A DNA stretch of 64,000 nucleotides from Tetradesmus obliquus (lineage: Eukaryota > Chlorophyta > Chlorophyceae > Sphaeropleales > Scenedesmaceae). Positions 1 to 64,000 of this stretch are shown piece after piece. Position 1 is the first letter of the stretch, and each line of letters begins with the position of its first letter. Position numbers and translations under genes: made by a program. The stretch covers positions 2,764,501 through 2,828,500 of the forward strand of contig CP126201.1 of assembly GCA_030272155.1 (NCBI GenBank). The letters run 5' to 3'. The notes below the pieces were generated by a model that saw only the letters and a list, made by a program, of their open reading frames with translations, did not search any database and was not told the DNA's origin.

Positions 1-726
1 ACTGGTAGGCTTCGCTGCTTGATGTAGCAAGCAGTTGCACACCCAGCAGCAGCACGCCTCAAGCCTGCTGAGATACAAAAAACAGCAGCGGGCTGAAACG
101 TGCATGGCACGCAGACAAGCTGTACACAAGCTGACGTCTGCTGCTGCCAAGATGATCAGTGCTGCTCAGCTCAGCTGCCACAAGGAATCACAGGCAGCAG
201 GCACTGCCTGTCTGTAGTGTACATAGCAAGCGCACTGCGGGCAGTTGCAGCAATCAACCAGTCCTGCATACCGAGGCATGCGGGACCTCGCAGATGCAGC
301 GAAATACATAGGTGCTTTTCCAAACACAACACCCACAGCTGCAAACGATCATCCACCTAGACAAGACATCCAGCTTCAAAGCAGTAAAGCACCATGAACT
401 CTGCGTGATTCACGCCTGCTTTCCTGCAGCCAGCTGCAGTCCGCTGCAACGCGACCCATTTACAAAGCACCATTACCAGCAGCGCTACAGTCATCAGGAC
501 GCTGCAGCGGCAGCTGCAGCATGCTCCTCCATATGAAATGTGCTTGCAATGCTCCTGCAGGCACTTGCGCAGGTCTGACTCATGCTGCTGCTGTGCTGCC
601 CAGCTGCCTTCAACGCAATGCTGCACGCGCCGCTGCACGCGCCGCTGCATGCGCAACGCCGCAGCTGGTGCCTTCCCCTTTCCCACCCTATGGGTCACAG
701 CTCGTCATCTTGCCTGCTGCGCAAGT
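1..726. other. Flank with no gene recognised
   Basis: No coding exon could be supported here. The stretch is rich in short CTG/GCA runs and has a small internal repeat of a CACGCGCCGCTG-like unit near 627-655. It is the 3' flank of the small minus-strand gene that ends at 727. A minus-strand TGTAA (plus-strand TTACA at 460-464) is a candidate polyadenylation signal for it. Confidence 0.4.
460..464 (-). terminator. Candidate poly(A) signal of the 95-residue gene
   Basis: TGTAA on the minus strand, about 260 nt past the stop codon. TGTAA is the usual chlorophycean polyadenylation signal; its use here is inferred. Confidence 0.3.
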
Positions 727-1215
727 TTAGCTGGTGGACTTTCCAAAGCCAAAGATTTTGCTCCACAGTCCTGAAGGCGCCTTGGTCAGGCCGCTGTTGC
801 CAGCCCTGGAGCGCTGCCACTCTGCAGCAGCACGACAGCAGGCACAGGAGTGTCAGAAATACTGCAGTCGGATGATTTGATTACCTAAATTGCTGTGCCA
901 CGCCCACTGGGCAGGTATCAAGGGGAGTGGAGCCTGCTGTGCTCTGCAGCTGCTGTGAGCTTATATGTCTGTCAGATCCCTTGCCGGCCTCTTCCAGACC
1001 CCTGCATAGTATCGTTACCTACCTGATTTCCAGTCCCACATCGCCACATCTGAAGGGGAGAAGGTCCTGTATAGATCCGCGTTGATGTGCTCGTGGGACT
1101 CGTGTTGTTGCTCCGCCACTGTCTGATGTGCCGTGGGATGCGATGTCGAGGGGATGGGCTTTGCATCTGAGTGGGCCACAGTCTGTGTCGAAGGCTTGGA
1201 GAACGGGGAAGCCAT
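727..1215 (-). CDS. Hypothetical 95-residue protein, two exons
   Basis: Exon 1 is 1215 down to 1023 and exon 2 is 821 down to 727 (stop TAA at 727-729). The start ATG at 1215 opens MASPFSKPST. Exon 1 ends in a strong donor (CAG then GTAGGTAACG), and exon 2 follows a CTGCAG acceptor. The phase-1 join keeps the frame and gives a complete 95-residue protein: a hydrophilic, Ser/Thr/His-rich N-terminal half, then a Trp-rich segment (AMWDWKSEWQ), then a basic-aromatic C-terminus (GLWSKIFGFGKSTS). No signal peptide or membrane segment is seen. The family was not recognised. The gene is head to head with the DUF1349 gene, with about 500 bp between start codons. Support is only the agreement of start, splice sites, phase and stop; a longer gene with extra exons is possible. 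Confidence 0.55.
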
Positions 1216-1711
1216 TTTGCCGTGTGACAGGTGCAGTTCGCGAGTCTGTCGTGAGTTCTTTGTCGTGATTTGTGCTATTTGATGCTGCACGATATACACT
1301 GTGTGTCCAGCAATGGCTCGGATAAGAAGACGCGGGACTGTCACAAGTCCGGAATGACTTTTGGGCTCAAGGGTTCGCTCATTTGCGTGACTCGAGCAAC
1401 TTGCCTTCATTGGTCACCCGAAAGCCATCAGCATAGGCCACTCAAGCTCAGCATCAGATCGGCAACTGCTGTTGCTTGAACGTTGGCTGGTGTGTCGGGT
1501 GTTTGCTTGCCACCTGCTGCCTGCCAGTCGAGAGCAAGCTTTTAAGTGATCAATACGCTTACAGCTGAATAATCCAACATCTGCTGTGTCAGTGCTACTC
1601 ACAGCAGGTGCTGTGTTGAAGCCTGCCCGGACGTCAGCCAACCCTAGCCAACCGCTGCTTGTGGGTCCAAACACGCCAGCCTGCAAGAACCTTTGCTGAA
1701 AGGCAGCTCAC
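1216..1711. promoter_or_regulatory. Shared divergent promoter region
   Basis: About 500 bp separate the start codons of two head-to-head genes (minus-strand ATG at 1215, plus-strand ATG at 1712), so both promoters and 5' UTRs must lie here or overlap the genes. No TATA box or other named element was identified. The role is inferred from position only. Confidence 0.4.
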
Positions 1712-2247
1712 ATGGCAGCATCTACGTCATGTTCGAACACAAAGGTTTTATGGGAGAACTTTAGGTCAGAGCAGTACGATGCACGGCTGCAGTGGGCGTT
1801 CCCCCCGGCCTCTCACAGCATCAACCAACAAGGTGGCTTGGTAGTGCAGACAGCTGGAGAGACAGGTGTGCATCAGTGGAAACAGTGCTGCTTGGTGGTC
1901 TTTGTTTTGTTCAATAGTGCTATGTGTTTGGATAGTGTTGCAGTGTTCTTATGCCCACCATCTCACGGTGTGCAATGTCAACCGCTACAGTGGTATGCGT
2001 GTCACACCCAGTAACACTGACTACAAACACAGACTACACTTTGCTACACTGTTGGACCCTTGCCAGTGACGTGATGAAAGTAGCGCACAATGAAGCAGCA
2101 ACAAGCGCCTGTGTGCCCCATGACAGCAGATTCTGGACGAGGTTCTTGTGCATGGTGAACATTCGCATGCTGGCTTGCGCTTTACAGCAACCCCCTTGCA
2201 CACCCTTGCACGCATCATGCAAGCCGGCTTGCTGCTGCACTGCCTGC

Positions 2248-2281
<34 letters not shown>

Positions 2282-3608
2282 GTTGCTTTGCACAAACAAC
2301 CGTCAATAAAGCATAGACTACTGGGAGCGAACACACTACGGCTTCAGGAACCAGAACGGCCACTTCCTGCACTTGCCTGGCCTGCGGGGCGACTTCTGCA
2401 TCGCTAGCACTGTGTCTACGCAGCCGCAGCAGCGCTTTGACCAGGCCGGGCTCATGGTGTGGATCAGCAAGAGCTGCTGGCTCAAGACCTCAGTGGAGTA
2501 CGGCGGGCCTGGCAGGTGCGGAAGCATATGGCGCTGTTATTTGGGCTCGGGAAATAAAAACCTTCTTGATGTGACGGTTTGGTAGTGCTGACGGTGCAAT
2601 GTGAACACTGTGTGGTGAGGCACGCAAGCAAGCGGTGTGCGAGGGTGGGAGTCATGGCTAACATGGTTGGTGTAGCATGCGGTGCCACCGCCGCCATCAA
2701 CAAGAAGCAGCAGCGGAGCACCTTGCTGTCATGCATCAGCAGCACTGCACAGCGCACCATGATGGCGTCGCTCACGCGCAATTCCTCAGCTAGTGGCACT
2801 GTGGCCACAGCACTGACGCAGCTGTCACCTGCCTGCAGGCCCAGCCAGCTGGGAGTGGTGGTCACCAACTGCGGCTACTCAGATTGGAGCACCATGGACT
2901 TCCCGGATGCGATGCAGGTGTGACCATAAGTTTGCAGGAAAAGCAGAAGCAGCGCAGCTTGTTGACTGCCTTTGACCACACACCTCCAGAGGGTTGGAGG
3001 TGACCTGGATGTGTCGTTGCATCTCCTGCCCTTGTCCCTGCTGGTCATGTAACGGTGAGCGTATGCATGTTGTTCTACGTGTATGTTGGGCCGGGCCAGT
3101 GTGCTGCCGCTGATTGTGCTAATTTTCATGCTGTTGCTGAGCTGCCGGCGCTGCTGCTGCTGCCTCCTCCTCCTTCCTCCGCTGTGGTGACTGCCATCAC
3201 TGGCGTTCGTGTGTGCAGCTGGCGCTGCGCGTGCGTAGGGAGGGCAGCGACTACATTGTAGAAGCATGCATCCCTCAAGACTCCTATAGTCCGGCAGCAG
3301 CAGGTAGCAGCAGCAGTGGCAGTAGCTTGCCCATCCGTGTGGGCAGTGGAACAGTGGGCAGCCCAGCCAGTGAATGGACGCAGCTGCGCATCTGCCACCT
3401 CATGGAGGATGTGTCTCCTGCAGGAGTCGGCAAAGATGGGCTGGAAAATGTTGAGTTTGGGCTGCAGCTGCAGGCGGCATGTGAGGCATTGCCCCTGAGT
3501 GGTGTTGCGGCAGGGCTGTATGCTTGCAGTCCAAAGCCGGGGGGTGGCTTCCAGGCACAGTTTGACCGGCTGCACATCGTCTCTGGCAGGCTGCCTGGGC
3601 ACATGTGA
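1712..3608 (+). CDS. DUF1349 family protein (regulation of enolase 1-like)
   Basis: Four exons: 1712-1865, 2317-2515, 2839-2917 and 3219-3608 (stop TGA). All junctions are GT-AG and in phase, giving 273 residues. The protein reads as a whole DUF1349 domain, a concanavalin-like beta-sandwich related to yeast Ree1. It has WENF near residue 14, the FW/YW-ERTHYGFRNQNGHF core spanning the exon 1/2 join, FDQAGLMVWI, LKTSVEY, LGVVVTNCGYSDWST, LRVRREGSDYIVEA, and the closing GLYACSPKPGGGF. Relative to the compact bacterial and fungal family, the region between the LRV strand and the WTQLRICHL strand and the stretch before GLYACSP are longer and Gly/Ser-rich. Known members are soluble; Ree1 is linked to enolase regulation in yeast, but the molecular activity is unknown. 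No targeting peptide is evident. Intron 2 ends close to a (CTG)n tract. Confidence 0.85.
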
Positions 3609-3872
3609 GCGACGTGCACAATGATGAATTGAACAGTCAGGTTATGCGCCGAAGTAATCCAGGCTGGTCGAACAGCTTGTGTAACATGGTGGATGGGACT
3701 TTAGGATTACTTCGATGGTAGGGGTGTTCAACCATGTTGCGTCACCCGTCACTTTCACAGAGGGTTTTTGGTGATGGCTCTTATAGGCTGCTGCAGCCAA
3801 CCATATGCTGTGGCTACAGTCAATTCAAATGTAATCTGTGCTCCGGGGTGCCTGACATCAGCTGCATGCACA
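3609..3872. other. Tandem intergenic gap with poly(A) signal
   Basis: Gap between the DUF1349 stop and the desaturase start. A TGTAA at 3680-3684, about 70 nt past the stop, is a likely poly(A) signal. The desaturase promoter and 5' UTR must follow within about 190 bp. Confidence 0.4.
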
Positions 3873-5412
3873 ATGGGGAAGGCAACTGTCAAAAGCAGTC
3901 AACAGCACCCAGCAACAGCTGACGCTTGCCGGCTTGCGGCCATCGATCTCAGCAGCCAAAGAAGCGAGTATATCTTTCAACTCCCATCGGGGCTGCGCCG
4001 ACTCGGCCTGAGCTTGCTGCTAGACGAACGAGATGAGCCAGCACTCCACCTCCTGTGCAACGTTCTCTTCACCACAGTGCCCGCAGCTGTGCTCCTGCAC
4101 GCATTTAGAGTCCAATCGCACTGTATTGGTCTAGCCTACTTCGTTGTCAACTACGTGCTGTTCCTCCAGCGCTTCCTGCTGACGCTGCACTACACTGAGC
4201 ACAGGAAGCTGTTCAAACCAAGTAGGTGCAGAAACTGGTGGTGCCCATAATCTGCAGAACTGGCAGGTCTTCCATCAGCATGGTTGGGGCGTTCTGTGTT
4301 GTTGTTTCAGCATGCAGCAACAGCAGCTTGGTAGGGCATGCACCATGCTGCTGCATCAGTGCAACCACCGCCAGCTGGCAGGCTGCAGTTGTGCACACCA
4401 CCTGCACTCAATGGAGGCCCCAGCTGCTGGGGTTTGATGCCTGGAATCAAGCTGCCAGCATGACATGCGTCATCACATGAGCAGCAGCAGCATCGGGCAA
4501 TCACGCACTCCTTGCTGGGCCGATGCACACCTGGGCATTCATGTGCCGCTGCAGACAGGGGCCTCATGCAGCCCCTGCTGCTCCCACTTCACACACCAAC
4601 CAGCCATGCAGCAGTGACAGCGCATACCTCACAAATCGTTCACCCTCTATCCCCGCCTGCCGCCAACAGCAACTTGGTCCCAACGCTCAAACCCACCACA
4701 CCTGTTTGGATTGACAGCTTTGACCATGTTTGACCATGACTTTTCTCCTGCAGGCTGCGGCTGGCGCAATCACCCCTGGCGCCCTACCTGCTGACGCCGC
4801 TGTTTGACCTCATGTTTGACCCTTTTCCTGCAGACTGCGGCTGGCTCAATCACCTGGCGCCCTACCTGCTGTCGCCGCTATTTGGCGTGCCAGCTGGCGC
4901 GTACCGGCTGCACCATGTGGTGATGCACCATGTGGAGGACAACGCATGGGGCTGGGACCTGTCCTCCACTGAGGGCTTCCGGCGGGACAGCCTGGCCGGC
5001 TTTGTCTTGTGAGTGCACCAAATAACAGCACTGAGCAGCACTAAGAGTAGCAGCGCAGCAATAGCTAGAAAAGTGCTGTGTTCTGTGAACGAAGCACAGC
5101 AGCACTGAGTGGGCGCAACAGCTTTTAGTGCAGCTGCACCACGCTGTCATGTGCCGCGTTCAGGACAATGCTTGGGGCTGGGACCTGTCATCCACTGAAG
5201 GCTTCTGGCGGGACAGCCTGGCAGGCTTTGTCTTGTGAGCAAACTTTATGCTAAGCAGCAGCAGGTGCAGCAGCGCAACAGCCAGCACGGAGCTGCGGCT
5301 TGTGGGTGGCTGCTTGTGCTGAGGCATGCACGACACAGCAGCAGCAGGTGCAGCAGCACAGGCCGCACTCAACACCTGTCTTGCCTTCTGTGCTGCCCCC
5401 TGATGATTTGCC

Positions 5413-5465
<53 letters not shown>

Positions 5466-6133
5466 AGCTACTGGCTGCGCTTCCTGCTGGTGAGTGGCAT
5501 TGAGCTGCCGCTGTATGCGCTGCGCCGCAGCCGCCACAGCCACGCAGCCACAGCAGCAGCAGCCATGGCTGGCGGCTGGCTGCTCACAGCTGTGCTGTGG
5601 CAGCGCTGTGCTGTTGCCACTTTCTACACGCTGCTGCTGCCGTACCTGGTGTCATCTTTCGCGCTAATGTTTGGCAACTGGTGAGCGGCGAGCGGCCTCA
5701 GCTCAGCAACAGCAGCAGTGCTTCAGCTTGCTGAGTGCTTGTGTAGTGGTCAACCACAGATGCATGTGTTGCTTCCGTACTCGTGGCTGCTGACTTTGCC
5801 TGCTGTGGTTCATGACGGACGCATGGTTCCATGTGTGCCATATGCTGCTTTACCTCCCAAGCTTGTAACAACAAGCACCACCTGAGACGCAACCATAGCA
5901 ACCCACGGCTGCCTCAATGCTACTGCTGCTGCTGCTGCGTGCAGGAGCCAGCACATCTTTGTTGACATGGATGCGCCCTGCCACAACCACAGCCTCACCT
6001 ACGACTGCCCGACTGCAGCTGCTGCTGCTGCTGCTTGCAGCAGCCAGCACATCTTTGTTGACCCAGATGCGCCGCGTGACGACTACAAGCTCACCTACAA
6101 CTGCCTGGCCTGCCCCGACAACCCCAAGACCTG

Positions 6134-6188
<55 letters not shown>

Positions 6189-6804
6189 GCAGGAGCCAGC
6201 ACATATTTGTGGACCCTGATGCGCCTCGTGACGACTACAAGCTCACCTACAACTGCCTGGCCTGCCCCGACAACCCTAAGACCTACAATGACGGCTACCA
6301 CATCATACACCACGCCAACAGCAGGCTGCACTGGAGCGAGATGCCTGCTGCATTCGTGCAGCAGCTGGAGCTGCATGATGCCAAGGACGGTGAGTTTGGC
6401 CTTTTTGAATCGTATATATGTTAGGTTTGTTTGCCCCAACCTTGTTATGACGCTAGTTGGCCAGCAACGCGCACATATGCAAGTGTACAAGTTTCAGCGG
6501 ATGCTGAATATAAGGTACAAGGATGCTGTAGTGCTGTCAATCAAACTGCCACTGACCTGCTGCCACCTGTCTGCCCCGCCTGCCAACCTGCTGCTGCTCA
6601 ACTGCCGTGCTCACAACTGCAGCGCTGGCGTTCAAGGGCATAGGGTTCTTTGATGTTGGCCTTGCAGTGTTCACTGGCCGCCTGGGCTGGCTGGCTGACC
6701 GCATTGTGCCTTGCGGGCCCAAGCAGGCAGCGCGCAGCAGGCAGGAGTGGGTGCAGCTGCTGCAGCACCGGCTGCAGCCTGTCACTCGCGTGAAGGTGGC
6801 ATAA
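3873..6804 (+). CDS. Membrane fatty acid desaturase-family protein
   Basis: Five exons: 3873-4221, 4834-5008, 5468-5680, 6193-6389 and 6623-6804 (stop TAA), all GT-AG and in phase; 371 residues. The histidine boxes of the integral-membrane desaturase/hydroxylase fold are visible: YTEHR at the end of exon 1, HHVVMHHVEDN in exon 2, and GYHIIHH in exon 4. Hydrophobic segments lie between them (exon 1 before the first box; the GGWLLTAVLW and TFYTLLLPYLV stretches in exon 3). FGNWSQHIFVDP joins exons 3 and 4. Such enzymes bind two irons and oxidise acyl chains in the ER or plastid membrane; substrate and position cannot be read here. The start at 3873 (MGKATVK) was chosen because the reading frame just upstream is low-quality; an upstream in-frame ATG at 3768 would add 35 residues. 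Introns carry tandem copies of the edges of exons 2 and 4. Confidence 0.85.
4733..4882 (+). repeat. Acceptor-side tandem copy of desaturase exon 2
   Basis: Two direct copies about 80 bp apart of a unit made of TTTGAC, a pyrimidine-rich stretch, CTGCAG and the exon start (TGCGGCTGGC...CGCCCTACCTGCTG). The second, starting at 4834, is in phase and runs on into the full exon. The first has lost one base and the frame. Confidence 0.75.
5164..5234 (+). repeat. Donor-side copy of desaturase exon 2
   Basis: A second copy of the 3' part of exon 2 (codons for DNAWGWDLSSTE through FVL), again followed by GTGAGC and preceded by a CAG acceptor-like site. It sits in the intron downstream of the full exon (4834-5008) and has only a few substitutions. 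Confidence 0.8.
5413..5466 (+). repeat. (CTG)n microsatellite at an intron 3' end
   Basis: An uninterrupted CTG run that ends as the CTGCAG acceptor of desaturase exon 3, so the triplet tract takes the place of a normal polypyrimidine tract. Confidence 0.85.
5944..6389 (+). repeat. Three acceptor-side copies of desaturase exon 4
   Basis: Copies begin after CAG at about 5944, 6039 and 6193. The first decays after about 50 bp. The second runs to CCCAAGACC and then TGA. The third is the complete exon with the YHIIHH box. (CTG)n tracts separate the copies. Confidence 0.8.
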
Positions 6805-7531
6805 TAGGGCGGGGATAATGGTTGAGGGATTATGACGCTTTGATGATCACAAATACAAAGCGCTTCAGGCCGGCTGCAGCCTGTCGTTTGCGGGAAGGTG
6901 GCGTAATCCTTCTACACCCAGTGGGTGGGGCTTGTAAGGGTTGACGACGCTTGTGTGGCTGCCCAATGAGCCTGGCATCGGCTGAGAAGTGGGCTTTGTT
7001 TAATTCTTGTAACATCCAAGGATTGAGGTTGTTACTTGGAGGTGTGTAACTTGGTGGTGTTCGGACATTCAACACTGCAACCGTGGCAACGAGCAGACGG
7101 GCTTTGGACGCAGCCGTCCGGCTGAGTCCTGACCATGCATATTGTCATTTAAACAAATTTTTTTATTAGTGAGATGACTGAAAATGCCTACATGGTGCAG
7201 GCCAGGATGAAGTGGGATGCTGAACGCACGGTAAATCTCCGTAAGATTCTGCTGCCGTCTGCAACCCTGGACCGGCCGTGAACCAGGCTTGGGAGCCTTA
7301 AATGTGACATTACTCCTACATTTTAATCTGTATGTACGATTCGCTCGAAAATTTGCACCAAACATATGTTAACTGTTGGCGTCATTCCAAGTGACGGTGA
7401 AGTGAGGCGACAACCAAGCAGAGCGGAATGCAAGTGCACCACCCGCAAAGCGTAGGTACCGCCTGGAAGCACTCAGATCAAACATTGAATGTTCAAAGCT
7501 TCGTTTTAGGCGATGCTAAGTTGACACCGAG
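6805..7531. other. Intergenic region between desaturase and FAS1 genes
   Basis: Holds a TGTAA at 6933-6937 (likely poly(A) signal of the desaturase) and AT-rich DNA around 7150. A 34-codon open frame near 7173 (MTENAYMVQARM...) has no supported function. The FAS1 promoter must be in the last few hundred bases; no element was recognised. Confidence 0.4.
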
Positions 7532-7961
7532 ATGAACAGCACCGTTATCCTCGTCTTGTGCGTGGCTGCCGTAGTGGCGCTGGCCGCGCCGACACAGGTA
7601 GCCATATCATTTTATGCTTGAAGATTATCGTAACGAAATGTGTTTGGTACGCTCGAACGGCTGTAGCTGACAGTGCCTAACAGTGTCAGCAACAGCAGCA
7701 TGCCCAGACAGTGCTTCATTGCCCTGAGAGCAAAACCTGGGTGCAGGGAATGACCGTTTAAGTCTCTGATATCGACTCCCTGCTGTGTGGCCAGTCTCTG
7801 CATCAGCACTTATGTTCATTGTCACCAGGCCATTTAAAGATTGCCAGCAGCAGCAGGTGCAGTGCGCTGCACCTTCACCATGCATGCAATTCCAGTTAAC
7901 ATGCATGGCACAACCAAACAACCAATCAGTTTCACTCTTGTCTGTTAGCAGTGTTACACCA

Positions 7962-8022
<61 letters not shown>

Positions 8023-8404
8023 AGGCGCAGAGTTCAGACGTCTTCTCCTGGATGGACAGGAATGCCAAAGGCTTCAAGTCCCTGGTCAACCTGCTGGGCA
8101 TCACGCGCGCCAGGCTGCCAGCAAAGACGAAAGGCACACTGCTGGTGCCCTCAGACAAGGTGAGAAAACTGTCAGGCCCTAATCAGGCCTGGCCTTGTTT
8201 AGGGTTGAGGTAGATCAGCAGGTCAGCAGTAGTAGCAGCAGCAGCAATCAGAATGCCAAGGGCTTCAAGTCCCTGGTTAACCTGCTGGGCATCACCCGCG
8301 CCAGGCTGCCAGCAAAGACAAAAGGCACACTGCTGGTGCCCTCAGACAAGGTGAGAAAACTGTCAGGCCCCTTGTCAGGCCTGTCCTTGTTCAGGATTGA
8401 GGTA

Positions 8405-8459
<55 letters not shown>

Positions 8460-8581
8460 CTGCCAGCCAAGGCAAAGGCACGCTGCTGGTGACCTCTGAC
8501 AAGGTGAGGCAGCAGCAGGGTGAGCCAGTGGCACAGTGCATGTGTCTTGCAGGGAATAGCAACTCCGAATTGCTGGCAGCC

Positions 8582-8617
<36 letters not shown>

Positions 8618-11364
8618 GCAACAGCCTGGGTTCCAGCAGGCTCGTCCGCTTATGATGTGTAGGACTTGAAGCAGCGGCAGGCAGCGCGCGCAGCACACAG
8701 CTGCATGCACCTCCTTGATGCGGCCAATGCACTGTTCAAGTGGAGAGGAGTGTGCTGGCAAACAGGCTATTGATGGTAAATACATACTTGATCTTGCCGG
8801 TGCATCTGCTCTGCTGCAGGCGCTCAATGAGTTTGTGAAGCAGATGAGCATGAGCGGCAAGGAGTTCATGTCTCGCAAGCAGCTGGTGGACCTGGTGGTC
8901 AGCTACCACTTCATCCCAGGTAAGCCGCCCGGACTTTATGTCCAGCACAGTTAAGGCCAGCACATCTCCTGAAACAGCCATAGGTAGCCGTGTTCATCCA
9001 TGCAGCCTAGGTCACAGCAGCTGGTGGACCTGGTGGTCAGCTACCACTTCATCCCAGGTGGGGCTGGCAGCAGCAGCAGCACCAGCAGCAGCAGCAGCAG
9101 CAGCTTTAGGACACATTAATCAGTGATATGTTGTAGGTGTGGCCTGGTGGTCAGCTACCACTTCATGCCAGGTGGGGCAGGCAGCAGCAGTGTGGCTTCC
9201 AGGTTTGTCTGTTGCAATCTGAACTGCTGTGACTGCCACCGAATCCAGTGGACGCCATGCTGCCTGCATCCTGCCACGGCTGGCCAGCCACAGCTGCCTC
9301 TGGCCCAGTGAAGCTTAGAATTGGTCTGCTACTGACCCTGCGCTGCTCTGCTGTCCCCACCCTACCTGCACCTTCATCACCTGCACTTGACTTCATGTGA
9401 TCAGGCTACCATTGGTCTGCTCCTGACCCTGCGCTGCTCTGCACCTGCGCATGCTCGTTACATGCACATGTACTGCTGCTATCAGGCTACCAAGCCAAGT
9501 CCATCGAAGATGTGCCTGGCAACCCCACCCTGGCATTTACTGCTGACTTCAACTACGTGCGCCACTCATCTTGGTGCATTTCTCGTATGGCTGCCAAGTG
9601 TGGGACTGACCTCTCTGCTGCCCTGGTGTCCCTCCGCTCTGCTGCCTTCACCTGTACACACACCAGGCTACCAGGCCAAGTCCATTGATGACGTACCCGG
9701 CAACCCCACCCTGGCAGTTACTGCAGATTTCAACTATGTGCTGCGCTTCTACAAGGGCAGCGGGCGCGTGTGGGTCAAGGACGTGCAGGGCAACGATGTG
9801 CCCATCAAGCAGAAGCCGATCCAGTTTGGCCAGCTCAGCGTGATTCCAATTGACCGGGTGCTCATGTCTGGCGGCTACTTCTTCAACGGCCTGGTGAGCG
9901 CAGTGGTTTGTTATCCTTGTGTGGGTGGCGGTTGGGGTGGCGGTGGTTGTTCTGGATTGCAGCAGGTGCAGAGGTCGAGTGATAGTGAAGGGTGACACAG
10001 CATGCATGTGCTGCGCTTCTACAAGGGCAGCGGGCGCGTGTGGGCCAAGGACGTGCAGGGCAATGATGTGACAATCAAGCAGAAGCTGAGTCAGTTCGGT
10101 CAACTCAGCGTCATTCCAATTGACCGGGTGCTCATGTCTGGCGGCTACTTCTTGAACGGCCTGGTGAGCGCAGTGGATTGTTTTCATTGTGGGGGTGGGT
10201 TTGGGGTGGCGGTAGTTGTTCTGGATTGCAGCAGGTGCAGAGGTCGAGTGATAGTGAAGGGTGACAGAATGCATGTGTGTGGCTTCTTCAATGGCAGCGG
10301 GCGCATGTGGGTAGAAGACGTGCAGGGCAATGATGTGACGATTAAGAAGCCGATTTAGTTTGGCCAGCTCAGCGTGATTTCAACTGACCGGGTGCTCATG
10401 TCGGGCGGCTACTTCTTCAACGGCCTGGTGAGCGCAGTGGTTTGTTTGTTTTTCCTTGTGGGGGGGTGGGGGTTGGGGTGGCGGTAGTTGTTCTGGATTG
10501 CAGCAGGTGCAGATCAAGTGATAGTGAAGGGTGGCACGGCATGCATGTGTGTGGCTTCTACAAAGGCAGCGGCCGCATGTGGACCAAGGACGTGCAGGGA
10601 TACGATATGACAATCAAGCAGAAGCCGATTCAGTTTGGCCACCTCAGCGTGATTCCGATTGACCGGGTGCTCATGTCTGGCGGCTACTTCTTCAACGGCC
10701 TGGTGGGGGGGTGGGGATGCGGAGTTGTTGGCATGAAATGTGGCAGTCTTGTGCACACTATACACGCTGGAAAAACCCAGAAATCCCAACAAACACAAGC
10801 TAAAATTGCTTGATCACTCTCCTTTGACAGCTGCCCATTGCGGTCTGCGTCCTTTCAGCAAAGCCAGGTAGCACAGGGTGCCGTATTACTGAACGGCGGC
10901 TGCTACCACCGCCACCGCCACCGCCACTACTGCTGCTGCTGCTGCTGCAGGATGCGCTGAAGCAGTACCCGCAGTGGTCTGAGGCATTCCAGCTGGCAGA
11001 GCAGGCCGGCTGGCCAGTTAGCAGCGACAAGTCAGACATCACCATGTTTGTGCCAAGTGAGTTGCTATTGCAACTGTTCAAACCTGCGCAGCCACCCTTG
11101 TGGTGTGTTTGCCCAGCAATGGCCGTTGCTCGCTTGACTGACGCTTTGCTGCTGCTGCAACAGTGGCAGCAGCAGAACGCGCTTGGAGGACACCATAACC
11201 AGAAGCGCCAGCACACACCTCAACTCTGTGCTGCACTGTCCCGCATTAAAACATGCATCCCGCACACACATTCGCGCTGCTATTACAACACTGCCTGCCT
11301 GCAGATAATGGTGTGATCTCTGCTGTGCCAAGGCTGCCTGGGTCGGCCTGAGCAAGGCGCAGCA

Positions 11365-11396
<32 letters not shown>

Positions 11397-13402
11397 ACCA
11401 CTTTGTGCATTGCATCATCGCATGACACCCACACACAATCACACTGCTATTGCCTCATTCCCTGCAGACAATGGTGTGCTCTCTGCTGGTGTCAAGAAGC
11501 GCCAGCACAAAGCCAACAGCTGTGCCGCACTGTTCTGCACCAGCGCATGCCACCCACACGCTGTACCAACATTCATGCTATTGTTTCATCACTGTCTGCC
11601 TGCAGACAATGGTGTGATCTCTGCTGGTACCAAGGCTGCCTGGGAGGGCCTCAGCAAAGCACAGCAGAAGCAGCAGCTTCTGTACCACTTTGTCAAGCCA
11701 GCAATGAGCGTGCCTCAGCAGCTGAAGAGTGGCAGGCTGCCAACCCTGCTGCAGGGGCACGACTTGAAGGTGGTCGTCACCCCAGCACAGTGAGTGCGGT
11801 TTAGAGTTGACCATGGGAGGGAGTTTGACTATGAAATTTTTTCTTGAATGGATTTTGAGTTGGAGTGAGAATGGGCCGGGGACGCAGGGTTGACCTGCTG
11901 TGTTTAGCAGAAGGCGCAGTGCTGAGCAACCGCAGCCGTTACCTCTGTGGCTGTTGCGGTACGGCAGTACGCATTGACACAGCATTGTGCGCTGCTATGG
12001 CAAAGTGACAGTTGAGTGTGCTGCTGCTGTTGTCTGCAGCCGCTGTGATCTGATGCCAGATGTGTGCCTGTCGCAGCACTGCCGCCCCCACGGCAACGAT
12101 ATACTGCCTGCTGCTATGCTGCTTGAAACCTGGTGTGCTGCTGCTGCTGCTGCTGCTGCTGTGCCCGGCAGGGCCAAGGACGGCGTGCCAAAGGTGACAG
12201 TCACTCCGGAGGTTGGCGGCCCGGTGTCGGTTGAGATCTTCAACATCTTCGCTGGCAGGGTGAGCGGCTGGCAGTTTGACTGGCAGTTGACTAGATGTTT
12301 GACCGGCGGTTGACCTGAGTGTTGACTGGCAACTGATGCATGTCATGATAGTGTTTGCACTGCTTGTTGCGGCCCGGTGTCAGTCGAAATCTTCAACATC
12401 TTCGCTGGCAGGGTGAGTGGCTGGTACCTTGAATTGCAGCCTGACTAGATGTTTGACCGGCGGTTGACCTGAGTGTTGACTGGCAACTGATGCATGTCAC
12501 GATAGTGTTTGCACTGCTTGTTGCGGCCCGGTGTCGGTTGAGATCTTCAACATCTGCGCTGGCAGGGTGATTGGCTGGTGACTTGAATTGCAGCCTGACT
12601 AGATGTGTGACCGGCGGTTGACCTGAGTGTTGACTGGCAACTGATGCATGTCACGATAGTGTTTGCACTGCTTGTTGCGGCCCGGTATCGGTTGAGATCT
12701 TCAACATCTGCGCTGGCAGGGTGAGTGTCTGGCATATTGACTGGCAGTTGACTGGCAGTTGACTGGAAGCTGACTCAAAGTTGGCTGGTTCGCAGTTGGC
12801 TTGTAGTTGACTAGCACATGATGTCATGGTACATGGCATTGCTTGAAAGTGCTTGCATGTGCTGTCACTGTACAAAGATCCCTTTTACATGGCATGTTGG
12901 TGTTGGTGTTTGCGCTGCTGTTTATTGCTGTCCATGCAACCTGCGCCCAATGCAAGCACAGCAGCACTCCCATGCAAGACAAGAAGCTTAGCAGCAGTCG
13001 AGGCTCCAAGCGAAAGCCAAGGCATGCTGCACTTCTGTATGATGCGGGCGCTGACTGCCTGCCACCATTTGCTGCTGCTGCTGCTGCTGCTGCCGCTGCT
13101 TCCAGGCAATCCTGCAAGGTGTCAACGGACCTTTGCAGGCCAAGCTCCCAGGCGGCATCACAACAGAAGCAGCACCAAAAGCCAACGGCCGCCGCTCACT
13201 GCTGTACCGCGGCGGCGGCCGCTACAGTGGCTCTGGTTACAACCAGGCTACTGCAAACTCGATTGCTGCAACGAACACGGCAGCAGCCATTGATGCAGCA
13301 GCTAGCGGTTATGTGCCAGCTCGTGCTGCGACTGCTTATGGTTCATATCAGGCGGAGGCGGCGGCATCGTACGGCAATCATTGCTACAACTGCTACTGGT
13401 GA
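7532..13402 (+). CDS. Secreted fasciclin (FAS1) two-domain protein
   Basis: Eight exons: 7532-7597, 8025-8159, 8820-8919, 9667-9893, 10951-11056, 11606-11789, 12172-12259 and 13106-13402 (stop TGA). All are GT-AG and in phase, giving 400 residues. Exon 1 encodes almost exactly a signal peptide (MNST, a hydrophobic VILVLCVAAVV core, Ala-rich end). Two FAS1-like repeats follow. Repeat 1 shows TLLVPSDKALNEF and VVSYHFIPG; repeat 2 shows ITMFVPNNGVISA and LLYHFV, matching the conserved H1 and YH motifs of FAS1. The C-terminal exon adds a Gly/Tyr/Ala-rich low-complexity tail ending HCYNCYW. FAS1 proteins mediate cell-matrix or cell-cell adhesion; in volvocine algae some act in the extracellular matrix. 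Export is inferred from the signal peptide. Nearly every exon edge has extra tandem copies in the flanking intron. Confidence 0.85.
7968..8024 (+). repeat. (CTG)n tract forming a 3' splice site
   Basis: Long CTG run ending in CTGCAG immediately before FAS1 exon 2. Confidence 0.85.
8025..8503 (+). repeat. Three donor-side copies of FAS1 exon 2
   Basis: The full exon (8025-8159) is followed by copies at 8252-8350 and 8458-8503. Each ends at the same donor (GACAAG then GTGAG) and carries the first part of the intron (GTGAGAAAACTGTCAGGCCC). The third copy is preceded by a long (CAG)n run at about 8409-8457. Confidence 0.85.
8888..9171 (+). repeat. Donor-side copies of FAS1 exon 3
   Basis: The end of exon 3 (CTGGTGGTCAGCTACCACTT, then CATCCCAG and GT) recurs at about 9017-9057 and 9141-9171. 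Confidence 0.8.
9403..9740 (+). repeat. Acceptor-side copies of FAS1 exon 4
   Basis: Starts resembling the exon 4 acceptor and GCTACCA appear at about 9404 (short), 9489 (about 70 bp, coding for the YQAKSI start) and 9667 (the full exon). Confidence 0.7.
9738..10702 (+). repeat. Four-copy array of the 3' part of FAS1 exon 4, about 270-bp period
   Basis: The coding part (FYKGSGRVW...GGYFFNGL) recurs ending at about 9893, 10163, 10427 and 10702. The intervening intron sequence (GTGAGCGCAGTGG..., a G-rich stretch, TTCTGGATTGCAGCAGGTGC) is repeated with it. Copies 2 and 4 keep an open frame; copy 3 has small deletions and a stop. Confidence 0.9.
11306..11650 (+). repeat. Three acceptor-side copies of FAS1 exon 6
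   Basis: The CTGCAG acceptor plus ACAATGGTGTG start recurs at 11306, 11468 and 11606, together with upstream intron sequence (AAGCGCCAGCACA...). Only the 11606 copy completes the exon. Confidence 0.8.
12212..12725 (+). repeat. Four-copy donor-side array of FAS1 exon 7, about 156-bp period
   Basis: The end of exon 7 (GTCGGTTGAGATCTTCAACA...CTGGCAGG then GTGA) is repeated four times with about 110 bp of intron (TTGACCGGCGGTTGACC...). The downstream copies are more alike to each other than to the first. Confidence 0.85.
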
Positions 13403-15029
13403 AACATCGAATCACAACTGCTACTACGGTTACAGGGGTCGGTAAACGCTGGCTATGCCTAAGGAGCCTTGTACAGCCTGTCTTTGGCCGTCCAAGTGCA
13501 TGACAGCTTAAACCATGCCTCTTTTGGAAAGTTACAACGTGACCGATCTGGGCGCAAGGTGCATGATGCACATGATGAAAATGCATGTCAACTGCTTGAT
13601 TGTTTTGTGTAGCGTGGGTCTTAATGTCTGCTTTGTGTACAGCGTGTTGGGTGTTTGTGCCTGAAACTCTTCCACCCTCGTTTTTGTGGATGCGCTGCGG
13701 GCTGTTGCACTGATGGCGCTGTTAGTGGCGTTGTTTGTAACAGATCTACAGTGACATGTGATCCTGATGAGCTGTATCATTATAATCATTACGTCTGTTA
13801 GCTGCGCAGCAGCCTGGCAGCAGCAGGAAGACACAGCAGGCTTGGCAAAAGACAGTACATAGCCCAACAGCAGCCTGATTGTGTTGCACCTGCCCTGTGA
13901 AGCTCTGATCACCACTACCCTCAAGGGTTGGTCAATATCACAATCAAATGGTACAGTTAAAGAGCCAGCCATTTGTGCCATGCACGCACGATCGCTTCGC
14001 ACATGTAGAGACGTTTGCAGGCGATGCAGGCCACACTTTAACGTACCTTCATACTTATTTGTTACCGTCCTCACCACAGCTGTGCTGCCCGGCTCACCCC
14101 AATGGGTACCAGTAGCATCAGCTGCCAGTTCTGCCAATCTTGCAGCCACCCGTCAAAATCAACATCAACCTGTGCCTCTTCACAGCAACGTGCACTGCGG
14201 CTGCGCAACTGCCAGACTGCAGGAACTCAACTGCAGCAAGCAATCATTGCTGGCAGCACAGGCCTGGGAAGTGACGACCACCTGCCAGTTTGCCACTGCC
14301 ACAGCAGCGCTTCGCCTCTCGACATATAATACAACAGTGCCACCAGAGACATCCAGGTTGATTTATGCCTGCAACATAGCCGAGAAGGGCCAACCGACGG
14401 CAAGCAATGCCAACAAACGACAACCGGGCAGTACCCTGATGCAGATGCACAATGCTCAGTTTGCAGCGGTCTCATTGGAAAACCCTGCCTGACTGTGGCA
14501 ACGCAAACCACCAAATGTTTTATGCAAAGTGCCCTAAGCCATGAACAGTACTACCAGGCGGACCACGCAACAGCAGGCTGTGCCACCAAAGCACACAAAA
14601 CTTCACTGTGCATCTCCACTTAAAAAGAATCTAAGAACTCAAGCCAGGAGCCATGAAGCGACCGTGATGGAATGCAACACACCCCGCCTGCAAGCTCAGC
14701 TGGCAGACGCCTTCTGCCAAAACCTCTACACAGCAATGCAAGCTGGCCCGCCACGCGCATGAGGGTCGTTGCCAGGTCCTGCAAACAGCCACACCATGCC
14801 TGCCTGTTTGCGGCAAACTGCCAACGCTCTGTACATGGCAGCAATGCCAGGCTGGCCATGGCCCACCATTCCTGCAGGGCACTTGGGGCCTGGGGCTGTG
14901 GTCACCACTCCACTGCCAACCGCACTGCCAAACCTCAACACCTTTACACAGCAATGCCAGGCTGGCCCACCGAACGCCTCAAATGTTCCTGCAAACAGCC
15001 AGACAATACCTGCAAACTGCTGCACCCCT
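13403..15029. other. Convergent 3' region of the FAS1 and BAR-like genes
   Basis: A plus-strand TGTAA at 13736-13740 is a likely poly(A) signal for the FAS1 gene. No exon was firmly recognised between 13.4 and 14.7 kb. A minus-strand open stretch near 13.9-14.15 kb (reading AELAADATGTHWGEPG) might be a further 3' exon of the BAR-like gene, but has no other support. From 14.72 kb up, the DNA is the donor-side repeat array described separately. Confidence 0.35.
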
Positions 15030-15110
15030 CTACATGGCAGCAATGCCAGGCTGGCCGTGGTTCACCATTCCTGCAGGGCACTTGGGGCCTGGTGGGGTGG
15101 TCTCCACCAC
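14720..15110 (-). repeat. Donor-side array at the last recognised exon of the BAR-like gene
   Basis: Four copies, read on the minus strand, of a segment coding for HGQPGIAA followed by a possible donor (GTAGAG, GTACAG or GTAAAG), at about 14.74, 14.85, 14.96 and 15.04 kb. Two copies also share the upstream GGCCCCAAGTGCCCTGCAGG. Since the other arrays here straddle splice sites, this one hints that the exon is spliced onward rather than ending at the TAG. Confidence 0.6.
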
Positions 15111-18100
15111 GTGCGTCACTGGAGCACCCAGCATCTCCCTGCCGCCTGAGGGCAGTGCAACCTCACCAGTGAACCTGCGAAAATTCAAGCATACAGGCAG
15201 TGGCAGCAGCAAGCAGCGTGAATATGGTATGCATGGGTATAGAGCACCCAGCATCTCCTTGCTTTGCCAGTGAACTTGCAGGATTAATTGAAGCCAGGCA
15301 GCAGCAGCAGCAGCAACGACGGCAGCAATGGCAGCAGCAAGCAGCGTGGCACCGCCAGATAGCGTGTGATCAGTTGAGAAGCTCAACTCGGCACTTCCCT
15401 GCCATTACAGGGCAGCGTAGCCCTGTCAGCAGTGACGCCGCGAGGTGTGTGTGCAAACAAGCAAGCAGCGGCAGCCGCAAGCAGTGCCGGCGCAGTGGGT
15501 AAGGAGGAGTTTGCTTGCATGAAGCAACAAAACACGCCCCTGACCCCCTGAGGCAGCACTGCCTCGCCAGTAAATTCTTGAAGTATGTGCAGTCAAGCAA
15601 GCAGCGGCAGCAGCAAGCAGTGCTTGCGCAGTGGGTGAGGAGGCGATGCCTGCCGGAGGCACACATGGCGTCGTCACCCCCTGTGGCAGCACTGGCTCGC
15701 TGATGCACCCTAGTTCGTGCAAACAAGCAAGCGGCGGCAGCAGCAACGTGGACGTACTCCTTCTGCACGGGTGATGCTCCAGCACTTTAGTCACTCGCTC
15801 CCTCACAATGCAGCTATGAACAGGCATCTATGAAATATAAAACACACTGGTATTGTCACTCACTTCACTTGCGTGACGTACTCCTTCTGCACCGGATGGT
15901 GCTCCAGCACCCTGGTCACGCGCTCCTTCACAATCGGCCTGTCCTCAAGTTCCCAGCACAGCTATGACTGCAAAAACAAAACAAAAATAGCTACCTTGCA
16001 GGGACAAAAACAGGTACAAACACTGCCTATACATGTCACTCAATTGACTTGCGTCATGTACTCCTTCTGTACGGGGTGGTGCTCCAGCACCCTGGTCACC
16101 CTCACCTTCACAATAGGCCGGTCCTCAACTTCCCAACACAGATATGGACAGCAAAAAAAGCAAATCTTGCAAGGACAAAACCATGCACAAACACTGCCTG
16201 TCACTCACTTGACTTGCGTCATGTACTCCTTCTGCACGGGGTGGTGCTCCAGCACCCTGGTCACCCGCTCCTTCACAATCGGCCGGTCCTCAACCTCTGT
16301 GAACTCCTTGCGCCCACACACCTCCTCTCCCTGCCTCAGCACAGGCTGCGCTGACTCAGCAGCGTAACCGGTAGTAATCCCCCTGCCGGATGACACCCCC
16401 TGGTCGCGGCCGCCGGCGATGTCAACGTCGGAGTAATCCTCGCGACGGGTTACGCCCTTGTGCGTGCTGCTGCCGCGGAGGCCGACTGCCTCAGCAACGG
16501 AGCCTGCAGCATCCTTGAGTGCACCAACAACACCCCTGCTGCTGCTGCTGTCGCGCTGATCTGTCCTGGTGTCATAATCCTCCCTGCCGCCGAGAGCAGT
16601 AGCACCAGCTGTCCTGCCGGTGTGCATTCCAGACTCATATCGCATGTGCGGCACTCCCTGCTGCTGCTGCTGCTGCAGCTCCTCGCGGCCAGCACCAGCA
16701 GGAACAGGGCCCACAGCAGCAGCAATGCCACCTGCTGTACCAGACACCCCCTGCTGGGCAACCACCCCCCCTGGCCCCGCTGCTGCTGCTGCCTCGTACT
16801 CCCTCACTGCTGCTGTGTCAGCGACATCAGACAGCCTGATGCCTGCTGCACTTTGGGGCACAGGCGTGACAGGCTGCATGGGCTGAGCAGTAGGCACTGC
16901 AGAGAGCTCCAGTGGGCTGGCTGTGGCCTTGTGTGCAGCAAGGCCTACGTCTGCGATGTTGGGCAGCAGCTGCAGGCCGAAAGCGCCTGCGCCAGTGCTG
17001 ATGTTTGCCAGTGCCTGCAGGAACAGACGGATGGCAGGGGACAGTGGGCAGCAGCAGATGAACAGAGCAGACGGTCAGCAGGCGATTGACGGGTGATACG
17101 AGCAAAAATTTGTACGGGGCCTTGTGTGCAGTCAGGCCTACGTCATGAGTCAGTAATGTTGGGCAGTAGATGCAGGCCGAGGGCGCCTGCGCCGGTGCTG
17201 ACGTTGGCCAGCGCCTGCAGCAGCAGCAGCAGCATCCATAGCTTCGGATAATTTATACGCCCCTAACCCTGGCGCACTGTAAATATGCGCGGTTGTTACT
17301 GTGCTGATGCGCATGATTAGATGGCCAAACACGTCAGGAAGGCTGACGAGTCGTCAATGTTTGATGACAGGCTCGCCCGTCACTCCAACACGGACATCAC
17401 CTTAGCCTTACCGCGCTAGAGGGACACTGTGGACGCACAAAAAACTGTTCTCGCAATTGTCACTCCACAGTCAAGCATGGTCAAGGTGTGCACAGTAGCT
17501 GCGTAGACTCTAGAGCCTTAATTGATGGCTGTGCCAAGGCTGAGCCGCCAAACACAGGATAGCCATGCTTGCAGGCCCAGCCGCGCCAAAACCATCGTTA
17601 ACGGCGCCTTACGGCCTCAGCCACTGAAAAGATATTGCTGCAAGTGAAGAGACACACGCAGCAAGGCTATGGTGGGTTGAGAAGGCGGCTGGGCGACAGT
17701 AGGCAGATTGGCCTCATCTACTACCACCCAGCCACCTTGCCAACTCACTGTGGTGTCTGGCTGCCCCATCACTTGATATGTGTAAGCAGGCACAGGCACT
17801 GAAACAGCACACTATGTTTGCAGGCATGCACGCCTGGCAATGCAGCGGCACAACAAGCGCAAGAGCAACTTGCATGTCGAGGCTATTGAACTCCTCTGCA
17901 ATGATCAACTGCGGATGTGTCACTGTTCTAGAACCACATCATTCACAGCTGCAGGGTGTTGTTCAATGGCTGCAGAGGCGACATAGCACTGGGACCATTT
18001 AATGCCACCCTGCAGCGAGAAGTGTAGAATCAAACCGCCAGCATGTTGCGTAAACTGAACGGCTAGGCAATGGTGAATTGAGAAGGTGGCTAGGCGACAG

Positions 18101-21100
18101 CAGGCGCGTTGAACAACGCCCAGCACCCCCAACCACCTTGCCGACTCACCGAAGGATGGAGACTAATCCCTTATGTGTAAGCAGGCACATGCACTGAAAC
18201 AGCACACTATGTTTGCACACACATGCGCCTGGCGCTGCAGCGCCACAACAGTCGTGAAAGTGGGGGTTACATGCCAGGGGTATGAAACCTCAGTAGCCTT
18301 GGCATGCAACTCCCATTTCCCCAGTTCCAGTTGAATTCCTGTCAGCAAATGCGGATGTGTCACTGTTCTGTTACCCTCATCATTCACAGCTGCAGGGTGT
18401 CCTCGAACAAAGCAGAGACGACATGACCGCTGTATATTGTCCAATGACACCCTGCAGCAAGAAGCGTGGGATCAACAGCCGGTGTGCTGGGAGAAATGCA
18501 AGGCTGGCATGGCGTAACTGCTGCTTCAGCACACTCTAAGGCCTCATGTATGTATCTGTCACCACAACTTCCACCACGCCATCACCAAATCACTCCCAAC
18601 TAGTGCAGTGGTACTGGCAGCAGTCACCTGTTAGAAGGACTTGCAGCAGTATCATCACACCAGCTTAAAGTAAAACGTCACACTGCTCGGGTGCAGCCAA
18701 AAGGCAGTAGGGGTGTTGACAAGTGTTGCGGCGCTTGCCCAATGCAGCGGCAACACTCTCAAAGTATCTGCACAGATGCTAGGCCTAGGTATATGGCACA
18801 CTCACCGGTGGCATGGCAGCAGCCAGCTCCACATTGTAGCCCATCTTGTGCTGCCAGTTTAACAGGAGAACCTCATCAACGTGACACGACATAACACATC
18901 CATAACGTCATGCAACACACTCACCGGTGGCATGGCGGCGGCCAGGTCCACGTTGTATCCCATCTCTCCGTGCTCCCTGGGCGCTGCGGCACGCCCCGTG
19001 AAGCCAGGCAGCGGCTGCTTCGTGGTGCCCAGCGCCACGACAGCCGTCTGCAGATATACAAAGAAACAGCGCACTGTGGAGAAGTGAGGTGCAGTGGAAG
19101 CCAGGCAGCGGCTGCTTGGTGGTGCCCAGCGCAACCACGGCAGTCTGCAGCAATACACAAAGAAACAGAGCAGTGTGGCAAAGTGAGGTGCAGTGGAAGC
19201 CCGGCAGCGGCTGCTTGGTGGTGCCCAGCGCCACGACAGCAGTCTGTGCACAAGCAATGGGCATAAAGAAACAGCGCACAAGTGGTTCAGTAGAATAACA
19301 AGTGGTGCACTGCAAGGCACAAATACAGGCAGCGGCTGCTTGGTGGTGCCCAGCGCGACGACAGCCGTCTGCAGCAGTGAAGAGGCACAGCCAGCATGTT
19401 TGTCTGACATACAGGACACAAGTCGTTGTACATCGTGCAAGACAGCAGATATCCAGCAGCGGCTGCTTGGTGGTGCCCAGCGCCACGAAGCATGCGGTGG
19501 GCAGGGGGAGGTGGCCAATCAATAATAAGTGCAAGTGATGAAGCAGATCTGAGATACGGCTATCTGCACAGGTGCTGATGTGCCTTGGGAGCCTGCCTGC
19601 AAGGACTGTTGGCGGCAGACAGAACAGCAATCAACAGCTACCGTGTGGCATGTGCAACAGCAGCAATGCAAGGTGGTCCTGCTGACTGAATCCGCTGCTG
19701 TACAGAGCAGTGGCTATCGTCAACAGGACCACGTTGCATGCTGTACATATGCTGCGCCAGAAACCCCAGTCACACACTGTACAAAGGTTCATCAGTAGTT
19801 CAAGCAGCGGCAGCCGCAGCAGCGCCAGCGCACCTGCATTGCCTCCTTGCCCGGCAGCAGGCTTGCCACCAGCACACTGCTGCTGCACAGCCGAAACACA
19901 TGCACCAAAACACTGCACAAACTCTGTTCATCAGTACCAGCAGCAGCAGCACCAGCACACCTGCGTTGCCTCTTTGCCCAGCAGCAGGCTAGCCACCAGG
20001 TAGCTCTTCAAGCAGTTGACACACAACCACAAACACGGCACTGAGCCTCTTCTTCTCCAGCAAGGATCAGATCTAAGCACTACTGCGGCTTTGAAAAGAG
20101 ATGAAGACACGCTGCATTGCACCGCTACTGTTATAGAGACAGCAGCAGCCTTCAATATCAAACCAAGCAGCCTCACCTGCAAGGCCTCCCTGCCCAGCAG
20201 CAGGCCTGCCACCAGGTAGCTCCTCACACACAAACTCACCATGCATGCATAATAAACACTGCTCAGTACACAACACATATGCAGAAGTGGTAGCAGCAGA
20301 AGCGGCAGCAGCACCACCACCAGCTGCAGCAGCAGCACCACCACCAACTGCAGCTGCAGCAGCACCACCAGCTGCAGCAGCAGCAGCATCCCCTCCCCCT
20401 GCCTCACCTGCATTACCTCCTTGTCGAGCAGCAGGCTTGCCACCAGGTAGCTCTTCAGCCAGTTGACAATCAATCGATAATGCACAAAGCCTGCCTGCTG
20501 ATGTGTTATAACTGGTTATGTGTTATAACCAGTTATAACAAAGGTAACAGTTACAGCACCAGCCCACCTGCATGGCCTCCTTGCCCAGCAGCAGGCTTGC
20601 CACCAGGTAGCTCTTCAGCCAGCTCGCGTCACGCGCCAGCCCAGCCAGCTGCCCCGCCACCAGCTGCTCCAGCTCAGCATAATCGCCACGCGCAGCTGCA
20701 GCAGCAGTGTTACAACGATGCAGCAACATGGTTTTAGCAGAGTTCAAAGAGGTTTCAAGGGTGTGAAATGTTGTAGGGTTTGGTGGCAAACCAGCCCCGC
20801 CAGCTGGCCAGCCACCAGCTGCTCCAGCTCAGCATAGTTGCCGCGCGCAGCTGCAGCAGCAGGGTTTAGCAGGGTTTGAGGGGTTCAGTAGGGTTCAATG
20901 GAGTTGACAGGGTTCAGTGGGGAATGAGGCCTGCCAGCTGCCCCGCCACCAGCTGCTCCTGCTCAGCGTAGTCGCCACGTGCAGCTGCAGCAGCAGGGTT
21001 TAACAATGGAGCAACATGGTCTTAGCAGAGTTCAAGGAGGTTTCAAGGGTGTAAAATGGTGTAGGGTTTGGTTGCAAGCCAGCCCAGCCAGATGCCCCGC

Positions 21101-24100
21101 CACCAGCTGCTCCAGCTCAGCATAGTCGCCACGTGCAGCTGCAGCAGGTGTTACAACAACAGATGTAACGGTTTAGTCAAATGCTTTACGTTTCCGCGCG
21201 CTTTCCAAGGTTCGGCGAGGAGATCCAGCCCAGCCACCAGCTGCTGCAGCTCAGCATCACCTCCATGCGCGGCTGCAAGCAGGTGTAGAGGAGCCAAGCA
21301 CGGCATCAACGTGGGTCCCAGACACAACCAGGCATCAGCTGCGTTAGGTCAGCGCAGATGCTGGGCTCGACGGAGCAGACAGGTGTTCAGAGCGGTGGCA
21401 AGAGGTGGTCAAAATGGCTTCAAAAGCAGTTGCCGCGACACCACATCCAGCCGCTAGTTGGGTCTGATCTTGTTGATGCCAGCGGCTGAGGCCCATATGC
21501 AACAGCAGCCGTGTGTGTTTGCCAGATGAAGACTGGGGCTATTGAACCCAGCTGTGCACGTGGCACGCATGTAAATCCGGCACACACTTGATGCGCGTTA
21601 GAGGTTGCACCATATAGTACAAGCCGCCAGTAATGCAGCCGGCTCTGCTACATGATTTCTCAAGGCGTTTTGTGGCTGATAACCTTGCTAGAGCGATCGG
21701 CAATAGCAGGCTCATCAGCCACAGAAAGCCTCGAGACAGTGTTCTGCACCCGACGCAAAGCACATGATGCAAGCATGGTGTAGCAGACGTGCATTGTGGG
21801 CAGCCGCAGCATCTCGGATTGATCACATCAAGCAAGGGTCAAATGCACGAGGACAGCATCTACATGCTGCAAACAGATTGCAAACCTTATGCAGAAGCCC
21901 AGCAAAGCTAAACCCCAGTGTGATGTACATCTTGTCTAGCGTGCTTGGTTGTGGCTCCTGGATATGTGACAGGTGACATACCATTCAGCCACAACCAAGC
22001 ACGCCAGGCAAGTACTTTTCCACTAGTGGACAAAGCCGTGCCGCTCACCGTCCAGCTTGCGGTGCTTGTAGTTGAGCTTCATGCCTGCCTCCTCACTCGC
22101 CACCTGCCTTGCCACCTCGCTGTCAACCTCGCTCACGTCGTCATCGCTGCTGCTGCTGCCGTCGTCCCTGTGGCGCCGCGGCATGCTGCTGCGGTGACCG
22201 CCGCCGTGGTTTGCACGGGGGTGCATGCACGCGCCAAAGATGCCCCTGCATGTGTATCAGAGAGTAACGTGAAAAATTTCAGTCGGCTTGTTATTGCAGC
22301 AGCAGCTTGCAGGGGGAGTGCACGCTGGCTTGCCTGGCGCTGCCGTTGTCTGCGCATGGGTGCATCGGCACACAACAGGTGCTCGCCCAAGGAAAGAACC
22401 AAACGCATGAGGTGCAAGATTGATGAACGTGTCCAGCAGCAGGCCGCAGATGCACTGGAGCACATGCTGCTGCTTTCAGCACCGCCACTACTATACAAAA
22501 AAGTGGATGAAATCAGCGTCGGGCATGCCAAGCTGCTTGCAGGACAGTCACAGCGCCAATCACTGTTGAGGTCGCAAGCCGTCTTCAAGGAAACCCTGAA
22601 GTCATCAAGGCGACATCAACAAATATTAGTGCTGGCTGAATGCTTGCCACAGAATCCACAGCTAATCAAGGCATTAGTAGCCAAACACAACAGTTTCAGG
22701 TGCCAAAAGCAGAGCGCAGTCCATGTCATTGTCCAGACACTTTCAAACTCAATTCATGCCAGATTGGGTGTGCAAGAACGTGCTGATGCGATGTCCTGTC
22801 TCTTGGTCAGGTCACAGACCTTGCAATCATCTTGTTGTGGCTTATACCAGGTGCCAGGAACGACAAGTGAAGTGCCAGCCAACAAAGAGATGCAGCGCCC
22901 ACCTAATGCCACCGCCTGTGGGCGCCGTGTGGATGCTGCCGGTCTGATCGGCCACACGGCCCAGAATGCCACACCAAAAACGTGTAAAAGGCCCGTCCAC
23001 CTTGTGCCGCCGCCAGTAGGCGGCGTGTGGATGCTGCCGGTCTGGCCATGAACCTGCCAGTCTGGCCATGAACATGCGTCAAGAAAGACATGCGCGTGCT
23101 TGCGTGCAGTTGAATACAAACAGTCATATAACGCGCACCTCATGCCGCCGCCTGTTTGCCGGGTGTGGATGCTGCCCGTCTGGCCGGGCGTGGCAGCAGC
23201 AGCAGCAGTAGCACTGCCTGCAGCACCGCCCTCCTTGGCCATGTGGCGCTGGTACTTGGCGTTGTAACGAGCCAGGCCGCGGCTTGACTTGACCACGCGG
23301 CCGCGCAGCTTGACAAGCTCTGGCAGCCGCTCCTGCAAGCACAAGCAGTGTAACTTACATAAGTGACATGTAATGTAACGAGCCAGGTCGCGGTTGGATT
23401 TGACTACGCGGCCCTACAGCTTCACTAGCTCCGGCAGGCGCTCCTGCAAGCGCAAGAACGAGTACAGAAGTGGCATGTGACAGCTGGCCGCTGGACTTGA
23501 CGACACGGCCCCGCAGCTTCACAAGCTCTGGCAGGCGCTCCTGCAGGAAAGGACAAGACAGTGCGATCGAGCAACATGGTATGACGTGGTAAGCCGCGGC
23601 TGGACTTGACCACGCGGCCCCGCAGCTTGACAAGCTCCGGCAAGCGCTCCTGCAGGAACAAAAGAATCAAGATGTAAAAAGTAACATCTTGTGACGAGCC
23701 AGCTACGGCTGGACTTGACAACACGGCCCCACAGTTTCATTAGCTCCGGCAGGCGCTCCTGCAAGCGCAAGAACGAGTACAGAAGTGGCATGTAATGCAA
23801 CACGTAAGGCTGTGGCTGGACTTGACCACGCGGCCGCGCAGCTTGACAAGCTCTGGCAGGCGCTCCTGCAGGCAAACATGTTACGGCGTGACAGGCCGCG
23901 GCTGTCTTTACAACACTTCAGCACTCCAGCAAGCAGGCTGCCAAGTGGAGGTGGTATCAAACCAATGAAGCAGACCATGCTATTTACCCCTTATACCAAT
24001 CCAGCCCTCACCTCCACTGCAACCAGGCCCTTGCCCCACTGCTCCAGCAGCTGCACAATGCTTCAATATATATTCCACAGTCTGACTGGCTTCTTCCCTG

Positions 24101-25373
24101 ACATCAACATCACTGCAGGCCTCACCTCCACTGCCAGGCCCTCGCTCCACTGCTCCAGCGGCCGCACGATGCTGAGGAAGAAGTCCCACTGCTCCAGCAG
24201 CCAAATCTGCAAGCTGTTTTCACAGCCGCTGGATATTGCCCCTCAAACAAAGCATCCAGCAAGGCCTCACCTCCACTGCTGCCAGGCCCTTGCTCCACTG
24301 CTCCAGGGGGCATCTTCCTTGAAACCACCAATCCTATGAAAAAGGCTTTGGGCTGAAAAGGCTGTTGAAAAAAGCTTACCTCCACAGCAGCCAGGCCCTC
24401 GCTCCACTGCTCCAGCGGCCGCACGATGCTGAGGAAGACGCTTCAAACAAGAAGATGTTACATCTGAGTTCTTCTTTCGAATAAATGAAGAATAAGTCGT
24501 AAGTAAATTCAAAAGCATAAAACAAGGATAAAAGCCACTAGCAGGCCTCACCTCCACAGCCGCCAGGCCCTCGCTCCACTGCTCCAGTGGCCTCACGATG
24601 TGGCCCCGCAGCCTGTTGTGGAACTCGCCACGCGCCTCCTCCAGCCCCGCAACGCTGGCGTCACCACCCACGGTGTGTGCGTGCCTGCAAAAATGAGTAG
24701 AAAGTGTGCAGCGGCAGCAGCAGTGTGGTCAGCAGCAGTGTGAGCAGCCGGTTATGGAACTCGCCACGAGCATTCTCCAGCCCTGCAATGCTGGCATCAC
24801 CGCCCACGGTGTGGGCATGCCTGCAGGAAGAGGTTATTGAGTGTGCAGCGGCAGCAGCAGCAGCAGCGACAGTGCAAGCAGCCTGTTGTAATTCTCGCCA
24901 CGAGCCTTCTCCAGACCCGCCACGCTGGCGTCACCACCCACAGTGTGCGCATGCCTGCAGGAATGAGCAGCGGCAGCGGCAGTGAGACATGACAGTGTGA
25001 GCAGCCTGTTGTGGCAATCGAGCCTCCTCAGACCTGCAGCGCTAGCATCACTACCCACGGTGTGGGCATGCCTGTAGGATGATTCAAAAGTGTGCAGCGG
25101 CAGCAGCAGTGTGGTCAGCAGCAGTGTGAGCAGCCTGTTGTGGAACTCGCCACGAGCAATCCTCCAGCCCTGCAATGCTGGCATCACCGCCCACGGTGTG
25201 GGCATGCCTGCAGGAAGAGGTTATTGAGTGTGCAGCGGCAGCAGCAGCAGCAGCAGCGACAGCAGCGACAGTGCAAGCAGCCTGTTGTAAATCTCGCCAC
25301 GGGCCTCCTCCAGCCCCGCCACGCTGGCGTCACCACCCACGGTGTGAGCATGCCTGTATAGGTAGAAGCAGCG

Positions 25374-25404
<31 letters not shown>

Positions 25405-27227
25405 TGTGAGCAGCCTGTTGTGAAACTCGCCACAAGCCCTCAAGCAGCCCTGCAACACTGGCACCACCACCCACGGTGTGTGCGCGCCTGTGAAGGAAGC
25501 AGCAGCAGCAATGTGCAGCAGTGTTGTCAGCATCGGCAGCAGCAGGCCGCGCAGTGGGCAGCAGCCGTGGCAGCAGCAGCAATCTGTGCTGTTGTGTGGG
25601 TAGCAGTCTGTGTAGCAGCAGTGAGCGTATGCCTGCATTGCGATGTGCAATATTGAGCAGTGGTGTGTACATTGTGGGGGGGGGGGGGACTAAACAGCAC
25701 CACAGTGCACTGCCACCACACAAATTCTCAGCACACCAAAACCCATAGCACACCAAAACCCATATCAAGGTGCTGTAGCACTTCAACAATCCGCAGCTCA
25801 CTCCACAGGAGTAGTGCACAGCTGCAATGCTTGACACAAATCCGCCACATTTAACTTTGTCATGACAGCTGCCAACATGCACTGGGTGTTGTGATGTAAC
25901 GTAACGTGTGACTTCCCTCTATCAATGCCAGGGCTGTTGCTGCTGCCACGTCACATGCCAACACCATGTTGCCATGTTCAAGGCATATGAGCTGGCAGCA
26001 GCAGCAGCAGCAGCAGTAGCAGCAGCATCCTGAGGCATGTGTCCATCCTGCGGAGTGTGGTTTGTGCTGTGGAAGGCGCATGTTTGCCCTGCCAGCTTAT
26101 GCTGCTGTCGTTGACAACTACCCACAAGCGCCACTGCAGCACTCGCAGGTGCATATGCACTTTGCTGTTGTATGTTATGCTGCTGCGGCAGAGGGCACCA
26201 TCCACTCCTGCTGCTGCCAGGTCAGTCTTGATCACCAGCATGGGCTGTGTCAGAACACTGACATGGTAGTGGCTTGAGTGTCCATACCATTTGCATGGTC
26301 AGCTGCAACTGATGTAGTGAATGCCAAAAGCAGCTAGCCTATGCTGTTGTGGTAGCCTCAATGTATCAAACCTTACATGCATCATTGTAAGCCTAGTCGA
26401 AATAATGAAATCAAGCAGACTGCTGTTGATTACGCCATCGTACATGCACTACTGCAATGCGCTATATGCAGATTTGTGTTCAAATGCATCATTGACACAC
26501 TGGTGGCAGCTGATGATGGACCATGTCTACCCTGACAGCCTGTGCAGGTGACGGCACCATCTCACAGGCGTCGCTGCAACGCTAGCAGATGCAGCTGTGT
26601 GTTAGCAGATCGTGATAAGCATGATGCTTGGATATGGTGTGCTATTGAAGCACTTGGCACCAACTGCTCCTGCTGCTGTCGGGTCAGGCACCACCAAAGA
26701 GCACGACACCCTTGAGAATTGCCTGACCTGGCAGCGGCATGAGTAGCGGCATCAGCAGTGTCAGGTGTTCACCTACATGCAGCTGGCAGGTGCGTGTTGA
26801 CCCTGCCAGCTTATGCTGTGAATGACACAATCCTACATGCACCACTGCGACACTCTCGATGCTGGTTTGTGTGGCATTCAACTGTATAGTGCGACGCGTA
26901 TGCCTGTTTGGTGCAATGTGTGCTGCTGCTGCGGCACCAAGCACCAGCTGCTCCTGCTGCTGCCATATTCAGCGCCGCACCAGCAAGTTCAAGCTGATGG
27001 CGGACCTTAACATGGAAGCAGCGTGAGTGACCATCTCAAGCATGTGTTCTACTGCAATGAGAGAAGGGTCGGAAGCCGGCGATAATGGCACCATCTTAGA
27101 CAGTAGGAGCCACAAAAGGCTGAACACAAGGTCTGCGGCCAGGAGCTGAAGGTTGGCGCATGTTTGTCCTACCGCAATTGGACCTACGCCTGTTGGTCCT
27201 AATGGTGGCGCAGGTCGGCCCTCTCAT

Positions 27228-27265
<38 letters not shown>

Positions 27266-27980
27266 ATCACCCCACACGCATCATCACAAAGCTGCAGCTA
27301 TGAACCAACAAAAAATAAGCGCGCAATAATCAGCATAAGCTACCAAGCCAGGCAGCACAGCCATCCCTGCTGTTGCCAGGTTGTACGTCACCACCCACAC
27401 GATCGTGCAGCAAGTACCCTACAACTTGGCTGCAGCAGGAGTAGCAGTAAACAAACATCTGTGTCCGCTACATGCTGTCAGTGGCAGTGTGTTTCTGGGG
27501 GGTGCCTGCACGCACCAGATCCACGCTAGCACCGACCACCTGTGAGGTGTATGCTGCCATGCGCACAGCCATGCCCACAGCCATGGTCACAGCATTGCTT
27601 GCGGGTGAACGATTGTGCATCTAGCATGGTTGACATCGTTCAATTTGAAACCTTAACCACAGCTATGCTTCCTCACAGCCACGCTCACAGCCATCCTTGC
27701 TCACACCCATGATAGCAGCCATGATCACAGCCCAGTTTCTTGTGTGGTGAATGCTTGCCCTTGCGGGCCTGCCCACAGCTGCCACAGCAAAGCTAGCAGG
27801 CACAATCAGTTCACACGCTACTTCAGAGCCAAGTTCACAGTCGTCTGCACGGCAATGTTCTCACCTGTGGCTGATGGTGGCGCGTGTGGGCTCCGCCAGG
27901 CCTCCCTCTACGGCATCCCACACGCGCGGCAGCGGCGCACGCAGGATGGGCTCCAGCTTGAGCAGGAACTCTGCAGTGGC

Positions 27981-28031
<51 letters not shown>

Positions 28032-28086
28032 TTGTGGGAAGATGTGATGATATGCATCAGCAGAAGCTGGGCTTCACCTTGAGCAA

Positions 28087-28148
<62 letters not shown>

Positions 28149-29656
28149 GCTTCAACATTGGACAGTACTGCCACGAAGACACGCAGCAGCAGGATGGCTC
28201 CTGAATGCACTCAGCAACTCTTGGGTACTTGCATGCATAGTAGACCAGCAACAGCAACAGTAGTAGCAGCAGCAGCAACAATAGCAACAGCAGCAGCGCC
28301 AAGGTAACATGGAGCAAGGCCCCTGTATAACCCACTCACCGTCTGTCGCCGATTCAAACTCGGTCAGCAGCTCCCTGGCCCCCTCCAGCTTGTGGTCAAA
28401 CACAGCAGCCTCGTCAAACATCTGCCTCAGCAATTAGGAACAAAGGTGCCACAAACAAAATTATGCAGCATGGTTGCGCCTGGCCCTTGCGAGCGCCTCT
28501 TTGGCACTCAATACAATCACAAACACCACCAACAGCAGTAGAGCAGGGTGCCCGCAACACAGCAGAGCAGCAGCAGAAGCAGCACTCACCGTCTGTCGCC
28601 GATTTAAACTCGGTCAGCAGCTCCCGTGCACCTTCCAGTTGTGGTCGAACACGGCGGCCTCGTCAAACATCTGCCACAGCAGATATCCAACAAGGCCACC
28701 ACAATAACTTATGCAGCATGGCTGCGCCTGGCCTTTGCAGATGTCTCTTTGGCACTCAATACAAGCACAAATACCACCAACAGCAGTAGTGCAGGGTGAC
28801 CGCAACAAAGCAGAGCAGCAGCAGAAGCAGCGCTCACCATCTGTCGCAGATTCAAACTCAGTCAGCAGCTCCCTTGCGCCCTCCAGCTTGTGGTCAAACA
28901 CAGCAGCCTCGTCGAACATCTGCCACGCGCGCAGGTTGGGCGAGGCATCTGGCGCCATGAGCTCGTGTGCTGCATGGGAGTCACCGGGGGTAAGGCTGAG
29001 AGCACGGCTGCCCCTGCCCTTGCGGGTGCCCACGGTTGACTGAACCTGCGACAATGAAGAATGTATAACAAGATGCAGTTGTTCAGTTTGCAGTGGTTGT
29101 GAGTTGGGGGAAGGGGCATCTTGGCTGGATTCACCGGGAGTGAGGTTCAGTGCGCGGCTGCCGCTGCCCTTGCGGGTGCCCACGGTTGACTGGGCCTGCG
29201 GGGTTTGATGCAGCATTACTTGATTTATTGTTCTTAGGGTGGCAGTAGAAGGCCGCAGTTGAACCGCAGCTGTGCAGCATCTTGCAGGATGAAGGTGAGT
29301 ACAGGCCGGCGCTGTGTGCTTGCAGGAAGAGGAGAATCGCAGGTGATGCATGCGTGCAGCACAGTCCGAGGAAAAGCAAACTTGGGATGGGGATGCCTGC
29401 TGTGAGCAGAGGTTGGTACTAGCTTTCAAATACATGCAGGCTGAGCTTGATCTGCAGTTCTGTAGGTGCTGATGAACCACTGGTGGTGAGCACAGTTTGC
29501 ATCCACTCAGCGCTGCTGCACTGCTGAGCAGCACCAGGCTGAAGGCCAGTCCCTTGTATCAGCATGTGAGGGAGCCACTGCGTGCAAGATAGACCTAAAA
29601 CCGTTTATCACCTGCTTCAGCGTCTGTTTGCGCCGGAACGACCGAACTTGGTCCAT
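15030..29656 (-). CDS. BAR-like domain protein with Cys-poor, charged C-terminal tail
   Basis: Ten exons in coding order: 29656-29612, 29045-28838, 27970-27865, 24684-24552, 23332-23139, 22245-22049, 20695-20568, 19047-18925, 17014-16209 and 15174-15030 (TAG). All phases agree; about 694 residues. The start is MDQVRSFRRKQTLKQ. Residues about 70-378 form long amphipathic helices resembling a BAR membrane-curvature domain: FDHKLEGARELLTEF; RLRGHIVRPLEQWSEGL; ERLPELVKLRGRVVKSS with YNAKYQ; an acidic Ser/Asp insert; then NYKHRKLDAARGDYAELEQ and WLKSYLVASLLLGKEAM. This agrees with the order in plant and protist BAR proteins, but is inference. The tail is Ala/Gln/Gly-rich with an EDRPIVKERVTRVLEHHPVQ motif. 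No SH3 domain was found. The end is uncertain: a donor may precede the TAG. Confidence 0.7.
15130..15720 (-). repeat. Acceptor-side copies of BAR-like gene exon 10
   Basis: On the minus strand the start of exon 10 (TTCACTGGTGAGGTTGCACT, then GCCCTC and a G-rich stretch) recurs in decayed form near 15.26, 15.42, 15.56 and 15.70 kb, together with the preceding GCTGCTTGCTTG-type intron end. This repetition is independent support for exon 10 being real. Confidence 0.6.
15750..16300 (-). repeat. Four donor-side copies of BAR-like gene exon 9
   Basis: Minus-strand copies coding for KERVTRVLEHHPVQKEY, at about 16300-16205, 16132-16046, 15950-15866 and 15810-15750. Three end in CAAGT(C/G)AA followed by (G/T)TGAGTGAC, a donor in two of them. 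The last copy has a frameshift. Confidence 0.85.
17110..17222 (-). repeat. Acceptor-side copy of BAR-like gene exon 9
   Basis: Copy of the exon 9 start (GCGCTGGCCAACGTCAGCAC...GGCCTGCA...CTGCCCAACAT) about 200 bp upstream of the full exon, broken by an in-frame TGA. Confidence 0.75.
17660..18480 (-). repeat. Two-copy direct repeat of about 400 bp inside an intron
   Basis: Matching blocks lie about 402 bp apart: GGTTGAGAAGGCGGCTGGGC (17.67) with its match at 18.07 kb; AACAGCACACTATGTTTGCA (17.80 and 18.20); TGCGGATGTGTCACTGTTCT (17.91 and 18.35); and CACCCTGCAGC (18.00 and 18.45). No exon is recognised in it. It is intron 8 of the BAR-like gene. Confidence 0.75.
18803..19500 (-). repeat. Exon 8 edge arrays of the BAR-like gene
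   Basis: Acceptor-side copies coding for TAVVALGTTKQPLPGF start at about 19047 (full exon), 19147, 19242, 19370 and 19497. A donor-side copy of the exon end (GCTGCTGCCATGCCACCG then GTGAGT) lies at about 18860-18803. Confidence 0.85.
19830..20640 (-). repeat. Donor-side array of BAR-like gene exon 7
   Basis: Copies of the exon end coding for LKSYLVASLLLGKEAMQ with the following GTG donor occur at about 20640-20568 (full exon), 20462-20404, 20225-20180, 20010-19966 and 19865-19830, becoming more decayed with distance. Confidence 0.85.
20505..20539. repeat. Perfect 15-bp inverted repeat (short hairpin)
   Basis: GTTATAACTGGTTAT at 20505-20519 pairs with its reverse complement at 20525-20539 around a 5-nt loop. 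It lies just past the donor of BAR-like exon 7. Confidence 0.8.
20640..21285 (-). repeat. Acceptor-side array of BAR-like gene exon 7
   Basis: Copies of the exon start coding for GDYAELEQLVAGQLAG, preceded by CTGCTGCAG, at about 20695, 20865, 20990, 21145 and 21285. Shared intron blocks (GGTTTAGCAGGGTT-like, CAAGGAGGTTTCAAGGGTGT) lie between copies. Confidence 0.8.
21939..22004. repeat. 18-bp perfect inverted repeat (foldback)
   Basis: GCGTGCTTGGTTGTGGCT at 21939-21956 and its exact reverse complement at 21987-22004 flank a 30-nt spacer that itself contains TATGT...ACATA. It lies in intron 6 of the BAR-like gene, about 45 bp from exon 6. Confidence 0.85.
22895..23190 (-). repeat. Donor-side copies of BAR-like gene exon 5
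   Basis: Three copies of the exon end, coding for GQTGSIHT(R/P)xTGGGxR and followed by GT(G), end at about 23139, 22990 and 22897. Intron sequence with GCCATGAACATG/GCCATGAACCTG is also duplicated. Confidence 0.8.
23280..23872 (-). repeat. Six-copy acceptor-side array of BAR-like gene exon 5
   Basis: The exon start coding for ERLPELVKLRGRVVKSS, preceded by a TCCTGCAG-type acceptor, recurs six times with starts near 23332, 23444, 23540, 23651, 23759 and 23870 (period about 95-110 bp). The copy ending the array (23332) is the only one that goes on through the full exon. Confidence 0.9.
24009..24600 (-). repeat. Donor-side array of BAR-like gene exon 4
   Basis: Five copies coding for (R)PLEQWSEGLAAVE then GTGAGG, at about 24600-24549, 24428-24378, 24307-24270, 24172-24124 and 24052-24009. 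Confidence 0.85.
24610..25492 (-). repeat. Seven-copy acceptor-side array of BAR-like gene exon 4
   Basis: The exon start coding for HAHTVGGDASVAGLEEARGE, preceded by TGCAG and (CTG)n on the sense strand, recurs at starts near 24684, 24822, 24957, 25073, 25207, 25356 and 25488. Several copies are close to intact; the 25.49-kb copy has diverged most. Confidence 0.9.
25493..27864 (-). other. Rest of intron 3 of the BAR-like gene
   Basis: No exon recognised. It holds a run of G at about 25676-25689, several (CTG)/(CAG) tracts, and loosely repeated blocks such as CCCTGCCAGCTTATGCTG near 26.09 and 26.80 kb and (C/G)TACATGCAC(T/C)ACTGC near 26.44 and 26.84 kb. These suggest old, decayed duplications. 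Confidence 0.4.
27978..28146. repeat. Compound (CAG)n / (CAT)n / (CAG)n microsatellite
   Basis: A CAG run at about 27978-28032 lies next to exon 3 (it reads CTG in the gene's sense strand, just upstream of the acceptor). A CAT run at about 28088-28117 then merges into a second CAG run ending near 28146. Confidence 0.85.
28337..28925 (-). repeat. Three donor-side copies of BAR-like gene exon 2
   Basis: Segments coding for QMFDEAAVFDHKLEGAR and on to ESATDG, then GTGAG, at 28925-28838 (full exon), 28676-28587 and 28425-28339. The middle copy has a one-base loss. The intron between copies is also repeated (GGTGCCCGCAACA/GGTGACCGCAACA; GCATGGTTGCGCCTGGCC). Confidence 0.85.
28985..29198 (-). repeat. 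Two acceptor-side copies of BAR-like gene exon 2
   Basis: The exon start coding for (V/A)QSTVGTRKGxGSRAL is present at 29045 and 29198, both with a CGCAG acceptor and both in the phase needed after exon 1. The upstream copy diverges before the exon end. Confidence 0.8.
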
Positions 29657-31753
29657 TGCTGCTTCCTGTCGGTCTGCTTGCTGTGCTTGCTGTGAAGCAG
29701 CTGCTGCGCTGCCCTTGCTGCTTCAGGCGTCCACGCTGCTGGCTACGCCGCTTTCGAACTTTTTTGACGCTAATTCGGGCGATCAAGCTAGCAACAATGA
29801 GTTGACAACGCTTGCGTGGCCGCTCCTGTTCAGCACTGCTTGGGGGGCTGATCAACGTCGCTTGTGGTGATCTTAAACTCGGAACCAACCAGAAACATTT
29901 CTTAGCACAGATCATGCACAAAGGATTACGCTGACATGCGTTGTGAGCTCGTCGTTCCGGCGTGACGTGTGATGAGACCACTGCAGTCAAGCCTCGGGAC
30001 GCACCTTCGGATGCCGGAACCGTGAGGGAATCCGGCGGAAACGCGAGACAGACAACAATAACACATCAAGGGCTATTGTAATGCAATCAAAAAGCGCCGG
30101 CATGCTACAGTGCAGTTGTTGCAGCAATTTGAGAAACACGGCACAGTCAGTCCTGACTGTGTCCATGGGCATATCAGCGCGGCAGTTGCAGTTTACATGT
30201 AAGCGTCCAAGCGCAATGGGCGCTGTTGACAGAGAGCGAGTGGCGTTGTAAACAGCAGGCTAGGGTTACAATTAAGGATGCAGGCCACCAGGCTGAGACG
30301 GCACACGGATGCAGTCCATGCTGGTGATTGCTGCTTAAAAATTGCTGCACGATGTCATACAGTGCATAGTGCGCATCACGGTAACATAGCAGAGTCACTT
30401 ACGATAAATAGATACCTGCAACACAGCCTGCAGGCCCCGCATGCAAAACCCTCCATATAGCTGCCTGTCACCAACCCTAGGGCCTGAACCACTACTAGGC
30501 AGCCGCTTAAGCCAGCATGGACGCCACACTGGCAGCACGCCAATAATATAACTGGGGTGAAAGCTGCCTCAGGCACTAGCCCAGCCAGCCACCAGCTAGG
30601 CCACCACCACCCCACAACAGAGCTACAGTAGTGAAGGTACATTAGCTATGGTAGATGGATCATGAGTACTATCGAGTCACTACTGATATGGTCACTTTGG
30701 GATTGAAACAACACACTACAACAATGACAACACGCCTCCACCTTGGTGCAGCTAGTCCTGCCGTGCTGCGGTTCCATCAGTGACCGCGACCAAGGCGACC
30801 CATGCCCAGCAGTCCACCAAAATACCTGCATATGAACCCATTGACTGCTGAGCTAAATTGCATCTAGCGTTCATCAGCCAGAACAGGTTGCGCCTGTTAC
30901 GTGTAACGTGCAGCTCTCATTAGCAGCACGACAGAACTTGACCTGGTGACAATTTCAACATGTACATAGAAGTGTACGGGTGTGTTAGCACATCCTGCCG
31001 CACGATTTGTATGCAACAAATGCCAGCCTCCAACCCTCCACACTGCATAGCCCCAGTGCTGCCACGTGCTGCCTGTCACTGCTGCCTGCCTGCTGGCAGA
31101 CAGGCAGCCCAAGCAAGCGCCTGCATGGCTCAAGCCACATTTGAAGGCCTTCACAAGGAATGAATCCAAAATTGCGTGCTTGTGGGTTGCAAGCCATGGA
31201 AAGGACAGGCATCGTTTTGTTGCGGTGCGGCTGGCGGGTGCATCATTTGGTCCGCCAGAGGACACACCTGCCTCGACCAAACAGAAACTGCGCTGCAGCA
31301 GCCGCCATGGCTGCTGCTGCTGGCAGCTAAATGCACTGCAGGGCCCTGAAGCGCATGAAGGACAAAGTACACGTGCTGCTAGCAGCAAAGAGGCTGTTGC
31401 TATGCTGCCTTGGGTGGCTGCAGGTCCTTCTCTGTTTTGAAGCTGCTGGGCTTGTGCCAGTGGGCAGCTGAAGCTATTGTGCTGCTTACTGCACAGACAC
31501 TGCAAAGACAAGGAATACAGGAGGGCAGCAGCAGCAGCGGAGCATGACTGGTCAGCAAACACGCCTCAAAACAAGGTGGACACCTTGTCACGCAACCCAC
31601 TGTTTACGTGCCAAGTATAATACATTTCCTGCAAACATGCTTGTTCTCGACACAAAGGACTCACCCTCTAGCCCCACAGAAAAGCTCATATGACACTGCC
31701 ACACAACATGCAAACGTCCTCCTCAAACCACTGTTTGCATACTACATAATCAC
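29657..31753. other. Region between the BAR-like start and the Cys-rich gene
   Basis: The BAR-like promoter should lie just above 29656. No exon was recognised above it. The first minus-strand TGTAA below the Cys-rich gene's last recognised exon is at 30266-30270, about 1.5 kb away, so undetected 3' exons or a long 3' UTR of that gene may fill the region. An open plus-strand frame near 31.07-31.44 kb was not recognisable. Confidence 0.35.
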
Positions 31754-33524
31754 CTAACATAACTCACCGCACGCGCTGCGATCAGCGTTGCGCTTGGTAC
31801 CCTTCTCGCACGGCATGCAGTAGCTGCCGCCAATGAACCCTCCAATTGAAACAGTGTTGCCCCTGCACGCCATGCAGACCAGCGGCTGCTCCTGCAGCGT
31901 CTCCACACCAGCTGTCAATGCTGCTGCCGGCACTGCTGCTGCCACACCCTCAGTGACAGCAGATGCATCTGTGCTGCTGAAACGCAGCGCGCTCGCCGCC
32001 TGCTGCTGCTGCTGCTGCTGCTGCTGGGGTGCGATCTGCTGCAGGATGAATGTGCCGCGGCGTGTGGTGCGCACGGTGTAGCCGTTTTCGCGCATGTAGG
32101 CTTCGAAGCGGCGCCTGTATGCTGGCTGCAGCTTGCGCTGCGCATCTTTGGACAGTAGGGTGGGCCTCACTCTGGCGCTTACTGCAGAGGCTTCGGCAAA
32201 GCTGGCAACACTGGCACCAGCAGCAACACCAGCTTCTGGTACTGCTGCTGCTGCTGCTGCTGTGCCGGCGCTGGGCTTGCTGGGTGCCTTGCTGCTGTCG
32301 CTGCTGCTGCTGTTGCTGTTGAATTTGCTATCGGATTTGCTGTCCTTGCTGTCCTTACTGCTTGGATCTGGGAACACGAGTGTGTCTGACATGCTGGTGG
32401 GAGCCCTGGGAGGGTCGAAGGTCTCAACCATGATGAGTGTGCCGTTTGTGAAGGCACTACCATATCCAGCAGCACAGTCTGCAGGAAGACGCAGCAATGA
32501 CAGCAGGAGGCATGCGTTGTGAGTGGCTCAGCCTTTGCAGGAAATTATACCAAACCTGCTGGACAACAGTGCAGCATTGTCATTTGGCATCATGCCATGT
32601 TGCGCTATTTGCTGCCTGCTTTCGCGCAGCATCCTAGCTCAGATAGTAGTGTGTGCATGCTGAAGGATGAGTTACGCAGCATGTTTTTTTTTTCTGCAAG
32701 CAGGCCTCACCGCAGTTCTCCTGCGCCTTGTTGCAGCTGTAGCCTGCCCTCTGACTTATCATACACGTTCACAGAAAATACAAAGCTTGGAAAGACTGCA
32801 CAGCACGGTCTCCTGCAAGCAGGCCTCACCGCAGTTCTCCTGCGCCTTGTTAAACATGTAGCCTGCCTGCCTGCAGCGCGTGCAGCGCACGATGGGCTCC
32901 ACCTTGGGCAGTGTGTCACTGCCTGGGAACTGCGCACCGGGTGCAGTCTTTGGCAAGTCCTCAAAGCATGCGTTGCACCCCACAACCTCTGCTGCACACC
33001 ACTCTGGTGGCAGTGGGACGAATGAAGAGGAAAAGACGGCAGTGCAATTGGGGTGAGTGCGTGGGGCAGCAGCAGGAGCAAGTGCAGGTGTGTTGGGGAG
33101 GCTGCTAGAAAGGTGAGAAGTACTGCTGTACAGCGATGTACGAGCAGCCGATTTGCAGCAGCAGCAGGCACACAATGGCTGTTGGTGGCAGCAGCGGGGT
33201 GGATGGATTCCTTGGAATAATAGTGCAACATGCAGTTGATGCAAGCATACATGCTGCTGTTATTGCTGCCGCTGCTGCTAGCACTGCTGCTGCTGCTGCT
33301 GGCAGCACTGCTGTACACTCACTTGCGTTGCGCTTTGCTGTGCGGCGGACAGCAGCGCCCGTGTTTGAGCGCTGGTCCAGATGCCTTGCCCGATGGGAAC
33401 GCCTGGCCCGTGGCTGCGATTGTGCGTCAACCGCTGGTGCCAGGAGCAGGACTAGACAGAACAGGCCCAGGGCAGCGCGCGACAAGGCCAAGTCGGCCTG
33501 TCGCCTGCTGTAACCACTCGACAT
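31754..33524 (-). CDS. Secreted Cys-rich (GCC2/GCC3-like) protein
   Basis: Exons 33524-33323, 33003-32830 and 32478 down to about 31768, all GT-AG and in phase. Exon 1 starts MSSGYSRRQ and has a signal peptide with the hydrophobic core ALGLFCLVLLLAPAV. The mature part has Cys modules: CAAEVVGCNACFEDL, CTRCRQAGYMFNKAQENC, then DCAAGYGSAFTNG. A long Ser/Lys/Ala and poly-Gln linker follows, then CMACRGNTVSIGGFIGGSYC and MPCEKGTKRNADRSAC. The spacing resembles the growth-factor-receptor-type CxxC repeats common in algal surface proteins; no enzyme domain is seen. The last exon meets a good donor (TGCG then GTGAGT) at 31768, so the true C-terminus probably lies further on; if not spliced, the frame stops at 31754 after about 363 residues. 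It is head to head with the ABC transporter gene. Confidence 0.7.
32703..32870 (-). repeat. Two copies of the donor edge of Cys-rich gene exon 2
   Basis: The exon end (AACAAGGCGCAGGAGAACTG, then CG and GTGAGGCC) is repeated about 117 bp downstream, including the intron start GTGAGGCCTGC. Confidence 0.8.
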
Positions 33525-34311
33525 ACTGAGCTCTGTACACAAAGGGTTGCAGCAGACACGATGTTGGTCAGGACCAACACAGGCGGACTGCACTTGCGGT
33601 GTGTGCGGTTGAGTAGCAACACATGCCGTTGCAACGCAGAAAACAGTCCATAAGAAGTTCAATTTTATAAGTAAGGGCAGCGATTGATGCAAACAGCTCG
33701 GCCGGTGGCCACGCGTGCAAGCCTACATCCTGGTCACGGCACACTGCTGCTGCCCGTACGCTACAAAAGCATCATCATAATTACCTGATTGACAGGTCAG
33801 GCAGTCCAAAGCAACCAGGCCTTCTGCTGCACCGCTACTAGCCTACTGCACCAGGCAAAACTGCGCGTCCGACTTCCGGCTGCCTGTTTTCTGATATATT
33901 TGGGAAATGATCGATGATTGCAATGCCAAACGATATCCTGAAAGCAGGAGTAGCTGTTCCCTTGTAAGCTGGCTTCTGAAGCACTTCTGAGCCTTGAGCA
34001 GAGCGCAATCCACGAGCAAATCACGGTATATGTATATTCAATGAAATGTTTTGCACGAGCTCGGCGGCAGGCCGTTCGCCTGTCATACCCGAGGTTTATA
34101 GGGAGAAGGGTTTGGTTCAAGAGCAGCAGCAGGTCTGGCTTGGTCCTGTCCTTCTGCCCCACAGCGCATAATTACCTTGATCACACGATGTTGCTGTCTA
34201 CAGGGGAGTTTGCAGTGGCCCATGCCGGCTGAACTGGAGCTCTGCACCACCATGTCAGCAAGCAAATCAACATCAGCAGTCTGATCTGGCAGTGCCTAAT
34301 CATCCGCTGCC
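33525..34311. promoter_or_regulatory. Shared divergent promoter region of Cys-rich and ABC genes
   Basis: About 790 bp between start codons of two head-to-head genes (minus ATG at 33524, plus ATG at 34312). It is less repetitive and more AT-rich than its surroundings. No specific element was recognised; the role is inferred from position. Confidence 0.4.
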
Positions 34312-35529
34312 ATGGACCTCTTCTTTCGCTGGGCTACGCCAGTTGTGCAGCGAGGGTACACGAAAGAGCAGCTGCAGACAGAGGACCTGCTGCCGCTGCC
34401 TGCTAACGCCACGCCTAGGGCTTGCACTGCTGACCTGTGGATGCACTGGAGCCAGGTCAGCAAGACCTGCCTGTCAGCGTTCAACATGTTGCTGTTTGAC
34501 TTGCAACATTCGTTTTGCAGTTGATGTGTCAATGCTGGTTCAAATGTGGCGCGTGGCGCTGACTAGGCAGCGGTGCAATGTTTAGCGCTGTGCAGCACAT
34601 GTGGGCAGACGTGGCAGCACATCGCAGTTGTGTGCCATGCGCATGTGCCAAAAGAACTCGAAGCAATTGCTGCTGCTTAGCCTCCTGCATTTGTATCAGC
34701 TATGCAAGCTTGCTGCTGTAAAGTACCTGCATCGTTAACTGTTATGCAACCGCAGCATGCCTTCCACTCCATGTGTGCTGCTTGCCCCGCAGACATGCTG
34801 CAAGGGCCATCCATCGCTGCTGCGGGCGCTGATAGGCGCATTTGGAGGACCTTACTACGCTTTGGGAGTGCTCAAGGTGTGCACACGGCTGACAGTATGC
34901 AACGCAGTGGGCATGCCTGCATGCAGCAACGCACAGCAGCCCAGTGCGCAAGCATACGGCTGTTACAGGTCCTTCTGTTCTGTTACAGGTATGTCAAGGT
35001 GTGCATGGTAGCATGCATGCCTTGATTGTAGCAAAACCTGCCTGCAGGAAGTTCAACGTTGCGCTCCGCAAGTCCTTGCGCTGCAGCTGCTCAATGACGG
35101 GCTCACCTTTGCAGTCACTGTGCCGCAGCACTGACGCTCCCTTGCGCTTTTTGTGTGCGTTGATCTTGTGTTGACTTGCGCTGCAGCTGTGCAATGACAG
35201 GCTCACCTTTGCAGTTACTGTGCCGCAGCACTGACGCTGCCTTGCCTTTTATGCTTGTGTTGACTTGCGCTGCAGCTGCTCAATGACGGCCTCACCTTTG
35301 CAGTTACTGTGCCGCACCACTGATGCTGCCTTGCCTTTTATGCTTGTGTTGACTTGCGCTGCAGCTGCTCAATGACGGGCTCACCTTTGCAGTCACTGTG
35401 CCGCAGCACTGACGCTGCCTTGCGTGCGTGGACTTGCGTTGCAGCTGCTCAATGACGGCCTCACCTTTGCGGGAGCCATGCTGCTCAACCTGCTGGTGCA
35501 GCACCTGGAGGCGACAACAGCAGCAACAC

Positions 35530-35563
<34 letters not shown>

Positions 35564-36237
35564 TGGCGTTCACAGCACCTATCTTGCAGGAAACAGTACC
35601 AGTGGCAGCCTTGCAAGCAGCTTTACCAGTGGCAGCAGCAGCAGCAGCAGCAGCAGTTGGCTGCTGCTGCTGCTGCCTGGCTGGGTGCCTGGGCCTGGCA
35701 GCGCCTACTGGGGCTTTGTGCTGGCAGCGCTGCTGGGCCTGTCTGCACTGGCCAAGGCAGTCATTGGCAGCCACTACAGCTACGGGCTCAGCATGGTTAC
35801 CGTAAGGTGAGAGCAGAGCAGCGACAGCACCAGCACCAGCACCAGCAGCAGCAGGTGCAGGTTGCAGGCTTGCTAGGCGGTGTCTCTGTCTGATCACCGG
35901 GCAAAGACAACATGTTAAGGCATCACACCGCCATGCCAGGCACGGGCGCAGCAGCTACATCAGCAGCAGCAGCAGCAGCAGCAGCATGCAAGCTGCAGGA
36001 TTTGCATGCACTTTTGCAACTGTCATGACTGCTGTTGCCCAGTCGCTCTGCAAGCTGGGCTAGCGACTAAATCCGGGATGCTGCAGACTGCTGTAAGCTG
36101 TGGCTGTGGGAGCAGCACTGAAGAAGCTGGAATTGCAGCAGGTTTGCTGTCACCCTAACTTCCACCCTAAGTTCCAAGCTCGTGCGATCGGCCTTCGTCA
36201 CCACCGCCACACATCCCTTGTGGTTGCTACATGCTTG

Positions 36238-36280
<43 letters not shown>

Positions 36281-37336
36281 ACTCTGCAGGCTGCGCGCGG
36301 GCGTAATGGGTGTGCTGTTCCGCACCGCGCTGCTGAGCCGCGCTGCTGATGCTTCCGGTGACGTCAATACGCTGATGGCAGTTGACACTGGCCGCCTGGC
36401 CAACCTGTGTGTCTCTTTCCATGAGCTGTGGTCGCTGCCGCTGCAGATTGCTGCAGCAATGTGGCTGCTGTATGTGCAGGTGCGTGGGAGTTTGTGCCTA
36501 GTTGGGTTGGCTGCCAACTTGGCATTGAATGTGGCTGCTGTAAGTGCAGGTGGTGGTGTGTGTATGTGCCTGGTTGACCTATCAGTGTGTCTGCAGATCG
36601 CTGCGGCGATGTGGCTGCTGTGTGTGCAGGTTGGTACCATTGTGTTTGTGTCTGTGCCGGTGGGCTGGCCCACCTGTGTGTCTCTTTCCACGAGCTGTGG
36701 TCGCTGCCGCTGCAGATTGCAGCAGCAATGTGGCTGCTGTACGTGCAGGTGTGCTGGTGCTGGAAAGGCTCTGCCGTGTCGTTGCTGTTGGCGTGCATGG
36801 TGCTGTGCACGCCAGATGCTGAGCACTGCTGCCTTCCTGGTATCACAACGCGTCAGCATTGTCTGGCAGTAGATGAGTGTGGTTGTGGCTGCTGCTGTGC
36901 AGGTGCGCACTGCGTTCCTTGCAGGCGTGCTGCTGTGTGTGGTGCTCATTCCAGTCAACAGGCTCATTGCGCAGCGCATACAGGTGAGGCTGCAGCGCAC
37001 TTCTCAAAGAACAGTTTCAACCAGCTGTAGTGGCTGGATCAACCCAAAATAACGCGTGGTGAGGGCTGGCTTAGCAGCTATTGTAGGGCTGCTCGTGCCC
37101 GTTGCTGCTATCTTCCATGCATGCTGTTACATGCTGTGCTCGCCTTGCTGCGGCAGTGCTCTCCTGACCCACCTGTACTGCTGTGGGAGCTGTGCGGCAC
37201 TGCTTGTGCTATTGCTGGCGTGTTGTTTTGCTGTGTGTGTTGCCCTGCCAGGCCGCCAGTGTAAGCCTTGTGGCTGCCAGAGATGCGCGGCTGGGGCTCA
37301 TGGGGCAGCTGCTGCCTTGGATCACACAATCTATGC

Positions 37337-37375
<39 letters not shown>

Positions 37376-38273
37376 GCTGGTTTCCTCCGCCAGGCTGCCA
37401 GTGTATCATTGATGGCTGCAAAAGATGCGCAGCTGGGGCTCATGGGGCAGCTGCTGCCTTGGATCGACGAACATTGCTAACCAGCCATTGCTGTGATTGT
37501 TGCTTTTGCTAGGCCGCCAGTGTGAGCCTGATGGCGGCAAAAGATGCGCGGCTGGGCCTGATGGGGCAGCTGCTGGGTCACATTGGCGTGGTCAAAGCCC
37601 TGGGCTGGGAGGGTGTGCTGGGAGATAAGGTGCGACACTTTTATGAATGTCTTTGACAGTTGTTCAACAGTGGTTGTCAGATGGCAAGAACAGATTTCCA
37701 GGACAGATGTTGATCAGTATTACATGACACACATGTGTAAAGTTTCCGGTATTGTGGCTGGGCTGGGCCTGATGGGGCAGCTGCTGAGCCACATCGGTGT
37801 GGTCAAGGCCCTGGGCTGGGAGGGGAGACAAGGTGCGCTTACAGTGCAGCTTGCAGGACAGCTGTAGTCCAGTGATAGGTGCTACACACCCCGCTTGCTC
37901 TTCATCTGTCAGGTTTGCGGCGTCCAGGTGGCCAAGCTGCCAGCCCTAGCCCGCCGCGACTGCTGCTCCAGCCCATGCCTGCCAGCCACACACCTGCCGT
38001 GTCAAGGGAAACCGTGCACCCTGCTCCTCACGTGCTGCTGCTGCCGCTGCTGCTGCTCCTGCTGCTGCTACCGCCTTGTCACCAGGTGCGCGGCTACCGG
38101 GCCGCTGAGCTGTCGGCCTTGGCCAGGCGCAAGTACCTCGACGCGCTGTGCATGTACTTCTGGGCTGCCACTTGTAACTTACTGGAGTGGTTTGTCTCCT
38201 AATTTAGCACGTCCCTGGCTGAGCCAGCTCGCCCTCATTATGCACACATAGGCCTGCCTTTTCCTTGATTACA

Positions 38274-38347
<74 letters not shown>

Positions 38348-41300
38348 ACACCCCGCATGTGCACGCACCTGACGGCCGCAGGTTCGCCGCTACAGGTCCG
38401 CTGAGCTGTCGGCCCTTGCCAGGCGCAAGTACCTTGACGCGCTGTGCGTGTACTTCTGGGCGGCCACGCAGCTGCTGCTGAGCGGCACTACGTTTGGCCT
38501 GATGGTGCTGCTCGGGCAGCCGCTCAGGTGCGTGCATTCGCTGTTATGTGCTGGAAACGACTTATTTTTGTCTGCCTTGGTACATGCTTCTGCTGCCGAC
38601 CGGCACTACTTTTGGACTGATGGTGCTGCTGGGGCAGCCACTCAGGTAACCATCATAACAGTGTTTTTTCCCCACAGCTGCTTTTCTTGACTTTGTTGTT
38701 ACCTGCTAGCATAGGCGCTGCTGAGCGGCACTACGTTTGGGCTGATGGTGCTGCTGGGGCAGCCGCTCAGGTGTGGTAAATGCGAGAGTGCGAAAGTGCA
38801 TGTTGGGGCGTGCAAGCAGGCTGCAGCCTTTTTGGATGGCAGACACAACAGATCACTAGGGTGGTGTGTGATTGCGTAACTGCAATCTGCTTTATAATTC
38901 TTTGAGGCCTTGCGCCATCTTCTCGTCTTGAAGACATGGAAACAAATGTTGTGCAGGCCGTCCGTGGTGTTCACGTGCCTCGCACTCTTCAACGTGCTGA
39001 TTGCGCCCCTCAATGCATTTTCCTGGGTGGTCAATGGCGTGGTGGAAACATTTGTGTCACTGCGCCGCATCCAGAGCTACCTGCTGCTGCCTTAGCCGCA
39101 AATATTCTGAGTAATAATCTCATCTGCGTCAACCAACCCACCAACCAAAGGCCGCAACCTGCTGTCACTGCTCTTCCAACAACCTCTTGTGCAGGCCGTC
39201 TGTGGTGTTCACATGCCTCGCACTCTTCAACGTGCTGATCGCACCGCTCAACGCCTTTCCCTGGGTGGTCAACGGAGTGGTGGAGGCCTTTGTATCACTG
39301 CGCCGCATCCAGGCCTACCTGCTGCTGCCACAGCGCGCCATTGAGTGGGCCTATGCAGAAAATGTGCTGCCACAGATGCAAGACTTCCAGCAGCAGCAGC
39401 AGCAGCAGCAGCAGGAGGTGCAGCAGGAGGGCCAGCTGGCTCTAGCAGCAGGCAAAGCACAGAGCGCAAAGAAAGAAGCCCAGCACGGCGGGAGCAGCAG
39501 CAGCAGCGGCCGCAGTCAGCACTCCAGGGCGGGTGCAGCTGCGCCGGAGCGGGGCGTTGCCGCGCAGTTTGACAATGCCTCATTTGCTTGGAAGCAGGTG
39601 CGGCGTGGCGGTGGGGCTCTCATGCTTTAGAACTCATGACCAGCTTATGACTTGCTTATGACTAGCTTCGCCTTACGCTGTCAAACCCATCTGGCAGCGA
39701 TACCTGCTGTTTCCAGTTACCGGTCTCACTTAGTACACTCATTGCATGGCCTGCCACTGTCCCTGCTGCTGCCCGCAGTCCCTGCACCCTTGCCTGGTCA
39801 ATCTGCAGCTGGCCATCCTTGCCGGCTGCCATACGTGAAGTCCCTATCATCATCACGTCGAGTTCTGCTCATCAATCTGTGTGCCCTGCCGCTGCTTGCC
39901 GCCTGCAGTCCCTGCATCCCCTGCCTGGTCAACCTGCAGCTGGCCATCCCCGCCGGCTGCCTCACAGCCTCCTGTGATTGACCCAACCATTATATCACCT
40001 GCTGCCAGCAGTGAATGTTTCACTTACCACACTTGTCGCCTGGCCTGCCATTTTGAAAATGCTGCCCACAGTCCCTCCACCCCTGCCTGGTCAATTTGCA
40101 GCTGGCCATCCCTGCTGGCTGCCTTATGTCAAGTCCTTATCATCATCATGTCGAGTTCTGCTCATCAATGTGTGTTGCCTGCCGCTGTGTCTCGCCGCAG
40201 TCCCTGCACCCCCGCCTGGTCAATGTGCAACTGGCCATACCTGCCGGCTGCCTCACTGTCTCCTTCATAACAGGGATGAGCTATCCATACCACTTGCAGA
40301 TCCGCCCACCAAACCTCTATGCTCCGCAACTGTCCCTGCTGCCGCCCGCAGTCCCTGCACCCCTGCCTGGTCGGTCTCCAGCTGGCCATCCCTGCCGGCT
40401 GCCTCACAGCCATGCTGGAAAAGTAGCCAAGGCCACCTGGCCAACACCAAACATGCAGTTGAATGAACGATGTATAAGCACGATAATTGCGTCTCAACTC
40501 ACCAAGTGTGCCATGGCCTGCTACGCTTTGCTGCCCCTGCCTGCAGTCTCTGCACCCCTGCCTTGTACAGCTGCAGCTGGCCATCCCGGCCGGCTGCCTC
40601 ACAGCTGCCTGTGATTGACCCCACAACCATTTCATCACCTGCTGCCGGCAGTGAAAGTTTCACTCACCACACTTGAAACTCCCGCCCGCAGTCCCTCCAC
40701 CCCTGCCTTGTGCAGCTGCAGCTGACTGGGCCTCAGTGTCCTCAGTAACAGGCAGCTGTCAATATCACTTGCGCATCCACTCACCAACCTCTGTAACTCG
40801 CCACTGTCGCTGCTGCTGCTTGCAGTCCCTGCACCCCTGCCTTGTCCAGCTGCAGCTGACTGGGCCTGCCTGCTGCCTCACAACTCTCCTCAGTAACAGG
40901 CAGCTGTCAACATCACTTGCGCATTTAATCAAACAACCTCTGTAACTCGCCACTGCAGCTGCTTGCCGCCTGCAGTCTCTGCACCCCTGCCTTGTACAGC
41001 TGCAGCTGGCCATCCCGGCCGGCTGCCTCACAGCTGCCTGTGATTGACCCCACAACCATTTCATCACCTGCTGCCAGCAGTGAAAGTTTCACTCACCACA
41101 CTTGTCGCCTGGCCTGCCACTGTAAAACTACTGCCCGCAGTCCCTCCACCCCTGCCTGGTCAATTTGCAGCTGGCCATCCCTGCTGGCTGCCTCACAGCC
41201 ATTGTAGGTGAAGTGGGCAGCGGCAAATCTTCGCTATTAGCAGCACTGCTAGGAGAGCTGGAGCTGACAGCAGGCTTTGCCAGACTGCCTGGCCAGCGGC

Positions 41301-42418
41301 AGCAGCAGCGGCGGCAGCAGCAGCAGCAGCAGCGGCATGCGGCGAGGATCGGGTTTGTGGGGCAGTCGCCGTGGGTGATGCGCGGCAGCGTGAGGGACAA
41401 TGTGCTGCTGGGGCAACCCTATGATGCAGAGTTCATGGGAGAGGTGGGTGGCTGTCAGAGGGCAATGCGTGTTTTGTGTTGTTCGATTGGTTGCTGGCTG
41501 CGCAAGGCAGTGATGTGGTGAGGCTGGCAAAACCCGGACCTGCTTTGTATGATCAGCCCCCGATTGCTTATCTCGCTCTTCCTGATGCCGCGTGCATGTT
41601 GCGCGGCAGCGTGAGGGACAACGTGCTGCTGGGGCAACCATACGATGCTGAGTTCATGGGAGAGGTGGGTGCAGGATGATTTAAGTTTCCATGACGGGTG
41701 TCCTATGTTATGTAGGTTTCAAGGTTGCTGGCTGGCTGCCCACGGCAGTGACTTGGCGTCGTTTACACGGCTGCTGGCAACGCCTGGGCTTGCTTTTGCA
41801 TGATCAGCTCCCATTCCAATCTGATAATGTACTTGCAATGCGTACATCATGCGCGGCAGCGTGAGGGACAATGTGCTGCTGGGGCAGCCATACAATGCAG
41901 AGCTCATGGGGGAGGTGGGTGGATTTGTAGCTGAGTTTCTAGGCTTGCACGGAAAGGTGTCCTATGTTTTGCCTGTGCATGGTTGGTTGCTTGCTGCTTG
42001 CTGGCTGCAGTGATGTGCGTGCAGAGTTCATGGGCGAGGTGAGCTTATGTGATGCGAGGTGTATAGTGTTTGCGCGTGGATTGGTTGCTAGCGGCGCACG
42101 GCAGGGATCTGGTGTGGTTCTGCAACGCCGCTTCTGAGCTCCTGGGCTGCTGTGCATGTCTAGTTCCCATGCCCTGATATCCTCTCTTATATCCTGCACA
42201 TGCTACTTGACACATGTTGCCTGGTACCTGCGGTGCTGCTGCTGCTGCTGCGGCGGCTGCTGCTGCTGCTGCCGCCAGATCCTGCATGCCTTGACCAAGA
42301 CCTAGCAGCCATGCCGGCAGGTGACCTCAGCCCCGTAGGAGATGCCGGGCAAGGCATGTGCAAAACTCATCTCAATCGTCAAAATGCTGCTGCTGCTGCT
42401 GCTGTGCTGCTGCTGCTG

Positions 42419-42451
<33 letters not shown>

Positions 42452-42555
42452 ATCCTGCACGCTGTGGGGCTAGATCAAGACCTGGCAATTATGCCAGCTG
42501 GCGACCTCAGCCCTGTAGGAGACGGCGGCCACGGCCTGTTGACATTCAACTCAAA

Positions 42556-42603
<48 letters not shown>

Positions 42604-42851
42604 ATCCTGCATGCAGTAGGCCTTGACCAAGACCTGGCAGCCATGCCAGCTGGCGACCTCAGCCCAGTGGGCGATGGCGGGCAGGGCCTGTGGGCACTCG
42701 ATTCAATTGCTCGATTTGCTACTGCTGCTGCCGCTGCTACTGCCAGATCCTGCATGCAGTAGGTCTTGACCAAAACCTGGCAGCCATGCCCGCTGGCGAC
42801 TTGAGCCCTGTAGGAGACGGCGGCCCAGGCCTGTCTAACACTCAACTCAAA

Positions 42852-42887
<36 letters not shown>

Positions 42888-43760
42888 CAGATCCTGCACG
42901 CTGTGGGGCTTGACCAAGACCTAGCAGCCATGCCAGCAGGCGACCTCAGCCCTGTAGGAGATGGCGGCCAGGGCCTGTCAGGCGGGCAGCGGCTGCGGCT
43001 GGCTCTTGCGAGGGCGCTGTACCAGCCTGGCACAGACACTTACCTCTTTGATGACATACTTGCGAGCTTGGATGGGCATGTTGCACAGGTGAGAGGTGTC
43101 TGCACAGGGGTGGTATACACAGGAGTGATCCGGCATTGTAGTGGTGGCCGGCTCCACTGTAGTGGTGGCCACCAAGCACCTCATCGTAATCTAGCTGTGC
43201 TAGTGAATACTACTCAGTGCTAATCAATCCGAACTGCTGAGTAGTGGCCCTTTTGTTGCTGCTGCAGTGGGTGATCCGCTACGCGCTGTTTGCCGGGCTA
43301 CTGGCTTGAGTATTTGACAGCAACGGCCTCTGACTCGTGCTGCTGCTGCTGCTGCCGCCAACTGCAGTGGGTGATCCGCCACACACTTTTTGGTGGGCTG
43401 CTGGCTGGTTCTACAGTTGTGGTGGCCACCAAGCACCCGCTGGTCATTCAGGCTGCTGCGCTGGTAGTTGCGCTGGAGCACGGCAGGGTGGCATTTGTGG
43501 GGTCCCCGCAGGGCTACGCACACTGGAAGGCACTGCAGGTAAATTGAGATTGCAAGGCGCAGCATGGATCAGTGAGACACAGCAGGGTGTTTGGAGCAGG
43601 GGACTGTCTGGCTGGGCGAGTGATTGGATGAGTAGGTGTGTGAGGCATGAATGGAGACAGTCATGACAGCTAGCGTCACCAATGAGAATGAATGAGCGAG
43701 ACAGTGAGTGTCCGGGGCCTTGAGCAAGCAGGCAAGGCTGCTGATGTGGCAAACCTGTGC

Positions 43761-43791
<31 letters not shown>

Positions 43792-44303
43792 CCAGGCCTG
43801 CCAGCAGTCCCCTGGTGCTGCTGTGCTGCCGACGCCGCCCTCCTGGACGCCCCTGATCAGGTGCGCCGGCTGCCCTCTGCTGCCTTAGCTGAGCACTGTG
43901 TGCATTTGAACGCTTTTCCTGGTGCACACAGCTGCAGCACAACCATTGCATGCTGTTGGAGGGCAGGCAATGCATCTGCGGCTGTCAGGTCAGCAATGCG
44001 CTTCGCAACTTTTCTGGCACATAGACCGCGGATGCATGCTGAGCAAGTTGCAAACACTGCAGCTTGTTGTGACGTTCTGGATACTCGGCACCATCACAGA
44101 TGATTTCTGTACTGAAAGGACGTCAAGACTCTGCTGCTCACCAAAACACGGCAATAGTACAACACCTACATCATTGTCTACGTGTGTAGTGCTGACAGAT
44201 GCATTATCCTCATAGCCAGATGCACCCTGCCCTCAACCCTGCAGGCACTCAACCCCTGGTCCCAGGAGAGCACGCCACCAGCAGCAGTACCTGCTAGCAG
44301 CCA

Positions 44304-44334
<31 letters not shown>

Positions 44335-45010
44335 AGATCTGCCAGCTGGCCTTGACATGTCGCCCCCAACCTCGCCTGAGAGCCCTGCAGATGGAGCAGC
44401 AGCAGCAGCAGGAACAACAACAGCAGCAGCAGCAGCAGCAGCAGGAGCTAGAAGCGTCTCTCCTTTTGCATTTTCAGAAGATGTGGCCCCTTCTGAGCTG
44501 CTGCTAGCTGGAGGCCATGGCATGTGGGCCAGCCATGCCAGCCTAAGCCCGCAGCTGAACGTCATTGAGGATGACGAGGATGAATATGACAAGTTAAGTA
44601 ACAGTTATAACAGCTTGGGGCGCAGCCTGGGCAGGAGCCTGGGCAGGATTTCAGGGGAGCTGGAAAGAGGCAGCAGCAGCAGCAGCAGCAGCAGCAATGC
44701 AGCTGCTGCTGGCAGCAGCAATGGTGCAACAGGGGCGGCAGCAGCAGCAGCAGCAGCAGTGCAGGATGGAACCGGCGGCATTAGCGCTGTTGCACAACAG
44801 TTGAAAGCCGAAGGGGATGTAGGTGCTGTGCTGCAGGCAGCATATGAAGAGGCAGGGCACCTGCAGCAGCAGCAGCAGCAGCAGCGACACCCGAAAGGAC
44901 CACGGCAGCGGGCTTCATCCTCAGCAGCAGCAACAGGTGTCACCTTCACAGATTGGACACAACCACAGCACCAGCTCACTGCACAGCATGCCAGTGCCGG
45001 CCTAGCAGGT

Positions 45011-45048
<38 letters not shown>

Positions 45049-45985
45049 TCTGCTGGTCTCTTCACCACTGTCTGCAGCAGCAGCAGCAACGGCAGCAGCA
45101 GGCGGCAGCACAGGTAGTGAACGCGAAAGCGGCGGCAATGAAGCAGCAGCAGCAGCAGAGGGTGCAGAGTGTGCTGAAGACAGGGCTGTAGGAGCTGTGG
45201 CCTGGCCTGTGTATGCTGCCTATGCGCGAGCAGTTGGCATTGGCATGAGCCTGGCTGTGCTGGTCAGCCTGCTGGCCATGCAGGTGAGCTCAGCACTAAC
45301 AAAGGGTTGTTTCTGGCGAGTGCCTGAAACGTACAAGTCATTTTTACTTCTCCACTGGCCATCGGGTATGCACTGATTAGCTGATGCTTCCTGACATGAC
45401 TCGTGTACTTGTTCATGCATTAGTGCCCTTCTGCCAACGTGTCTGGCTTCTGCTGCTGCGCCGCCACTGCAACAACAGGCCACCAAGAATGGCATAGACC
45501 TGTGGGTGACTCACTCCCTGGCACCCAGCACCAGCCAGCCTCCATCGCCAGCTGCTGCTGCAGCAGCAGCCCACAGCAGCAGCAGCAGCTTGGCTGCACT
45601 GCCATGGTTAGGTACTACACCTGCGTACAGCCATGCGTGCAGCAACGCCAGCAGCTGCAGTTTGTATGCGGGCGCGTCAGCAGTGGCGGGCCTTGCAGCA
45701 GCTGGAGGTGTGACTGGTGCTGCTGCTGCCGGGCTCAGTGTGCTGTCTCTGTCTGCAGCTGCAGCAGCAGCAGCGGTGCCAGCAGCCCAGCTCAACAGCA
45801 GCAGCAGCAGCACTTATGAGCTTGCGCACTTGTTGGCTGGGTTGCACCAACAGCAGCAGCATCAGCTGGATATTGCTTTTGCAGATGCGATGCAATCGGC
45901 ACATGGAGCAGCTGCGGATGCACCAACCCTGCAGCTGGCCCGCCGCCTGCTGCTGGGGAGTGGTGCTGGGACACCGCCACCAGGC

Positions 45986-46021
<36 letters not shown>

Positions 46022-48394
46022 TCGCTGTTGTCTCTGCAGTGGCACCCTGCTCCCATTGATGCCGAGATGGCTCACTTCCTGAAAGGACTGGGCATCATAG
46101 CAGGTGGGTGCAACAGTCAATCTTTTGTGAACAGGTTGTGCTCATTTCAACTGCTTGCATGTGCATCCCAGCACTGTCTCCAGCTGTGATGCCAGTCTCA
46201 GCAGCTGCTGCGCTGGCAACTGAACTTGTGTTTCCCGCTTGACTCACTGCAGAGATGTCCTTAGTACGCGTGCTCACAGCTGCTGCTGCTGTTGATGTGT
46301 TCATCAATCGCGCAGGCCTAAACACGCTGGCCACGTTGCCGCGCGCTTGCAGCTTTGCTGCGGCAGATATGGCTCAAGTACATATGCCGGCGCCTATCAT
46401 TGCTGTTGTTATTCGTGTTAGTCATAATCAGCTAATCAATCATCTCTGTGCATGATCGTGTCGTAACTGCAGGCCTCAACACGCTGGCCACGCTGGCGCG
46501 CGCCTCCAGCTTTGCTGCGACAGACATGGCTCAAGTACATATGCCGGCGCCTACCATGGTTGTTGTGTTGTCGTCATCAGCTAATCAATCATCTCTGTGC
46601 ATGATCGTGTCGCAACTGCAGGCCTCAACACGCTGGCCACGTTGGCGCGCGCCTCCAGCTTTGCTGCGACAGACATGGCTCAAGTACATATGCCGGCGCC
46701 TACCATGGTTGTTGTAATCGTGTTGTCGTTATCAGCTACTCAATCATCTCTGTGCATGATCGTGTCGTAACTGCAGGCCTCAACACGCTGGCCACGCTGG
46801 CGCGCGCCTCCAGCTTTGCTGCGACAGACATGGCTCAAGTACATATGCCGGCGCCTACCATGGTTGTTGTGTTGTCGTCATCAGCTAATCAATCATCTCT
46901 GTGCATGATCGTGTCGCAACTGCAGGCCTCAACACGCTGGCCACGTTGGCGCGCGCCTCCAGCTTTGCTGCGACAGACATGGCTCAAGTACATATGCCGG
47001 CGCCTACCATGGTTGTTGTAATCGTGTTGTCGTTATCAGCTAATCAATCATCTCTGTGCATGATCGTGTCGTAACTGCAGGCCTCAACACGCTGGCCACG
47101 CTGGCGCGCGCCTTCAGCTTTGCTGCGGCGGGCATGTCGGCAGCGCGCAGCATGCACGCGCGGCTGCTGGCGGCGGTGCTGGCCGCGCCGATGGCCTTCT
47201 TCGACGCAAACCCCGCAGGCCGCATCCTGAACAGGTGCGCTTGTTGTGTTCAGTCAGGTGCATTTGTTGTATTGACTAGGTCACAAGGCATACACACATC
47301 ATGTTGTCTGCAGCACTTGCGTGTGCACTGGCCGCGCCGATGGCCTTCTTTGACGCAAACCCCGCAGGCCGCATCCTGAACAGGTGCGCTTGTTGTGTGT
47401 GATTAGTCAAAAAGGCCCACAAACATCATGTTTGCAGCTGATTGCATGTGCGCTGGCCGCGCCGATGGCATTCTTCTACGCCAACGGCGCAGGACGCATC
47501 CTGAACAGGTGGGGTAGTTGTCCGGCTGTAAGTTCAAAAGGCCCACAAACATCACGTTCACAACACCTGCATGGCTGCACCCATGGCCTTCTTTGACGCA
47601 AACCCCGCAGGACGCATCCTGAACAGGTGCGCTTGGGATAACCAGGACAGGTTCAATAAGGTCAAAGGGCCCACAAATAGCATGTTGTGTGCAGCAATGG
47701 CATCCGTGCTGGCTGCGCCGATGGCGTTCTTTGACGCAAACCCCGCAGGACGCATCCAGAACAGGTGTGTCGGCGAACAACTTGACCTGCATGCGATTGT
47801 GCCAGCAAGCATGCACGCAATGGGCTTTGCTGAAGCATGCTGTGCTACTTGAAGCTGCACTGCATACTACGCAGCATCACCTTTGTTGCTGTTCAATTTC
47901 TGCCGCAGGTTTTTCTCTGACACCTCCATGGTGGATGACTCGCTGCCGTTCATTGCCAACATCCTGCTGCTGCTGCTGCTGCTGCTGCTGCCGCTGCCGC
48001 CGCCGGTTTTCCTCTGACAATTCCATGGTTGATGACTTGCTGCTGTTCATCGCCAACATCCTGCTGGCCAATGCAGTCAGCCTGGCAGGGCTGCTGGCGG
48101 TGCTGCTGCTGCCGCTGCCGCTGCTGCTGCCACCGTCGCTGGCAACATGCGCTTCTGCTTCCTATTCTTCACCAACCGCTTTTATTATTCCCTTGTCATC
48201 GTATTCTTCCCGCTTTGCCGCAGGTTTTCCTCTGACACATCCATGGTGGATGACTCGCTGCCTTTCATCACAAACATCTTGCTGGCCAATGCAGTCAGCC
48301 TGGCAGGGCTGCTGGTGGTGCTGCTGCTGGGGCAGCCGCTGCTGGCCGCGCTGCTGCTGCCGCTGGGCGTGGCGTACAGGTGTGTTTACACAGC

Positions 48395-48439
<45 letters not shown>

Positions 48440-50957
48440 GGTGTGTGTCGATGCTTTGTGTGTGTTGGCGGTGCTGCTGCTGGGGCAGCCGGTACTGGCC
48501 GCGCTGCTGCTGCCGCTCGGCATAGCTTACAGGTATGTAATTATATGCGCTGCTGCTGCTACTTCTTCTGTTGGTTGTGTGCTTGTCACTGTCTGTTGCG
48601 TTGTGCTGCTGCTGGGGCAGCTGCTGACAGCGCTGCTGCTGCCGCTGGGCGTAGCTTACAGGTGTGTTTCACAGCAGCATGCTGTTGGGTGCGTGGTGAT
48701 GCTTTGTGTGTGTCGGGTTGTGCTGCTGCTGGGGCAGCCGGTACTGGCCGCGCTGCTGCTGCTGGGCATGGCGTAGCCTACAGGTGCGATTGTGTGTGTA
48801 CCGCTGCTGCGTATCTCGTGTTGGAACGTGTGTGTTGCGGCAGCCGCTGCATTGCTGCTGTCTCTGGGCGTGGCATACAGGTGCCATCGTGTGTGTACTG
48901 TAGCTGTTTATCTCGTGTTAGAATGTGTTGTTTGGTGCTGCTGCTGGGGCAGCCGCTGCTGGCGGCGCTGCTGCTGCCGCTGGACGTGGCCTACAGGTGC
49001 GTAGGCACATCATGCTGCTGCGGTCGCGGCCGTTGCTGCTGCTGGTTGCCGGTGTGCTCGACACTGTTTGTGGCGTTGTGAGCTGCTGGCAGCGCTGCTG
49101 CCGCTACTGGGCGCGGCATACAGGTGAATTATCCGCTGTGTGACGGCTAAATGCAAACAGCACCTGCAGCGGTGCAGCATGGGCACCGTACTGTTGAAGC
49201 AGCTGCTCGCCATGCATCTTTGTCTATGAAAGCTAGCATCAGCGTCACTGCAAGCAGCTGGCCAGCATGTGCTGTCATTGTTGTGTGTCATTTCCAGGTG
49301 GCTGCAGCTGTTCTACAGGGCGTGTGCCAGGGAGCTGCGCCGTCTAGAAGCTCAGGGGCTGTCCCCACTGTACAGCATACTAACAAATACTTGTGTTGTT
49401 ACGTTCTTGTTACTTTTATGTCATTTCCAGGTGGCTGCAGCTGTTCTAAAGGGCGTGTGCCAGGGAGCTGCGGCGCTTAGAAGCGCAGGGGCTGTCCCCA
49501 CTGTACAGCATACTACAACTGTTGTAACCTGGGTTATCTTCTTGTCATTTTCCGTGCTTTATAGGTGGCTGCAGCTGTTCTACAGGGCGTGTGCCAGGGA
49601 GCTGCGGCGGCTAGAAGCGCAGGGGCTGTCCCCACTGTACAGCCTGTTTGGCGAGGCACTTGCAGGGGCACCCACCCTACGCGCAGCAGCAGCGCAGCGT
49701 CACTTTATGAAGGTGCGATAGATTCAGGCTTCTGGAGTTGTACAAAGCTTAGAATTGCTTGCAACACTGTTTGAGGAGGCGCTTGCAGGAGCGCCCACGC
49801 TGCGTGTAGCAGCAGCGCAGCACCACCTTATAAGCGTAACATATCTTTACGATAGCTGTATTTGAGGCATCTCTTGCACAAAGCTCTTGCACAAAGCTCT
49901 TGCACAAAGCTCTTGCACAAAGCTCTTGCACAAAGCTCTTGCACAAAGCTCTTGCACAAAGCTCTTGCACAAAGCTCTTGCACACAGCTCTTGCACAAAG
50001 CTCTTGCACAAAGCTCTTGCACAAAGCTCTTGCACAAAGCTCTTGCACAAAGCTCTTGCACAAAGCTCTTGCACAAAGCTCTTGCACAAAGCTCTTGCAG
50101 CATTGGCGCCAGTACATGCAAATCCTGCGGCCGCCCTTTGCTTGCGTCACTTTTCATGTCTCGTTTCTCATGCTTCACATCTGCCCTCATTCGTTCATGC
50201 GGTCTGCCCACGTCATCTTTTACCATATTGTTCAAGGTTGCCTGCAGCACCGGCCGTGAATACCACCCTGCTTCCAGGTGAACCTGTTGCTGCTGCTGCC
50301 AATGCACACCATGCAGCGCTTCCTGCTGCTGATGGAGCCATACCAACTGGCCTCCGCCAGCAATGCAGCAGCATCAAACTGGCTGGGCGCAAGGCTGCAG
50401 CTGCTGGCGGCTGTGCTGCTGTCTGCTGTTGCTGGCCTGGCAGCAGCAGTTGCGGCATCTGCGGCAGCTGGCAACATACTCGGCGCTGCTGCTGTTGGCA
50501 GCAGCAGTGTGTTAGGCTTCTATCCATCTGGCAACACCGGTGATCAGCATTACACCACTGTCAGCGGCAGTACTGCATATGCAGGCAGTACAGGCAGTAC
50601 AACATACGCAGGCAGTACAGGCAGTACAAGTGACAACGGCTCATTCTCATCTTCCTGGGCAGGCAGTACATTCAGAATCAATCTGCTAGGGCTTGCCCTG
50701 GCGTACTGCCTGCCAATCGTGCAGCTACTAAATGGCCTGCTAAGTAGCTCTGCAGAGACAGAACAAGAGATGGTGGCAGTCGAGCGTGTGGTGGCCTATT
50801 TGGAAGATATAGAGCCAGAGGAGCGGCAGCAGCAGCGGCAGCAGCTGGTGCAAGTGAGGCCAGCTGACTCAGCAGCAGCAGCAGCAGCAGCAGCAAGGGA
50901 CACAAAAAGAAGAGCAGCAGGCAGCAGCAGCTTGCAGGAGCCTCTCCTGCAGGAGCC

Positions 50958-50996
<39 letters not shown>

Positions 50997-53977
50997 TGGG
51001 CCGGCGGGTGCCGCATTCGCGTTTGTGGGCGTGGTGATGCTTTACAGGCCGGAGCTGCCTCCTGCGCTGAGGGGGGTGAGCTTCAGCGTGCAGCCTGGCC
51101 AGAAGCTGGGCATCTGTGGCAGGACAGGTGAGCAGGCAGCAGCAGCTGTTTGCTGCGAGTTGGGACACCATTGGAGCACATGACATGCATGCTGGGGGGT
51201 GAGCTTCAGCGTGCAGCCTGGCCAGAAGCTGGGCATCTGCGGCAGGACAGGTGGGCTGAGGTGGCAGCAGCAGCAGGATGTTTGGGTTTTTGCTGAGATG
51301 GCTGAACGCAAATGCAACACATGGATGCAACATGAGTGCAATACGTGCATTGCATACTGGGGAGTCAGCTCCTGCGTGCGGCTTGGCCAGAAGCTAGGCA
51401 TCTGCGGTCGCACAGATGGGCTGGGGGCGCAGCAGCAGGATTCGACTGCTTGCTCAGCTGGAGTGAGATGCATATGCATGCGTGCAAGGCAATCGTGTTG
51501 TGCAGATCTCATCGCTGTGGAGATTGCGACTGCTGTGCCAACCGCACACCACGCTGTCACATTTTCATAGTGCTGCTGTGGCGCGATGCCCTCTGTTATC
51601 CCCGTTCGCGCGCGAATGCAGGTGCCGGCAAGAGCTCCATTGTGTCAGTGCTGCTGCTGCTGCTGCTGCTGCTGCTGTCAACATGTGCTTGCTGCTGTGC
51701 CACAACTCACCCCTATCGCCGCACACATGCAGGTGCCGGCAAGAGCTCCATTGTGTCGGCGCTGCTGCGCCTGCGGCCCATCCAGTCAGGGTTCATCGTG
51801 GTTCAGGGCGACGACGCCTCAACCCTAAACCTCAGGGAGCTGCGGGGGCGGTTTGGGGTTGTGCCGCAGAGCCCTGTGCTGTTTAGTGGCAGCATAAAAG
51901 ATAACCTGGACCCATATGGGAGGGCAAGTGACGAGCAGCTCACGGCAGCACTCCAGGCGGTGCATATGTGGGCGCCGCTGTGCCGCGCAGCGCTGCAGCG
52001 AGGTGTGCTCACTCACGGCACATACCTGCTGGCTCGCAAGGCAGGCTCATCTAGCTGCCTCACAGCAGCAGCAGCAGCAGCAGCAGCAGACCAGCCGCTG
52101 CCACCAGCAGCAGCAGCAGCAGCAGCAGCCAATGAGGCTGCAGCAGCGCCAGATTGGTGGGATGCAGCCAGCACTGGAGGCCCGCTGACAGCAGCGGAGC
52201 TTGCGGAGGGTGCTGCTGCTGCTGTGGGTGATGCAGCAGGCAGGGCGGCAGCTACTGGGCAGCTGCGAGGCCGGCGGCAGCAGCAGCAGCAGCAGCGGCG
52301 GCAGAGTGTGGAGTTCCCGCCTGTGCCGATGGGTGCTGCCCAGAAGGTGCTGGACCTGCAGGTGAGCCTGCAATGCTGCATTTGATGCAGCATTATACAA
52401 GCCAATGTGCAGTTGCCTTCGGGTTCGAGCAGTGGTTTGATTGTGATAGTTGTGAATTGTGGTTGCGCTGCGTGCATTCTGACACGTTTCTGGTTGCCCA
52501 GCATGACTACACTATGCCAACACTATGCCAACATGCTCTGATTAGGAATTTTGCAAAAACATTGAAGCCACGCTGCCGGCTGTCCTGCCTTGTGTTCTGA
52601 TTGTGCAGCAAACCACCACCTCCATTCTCCTGAAGACTCGGTGCTCCTGCGAGTTCTGCAATACAGGAACATGAAAATGTTTACTTGCTGTTGTTTGCTG
52701 CATAACCATTGTGCAGGTCTGCGGCAGTGCCCGGCTGCAGCTGTCATCAGGCCAGAGCCAGCTGGTGTGCCTGGCAAGGCTGCTGCTGCGCGCTGCACCA
52801 CGGCCAACTAAGCACGCTGCTGTGTATTTCTTTGGCTGTGCAGCAAATCACCGCGTGCCGATCCATTTCTGCAGTGACTACTACTTCTCGTTGCAGTACA
52901 GCAACACGCAACACACCTGCTGCCATCCTGCAACCTGTTTGCAGGTGTGTGGCAGTGCCGGGCTGCAGCTGTCATCAGGCCAGAGCCAGCTGGTGTGCCT
53001 GGCAAGGCTGCTGCTGCGCGCCGCGCCGCTGGTGCTGCTGGACGAGGCAACAGCAGCGGTGGACCCACGCACAGCAGCGCTGATGCACCAGGTGCGTGAC
53101 GGAACAACCACAGTGTATGTTGTTGTGTTTTGGCAGCAGCAGGGTGTGCATTCCATGTGTGAAATGGCAGCCTGCCGCACTGCAGCTGTGAGTTGTGTTG
53201 CATGGTGTGGCTTAGTGTGGCGTTGCATTGCTGCTGGATGAGGCGACAGCAGCAGTGGACCCGCGCACAGCAGCGCTGATGCACCAGGTGCTTAGTGTGA
53301 AAATGATAAAGCAGCATCAACAAGCTGTGTGCTTACTGTGTGTGATTGCAATGCTGTTGACGAGGCAACAGCAGCGGTGGTCCCGTGCACAGCAGCACTG
53401 ATGCACCAGGTGCTGAGCTTCAGGCTGCTGCGGCAGCATCAACCCATGCGCATTGAAGGATTCTGCTGTGCTGCTGAGGCGCTGTGCTTCCTGGGGCATG
53501 GGCAATGGAACAGCCGCTGCAAGCTTTCTTTGCAGGATTGCTGGTTGGCAGCCAGGAACTATACATGCATATGCCCCACGCTGTGAACCGTACAGTATGC
53601 CCATAGATGCAGGAGCAACAAAGATAAAGGCTTGAGATCTGAGAGGATGTTCCTGCTGTGTGCTGTTGACACGCCTGCAGGTGCTCCATGAACAGCTGGA
53701 TGTGGCACACCCGCCTGCTGCCAACGGCAGCAGCAGCAGCGGCAGCAGCCAGATAGCAAAGCAGCAGCCGACAGTGCTGCAGATTGCCCACGAGCTGACT
53801 GCAATCATTGAGTATGATGCTGTAGTGGTGATGGCAGCAGGGAAGGTGGTGGAGAGCGGCAACCCAAAGCAGCTTGCGGCACAGCAGGGCAGCAAGTTTG
53901 CTAACCTGCTGGCACAGGCGGGGTACCACCACCAGCACGATGAGGGTGCGGTGCTGCAGCAGCAGCAGCAACCGTGA
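34312..53977 (+). CDS. ABCC/MRP-type full ABC transporter
   Basis: Exons: 34312-34455, 34793-34876, 35445-35806, 36290-36479, 36903-36983, 37513-37629, 38382-38527, 39195-39597, 41141-41443, 42891-43088, 43368-43538, 43796-43860, 44245-45283, 45479-46103, 47081-47234, 48224-48379, 49565-49712, 50278-51127, 51733-52361, 52945-53091, 53681-53977. All are in phase; about 2100 residues. Order is TMD1-NBD1-linker-TMD2-NBD2, with no extra N-terminal TMD0. NBD1 (about 510-733) has GEVGSGKSS, GFVGQSPW, LSGGQ and LFDDILASLD. NBD2 has GRTGAGKSS (split by intron 18), VPQSPVLFSGSI, LSSGQ, LLDEATAAVD and IAHEL. ABCC pumps export organic anions and conjugates; Asp for the catalytic Glu in NBD1 is normal for them. 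Unusual length comes from Gln/Ala/Ser inserts, chiefly the 347-residue linker exon 13. Exon 18 could instead begin at 50317. Confidence 0.9.
35070..35475 (+). repeat. Five-copy acceptor-side array of ABC exon 3
   Basis: TTGCGCTGCAG plus CTGCTCAATGACGG(G/C)CTCAC recurs at about 35087, 35187, 35275, 35365 and 35445, spaced 80-100 bp. Between copies is TGTGCCGCAGCACTGACGCT. Only the last copy leads into the open exon. Confidence 0.9.
36240..36280 (+). repeat. (CTG)n tract before ABC exon 4
   Basis: CTG run followed by ACTCTGCAG, the acceptor of exon 4. Confidence 0.85.
36440..36755 (+). repeat. Four donor-side copies of ABC exon 4
   Basis: The exon end (CTGCAGATTGCTGCAGCAAT, then GTGGCTGCTGTATGTGCAG and GT) recurs in part at about 36525-36550, 36590-36630 and 36680-36751. 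The last copy also repeats the upstream TGTGTCTCTTTCCA(T/C)GAGCT. Confidence 0.85.
37250..37835 (+). repeat. Four copies around ABC exon 6
   Basis: Two acceptor-side copies (37252 and 37394, coding for AASVSLxAAxDAxLGLMGQLL in altered frames), the full exon 37513-37629, and a donor-side copy at about 37764-37835. Confidence 0.85.
37916..38771 (+). repeat. Five copies around ABC exon 7, with a long (CTG)n tract
   Basis: Acceptor-side copies at about 37916 and 38091, the full exon 38382-38527, and donor-side copies at about 38597-38646 and 38715-38771 (GGCACTACGTTTGGGCTGAT to CAGCCGCTCAG). A (CTG)n run of about 70 bp lies at 38276-38347. Confidence 0.85.
38957..39345 (+). repeat. Two copies of ABC exon 8 start
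   Basis: A near-intact 130-bp copy of the exon start begins after GTGCAG at 38957, is in the same phase as the full copy (39195), and runs open to a TAG after the LLLP codons. It could give a truncated alternative product. Confidence 0.85.
39776..41205 (+). repeat. Ten-copy acceptor-side array of ABC exon 9
   Basis: The acceptor plus TC(C/T)CT(G/C)CA(C/T)CCC...GCTGGCCATCC...GGCTGCCT recurs ten times, starting near 39779, 39908, 40071, 40200, 40351, 40544, 40690, 40827, 40975 and 41141 (spacing about 130-195 bp). Copies at 40544 and 40975 share an identical extended block. The last copy alone continues into the Walker A exon. Confidence 0.9.
41349..42045 (+). repeat. Four donor-side copies of ABC exon 9
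   Basis: The exon end (GCGCGGCAGCGTGAGGGACA...TTCATGGGAGAG then GTGGGT or GTGAGC) recurs at about 41605-41664, 41850-41915 and 42019-42041, with related intron blocks (GGTTGCTGGCTG; CGCCTGGGCTTGC-like). Confidence 0.85.
42278..42980 (+). repeat. Five-copy acceptor-side array of ABC exon 10
   Basis: (CTG)n, CCAG and ATCCTGCA(C/T)GC...CTTGACCAAGACCTAGCAGC through GACCTCAGCCC...GGAGATGGCGG recurs at about 42278, 42453, 42602, 42747 and 42891. Each earlier copy breaks off just before the ABC signature codons, which only the last copy contains. Confidence 0.9.
43140..43430 (+). repeat. Partial copies of ABC exon 11
   Basis: The start (TGGGTGATCCGC) occurs at 43268 and 43368, and a later piece (CCACTGTAGTGGTGGCCACC then AAGCACC) at about 43150-43180. 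Confidence 0.75.
46315..47160 (+). repeat. Six-copy acceptor-side array of ABC exon 15 with near-identical units
   Basis: The acceptor plus GCCTCAACACGCTGGCCACG starts at about 46315, 46473, 46621, 46777, 46926 and 47081. Copies 2-5 form a higher-order repeat: the 304 bp from 46448 and the 304 bp from 46752 encode the same 89-codon open frame without change. This marks recent duplication. Confidence 0.9.
47165..47770 (+). repeat. Five donor-side copies of ABC exon 15
   Basis: The exon end (GCGCCGATGGCCTTCTTCGA...GGCCGCATCCTGAACAG then GTGCG) recurs ending at about 47234, 47381, 47509, 47627 and 47765, with CAAAAGGCCCACAAACATCA-type intron blocks between. Confidence 0.9.
47911..48300 (+). repeat. 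Three acceptor-side copies of ABC exon 16
   Basis: Starts resembling GTTTTCCTCTGACACATCCA and GGTGGATGAC at about 47911, 48006 and 48224. Confidence 0.85.
48310..49125 (+). repeat. Seven donor-side copies of ABC exon 16
   Basis: The exon end (TGCTGCTGGGGCAGCCG...GCGCTGCTGCTGCC...TACAG then GT) recurs ending near 48379, 48531, 48661, 48783, 48881, 48997 and 49121, the last ones shortened. Confidence 0.85.
49299..49840 (+). repeat. Copies of both edges of ABC exon 17
   Basis: Acceptor-side copies (GTGGCTGCAGCTGTTCTA...GGGCTGTCCCCACTGTACAG) start at about 49300, 49432 and 49565 (full). A donor-side copy (GAGGCGCTTGCAGGAGCGCC and on) lies at about 49772-49835. Confidence 0.85.
49871..50097 (+). 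repeat. 13-bp minisatellite, 17 copies
   Basis: CACAAAGCTCTTG is repeated head to tail 17 times from 49877 to 50097 with a single visible variant (CACACAG... near 49981), led by CTCTTG at 49871. It is in ABC intron 17 and ends as CTCTTGCAG, a usable acceptor. Confidence 0.95.
51063..51420 (+). repeat. Three donor-side copies of ABC exon 18
   Basis: The exon end coding for VSFSVQPGQKLGICGRT and its donor recurs at 51063-51127, 51192-51250 and 51359-51415. The third copy reads CAGATGGG instead of a GT donor. Confidence 0.85.
51621..51770 (+). repeat. Two copies of the Walker A exon start (ABC exon 19)
   Basis: ATGCAG plus GTGCCGGCAAGAGCTCCATT occurs at 51621 and 51733. The first copy runs into a (CTG)n tract; the second continues through the exon. 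Confidence 0.85.
52720..53411 (+). repeat. Copies of both edges of ABC exon 20
   Basis: An acceptor-side copy starts at 52718, the full exon is 52945-53091, and donor-side copies of the Walker B/D-loop part end at about 53289 and 53411 (GACGAGGCAACAGCAGCGGT and similar, then CACCAG and GTGCT). Confidence 0.85.
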
Positions 53978-54747
53978 AAGAGGGAGAAAGGGCAGACAAT
54001 GGCACAGCGGGTTCGCTAGTGGCTTTTGAGATGCAATGCAAATGCACTGTGACGGCCGGCGATACTCTATCATTGAGGCCGTTTCATGGTGGTATGTCAC
54101 GACGTCTGCTGCATTGCAGCCAAGTGGTCAAGGTATGCTCTACAGTAAAGCTCACAAATAGCAAAACATAAGCTTATCTCTTGTAAATCAGGCTGTACTT
54201 AGGGCCGATTGCGAGCATGCGTCATTGAAGATTGCGCGGGAATGCCGCACCCCAATGACAAACATCCAAGGTTCGCCGATGACGAATTGACGCAGCCTGC
54301 GGGGACGTCTCATGGCGCTGTATCACTCAATCTTCGCCCTATTGTACGTGTACAGTCTTCTTCTGTCATGTCCTTGCATGCAGGTTGATACGTCAATCTC
54401 TTTGTCGACTGATGACTAAACTGATACGCGTGATCGTTGCTTTACCCGCTGTAATGTAGTGATTTAAGCTGTTTGTTGCTGCGTAGAGGTGCGTCAGAGC
54501 ATGAAAGGCCGCGGCAGAGGAGCATGACTCGCCTGAGCAGCACGAGGGGTGCATGAGAACTCACATGCACGATCACGCCTATCACACTCGAAATCACATT
54601 TTAAGATCATTGACGTCTTTATCTCAAGGCGCAGATCGTCCATCAATCTCATACCTCACCTGATGACACCCGCCATCCCCTGATGCTGTGCTGCTGTTGC
54701 TGTTGCAGGTGCCTGCACTACTGTCACAACGGCTGTAACACAGCACC
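53978..54747. other. Gap between the ABC and Gln/Ala-rich protein genes
   Basis: TGTAA at 54182-54186, about 205 nt past the ABC stop, is a likely poly(A) signal. The DNA from about 54.2 to 54.6 kb is non-repetitive and probably holds the promoter of the next gene. A (CTG/TTG)n CAG site at about 54690-54708 could be the acceptor of a 5' UTR intron. Confidence 0.4.
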
Positions 54748-55808
54748 ATGCAATCCATGCCAGACATCGTGCAGGTCCCATGGAGCTACCTCACACACCT
54801 GTCAGGGCTCCTGCAAGGGGCAACAGCGCCGGCTGCTGGCCTGTTGCAAGCAGGCACAGCGCAGCAGCATCACCCACATGTACAGCAGCAGTACATGCAC
54901 GCCAGTAACAAGAGGCCATTTCCTGCTCAGATGCCCACACCACTGCAGCAGCAGCAGCCATACCAACAGCAGCAGCAGCAGCAGCAGTCGTACCACCAGC
55001 AGCAGCACCAGTACCAGCACCAGCATTGGCCTGTGCATGTGCTGCAACAGCAACAGCAGCAGCAGCACCACCACCACCAGCAGCAGCAACAGCAGCAGCA
55101 GCAGAGCGCCAAACGACAGCGCACCTCATCAGACCCATCCCCGCAGCCTTTGCTGTCCCCTTTTGCTGCTGCTGGCAGTGCTGCTGCTGTCAGTGCTGCT
55201 GCTGGCAGTGCTGCTGCTGGTCCCTTGCCTACAGCTAGCCGGCAGCAGCAGCAGCAGCAGCAGCAGCTAGCTGGTGCCACCCTAGCGCCATTGCACCAGC
55301 TGCAGCCTAAACCCCGCAACCCCAGCACCGTCAAAACCCCAAAGATGAACCTCAAGCAGCTGCGGCACCTGCTAGAAAGATCAGAAGGCAGCCGCACAGC
55401 AATGAACCTTCTCATTCCCCTTAACAAGTGGGCACAGCTTGCAGGAACAGATGATCTGCGGCTGCTGCTGTCTCAGGGCCCCAAGGTTCTGCTAAACCAC
55501 TATGCCCTGGCCAGAAGCAGCGGCCAGGTCAGCGGCACAACGATCTGCAACTATATTAACAGGCTAGTGAGGATCCTGCAGTACCAGCAGGTCAAGCAGC
55601 TGCTGCAGGGCCGGCCAGGGCCAGGCGGCAGCAGCAGCAGCAGCAATGGCGACGGGGATGTGGCGGCAGCAGCAGCGGCAGCAGCAGCAGCAGGTGGAGG
55701 TGGCGGCGGCAGCTGTGCTGCATTGATTAAGCGTCTGACAGAGTTCCAAGCAGAGGTGAAGCAGATTATGCCTATCAAGAGCCAGCCGCCTAGCCAGCCA
55801 GCAAGCGG

Positions 55809-55843
<35 letters not shown>

Positions 55844-56679
55844 GGTTAGCAGCACCAGGAGCAGGGAAAGCAGATCTCAGTGAGCAGCAGCAGCAGCAGC
55901 AGCAGCAGTACGGGTCCGGCAGTGAAGTAAGGACCACAGAGCAATGGGCTTCTATGGAGGAGGCAGCAGCAGCGCTGGCAGCGCCACCTGAAGGAGCAGC
56001 AGCAGCAGCAGGCGATGCTGCTGCGCATGCGCTGCTGATGTTGGCAGAGGCTGCTGCTGCTGCTGGTGCTGCTGCTATGGCACCGCTGTGTCTGGAGCCC
56101 ACAGCAGCTGCGTGGCAGGCACAGGCGGACACAGCAGCAGCAGCACTGCTTGCAGCAGCGGCGGCAGCAGCACCAATGAAAGAGGAAGAAAGCATGCTGC
56201 TGCCAGCAGCAGCAGCAGCAGCAGCAGCACCTGTCATGTCAGCAGGATACAAGAGGTCCAGGTCAGCAGCAGCAGATGAAGTGCTCATGGCAGCACGTGG
56301 CTGCATGCCTTGGGCCAGCAGCCACACGCCAGTAGCATCAGGCCACCCAGCAGCAGCAGCAGCAGCAGCAGGTGATAAGAAACCCAGGCCAGCAGCAGCA
56401 GGAGAGCTCCCACTGGGGCAGGTGGGGGCAGCAGCAGCAGCAGCAGCAGCAGTGCCGCTGCAGAAGCGTTGGGGCTCCAAGGCTGCCAGTCCATGGGCAG
56501 CTGCTGAGGCAGCACTGGCACGCACAACAGCAATGCTGGCCAGGGACAGGCCTGGTGCTGCTGCTGCTGCTGCTGCTGCAGGGGTAGCTGCAGTACTGGC
56601 TGCTGCTGCTACTCCTGCTCATGGTGGTTATGGTGCCACCACCAAGCTCGGCGCCACACACAGCGCACCCTGCTTTGCT

Positions 56680-56713
<34 letters not shown>

Positions 56714-56946
56714 CAATGGTGGCTCACAGGTGGAGCTCCTTACCAGAGCTTGCAGCAGCTACTGCTGCAGCTCATAAAGGTGATGGCTCAGCTGTATGTT
56801 TGGTTCAACGGCAGCAGCAGCAGGGGCAATGTGTGGTTCCTGATGGAAGCAAGAAAACTCAGAGCAAGCGCTTCCCTGGCGATCCTCTGAACCCTGGCAG
56901 CAGCAGCAGCCACCGCCACAAGGCAGATGATCAGACCTCATGCCAC

Positions 56947-56987
<41 letters not shown>

Positions 56988-57231
56988 GGCGCAGCCATGG
57001 CACATTCCGTCACCACCTGTGTCAACAGGGCAGGGCAGCGAGCATGCTGCCCAGCACATGCAGCATGATGGATTCCTTGCTCATGCAGCGCACGCAGCAG
57101 CAGCACCAGGCCCACCGCACAGCACCGGCCGTCTTGAGGGCAGCGCAGCAGAGGCAGCGGCAGCAGCAGCGCCAACGGAGCAGGCAGCTGCACAGGTACT
57201 AGGCCAGCTGCACACCAGCAACATGGCAGAC

Positions 57232-57263
<32 letters not shown>

Positions 57264-57354
57264 GCCATCTTTGCTGGACCAGCTTCTTGGCATGAGGCGC
57301 TCCATGGACAGTGTGGATGCAGCTGCAGCTGAAGAGCAAAGCTTTCTGAGCAGT

Positions 57355-57396
<42 letters not shown>

Positions 57397-57473
57397 AAGG
57401 CGCCGCATGGTGTGTTTGGTGCTGCTGCGGCAGCGCACCAGCATCAGCCGCAACACAGCAGACTGCCGCCACC

Positions 57474-57510
<37 letters not shown>

Positions 57511-57987
57511 CGGCCAGCCAGCCGCCTCTACGTCAAGCAGCTGCTGCTCATGATGCACGCTGTCGAAGGCGGCAGTGCAGTGCGCTGCACGCTGACACCC
57601 CTCACCACTTGGACAAACCTAGCTCACACAAAAGACATTGCGCAGCTGCTAGCAGCAGGCCCAGAAGCATTGCTGTCATACTATCAGGCTGCTGCCGCTA
57701 CTGGGGAGCTCAGTCATGGGACTATCGCAGGGTATCTTGCGCGGCTGATCAGGATGCTGCAGTATAAAGAGGTGCAGCAGCTGCTGCTGCCAGAGGCTGC
57801 AGAAGCCCACCCAGCAGCAGCAGCAGCAGCAGCAGCAGGTGGCAGCAACAACAGCAGTAGCAGTAGGGTTTGTGCAGCGCAGTCGGTGCTGCGGAGGCTG
57901 GAGCAGGCTAAGAAGTGGCACAGGGAGGCTGGTAGGGCGGCTGCAAGGAGTGCAAAGGCAGCAGCTGGCACTGGCGGTGCTGGACTT

Positions 57988-58024
<37 letters not shown>

Positions 58025-58263
58025 CGGCTGCAGGTGTGGCCCAGCCTGTAGTGGCTCGCGCAGCAGCAGCTGCTTGTACAGGCGCAGGTGATAATGCTAG
58101 AAGGCAGGTGCAGCAGCAGCAGCAGCAGCAGCAGCAGATTCCTGTTGCGGCTGATGCAGCCGCCGGTGCGTCGCCTGCGCAGCTTGTGCAGGGGAGTCAG
58201 CTTGAGCATCAGCAGCAGTGGTTTGCAAGCAGCCCAGCAGGCCAGCTGCAGCAGTGGCTGGCT

Positions 58264-58294
<31 letters not shown>

Positions 58295-58383
58295 CGGAAC
58301 AGCAGCTGGCAACAGGCTGGGCGGCTCCGCTTGGTGAGATCGCTGCTGCTGTCACGCCAGCAGTTGCCAGCTCCAGTGACATT

Positions 58384-58429
<46 letters not shown>

Positions 58430-58836
58430 CAGCCACAGAGCAAGCAGCACAGCAGGCAGCTGCAGACCCTGCAGCGCCTGAAGGGGCCTCAGCACTAGGT
58501 GTGGTCACCACCACTGCACATCAGCCAACAGAGGCAGCAGCTGCTGCACTTCATGAGGAGGCAGCAGCAGCATCAGCAGCGGCAGTGCCATGCAGACAGC
58601 CAGAACCTGTGGACCACAGCACCCTGGAAGGTCTGCTGAGGCAGGCGTGGGCTGCTGCGAGACCTTACTTTGTCACCAGGCAGCAGCACCACCAGCAGCA
58701 GCGAGAGCACGTTGTGCCACATACACAGCAGGCTGCGCAGCTGGCTATCAATGCCGCCGGGGCAGCAGCAGCTGCTGCGCTGAGGGAAGCAGTTGCGGCC
58801 GTGGCAGCAGGCCGCACTGCTGCCTCGCGCTTCTGA
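54748..58836 (+). CDS. Gln/Ala-rich protein with a twice-repeated unknown domain
   Basis: A single uninterrupted frame of 1362 codons. The ATG at 54748 is preceded by an in-frame TAA at 54736, so the start is well placed; the stop is TGA. Most of the protein is poly-Gln, poly-Ala and poly-Ser from CAG, GCA and AGC runs. Two well-formed regions, about residues 200-287 and 925-1015, match each other over about 87 residues at roughly 40 percent identity. Shared positions include LKQL/VKQL, PLxxWxxLA, DxxxLLxxGPxxLLxxY, GxxSxxTIxxYxxRLxRxLQY and VxQLL. The pattern predicts a compact helical domain, loosely like the core-binding domain of tyrosine recombinases, but the family is not recognised. 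Gln-rich proteins are often transcription co-regulators; this is only a guess. There is no signal peptide. Unlike its neighbours it has no introns or edge copies. Confidence 0.75.
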
Positions 58837-59285
58837 AGCATCAGCAGCAGCTGCTGCCGCAGCAAAACCCTCGGACACAGCTCAGCTGCCAGCTGTGGCG
58901 CTAGATGATAGCCAGACCGCTCCACGACCAGCAGCAGCAGCAGCAGCCGCCCAAGAGCCAGCAGTGTGGGCCGGGTCATAGCCACGAGTAGCTGCATCAT
59001 GCTGTGAGGATCCTGCCAGGGTCTGCTGCAGGCTGGCACCAGCTAGGCCTCAACCCAAACCAGACTAGGCCATCACAATGTGATGCTGCGGATAACTCAG
59101 CAGCCGATTTGCTACTATGATCCCGGGGCAGTGATGGCAGAAGTAAGGCAGCACTGCAGCCACCACTGTCATCGTTGTCTCACCATTCAAGCCGCCGCAG
59201 CAGCAACAATGCTAATAAAAGGGTCGCGACGGCGGTGTTGCAAGCAGTTGCGTGCAACGCACGGTGTTGACATGTCCACCGGCTT
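58837..59285. other. 3' flank of the Gln/Ala-rich gene
   Basis: Probable 3' UTR. Another frame stays open and Ala-rich from 58793 to 58981, so a small indel or intron could extend the protein. No TGTAA is seen close to the stop (the next is near 59975). Confidence 0.35.
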
Positions 59286-59589
59286 GGGGGCGGTTTAGTT
59301 GAAGCTCTGAGACACCCTGTTCATCTGTGAAGGGGTGACAACCGCTTACCGGGGGTCAGCTGCTGCCTAAATGCTGGTAAACTTCGCTTGCCGCTGACCC
59401 CCCCCTCCTTTCCTTGGTAGGCTGTCCCACTGGGCGGCACATTTCTCAGTGTGACAGAGAGAGCCATAATGCGCATTGACAACTTAGCTTCCCGCTTACC
59501 CCCCCTAAGCACACCCACGGCCGTCTTCGCTCATTGCTAACCCCCCGTACAGATGAACAGGGTGTCTCAGCTTCAACTAAACCGCCCCC
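59286..59589. mobile_element. MITE-like element with about 42-bp terminal inverted repeats
   Basis: The left arm 59286-59328 (GGGGGCGGTTTAGTTGAAGC and on to CCTGTTCATCTGT) is matched by the reverse complement of the right arm 59549-59589, perfect except for a 2-nt gap. The element is 304 bp, with no coding potential, and is flanked on both sides by TT, a possible 2-bp target duplication. Inside is a smaller inverted pair, GGGGGTCAGC (59351) and GCTGACCCCC (59393). The size and structure fit a non-autonomous DNA transposon; the superfamily is not known. Confidence 0.75.
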
Positions 59590-60290
59590 TTGGGTGTAGT
59601 CGTGTGCTGTATGTTATGAGCAGGTGGAGTCAAGTTGGTCATCTTTCTGCAGGAGGGTGTTGAGAAATCAATGTGATGCTGTTGTGACGCTGCCGTCACA
59701 TGTGAAAGTGTACTCCGACAATGCCTGGCAGCGATTGTACTGGCGCAAAGTGCGGGCGTGTGGCTCTGCCAGCACCAAGCAGTTACCAGTAGTCAGCGGT
59801 CAAAAGCAAACCGAGTTGCTGGTTGCGTAATGTTGTGGTAATCAAGCAAATTGCACGGGATGTACATTAACATGTTGGCCTGACTGTCGCGCACACTGCT
59901 GCAGCTGCATCTCACAATCCACCAAAGGTGCATCCCGATTGTGGCGCCTGTGTCAGTAAAAAGCTTGCATTGGCATGTAAACACAGTTTGCAATGCAACA
60001 TGCTGCTCACTCACGCATCTAAGAGGCGTCAATCAGGCGTTGGGCAACCACCTGATCCATCAACCTTCAAATCTGTACACTGCACCCATAATTACGCTTC
60101 ATTACTAGTGAAATCAACCCATCAGTAAATGCAGTACACGCCACCACTCAGTAAATATCATTCATAATGGGAGTGACGCAATATGCTGCATTGTGCTACT
60201 GCAATTTGTGTTACCTGCAATTCTTTATACTATTCATAATGGGATGCAGGCAGTGACTCCAGCCCAAAGGCAGGCTGCATTGTCACACAA
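59590..60290. other. Convergent intergenic region
   Basis: Lies between the MITE-like element and the 3' end of the MYND gene. AT-richer than the rest, with short repeats such as TATCATTCATAATGGGA and CTATTCATAATGGGA near 60155-60245. No gene recognised. Confidence 0.4.
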
Positions 60291-62133
60291 TCACACACAC
60301 GTCACACCAGCAGCAGCCATGCACCGGCACGCGCGCTTATGCCGCCGCCAGTCAGCCGTCTGGCAGGCGGCGCAGCAGTAGCGGCAGCGGCAGCCGACAC
60401 ACAACTTGCTGGCAGCTGCCGCCTCACTCACTCCAGCCAGGTTCTCGCAGCCGGGGTTGTTGCACACCACAGGCAGTGGTGCTGCCGCTGCCAGCGCCCT
60501 GAATGCCTTCAGGGCTTCTGCATACTGCTGATCCACATGTTCTGCAGGCATAAGGGCCCCGCTGGTGCTCTCAAAAGTTTCATAGTTTTCAAACAAGTGC
60601 TGGGAAAAAGAAGACAACGCACGCGAATACTCAGCGCTTGCAGCTGCCCAGCGCGGGTTCAGCTGCCGGAGGTTCAGCAGGTAGCTCCACTGCACCTGCT
60701 GGCTGCTGCTGCTGCTGCTGCTGCTGCCAGTGGCAGCAGCTGTGGCTGCGCTGCTGCTGCTGCTTGCTTCGCCATTGCTGCCGCTGCCAGCTGTGCTCCC
60801 TCTATCGGCAAACTCTGCTGCTGTTGTTGCTGCTGGGTAGCTGAGGAGGTCCCACACGCCTGAGGCAGCACACAGCACAGATCGCTGCCACAGATCCCTC
60901 CACTGCACTTCAGCAGTTTGGTCTCTGAAGAAATCCATCTGCGCCAGGACCATACCATCATCTATCTCTGGTGCAAACTTCACAGAAAAAGCAGGCTCAG
61001 CCACACAGGAGTCTAGCAGCAGCTGCGGCCCTGCCGCCTCCATCGCATCTGCCAGCTGCACTAGGCTGCGCGCAAGCACCACAGCCAGCAGTGTAGTGCT
61101 AGCTCGCACCTGGCTGCTGCTGCTGATGGCAACACGCACTGCTGCACGCTGAAGTGCATTGTGATTGCATAGCGCCTCTCCTATGGCACGGGGCGCTGCC
61201 AAGAAGTAAGCAGCAGCAGCGTCCTGCTCTTCTGCTGCTGCTGCTGCTGCTGTCCGCTCCTGCTGCATGCTAGCTGCTGCAGTGATGAACTGCACTGTGC
61301 GTTTGACCAGGCTGGTCAGGGCAGATGCCAGGCCAGCCACTGCTGCTGTGTTGGCCAGTGCTGCATCAGAGCGCAGCACTGCAGCCACTGCAGGTGCCAG
61401 CAGCTGAGCAGCTGCCAGCATGTCACCTGGATCCACCTGATCTGAGCGCATGCAGCAGTCGATGAGGGCTGTGTAGGCCTCCGGGTGTGCTGCTGCTAGG
61501 GCGCTCAGCTGTCCTTGATGAACAGCTGCAAAGCAGCATCAGCGGCAATGTTTTATGCAACATAAGCAGCAACACATATGGATGTCAGTGAATGGCAATC
61601 ACACATAACAACGGCAGTTAAGTCTGTTGTGCTCCATGCTCTGATGGCTGCAGCTGCCGCTAGAGCAAGCAGTAAGTACAACAAACAACAGTTGAGCACA
61701 CTGCAGCATTGCTTTTTTTTCACAATCATATCTACCCATCTGCATGCCGCTGCCAACCGTAACAAGTGCATGCACCACCAAATCTGCAGCAGCAGCAGCG
61801 CCTGCAGTGCATGTGAGCAGCCCCCAGAGCAATGCTTACAAGCTGAACGGTTGTTCAGATCTGTCGCGCCTTCTGCGGCCGCCCTCAGCATATACAACTG
61901 CTTAGTGCTGTCAAGTGCTGTTATCTGGCCCTCCCTAGCTCCTTGCATGTCATGCCTGAGCAGCAGCACTGGTGCTGCCAGCGCCTGCAGCAGCTGCAGC
62001 CCTGCCTGCTGCAGCACCTCAGGCGGCAGGCAGTCACCGCCTGTATGTTGCATACACAGCCTGACCTGACTTGCCAGCAGGCAGCTGCAGGTGGTCAACA
62101 ACTTGAATGCTGCTACTTCGTGCGCCACCTGTC

Positions 62134-62168
<35 letters not shown>

Positions 62169-62496
62169 GCTTCAGCAGCTGCCAGCAGCTGCAGCTCCAG
62201 CACCAAGCGCACGGCAGCTGCTGAAAGCATAACAGGCTTGCGCCCCTGCTCCTGTGGGCCGCAGCGCCCCAGCTGCTGCAAGCCAGCAGCAAGGACAGCA
62301 ACAGCCATGCCAGCGCGTGCCCAAGCACGCTGCATGGCATTGGCCCCCTGGCTGCTGTGGTGCATTTGAAGCGCTGCTGCTGCTGCATGAAGGTAAGCCT
62401 GGCCACCTGGCAGCTGCAGGTCCAGATGGAAGGCAGGGATGGACTGCAGCAGGTGCGGCAGTGACCCTGTCCTCTGCTGCTGCGTCTGCTGCTGCG

Positions 62497-62528
<32 letters not shown>

Positions 62529-62533
62529 GTCTC

Positions 62534-62564
<31 letters not shown>

Positions 62565-63083
62565 GTCTCATGCTGCTGGTGCAGCAGAGTAACACAAGCA
62601 ACCAGGGGCTGCAGCAACAACTCCTGCACTGCTGGATCTAGCAGCAGCTGCACAACTTGCTGTTTAATGCCAGCCTGCTGCTGCTGCTGCTGCTGAACCT
62701 GCTGTTCGAGCCCATGAACCATTTTGGTAGCAGCAAACTGGGCAGCTAAGTACGTTGTAGCAATGGTGGGGTAGCTGCTGCTGCTGCTGCTGCTGCTGGC
62801 TGTGCTTGAGCCTGTGGTTGCAACCGGCAGCAGCACACCACAGGCTCTCAGCTGCTGCAGCAGCTGCAAAATTGCCTGCAGCGCAGTGTGCTGCAATACA
62901 GCAGGCACCAGCATGTGTGCGTAGCGAACAGCTATGTCTGTAATGGACACCAGATGACGTACAGTGTCGAACAGAATGCAATATGGGTTCCAATCGTCCC
63001 TTGACGTGCTGCTCCACTGCTGGTTGAAGGTCTGCGTCAGCGGCAACAAGCCAGCATGCATGCTGCTGAGCAGCCCTGCACAG

Positions 63084-63120
<37 letters not shown>

Positions 63121-63975
63121 GGTATCAGGATGGTGCTAGAACCAAGCAGAACACGCGTGCATATTTCAGTTTACTTGTTTGCATGTCATGCAGAGTTCTG
63201 GGCAGCATTCGCCTCGCACACATTCATGTGCATACTGGTATGCACATGGCACAGTGCAGCATCATGTGTCACGTGTGTGTGCAGGCCATCATAATGCGAG
63301 CAGTCAATGGTGCAACCGCTACGACAAATGCAGCAGCGTGCAGGTGTGTGTGTTGGCTGCGCTTGCGCTGACACCTGCCAAACGTCAGGGTTGCCCCCAC
63401 AAGAGCAGCACACAGGCCAGGCACAGACGCGCACCTGACTGCTCCAGCTGCTGCAACATTGCTGCTGCCAGGGCTGCTGCACTGCAGCCTGGCTGCGGCT
63501 TCTCTGCGGCCTCTTTTAGGTCTAGTGCCATACCCATCAAGCACTGACTGGCTCGCACCCACAAGTATGCTGTGCTGTTCAGCGAGTCCTGTGGTGCATT
63601 TGATCTCAGTGTCTGCTGCAGCAGGTCGAAGCGAAGCTGAGCTGGCCGCTGCTGCAGCCAAGCCAGCAGTGTTCCTGCACTTCTGGCTGCTCTCTGGCGC
63701 AGCAACAGGCCTAGCATACGGCTTCGCGCTGCTGCAGCTGCTGCTGGTGCTGCTGCTGCCAAGCCCAGCCTCACGTCGTGTTCGTCAAGATCCTTGAACA
63801 GCAAATTGGTGCATGCTATGAACTCTGTTTGCTTGCGGTTCTTGCGAGCAGGCGGCAGTCGCTGCAGCAGCTGAGCGGCCACAGGGCACTGCAGCAGCTC
63901 ATTTATCTTGCGTTGCATGCCCTCGGACTCATGTTCCAATTGCTGAAGGTGCTGCTCCTGACTGCTGGGAGGCAT
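60291..63975 (-). CDS. MYND-type zinc finger protein
   Basis: Three exons: 63975-63435, 63075-61840 and 61525-60291 (stop TGA), GT-AG and in phase, giving 1003 residues. The start is MPPSSQEQHLQQLEHESEG; it lies 25 bp from the window edge, so a longer N-terminus cannot be ruled out. The first 950 residues are helical, Ala/Leu/Gln-rich and unassigned, with poly-Gln/Thr runs near 62.46-62.58 kb. The C-terminus (from about residue 955) is a MYND finger: CNNPGCENLAG, then KLCVGCRCRYC, CAACQTADW and HKRAC, giving the expected Cys/His zinc ligands. MYND fingers bind proline-rich peptides and occur in chromatin and signalling proteins; large algal proteins with a C-terminal MYND finger are common but uncharacterised. 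No SET domain was seen. This gene lacks exon-edge copies. Confidence 0.8.
62461..62574 (-). repeat. Poly-Gln coding triplet tract
   Basis: CTG runs on the plus strand, interrupted by CGTC(T), read as Gln runs broken by Thr and Glu-Thr in MYND-gene exon 2. Confidence 0.85.
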
Positions 63976-64000
63976 GTTGCTGCTGTTGCTGTTGCTGCTA

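What the first reader, a model, noticed from the sequence alone, without database searches (positions are those of the whole stretch)
4733..53411. Exon-edge tandem arrays fill the introns of six consecutive genes
Seen directly: in the desaturase, FAS1, BAR-like, Cys-rich and ABC genes, introns contain tandem copies of the neighbouring exon edge, each with exon piece + splice site + intron piece. Acceptor-side copies lie upstream and donor-side copies downstream of the one complete exon. Copy numbers run from 2 to 10, and copies decay with distance. This happens on both strands and in unrelated families, so it is a property of the locus or genome, not of one gene. Inference: a mutational process (repair or slippage anchored at splice-site or CTG-rich motifs) makes local duplications at exon-intron junctions, lengthening introns and creating decoy or alternative splice sites. 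I know of no named process that produces exactly this.
Basis: partly seen in the sequence, partly recalled or inferred. Interest (0 to 1): 0.88.

Follow-up and report, generated by a model that had tools for sequence, protein, structure and literature searches.

The report
Stacked exon-end copies fill algal introns
In the genes examined of one green alga, many introns hold extra copies of the end of the neighbouring exon, each with a good-looking splice site, which is odd because such copies should either disturb splicing or decay.

Summary
In five genes with homology-defined exons (ABC in the window, four CCT genes elsewhere), 49 of 118 splice junctions and 36 of 59 introns carry copies of the adjoining exon end, 92 in all. 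Corrections: (1) most copies lack a detectable intron piece (27 of 47 acceptor-side, 38 of 45 donor-side), yet keep near-consensus splice signals; (2) 49 of 52 arrays involve an exon edge; random duplication plus purifying selection gives 41-67% with length-matched introns, but fixed 100- or 200-bp starting introns reach 87-100% and 67-96%, with fewer arrays and shorter genes than observed. Acceptor-side copies fit neutral decay; donor-side copies show extra amino-acid constraint. Inner edges show no excess of splice sites, so copies are not mini-exons. It is found elsewhere in the genome but is gene-dependent: 17 of 30 CCT/Cpn60-family loci, 3 of 30 kinesin loci. Mechanism and function are unproven; transcripts are needed.

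The parts
5952..6280 (+). desaturase-like gene: two acceptor-side copies (5952-6009, 6048-6128) upstream of the exon head at 6200-6280
9745..10705 (+). fasciclin-like gene: four copies of a 152-bp coding block every ~270 bp; side not settled
23225..23874 (-). BAR-like exon (query 23225-23345) with five copies of its head at higher coordinates (upstream on the minus strand)
24378..25484 (-). second BAR-like exon (query 24549-24683) with six acceptor-side copies (24744-25484) and one downstream copy of its other end (24378-24428)
39769..41200 (+). ABC NBD1 exon head (41131-41200) and nine upstream acceptor-side copies
42228..42979 (+). tandem copies ending in the ABC exon QILHAVGLDQDLAAMPAGDL..., matched to ABCC transporters
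46312..47127 (+). acceptor-side array of ABC exon 47081-47234; young, intron part included
47081..47234 (+). complete ABC exon (GLNTLATLARAFSFAAAG...DANPAGRILNR)
   Evidence: spliced alignment to P0002
47170..47767 (+). donor-side copies of the same exon
47901..48344 (+). acceptor-side copies of ABC exon 48224-48379
48310..49126 (+). donor-side array of ABC exon 48224-48379; CTG-rich, counted but not among the copies
49286..49643 (+). acceptor-side copies of ABC exon 49565-49712
49644..49831 (+). donor-side copy of ABC exon 49565-49712; its donor is not intact
51071..51438 (+). donor-side copies of ABC exon 50598-51127
51616..51777 (+). acceptor-side copy of ABC exon 51733-52361
52704..53027 (+). 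acceptor-side copy of ABC exon 52945-53091
53033..53413 (+). two donor-side copies of ABC exon 52945-53091
12216..12788 (.). tandem array, unit 154 bp; exon relation not determined
19000..19492 (.). tandem array, unit about 99 bp; exon relation not determined
28333..28926 (.). tandem array, unit about 248 bp; exon relation not determined
35075..35470 (.). tandem array, unit 89 bp; exon relation not determined

Best explanation
In T. obliquus, short segments spanning exon-intron junctions are duplicated locally; a duplication there is one of the few kinds that leave the protein intact. The copies then persist as unpaired, splice-competent exon ends. Shown: in five genes copies sit at exon ends, usually keep AG or GT and near-consensus signals, have no more splice sites at their inner edge than random intron, and go with longer introns. 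Inferred: the exon part and its splice signal are held in place by occasional use in splicing (clearest donor-side) and/or by exchange with the real exon, while spacer sequence between copies turns over. Some arrays (ABC 46312-47127, one copy of CCT2 exon 9) are simply young tandem duplications with the intron part still present. The exon part plus splice site is the unit that survives; the mutational trigger is unknown.
For: 49 of 52 arrays touch an exon edge. Random viable duplications simulated with length-matched introns give 0.41-0.67 (20 replicates, D 0.3) and 0.42-0.64 (20, D 0.5); with those introns halved 0.58-0.88 (20). Donor-side copies match their own intron at +1 to +8 with 0.96, 1.00, 0.96, 0.58, 0.84, 0.44, 0.40, 0.33; unrelated junctions give about 0.25 from +7 on. 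Among copies without detectable flank homology, GT is kept in 36 of 38 and AG in 24 of 27; donor score 2.96 versus 3.72 for true donors and -3.87 for random intronic GT; acceptor score 3.88, 7.13 and -5.28. Donor-side exon-copy differences by codon position 16/17/78, one copy per array, 21 arrays; p=1.6e-4 against a neutral share of 0.53, 1.1e-3 without CCT4 exon 12, 0.02 without four arrays. CCT4 exon 12: five copies, 35 of 35 differences in the last 110 bp at third positions, the same 21 residues repeated.
Against: No transcript data; use of any copy is unproven. Fixed starting introns of 100 bp (0.87-1.0, 6 replicates) and 200 bp (0.67-0.96, 6) can give the observed edge fraction without any targeting, though with 19.5 and 25 arrays and 3.8- and 5.1-kb genes against 52 and 7.9 kb. 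Acceptor-side copies fit neutral decay (31/33/72, 28 arrays), so constraint is not general. All 8 indels inside aligned exon parts shift the frame, and 4 of 1688 copy codons are stops. The longest CCT4 copy has a Glu-to-Gly change outside the 110 bp counted. Donor-side copies have no excess of acceptors at their inner edge (19 of 45 versus 249 of 515 random windows), so how they could be translated is unexplained. Acceptor signals of copies are weaker than true ones (p=0.006).
Confidence: 0.4

Rival explanations
1. Random short tandem duplications occur everywhere; only those that leave exons intact survive, so copies are found at exon edges and in introns, and all are neutral relics.
For: The acceptor-up, donor-down geometry follows automatically. 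Acceptor-side codon pattern is neutral. Simulations with fixed 100-bp and 200-bp starting introns give 0.87-1.0 and 0.67-0.96 edge arrays (6 replicates each).
Against: With start lengths matched to the data, 40 replicates never exceeded 0.67 (observed 49 of 52), and 20 with halved lengths never exceeded 0.88; fixed 300- and 400-bp starts gave 0.50-0.69 and 0.43-0.71 (6 each). Introns without edge copies are long enough (median 275 bp) for purely intronic duplications, yet only 3 of 52 arrays are purely intronic. Flank homology is undetectable while exon parts stay at 93% or more in 15 of 38 donor and 9 of 27 acceptor copies.
Confidence: 0.18
2. A mutational process is aimed at exon-intron junctions (for example paired nicks with filler synthesis, at transcription-linked structures or splice-site-like motifs) and makes exon-limited copies; no selection on the copies (closest to the first reader).
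For: Junction anchoring. Exon-limited boundaries even in young copies. Tight spacing: the nearest copy lies 85-164 bp from the junction in 39 of 49 cases. Gene dependence: 17 of 30 CCT/Cpn60-family versus 3 of 30 kinesin loci, Fisher p=2.5e-4 on partly overlapping loci.
Against: Does not explain near-consensus splice signals that differ from the copied donor at +4 and +6, or the third-position excess in donor-side copies.
Confidence: 0.25
3. Old tandem duplications whose exon parts are kept young by gene conversion from the real exon, while intron parts have diverged beyond recognition.
For: On average, copies with higher exon-part identity do not have more similar flanks. The near 2:1 codon pattern of acceptor-side copies is what exon-to-copy conversion followed by decay gives.
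Against: Conversion limited by homology should not restore GT/AG and +5G beside unrelated flanks. It bounds the third-position share at about one half, exceeded by donor-side copies.
Confidence: 0.13
4. Assembly or collapse artefact.
For: Tandem repeats are error-prone in assemblies in general (recalled).
Against: The CCT4 exons recovered here rebuild two public T. obliquus proteins exactly. The pattern recurs on several contigs, with 1 inverted pair in all sequence examined.
Confidence: 0.02

Closest known systems
[quoted passage not shown] potato RdRp case, PMC4974935, passages seen)
   Same: A tandem duplication overlapping an intron-exon structure supplies ready splice signals and can leave the protein unchanged.
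   Different: There the duplication makes a new intron (in potato with an inserted exonic stretch). Here copies lie inside existing introns as unpaired exon ends, several per gene.
Introners (PMC9860276, abstract start in a search listing)
   Same: Large-scale change of intron content by repeated sequence.
   Different: Introners copy themselves into many genes. The one array tested here (ABC 46312-47127) has a single match in the whole genome, itself.
Tandemly duplicated, mutually exclusive exons (recalled)
   Same: Neighbouring copies encoding nearly the same peptide; donor-side copies with third-position differences.
   Different: Copies are one-sided exon ends with no excess of a second splice site.
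Splicing decoy exons linked to intron retention (search listing only; content recalled)
   Same: Splice-competent sites inside introns that are not normally used.
   Different: Those are cryptic exons; these are copies of the adjoining exon's own end, in direct repeat.
Short tandem duplications from repair of adjacent single-strand breaks in plants (recalled; search listing only)
   Same: Direct, local duplications, sometimes with filler.
   Different: No preference for splice junctions that I know of.

Membership tests
Intron gain by tandem duplication (Rogers model) | a new intron whose two splice sites come from the two copies of a duplicated exonic AGGT segment | tested here: inconclusive
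   Inner edges of copies show no excess of acceptors (19 of 45 versus 249 of 515 random windows) and few donors (2 of 47 versus 126 of 511); an AGGT inside each copy was not searched for systematically
Intron gain by tandem duplication (Rogers model) | local direct duplication overlapping coding sequence | tested here: met
Introner family | similar sequence at many unrelated loci | tested here: not met
   One whole-genome DNA search with one array of one gene gave one match, itself; other arrays were not searched
Mutually exclusive tandem exons | each copy bounded by both acceptor and donor | tested here: not met
Mutually exclusive tandem exons | copies under coding constraint | tested here: inconclusive
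   Donor-side third-position excess; acceptor-side fits neutral decay; frame-shifting indels
Splicing decoys | splice-competent signal within an intron | tested here: met
   signal scores only
Splicing decoys | effect on splicing or intron retention | not testable with these tools
   no transcript data held
Intronic minisatellite | tandem unit without relation to exon boundaries | tested here: not met
   49 of 52 arrays overlap an exon edge; the 13-bp array at 49871-50099 is a true minisatellite

The most novel reading that the evidence does not exclude
T. obliquus exons carry stacks of redundant, interchangeable ends: splice-competent copies of the exon's own terminal ~55 bp, donor-side ones held under amino-acid-level selection, so that the boundary of an exon is a small gene family rather than a single site.
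Probability: 0.22. Interest if true: 0.9.

Novelty: new variant of a known kind. Interest (0 to 1): 0.72.

Why it matters
If copies of exon ends with good splice sites sit next to a large share of exons and splicing still works, this alga is a natural experiment on how the spliceosome chooses between near-identical sites. It also gives a concrete route by which introns lengthen in one lineage. It affects annotation too: public T. obliquus models of CCT4 (563 versus 536 residues) and CCT5 (551 residues; 536 in the Chlamydomonas, Raphidocelis and Haematococcus hits) include stretches that are copies of a neighbouring exon's end.

Tried and rejected
Inverted repeats: 1 pair in the window, none in the CCT, kinesin and random loci. 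Array as a dispersed element: one genomic match only, one array tried. Copies as mini-exons: no excess of splice signals at inner edges; where a strong acceptor occurs, mini-exon lengths fall 7/7/5 over remainders 0/1/2. Spacers keeping frame in CCT4 exon 12: no (reading). Event-level simulation gave 0.35-0.48 spanning events but counts extension of an array as a separate event, so it was replaced by sequence-level simulations. A codon-position test is void: the exon phase was not advanced; redone. Singleton tests are confounded by serial copying from an evolving exon and are not used as main evidence (80 of 149 at third positions; shorter branches 25 of 42; single-copy arrays 27/31/71, p=0.15 against one half). 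NG86 ratios (copy-copy 0.19, exon-copy 0.17) pool non-independent pairs and both sides. Codon-usage scoring was too weak for gene finding. Labels AR/BL are in contig orientation, because genome-search loci are not strand-turned (a script failed on this, settled); the loci counts are unaffected, but some loci overlap. Letters for an expression comparison (light-harvesting and proteasome genes) could not be fetched.

Rows dropped before counts: matches judged simple repeats (on), arrays outside the gene models, introns under 80 bp and alignments under 24 bp or ending more than 12 bp from the junction (on); exon queries capped at 110 bp. One CCT8 exon model (exon 5) is doubtful and holds a stop.

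Full report
What was checked. The window is G000:C11:2764501-2828500 of a 104.66-Mb assembly in 17 contigs. Contig C15 is 4,553,750 bases long, the contig length given for two public CCT4 proteins of Tetradesmus obliquus, and the CCT4 exons found here rebuild both proteins exactly. I therefore take the organism to be T. obliquus.

Repeats. Self-comparison of the window gives 144 pairs, 143 direct and 1 inverted; all but two direct pairs lie within 1.5 kb. By 4-kb tiles the window has 45 arrays (7.0 per 10 kb, 29% of bases). Thirty CCT/Cpn60-family loci give 8.3 per 10 kb, thirty kinesin loci 0.8, and twenty random 4-kb stretches 2.5, with 11 of 20 holding at least one array; loci of one gene overlap, so those densities are not independent, and the random arrays were not placed relative to exons. 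A copy of the matched exon's edge was seen at 17 of 30 CCT/Cpn60 and 3 of 30 kinesin loci (Fisher p=2.5e-4). The phenomenon is not confined to the window but strongly gene-dependent. I could not test whether expression level explains that.

Exons. The ABC gene is of the ABCC (MRP) type. A spliced alignment to a homologous protein of unnamed species (P0002) gave nine exons between 46067 and 53926. The same program with T. obliquus proteins gave CCT2, CCT4, CCT5 and CCT8; only CCT4 reproduced its public protein letter for letter. Together: 59 introns, 118 junctions.

Copies. A strict test (12 bp on each side of the junction) found 18 of 59 acceptors and 13 of 59 donors duplicated on the expected side. 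Four junctions showed only the opposite side, all at three exons that are short or doubtful (CCT5 exon 12, CCT4 exon 10, CCT8 exon 5). Searching each exon end against its own intron found copies at 49 of 118 junctions (28 acceptors, 21 donors), 92 copies, in 36 of 59 introns: ABC 7 of 8, CCT2 6 of 11, CCT4 7 of 14, CCT5 8 of 13, CCT8 8 of 13. Introns with copies have a median of 621.5 bp, those without 275 bp; copies themselves add part of this. The nearest copy lies 85-260 bp from its junction, 38 of 49 within 155 bp; the exon part is 25-110 bp, median 55.5, with the query capped at 110 bp.

Is it more than selection on random duplications? The side rule is forced: any other placing would break the exon. 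The informative number is how many arrays involve an exon edge. Of 52 arrays, 49 do (34 span a junction, 15 touch an exon). The other 3 are the 13-bp minisatellite, one long-distance match and one 78-bp array. I simulated random tandem duplications that leave exons intact, with neutral decay and the same detection. With starting introns reduced by the detected extra sequence (median 295 bp) and small indels added, the edge fraction was 0.41-0.67 and 0.42-0.64 (20 replicates each; 40 and 48 arrays, 7.0- and 8.3-kb genes); with those lengths halved, 0.58-0.88 (20; 34 arrays, 5.3 kb). With fixed starting introns and no indels (6 replicates each) it was 0.87-1.0 at 100 bp, 0.67-0.96 at 200, 0.50-0.69 at 300 and 0.43-0.71 at 400; the 100- and 200-bp runs had 19.5 and 25 arrays and 3.8- and 5.1-kb genes against 52 and 7.9 kb observed. 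So the anchoring goes beyond selection unless introns were only 100-200 bp when the copies arose, which I cannot exclude.

What is copied. Position by position, donor-side copies match their own intron at +1 to +8 with 0.96, 1.00, 0.96, 0.58, 0.84, 0.44, 0.40, 0.33, then near background; acceptor-side copies stay somewhat above background upstream (about 0.4 against 0.27). Copies with 93% or more exon identity lose homology as fast as the rest. Flank homology was detected in 20 of 47 acceptor and 7 of 45 donor copies. Clear exceptions are young tandem arrays such as ABC 46312-47127 and one copy of CCT2 exon 9. In copies without flank homology, GT is kept in 36 of 38 and AG in 24 of 27; donor signals score close to true donors and far above random GT, acceptor signals lie between. 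Over all 92 copies AG or GT is intact in 85, about what 5% neutral change would leave, so retention alone proves nothing; the unrelated flanks do the arguing. Over all acceptor copies pyrimidine content upstream is 0.61, true acceptors 0.63, random AG 0.49.

Codon pattern. If copies are neutral and the exon is constrained, about half of exon-copy differences should be at third positions (0.53 allowing for base composition, factor 1.13). Acceptor-side copies fit: 31/33/72 over 28 arrays. Donor-side copies do not: 16/17/78 over 21 arrays, p=1.2e-5 against one half, 1.6e-4 against 0.53, 1.1e-3 without CCT4 exon 12, 0.02 without four arrays. Sites variable among copies alone are 12/17/57 donor-side and 25/24/51 acceptor-side. 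In CCT4 exon 12, five copies downstream repeat the residues GGASPEVEVGYQLSKWSKTLR before GTGAG, and within the last 110 bp all 35 exon-copy and 32 copy-copy differences are at third positions; the longest copy has a Glu-to-Gly change further upstream. This suggests selection on those copies. Against it, all 8 indels in the aligned exon parts shift the frame, and I found no splice arrangement that would put the copies into frame.

Not mini-exons. Donor-side copies have a strong acceptor near their inner edge in 19 of 45 cases, random intron windows in 249 of 515. Acceptor-side copies have a strong donor near theirs in 2 of 47, random 126 of 511 (Fisher p=4.9e-4). Copies behave as one-sided exon ends.

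Annotation. Of the two public T. obliquus CCT4 proteins, the 563-residue one contains an extra 81-bp exon (6347-6427 of the gene region) that is the second donor-side copy of exon 12. The public CCT5 (551 residues; 536 in the Chlamydomonas, Raphidocelis and Haematococcus hits) includes a 45-bp exon inside a 94%-identical copy of the end of the exon before it. Whether these are real isoforms or gene-prediction errors cannot be told here.

Literature. Ten full-text searches of the held open-access library listed no title or abstract start describing exon-end arrays of this kind; two of them returned no papers. Most subscription papers are not held. Passages of PMC4974935 were read: they state the Rogers model and a potato case where a duplicated intron-exon structure made a new intron. 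Other papers were seen only as search listings.

Judgement. The best-supported account is local duplication at junctions followed by persistence of splice-competent exon ends, with some maintenance on the donor side. A junction-aimed mutational process without selection is the main rival, and random duplication in once-short introns is not excluded.

Noticed in passing
49871-50099: A pure 13-bp minisatellite (CTCTTGCACAAAG, 17.6 copies, 99% matches) lies inside an ABC intron.
   Followed up: no
whole window, e.g. 38275-38347, 6135-6187: Runs of CTG/CAG triplets are very frequent; several sit inside or beside exon-edge arrays.
   Followed up: no
54739-58833 and 61556-63124: Long uninterrupted reading frames (1365 and 523 codons); the last two 4-kb tiles (56-64 kb) have no local direct-repeat arrays.
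   Followed up: partly
L055 (G000:C2:7429165-7432353): A kinesin exon (profile 263-326) has three extra partial matches to positions 260-289 on its upstream side, so the whole-genome table itself shows exon-end copies.
   Followed up: partly
G000:C15 CCT4 region, C12 CCT5 region: Public T. obliquus gene models include exons that are copies of the neighbouring exon's end (81 bp in one of two CCT4 models, 45 bp in CCT5).
   Followed up: partly
59286-59328 / 59549-59589: The only inverted local repeat pair found in the window.
   Followed up: no
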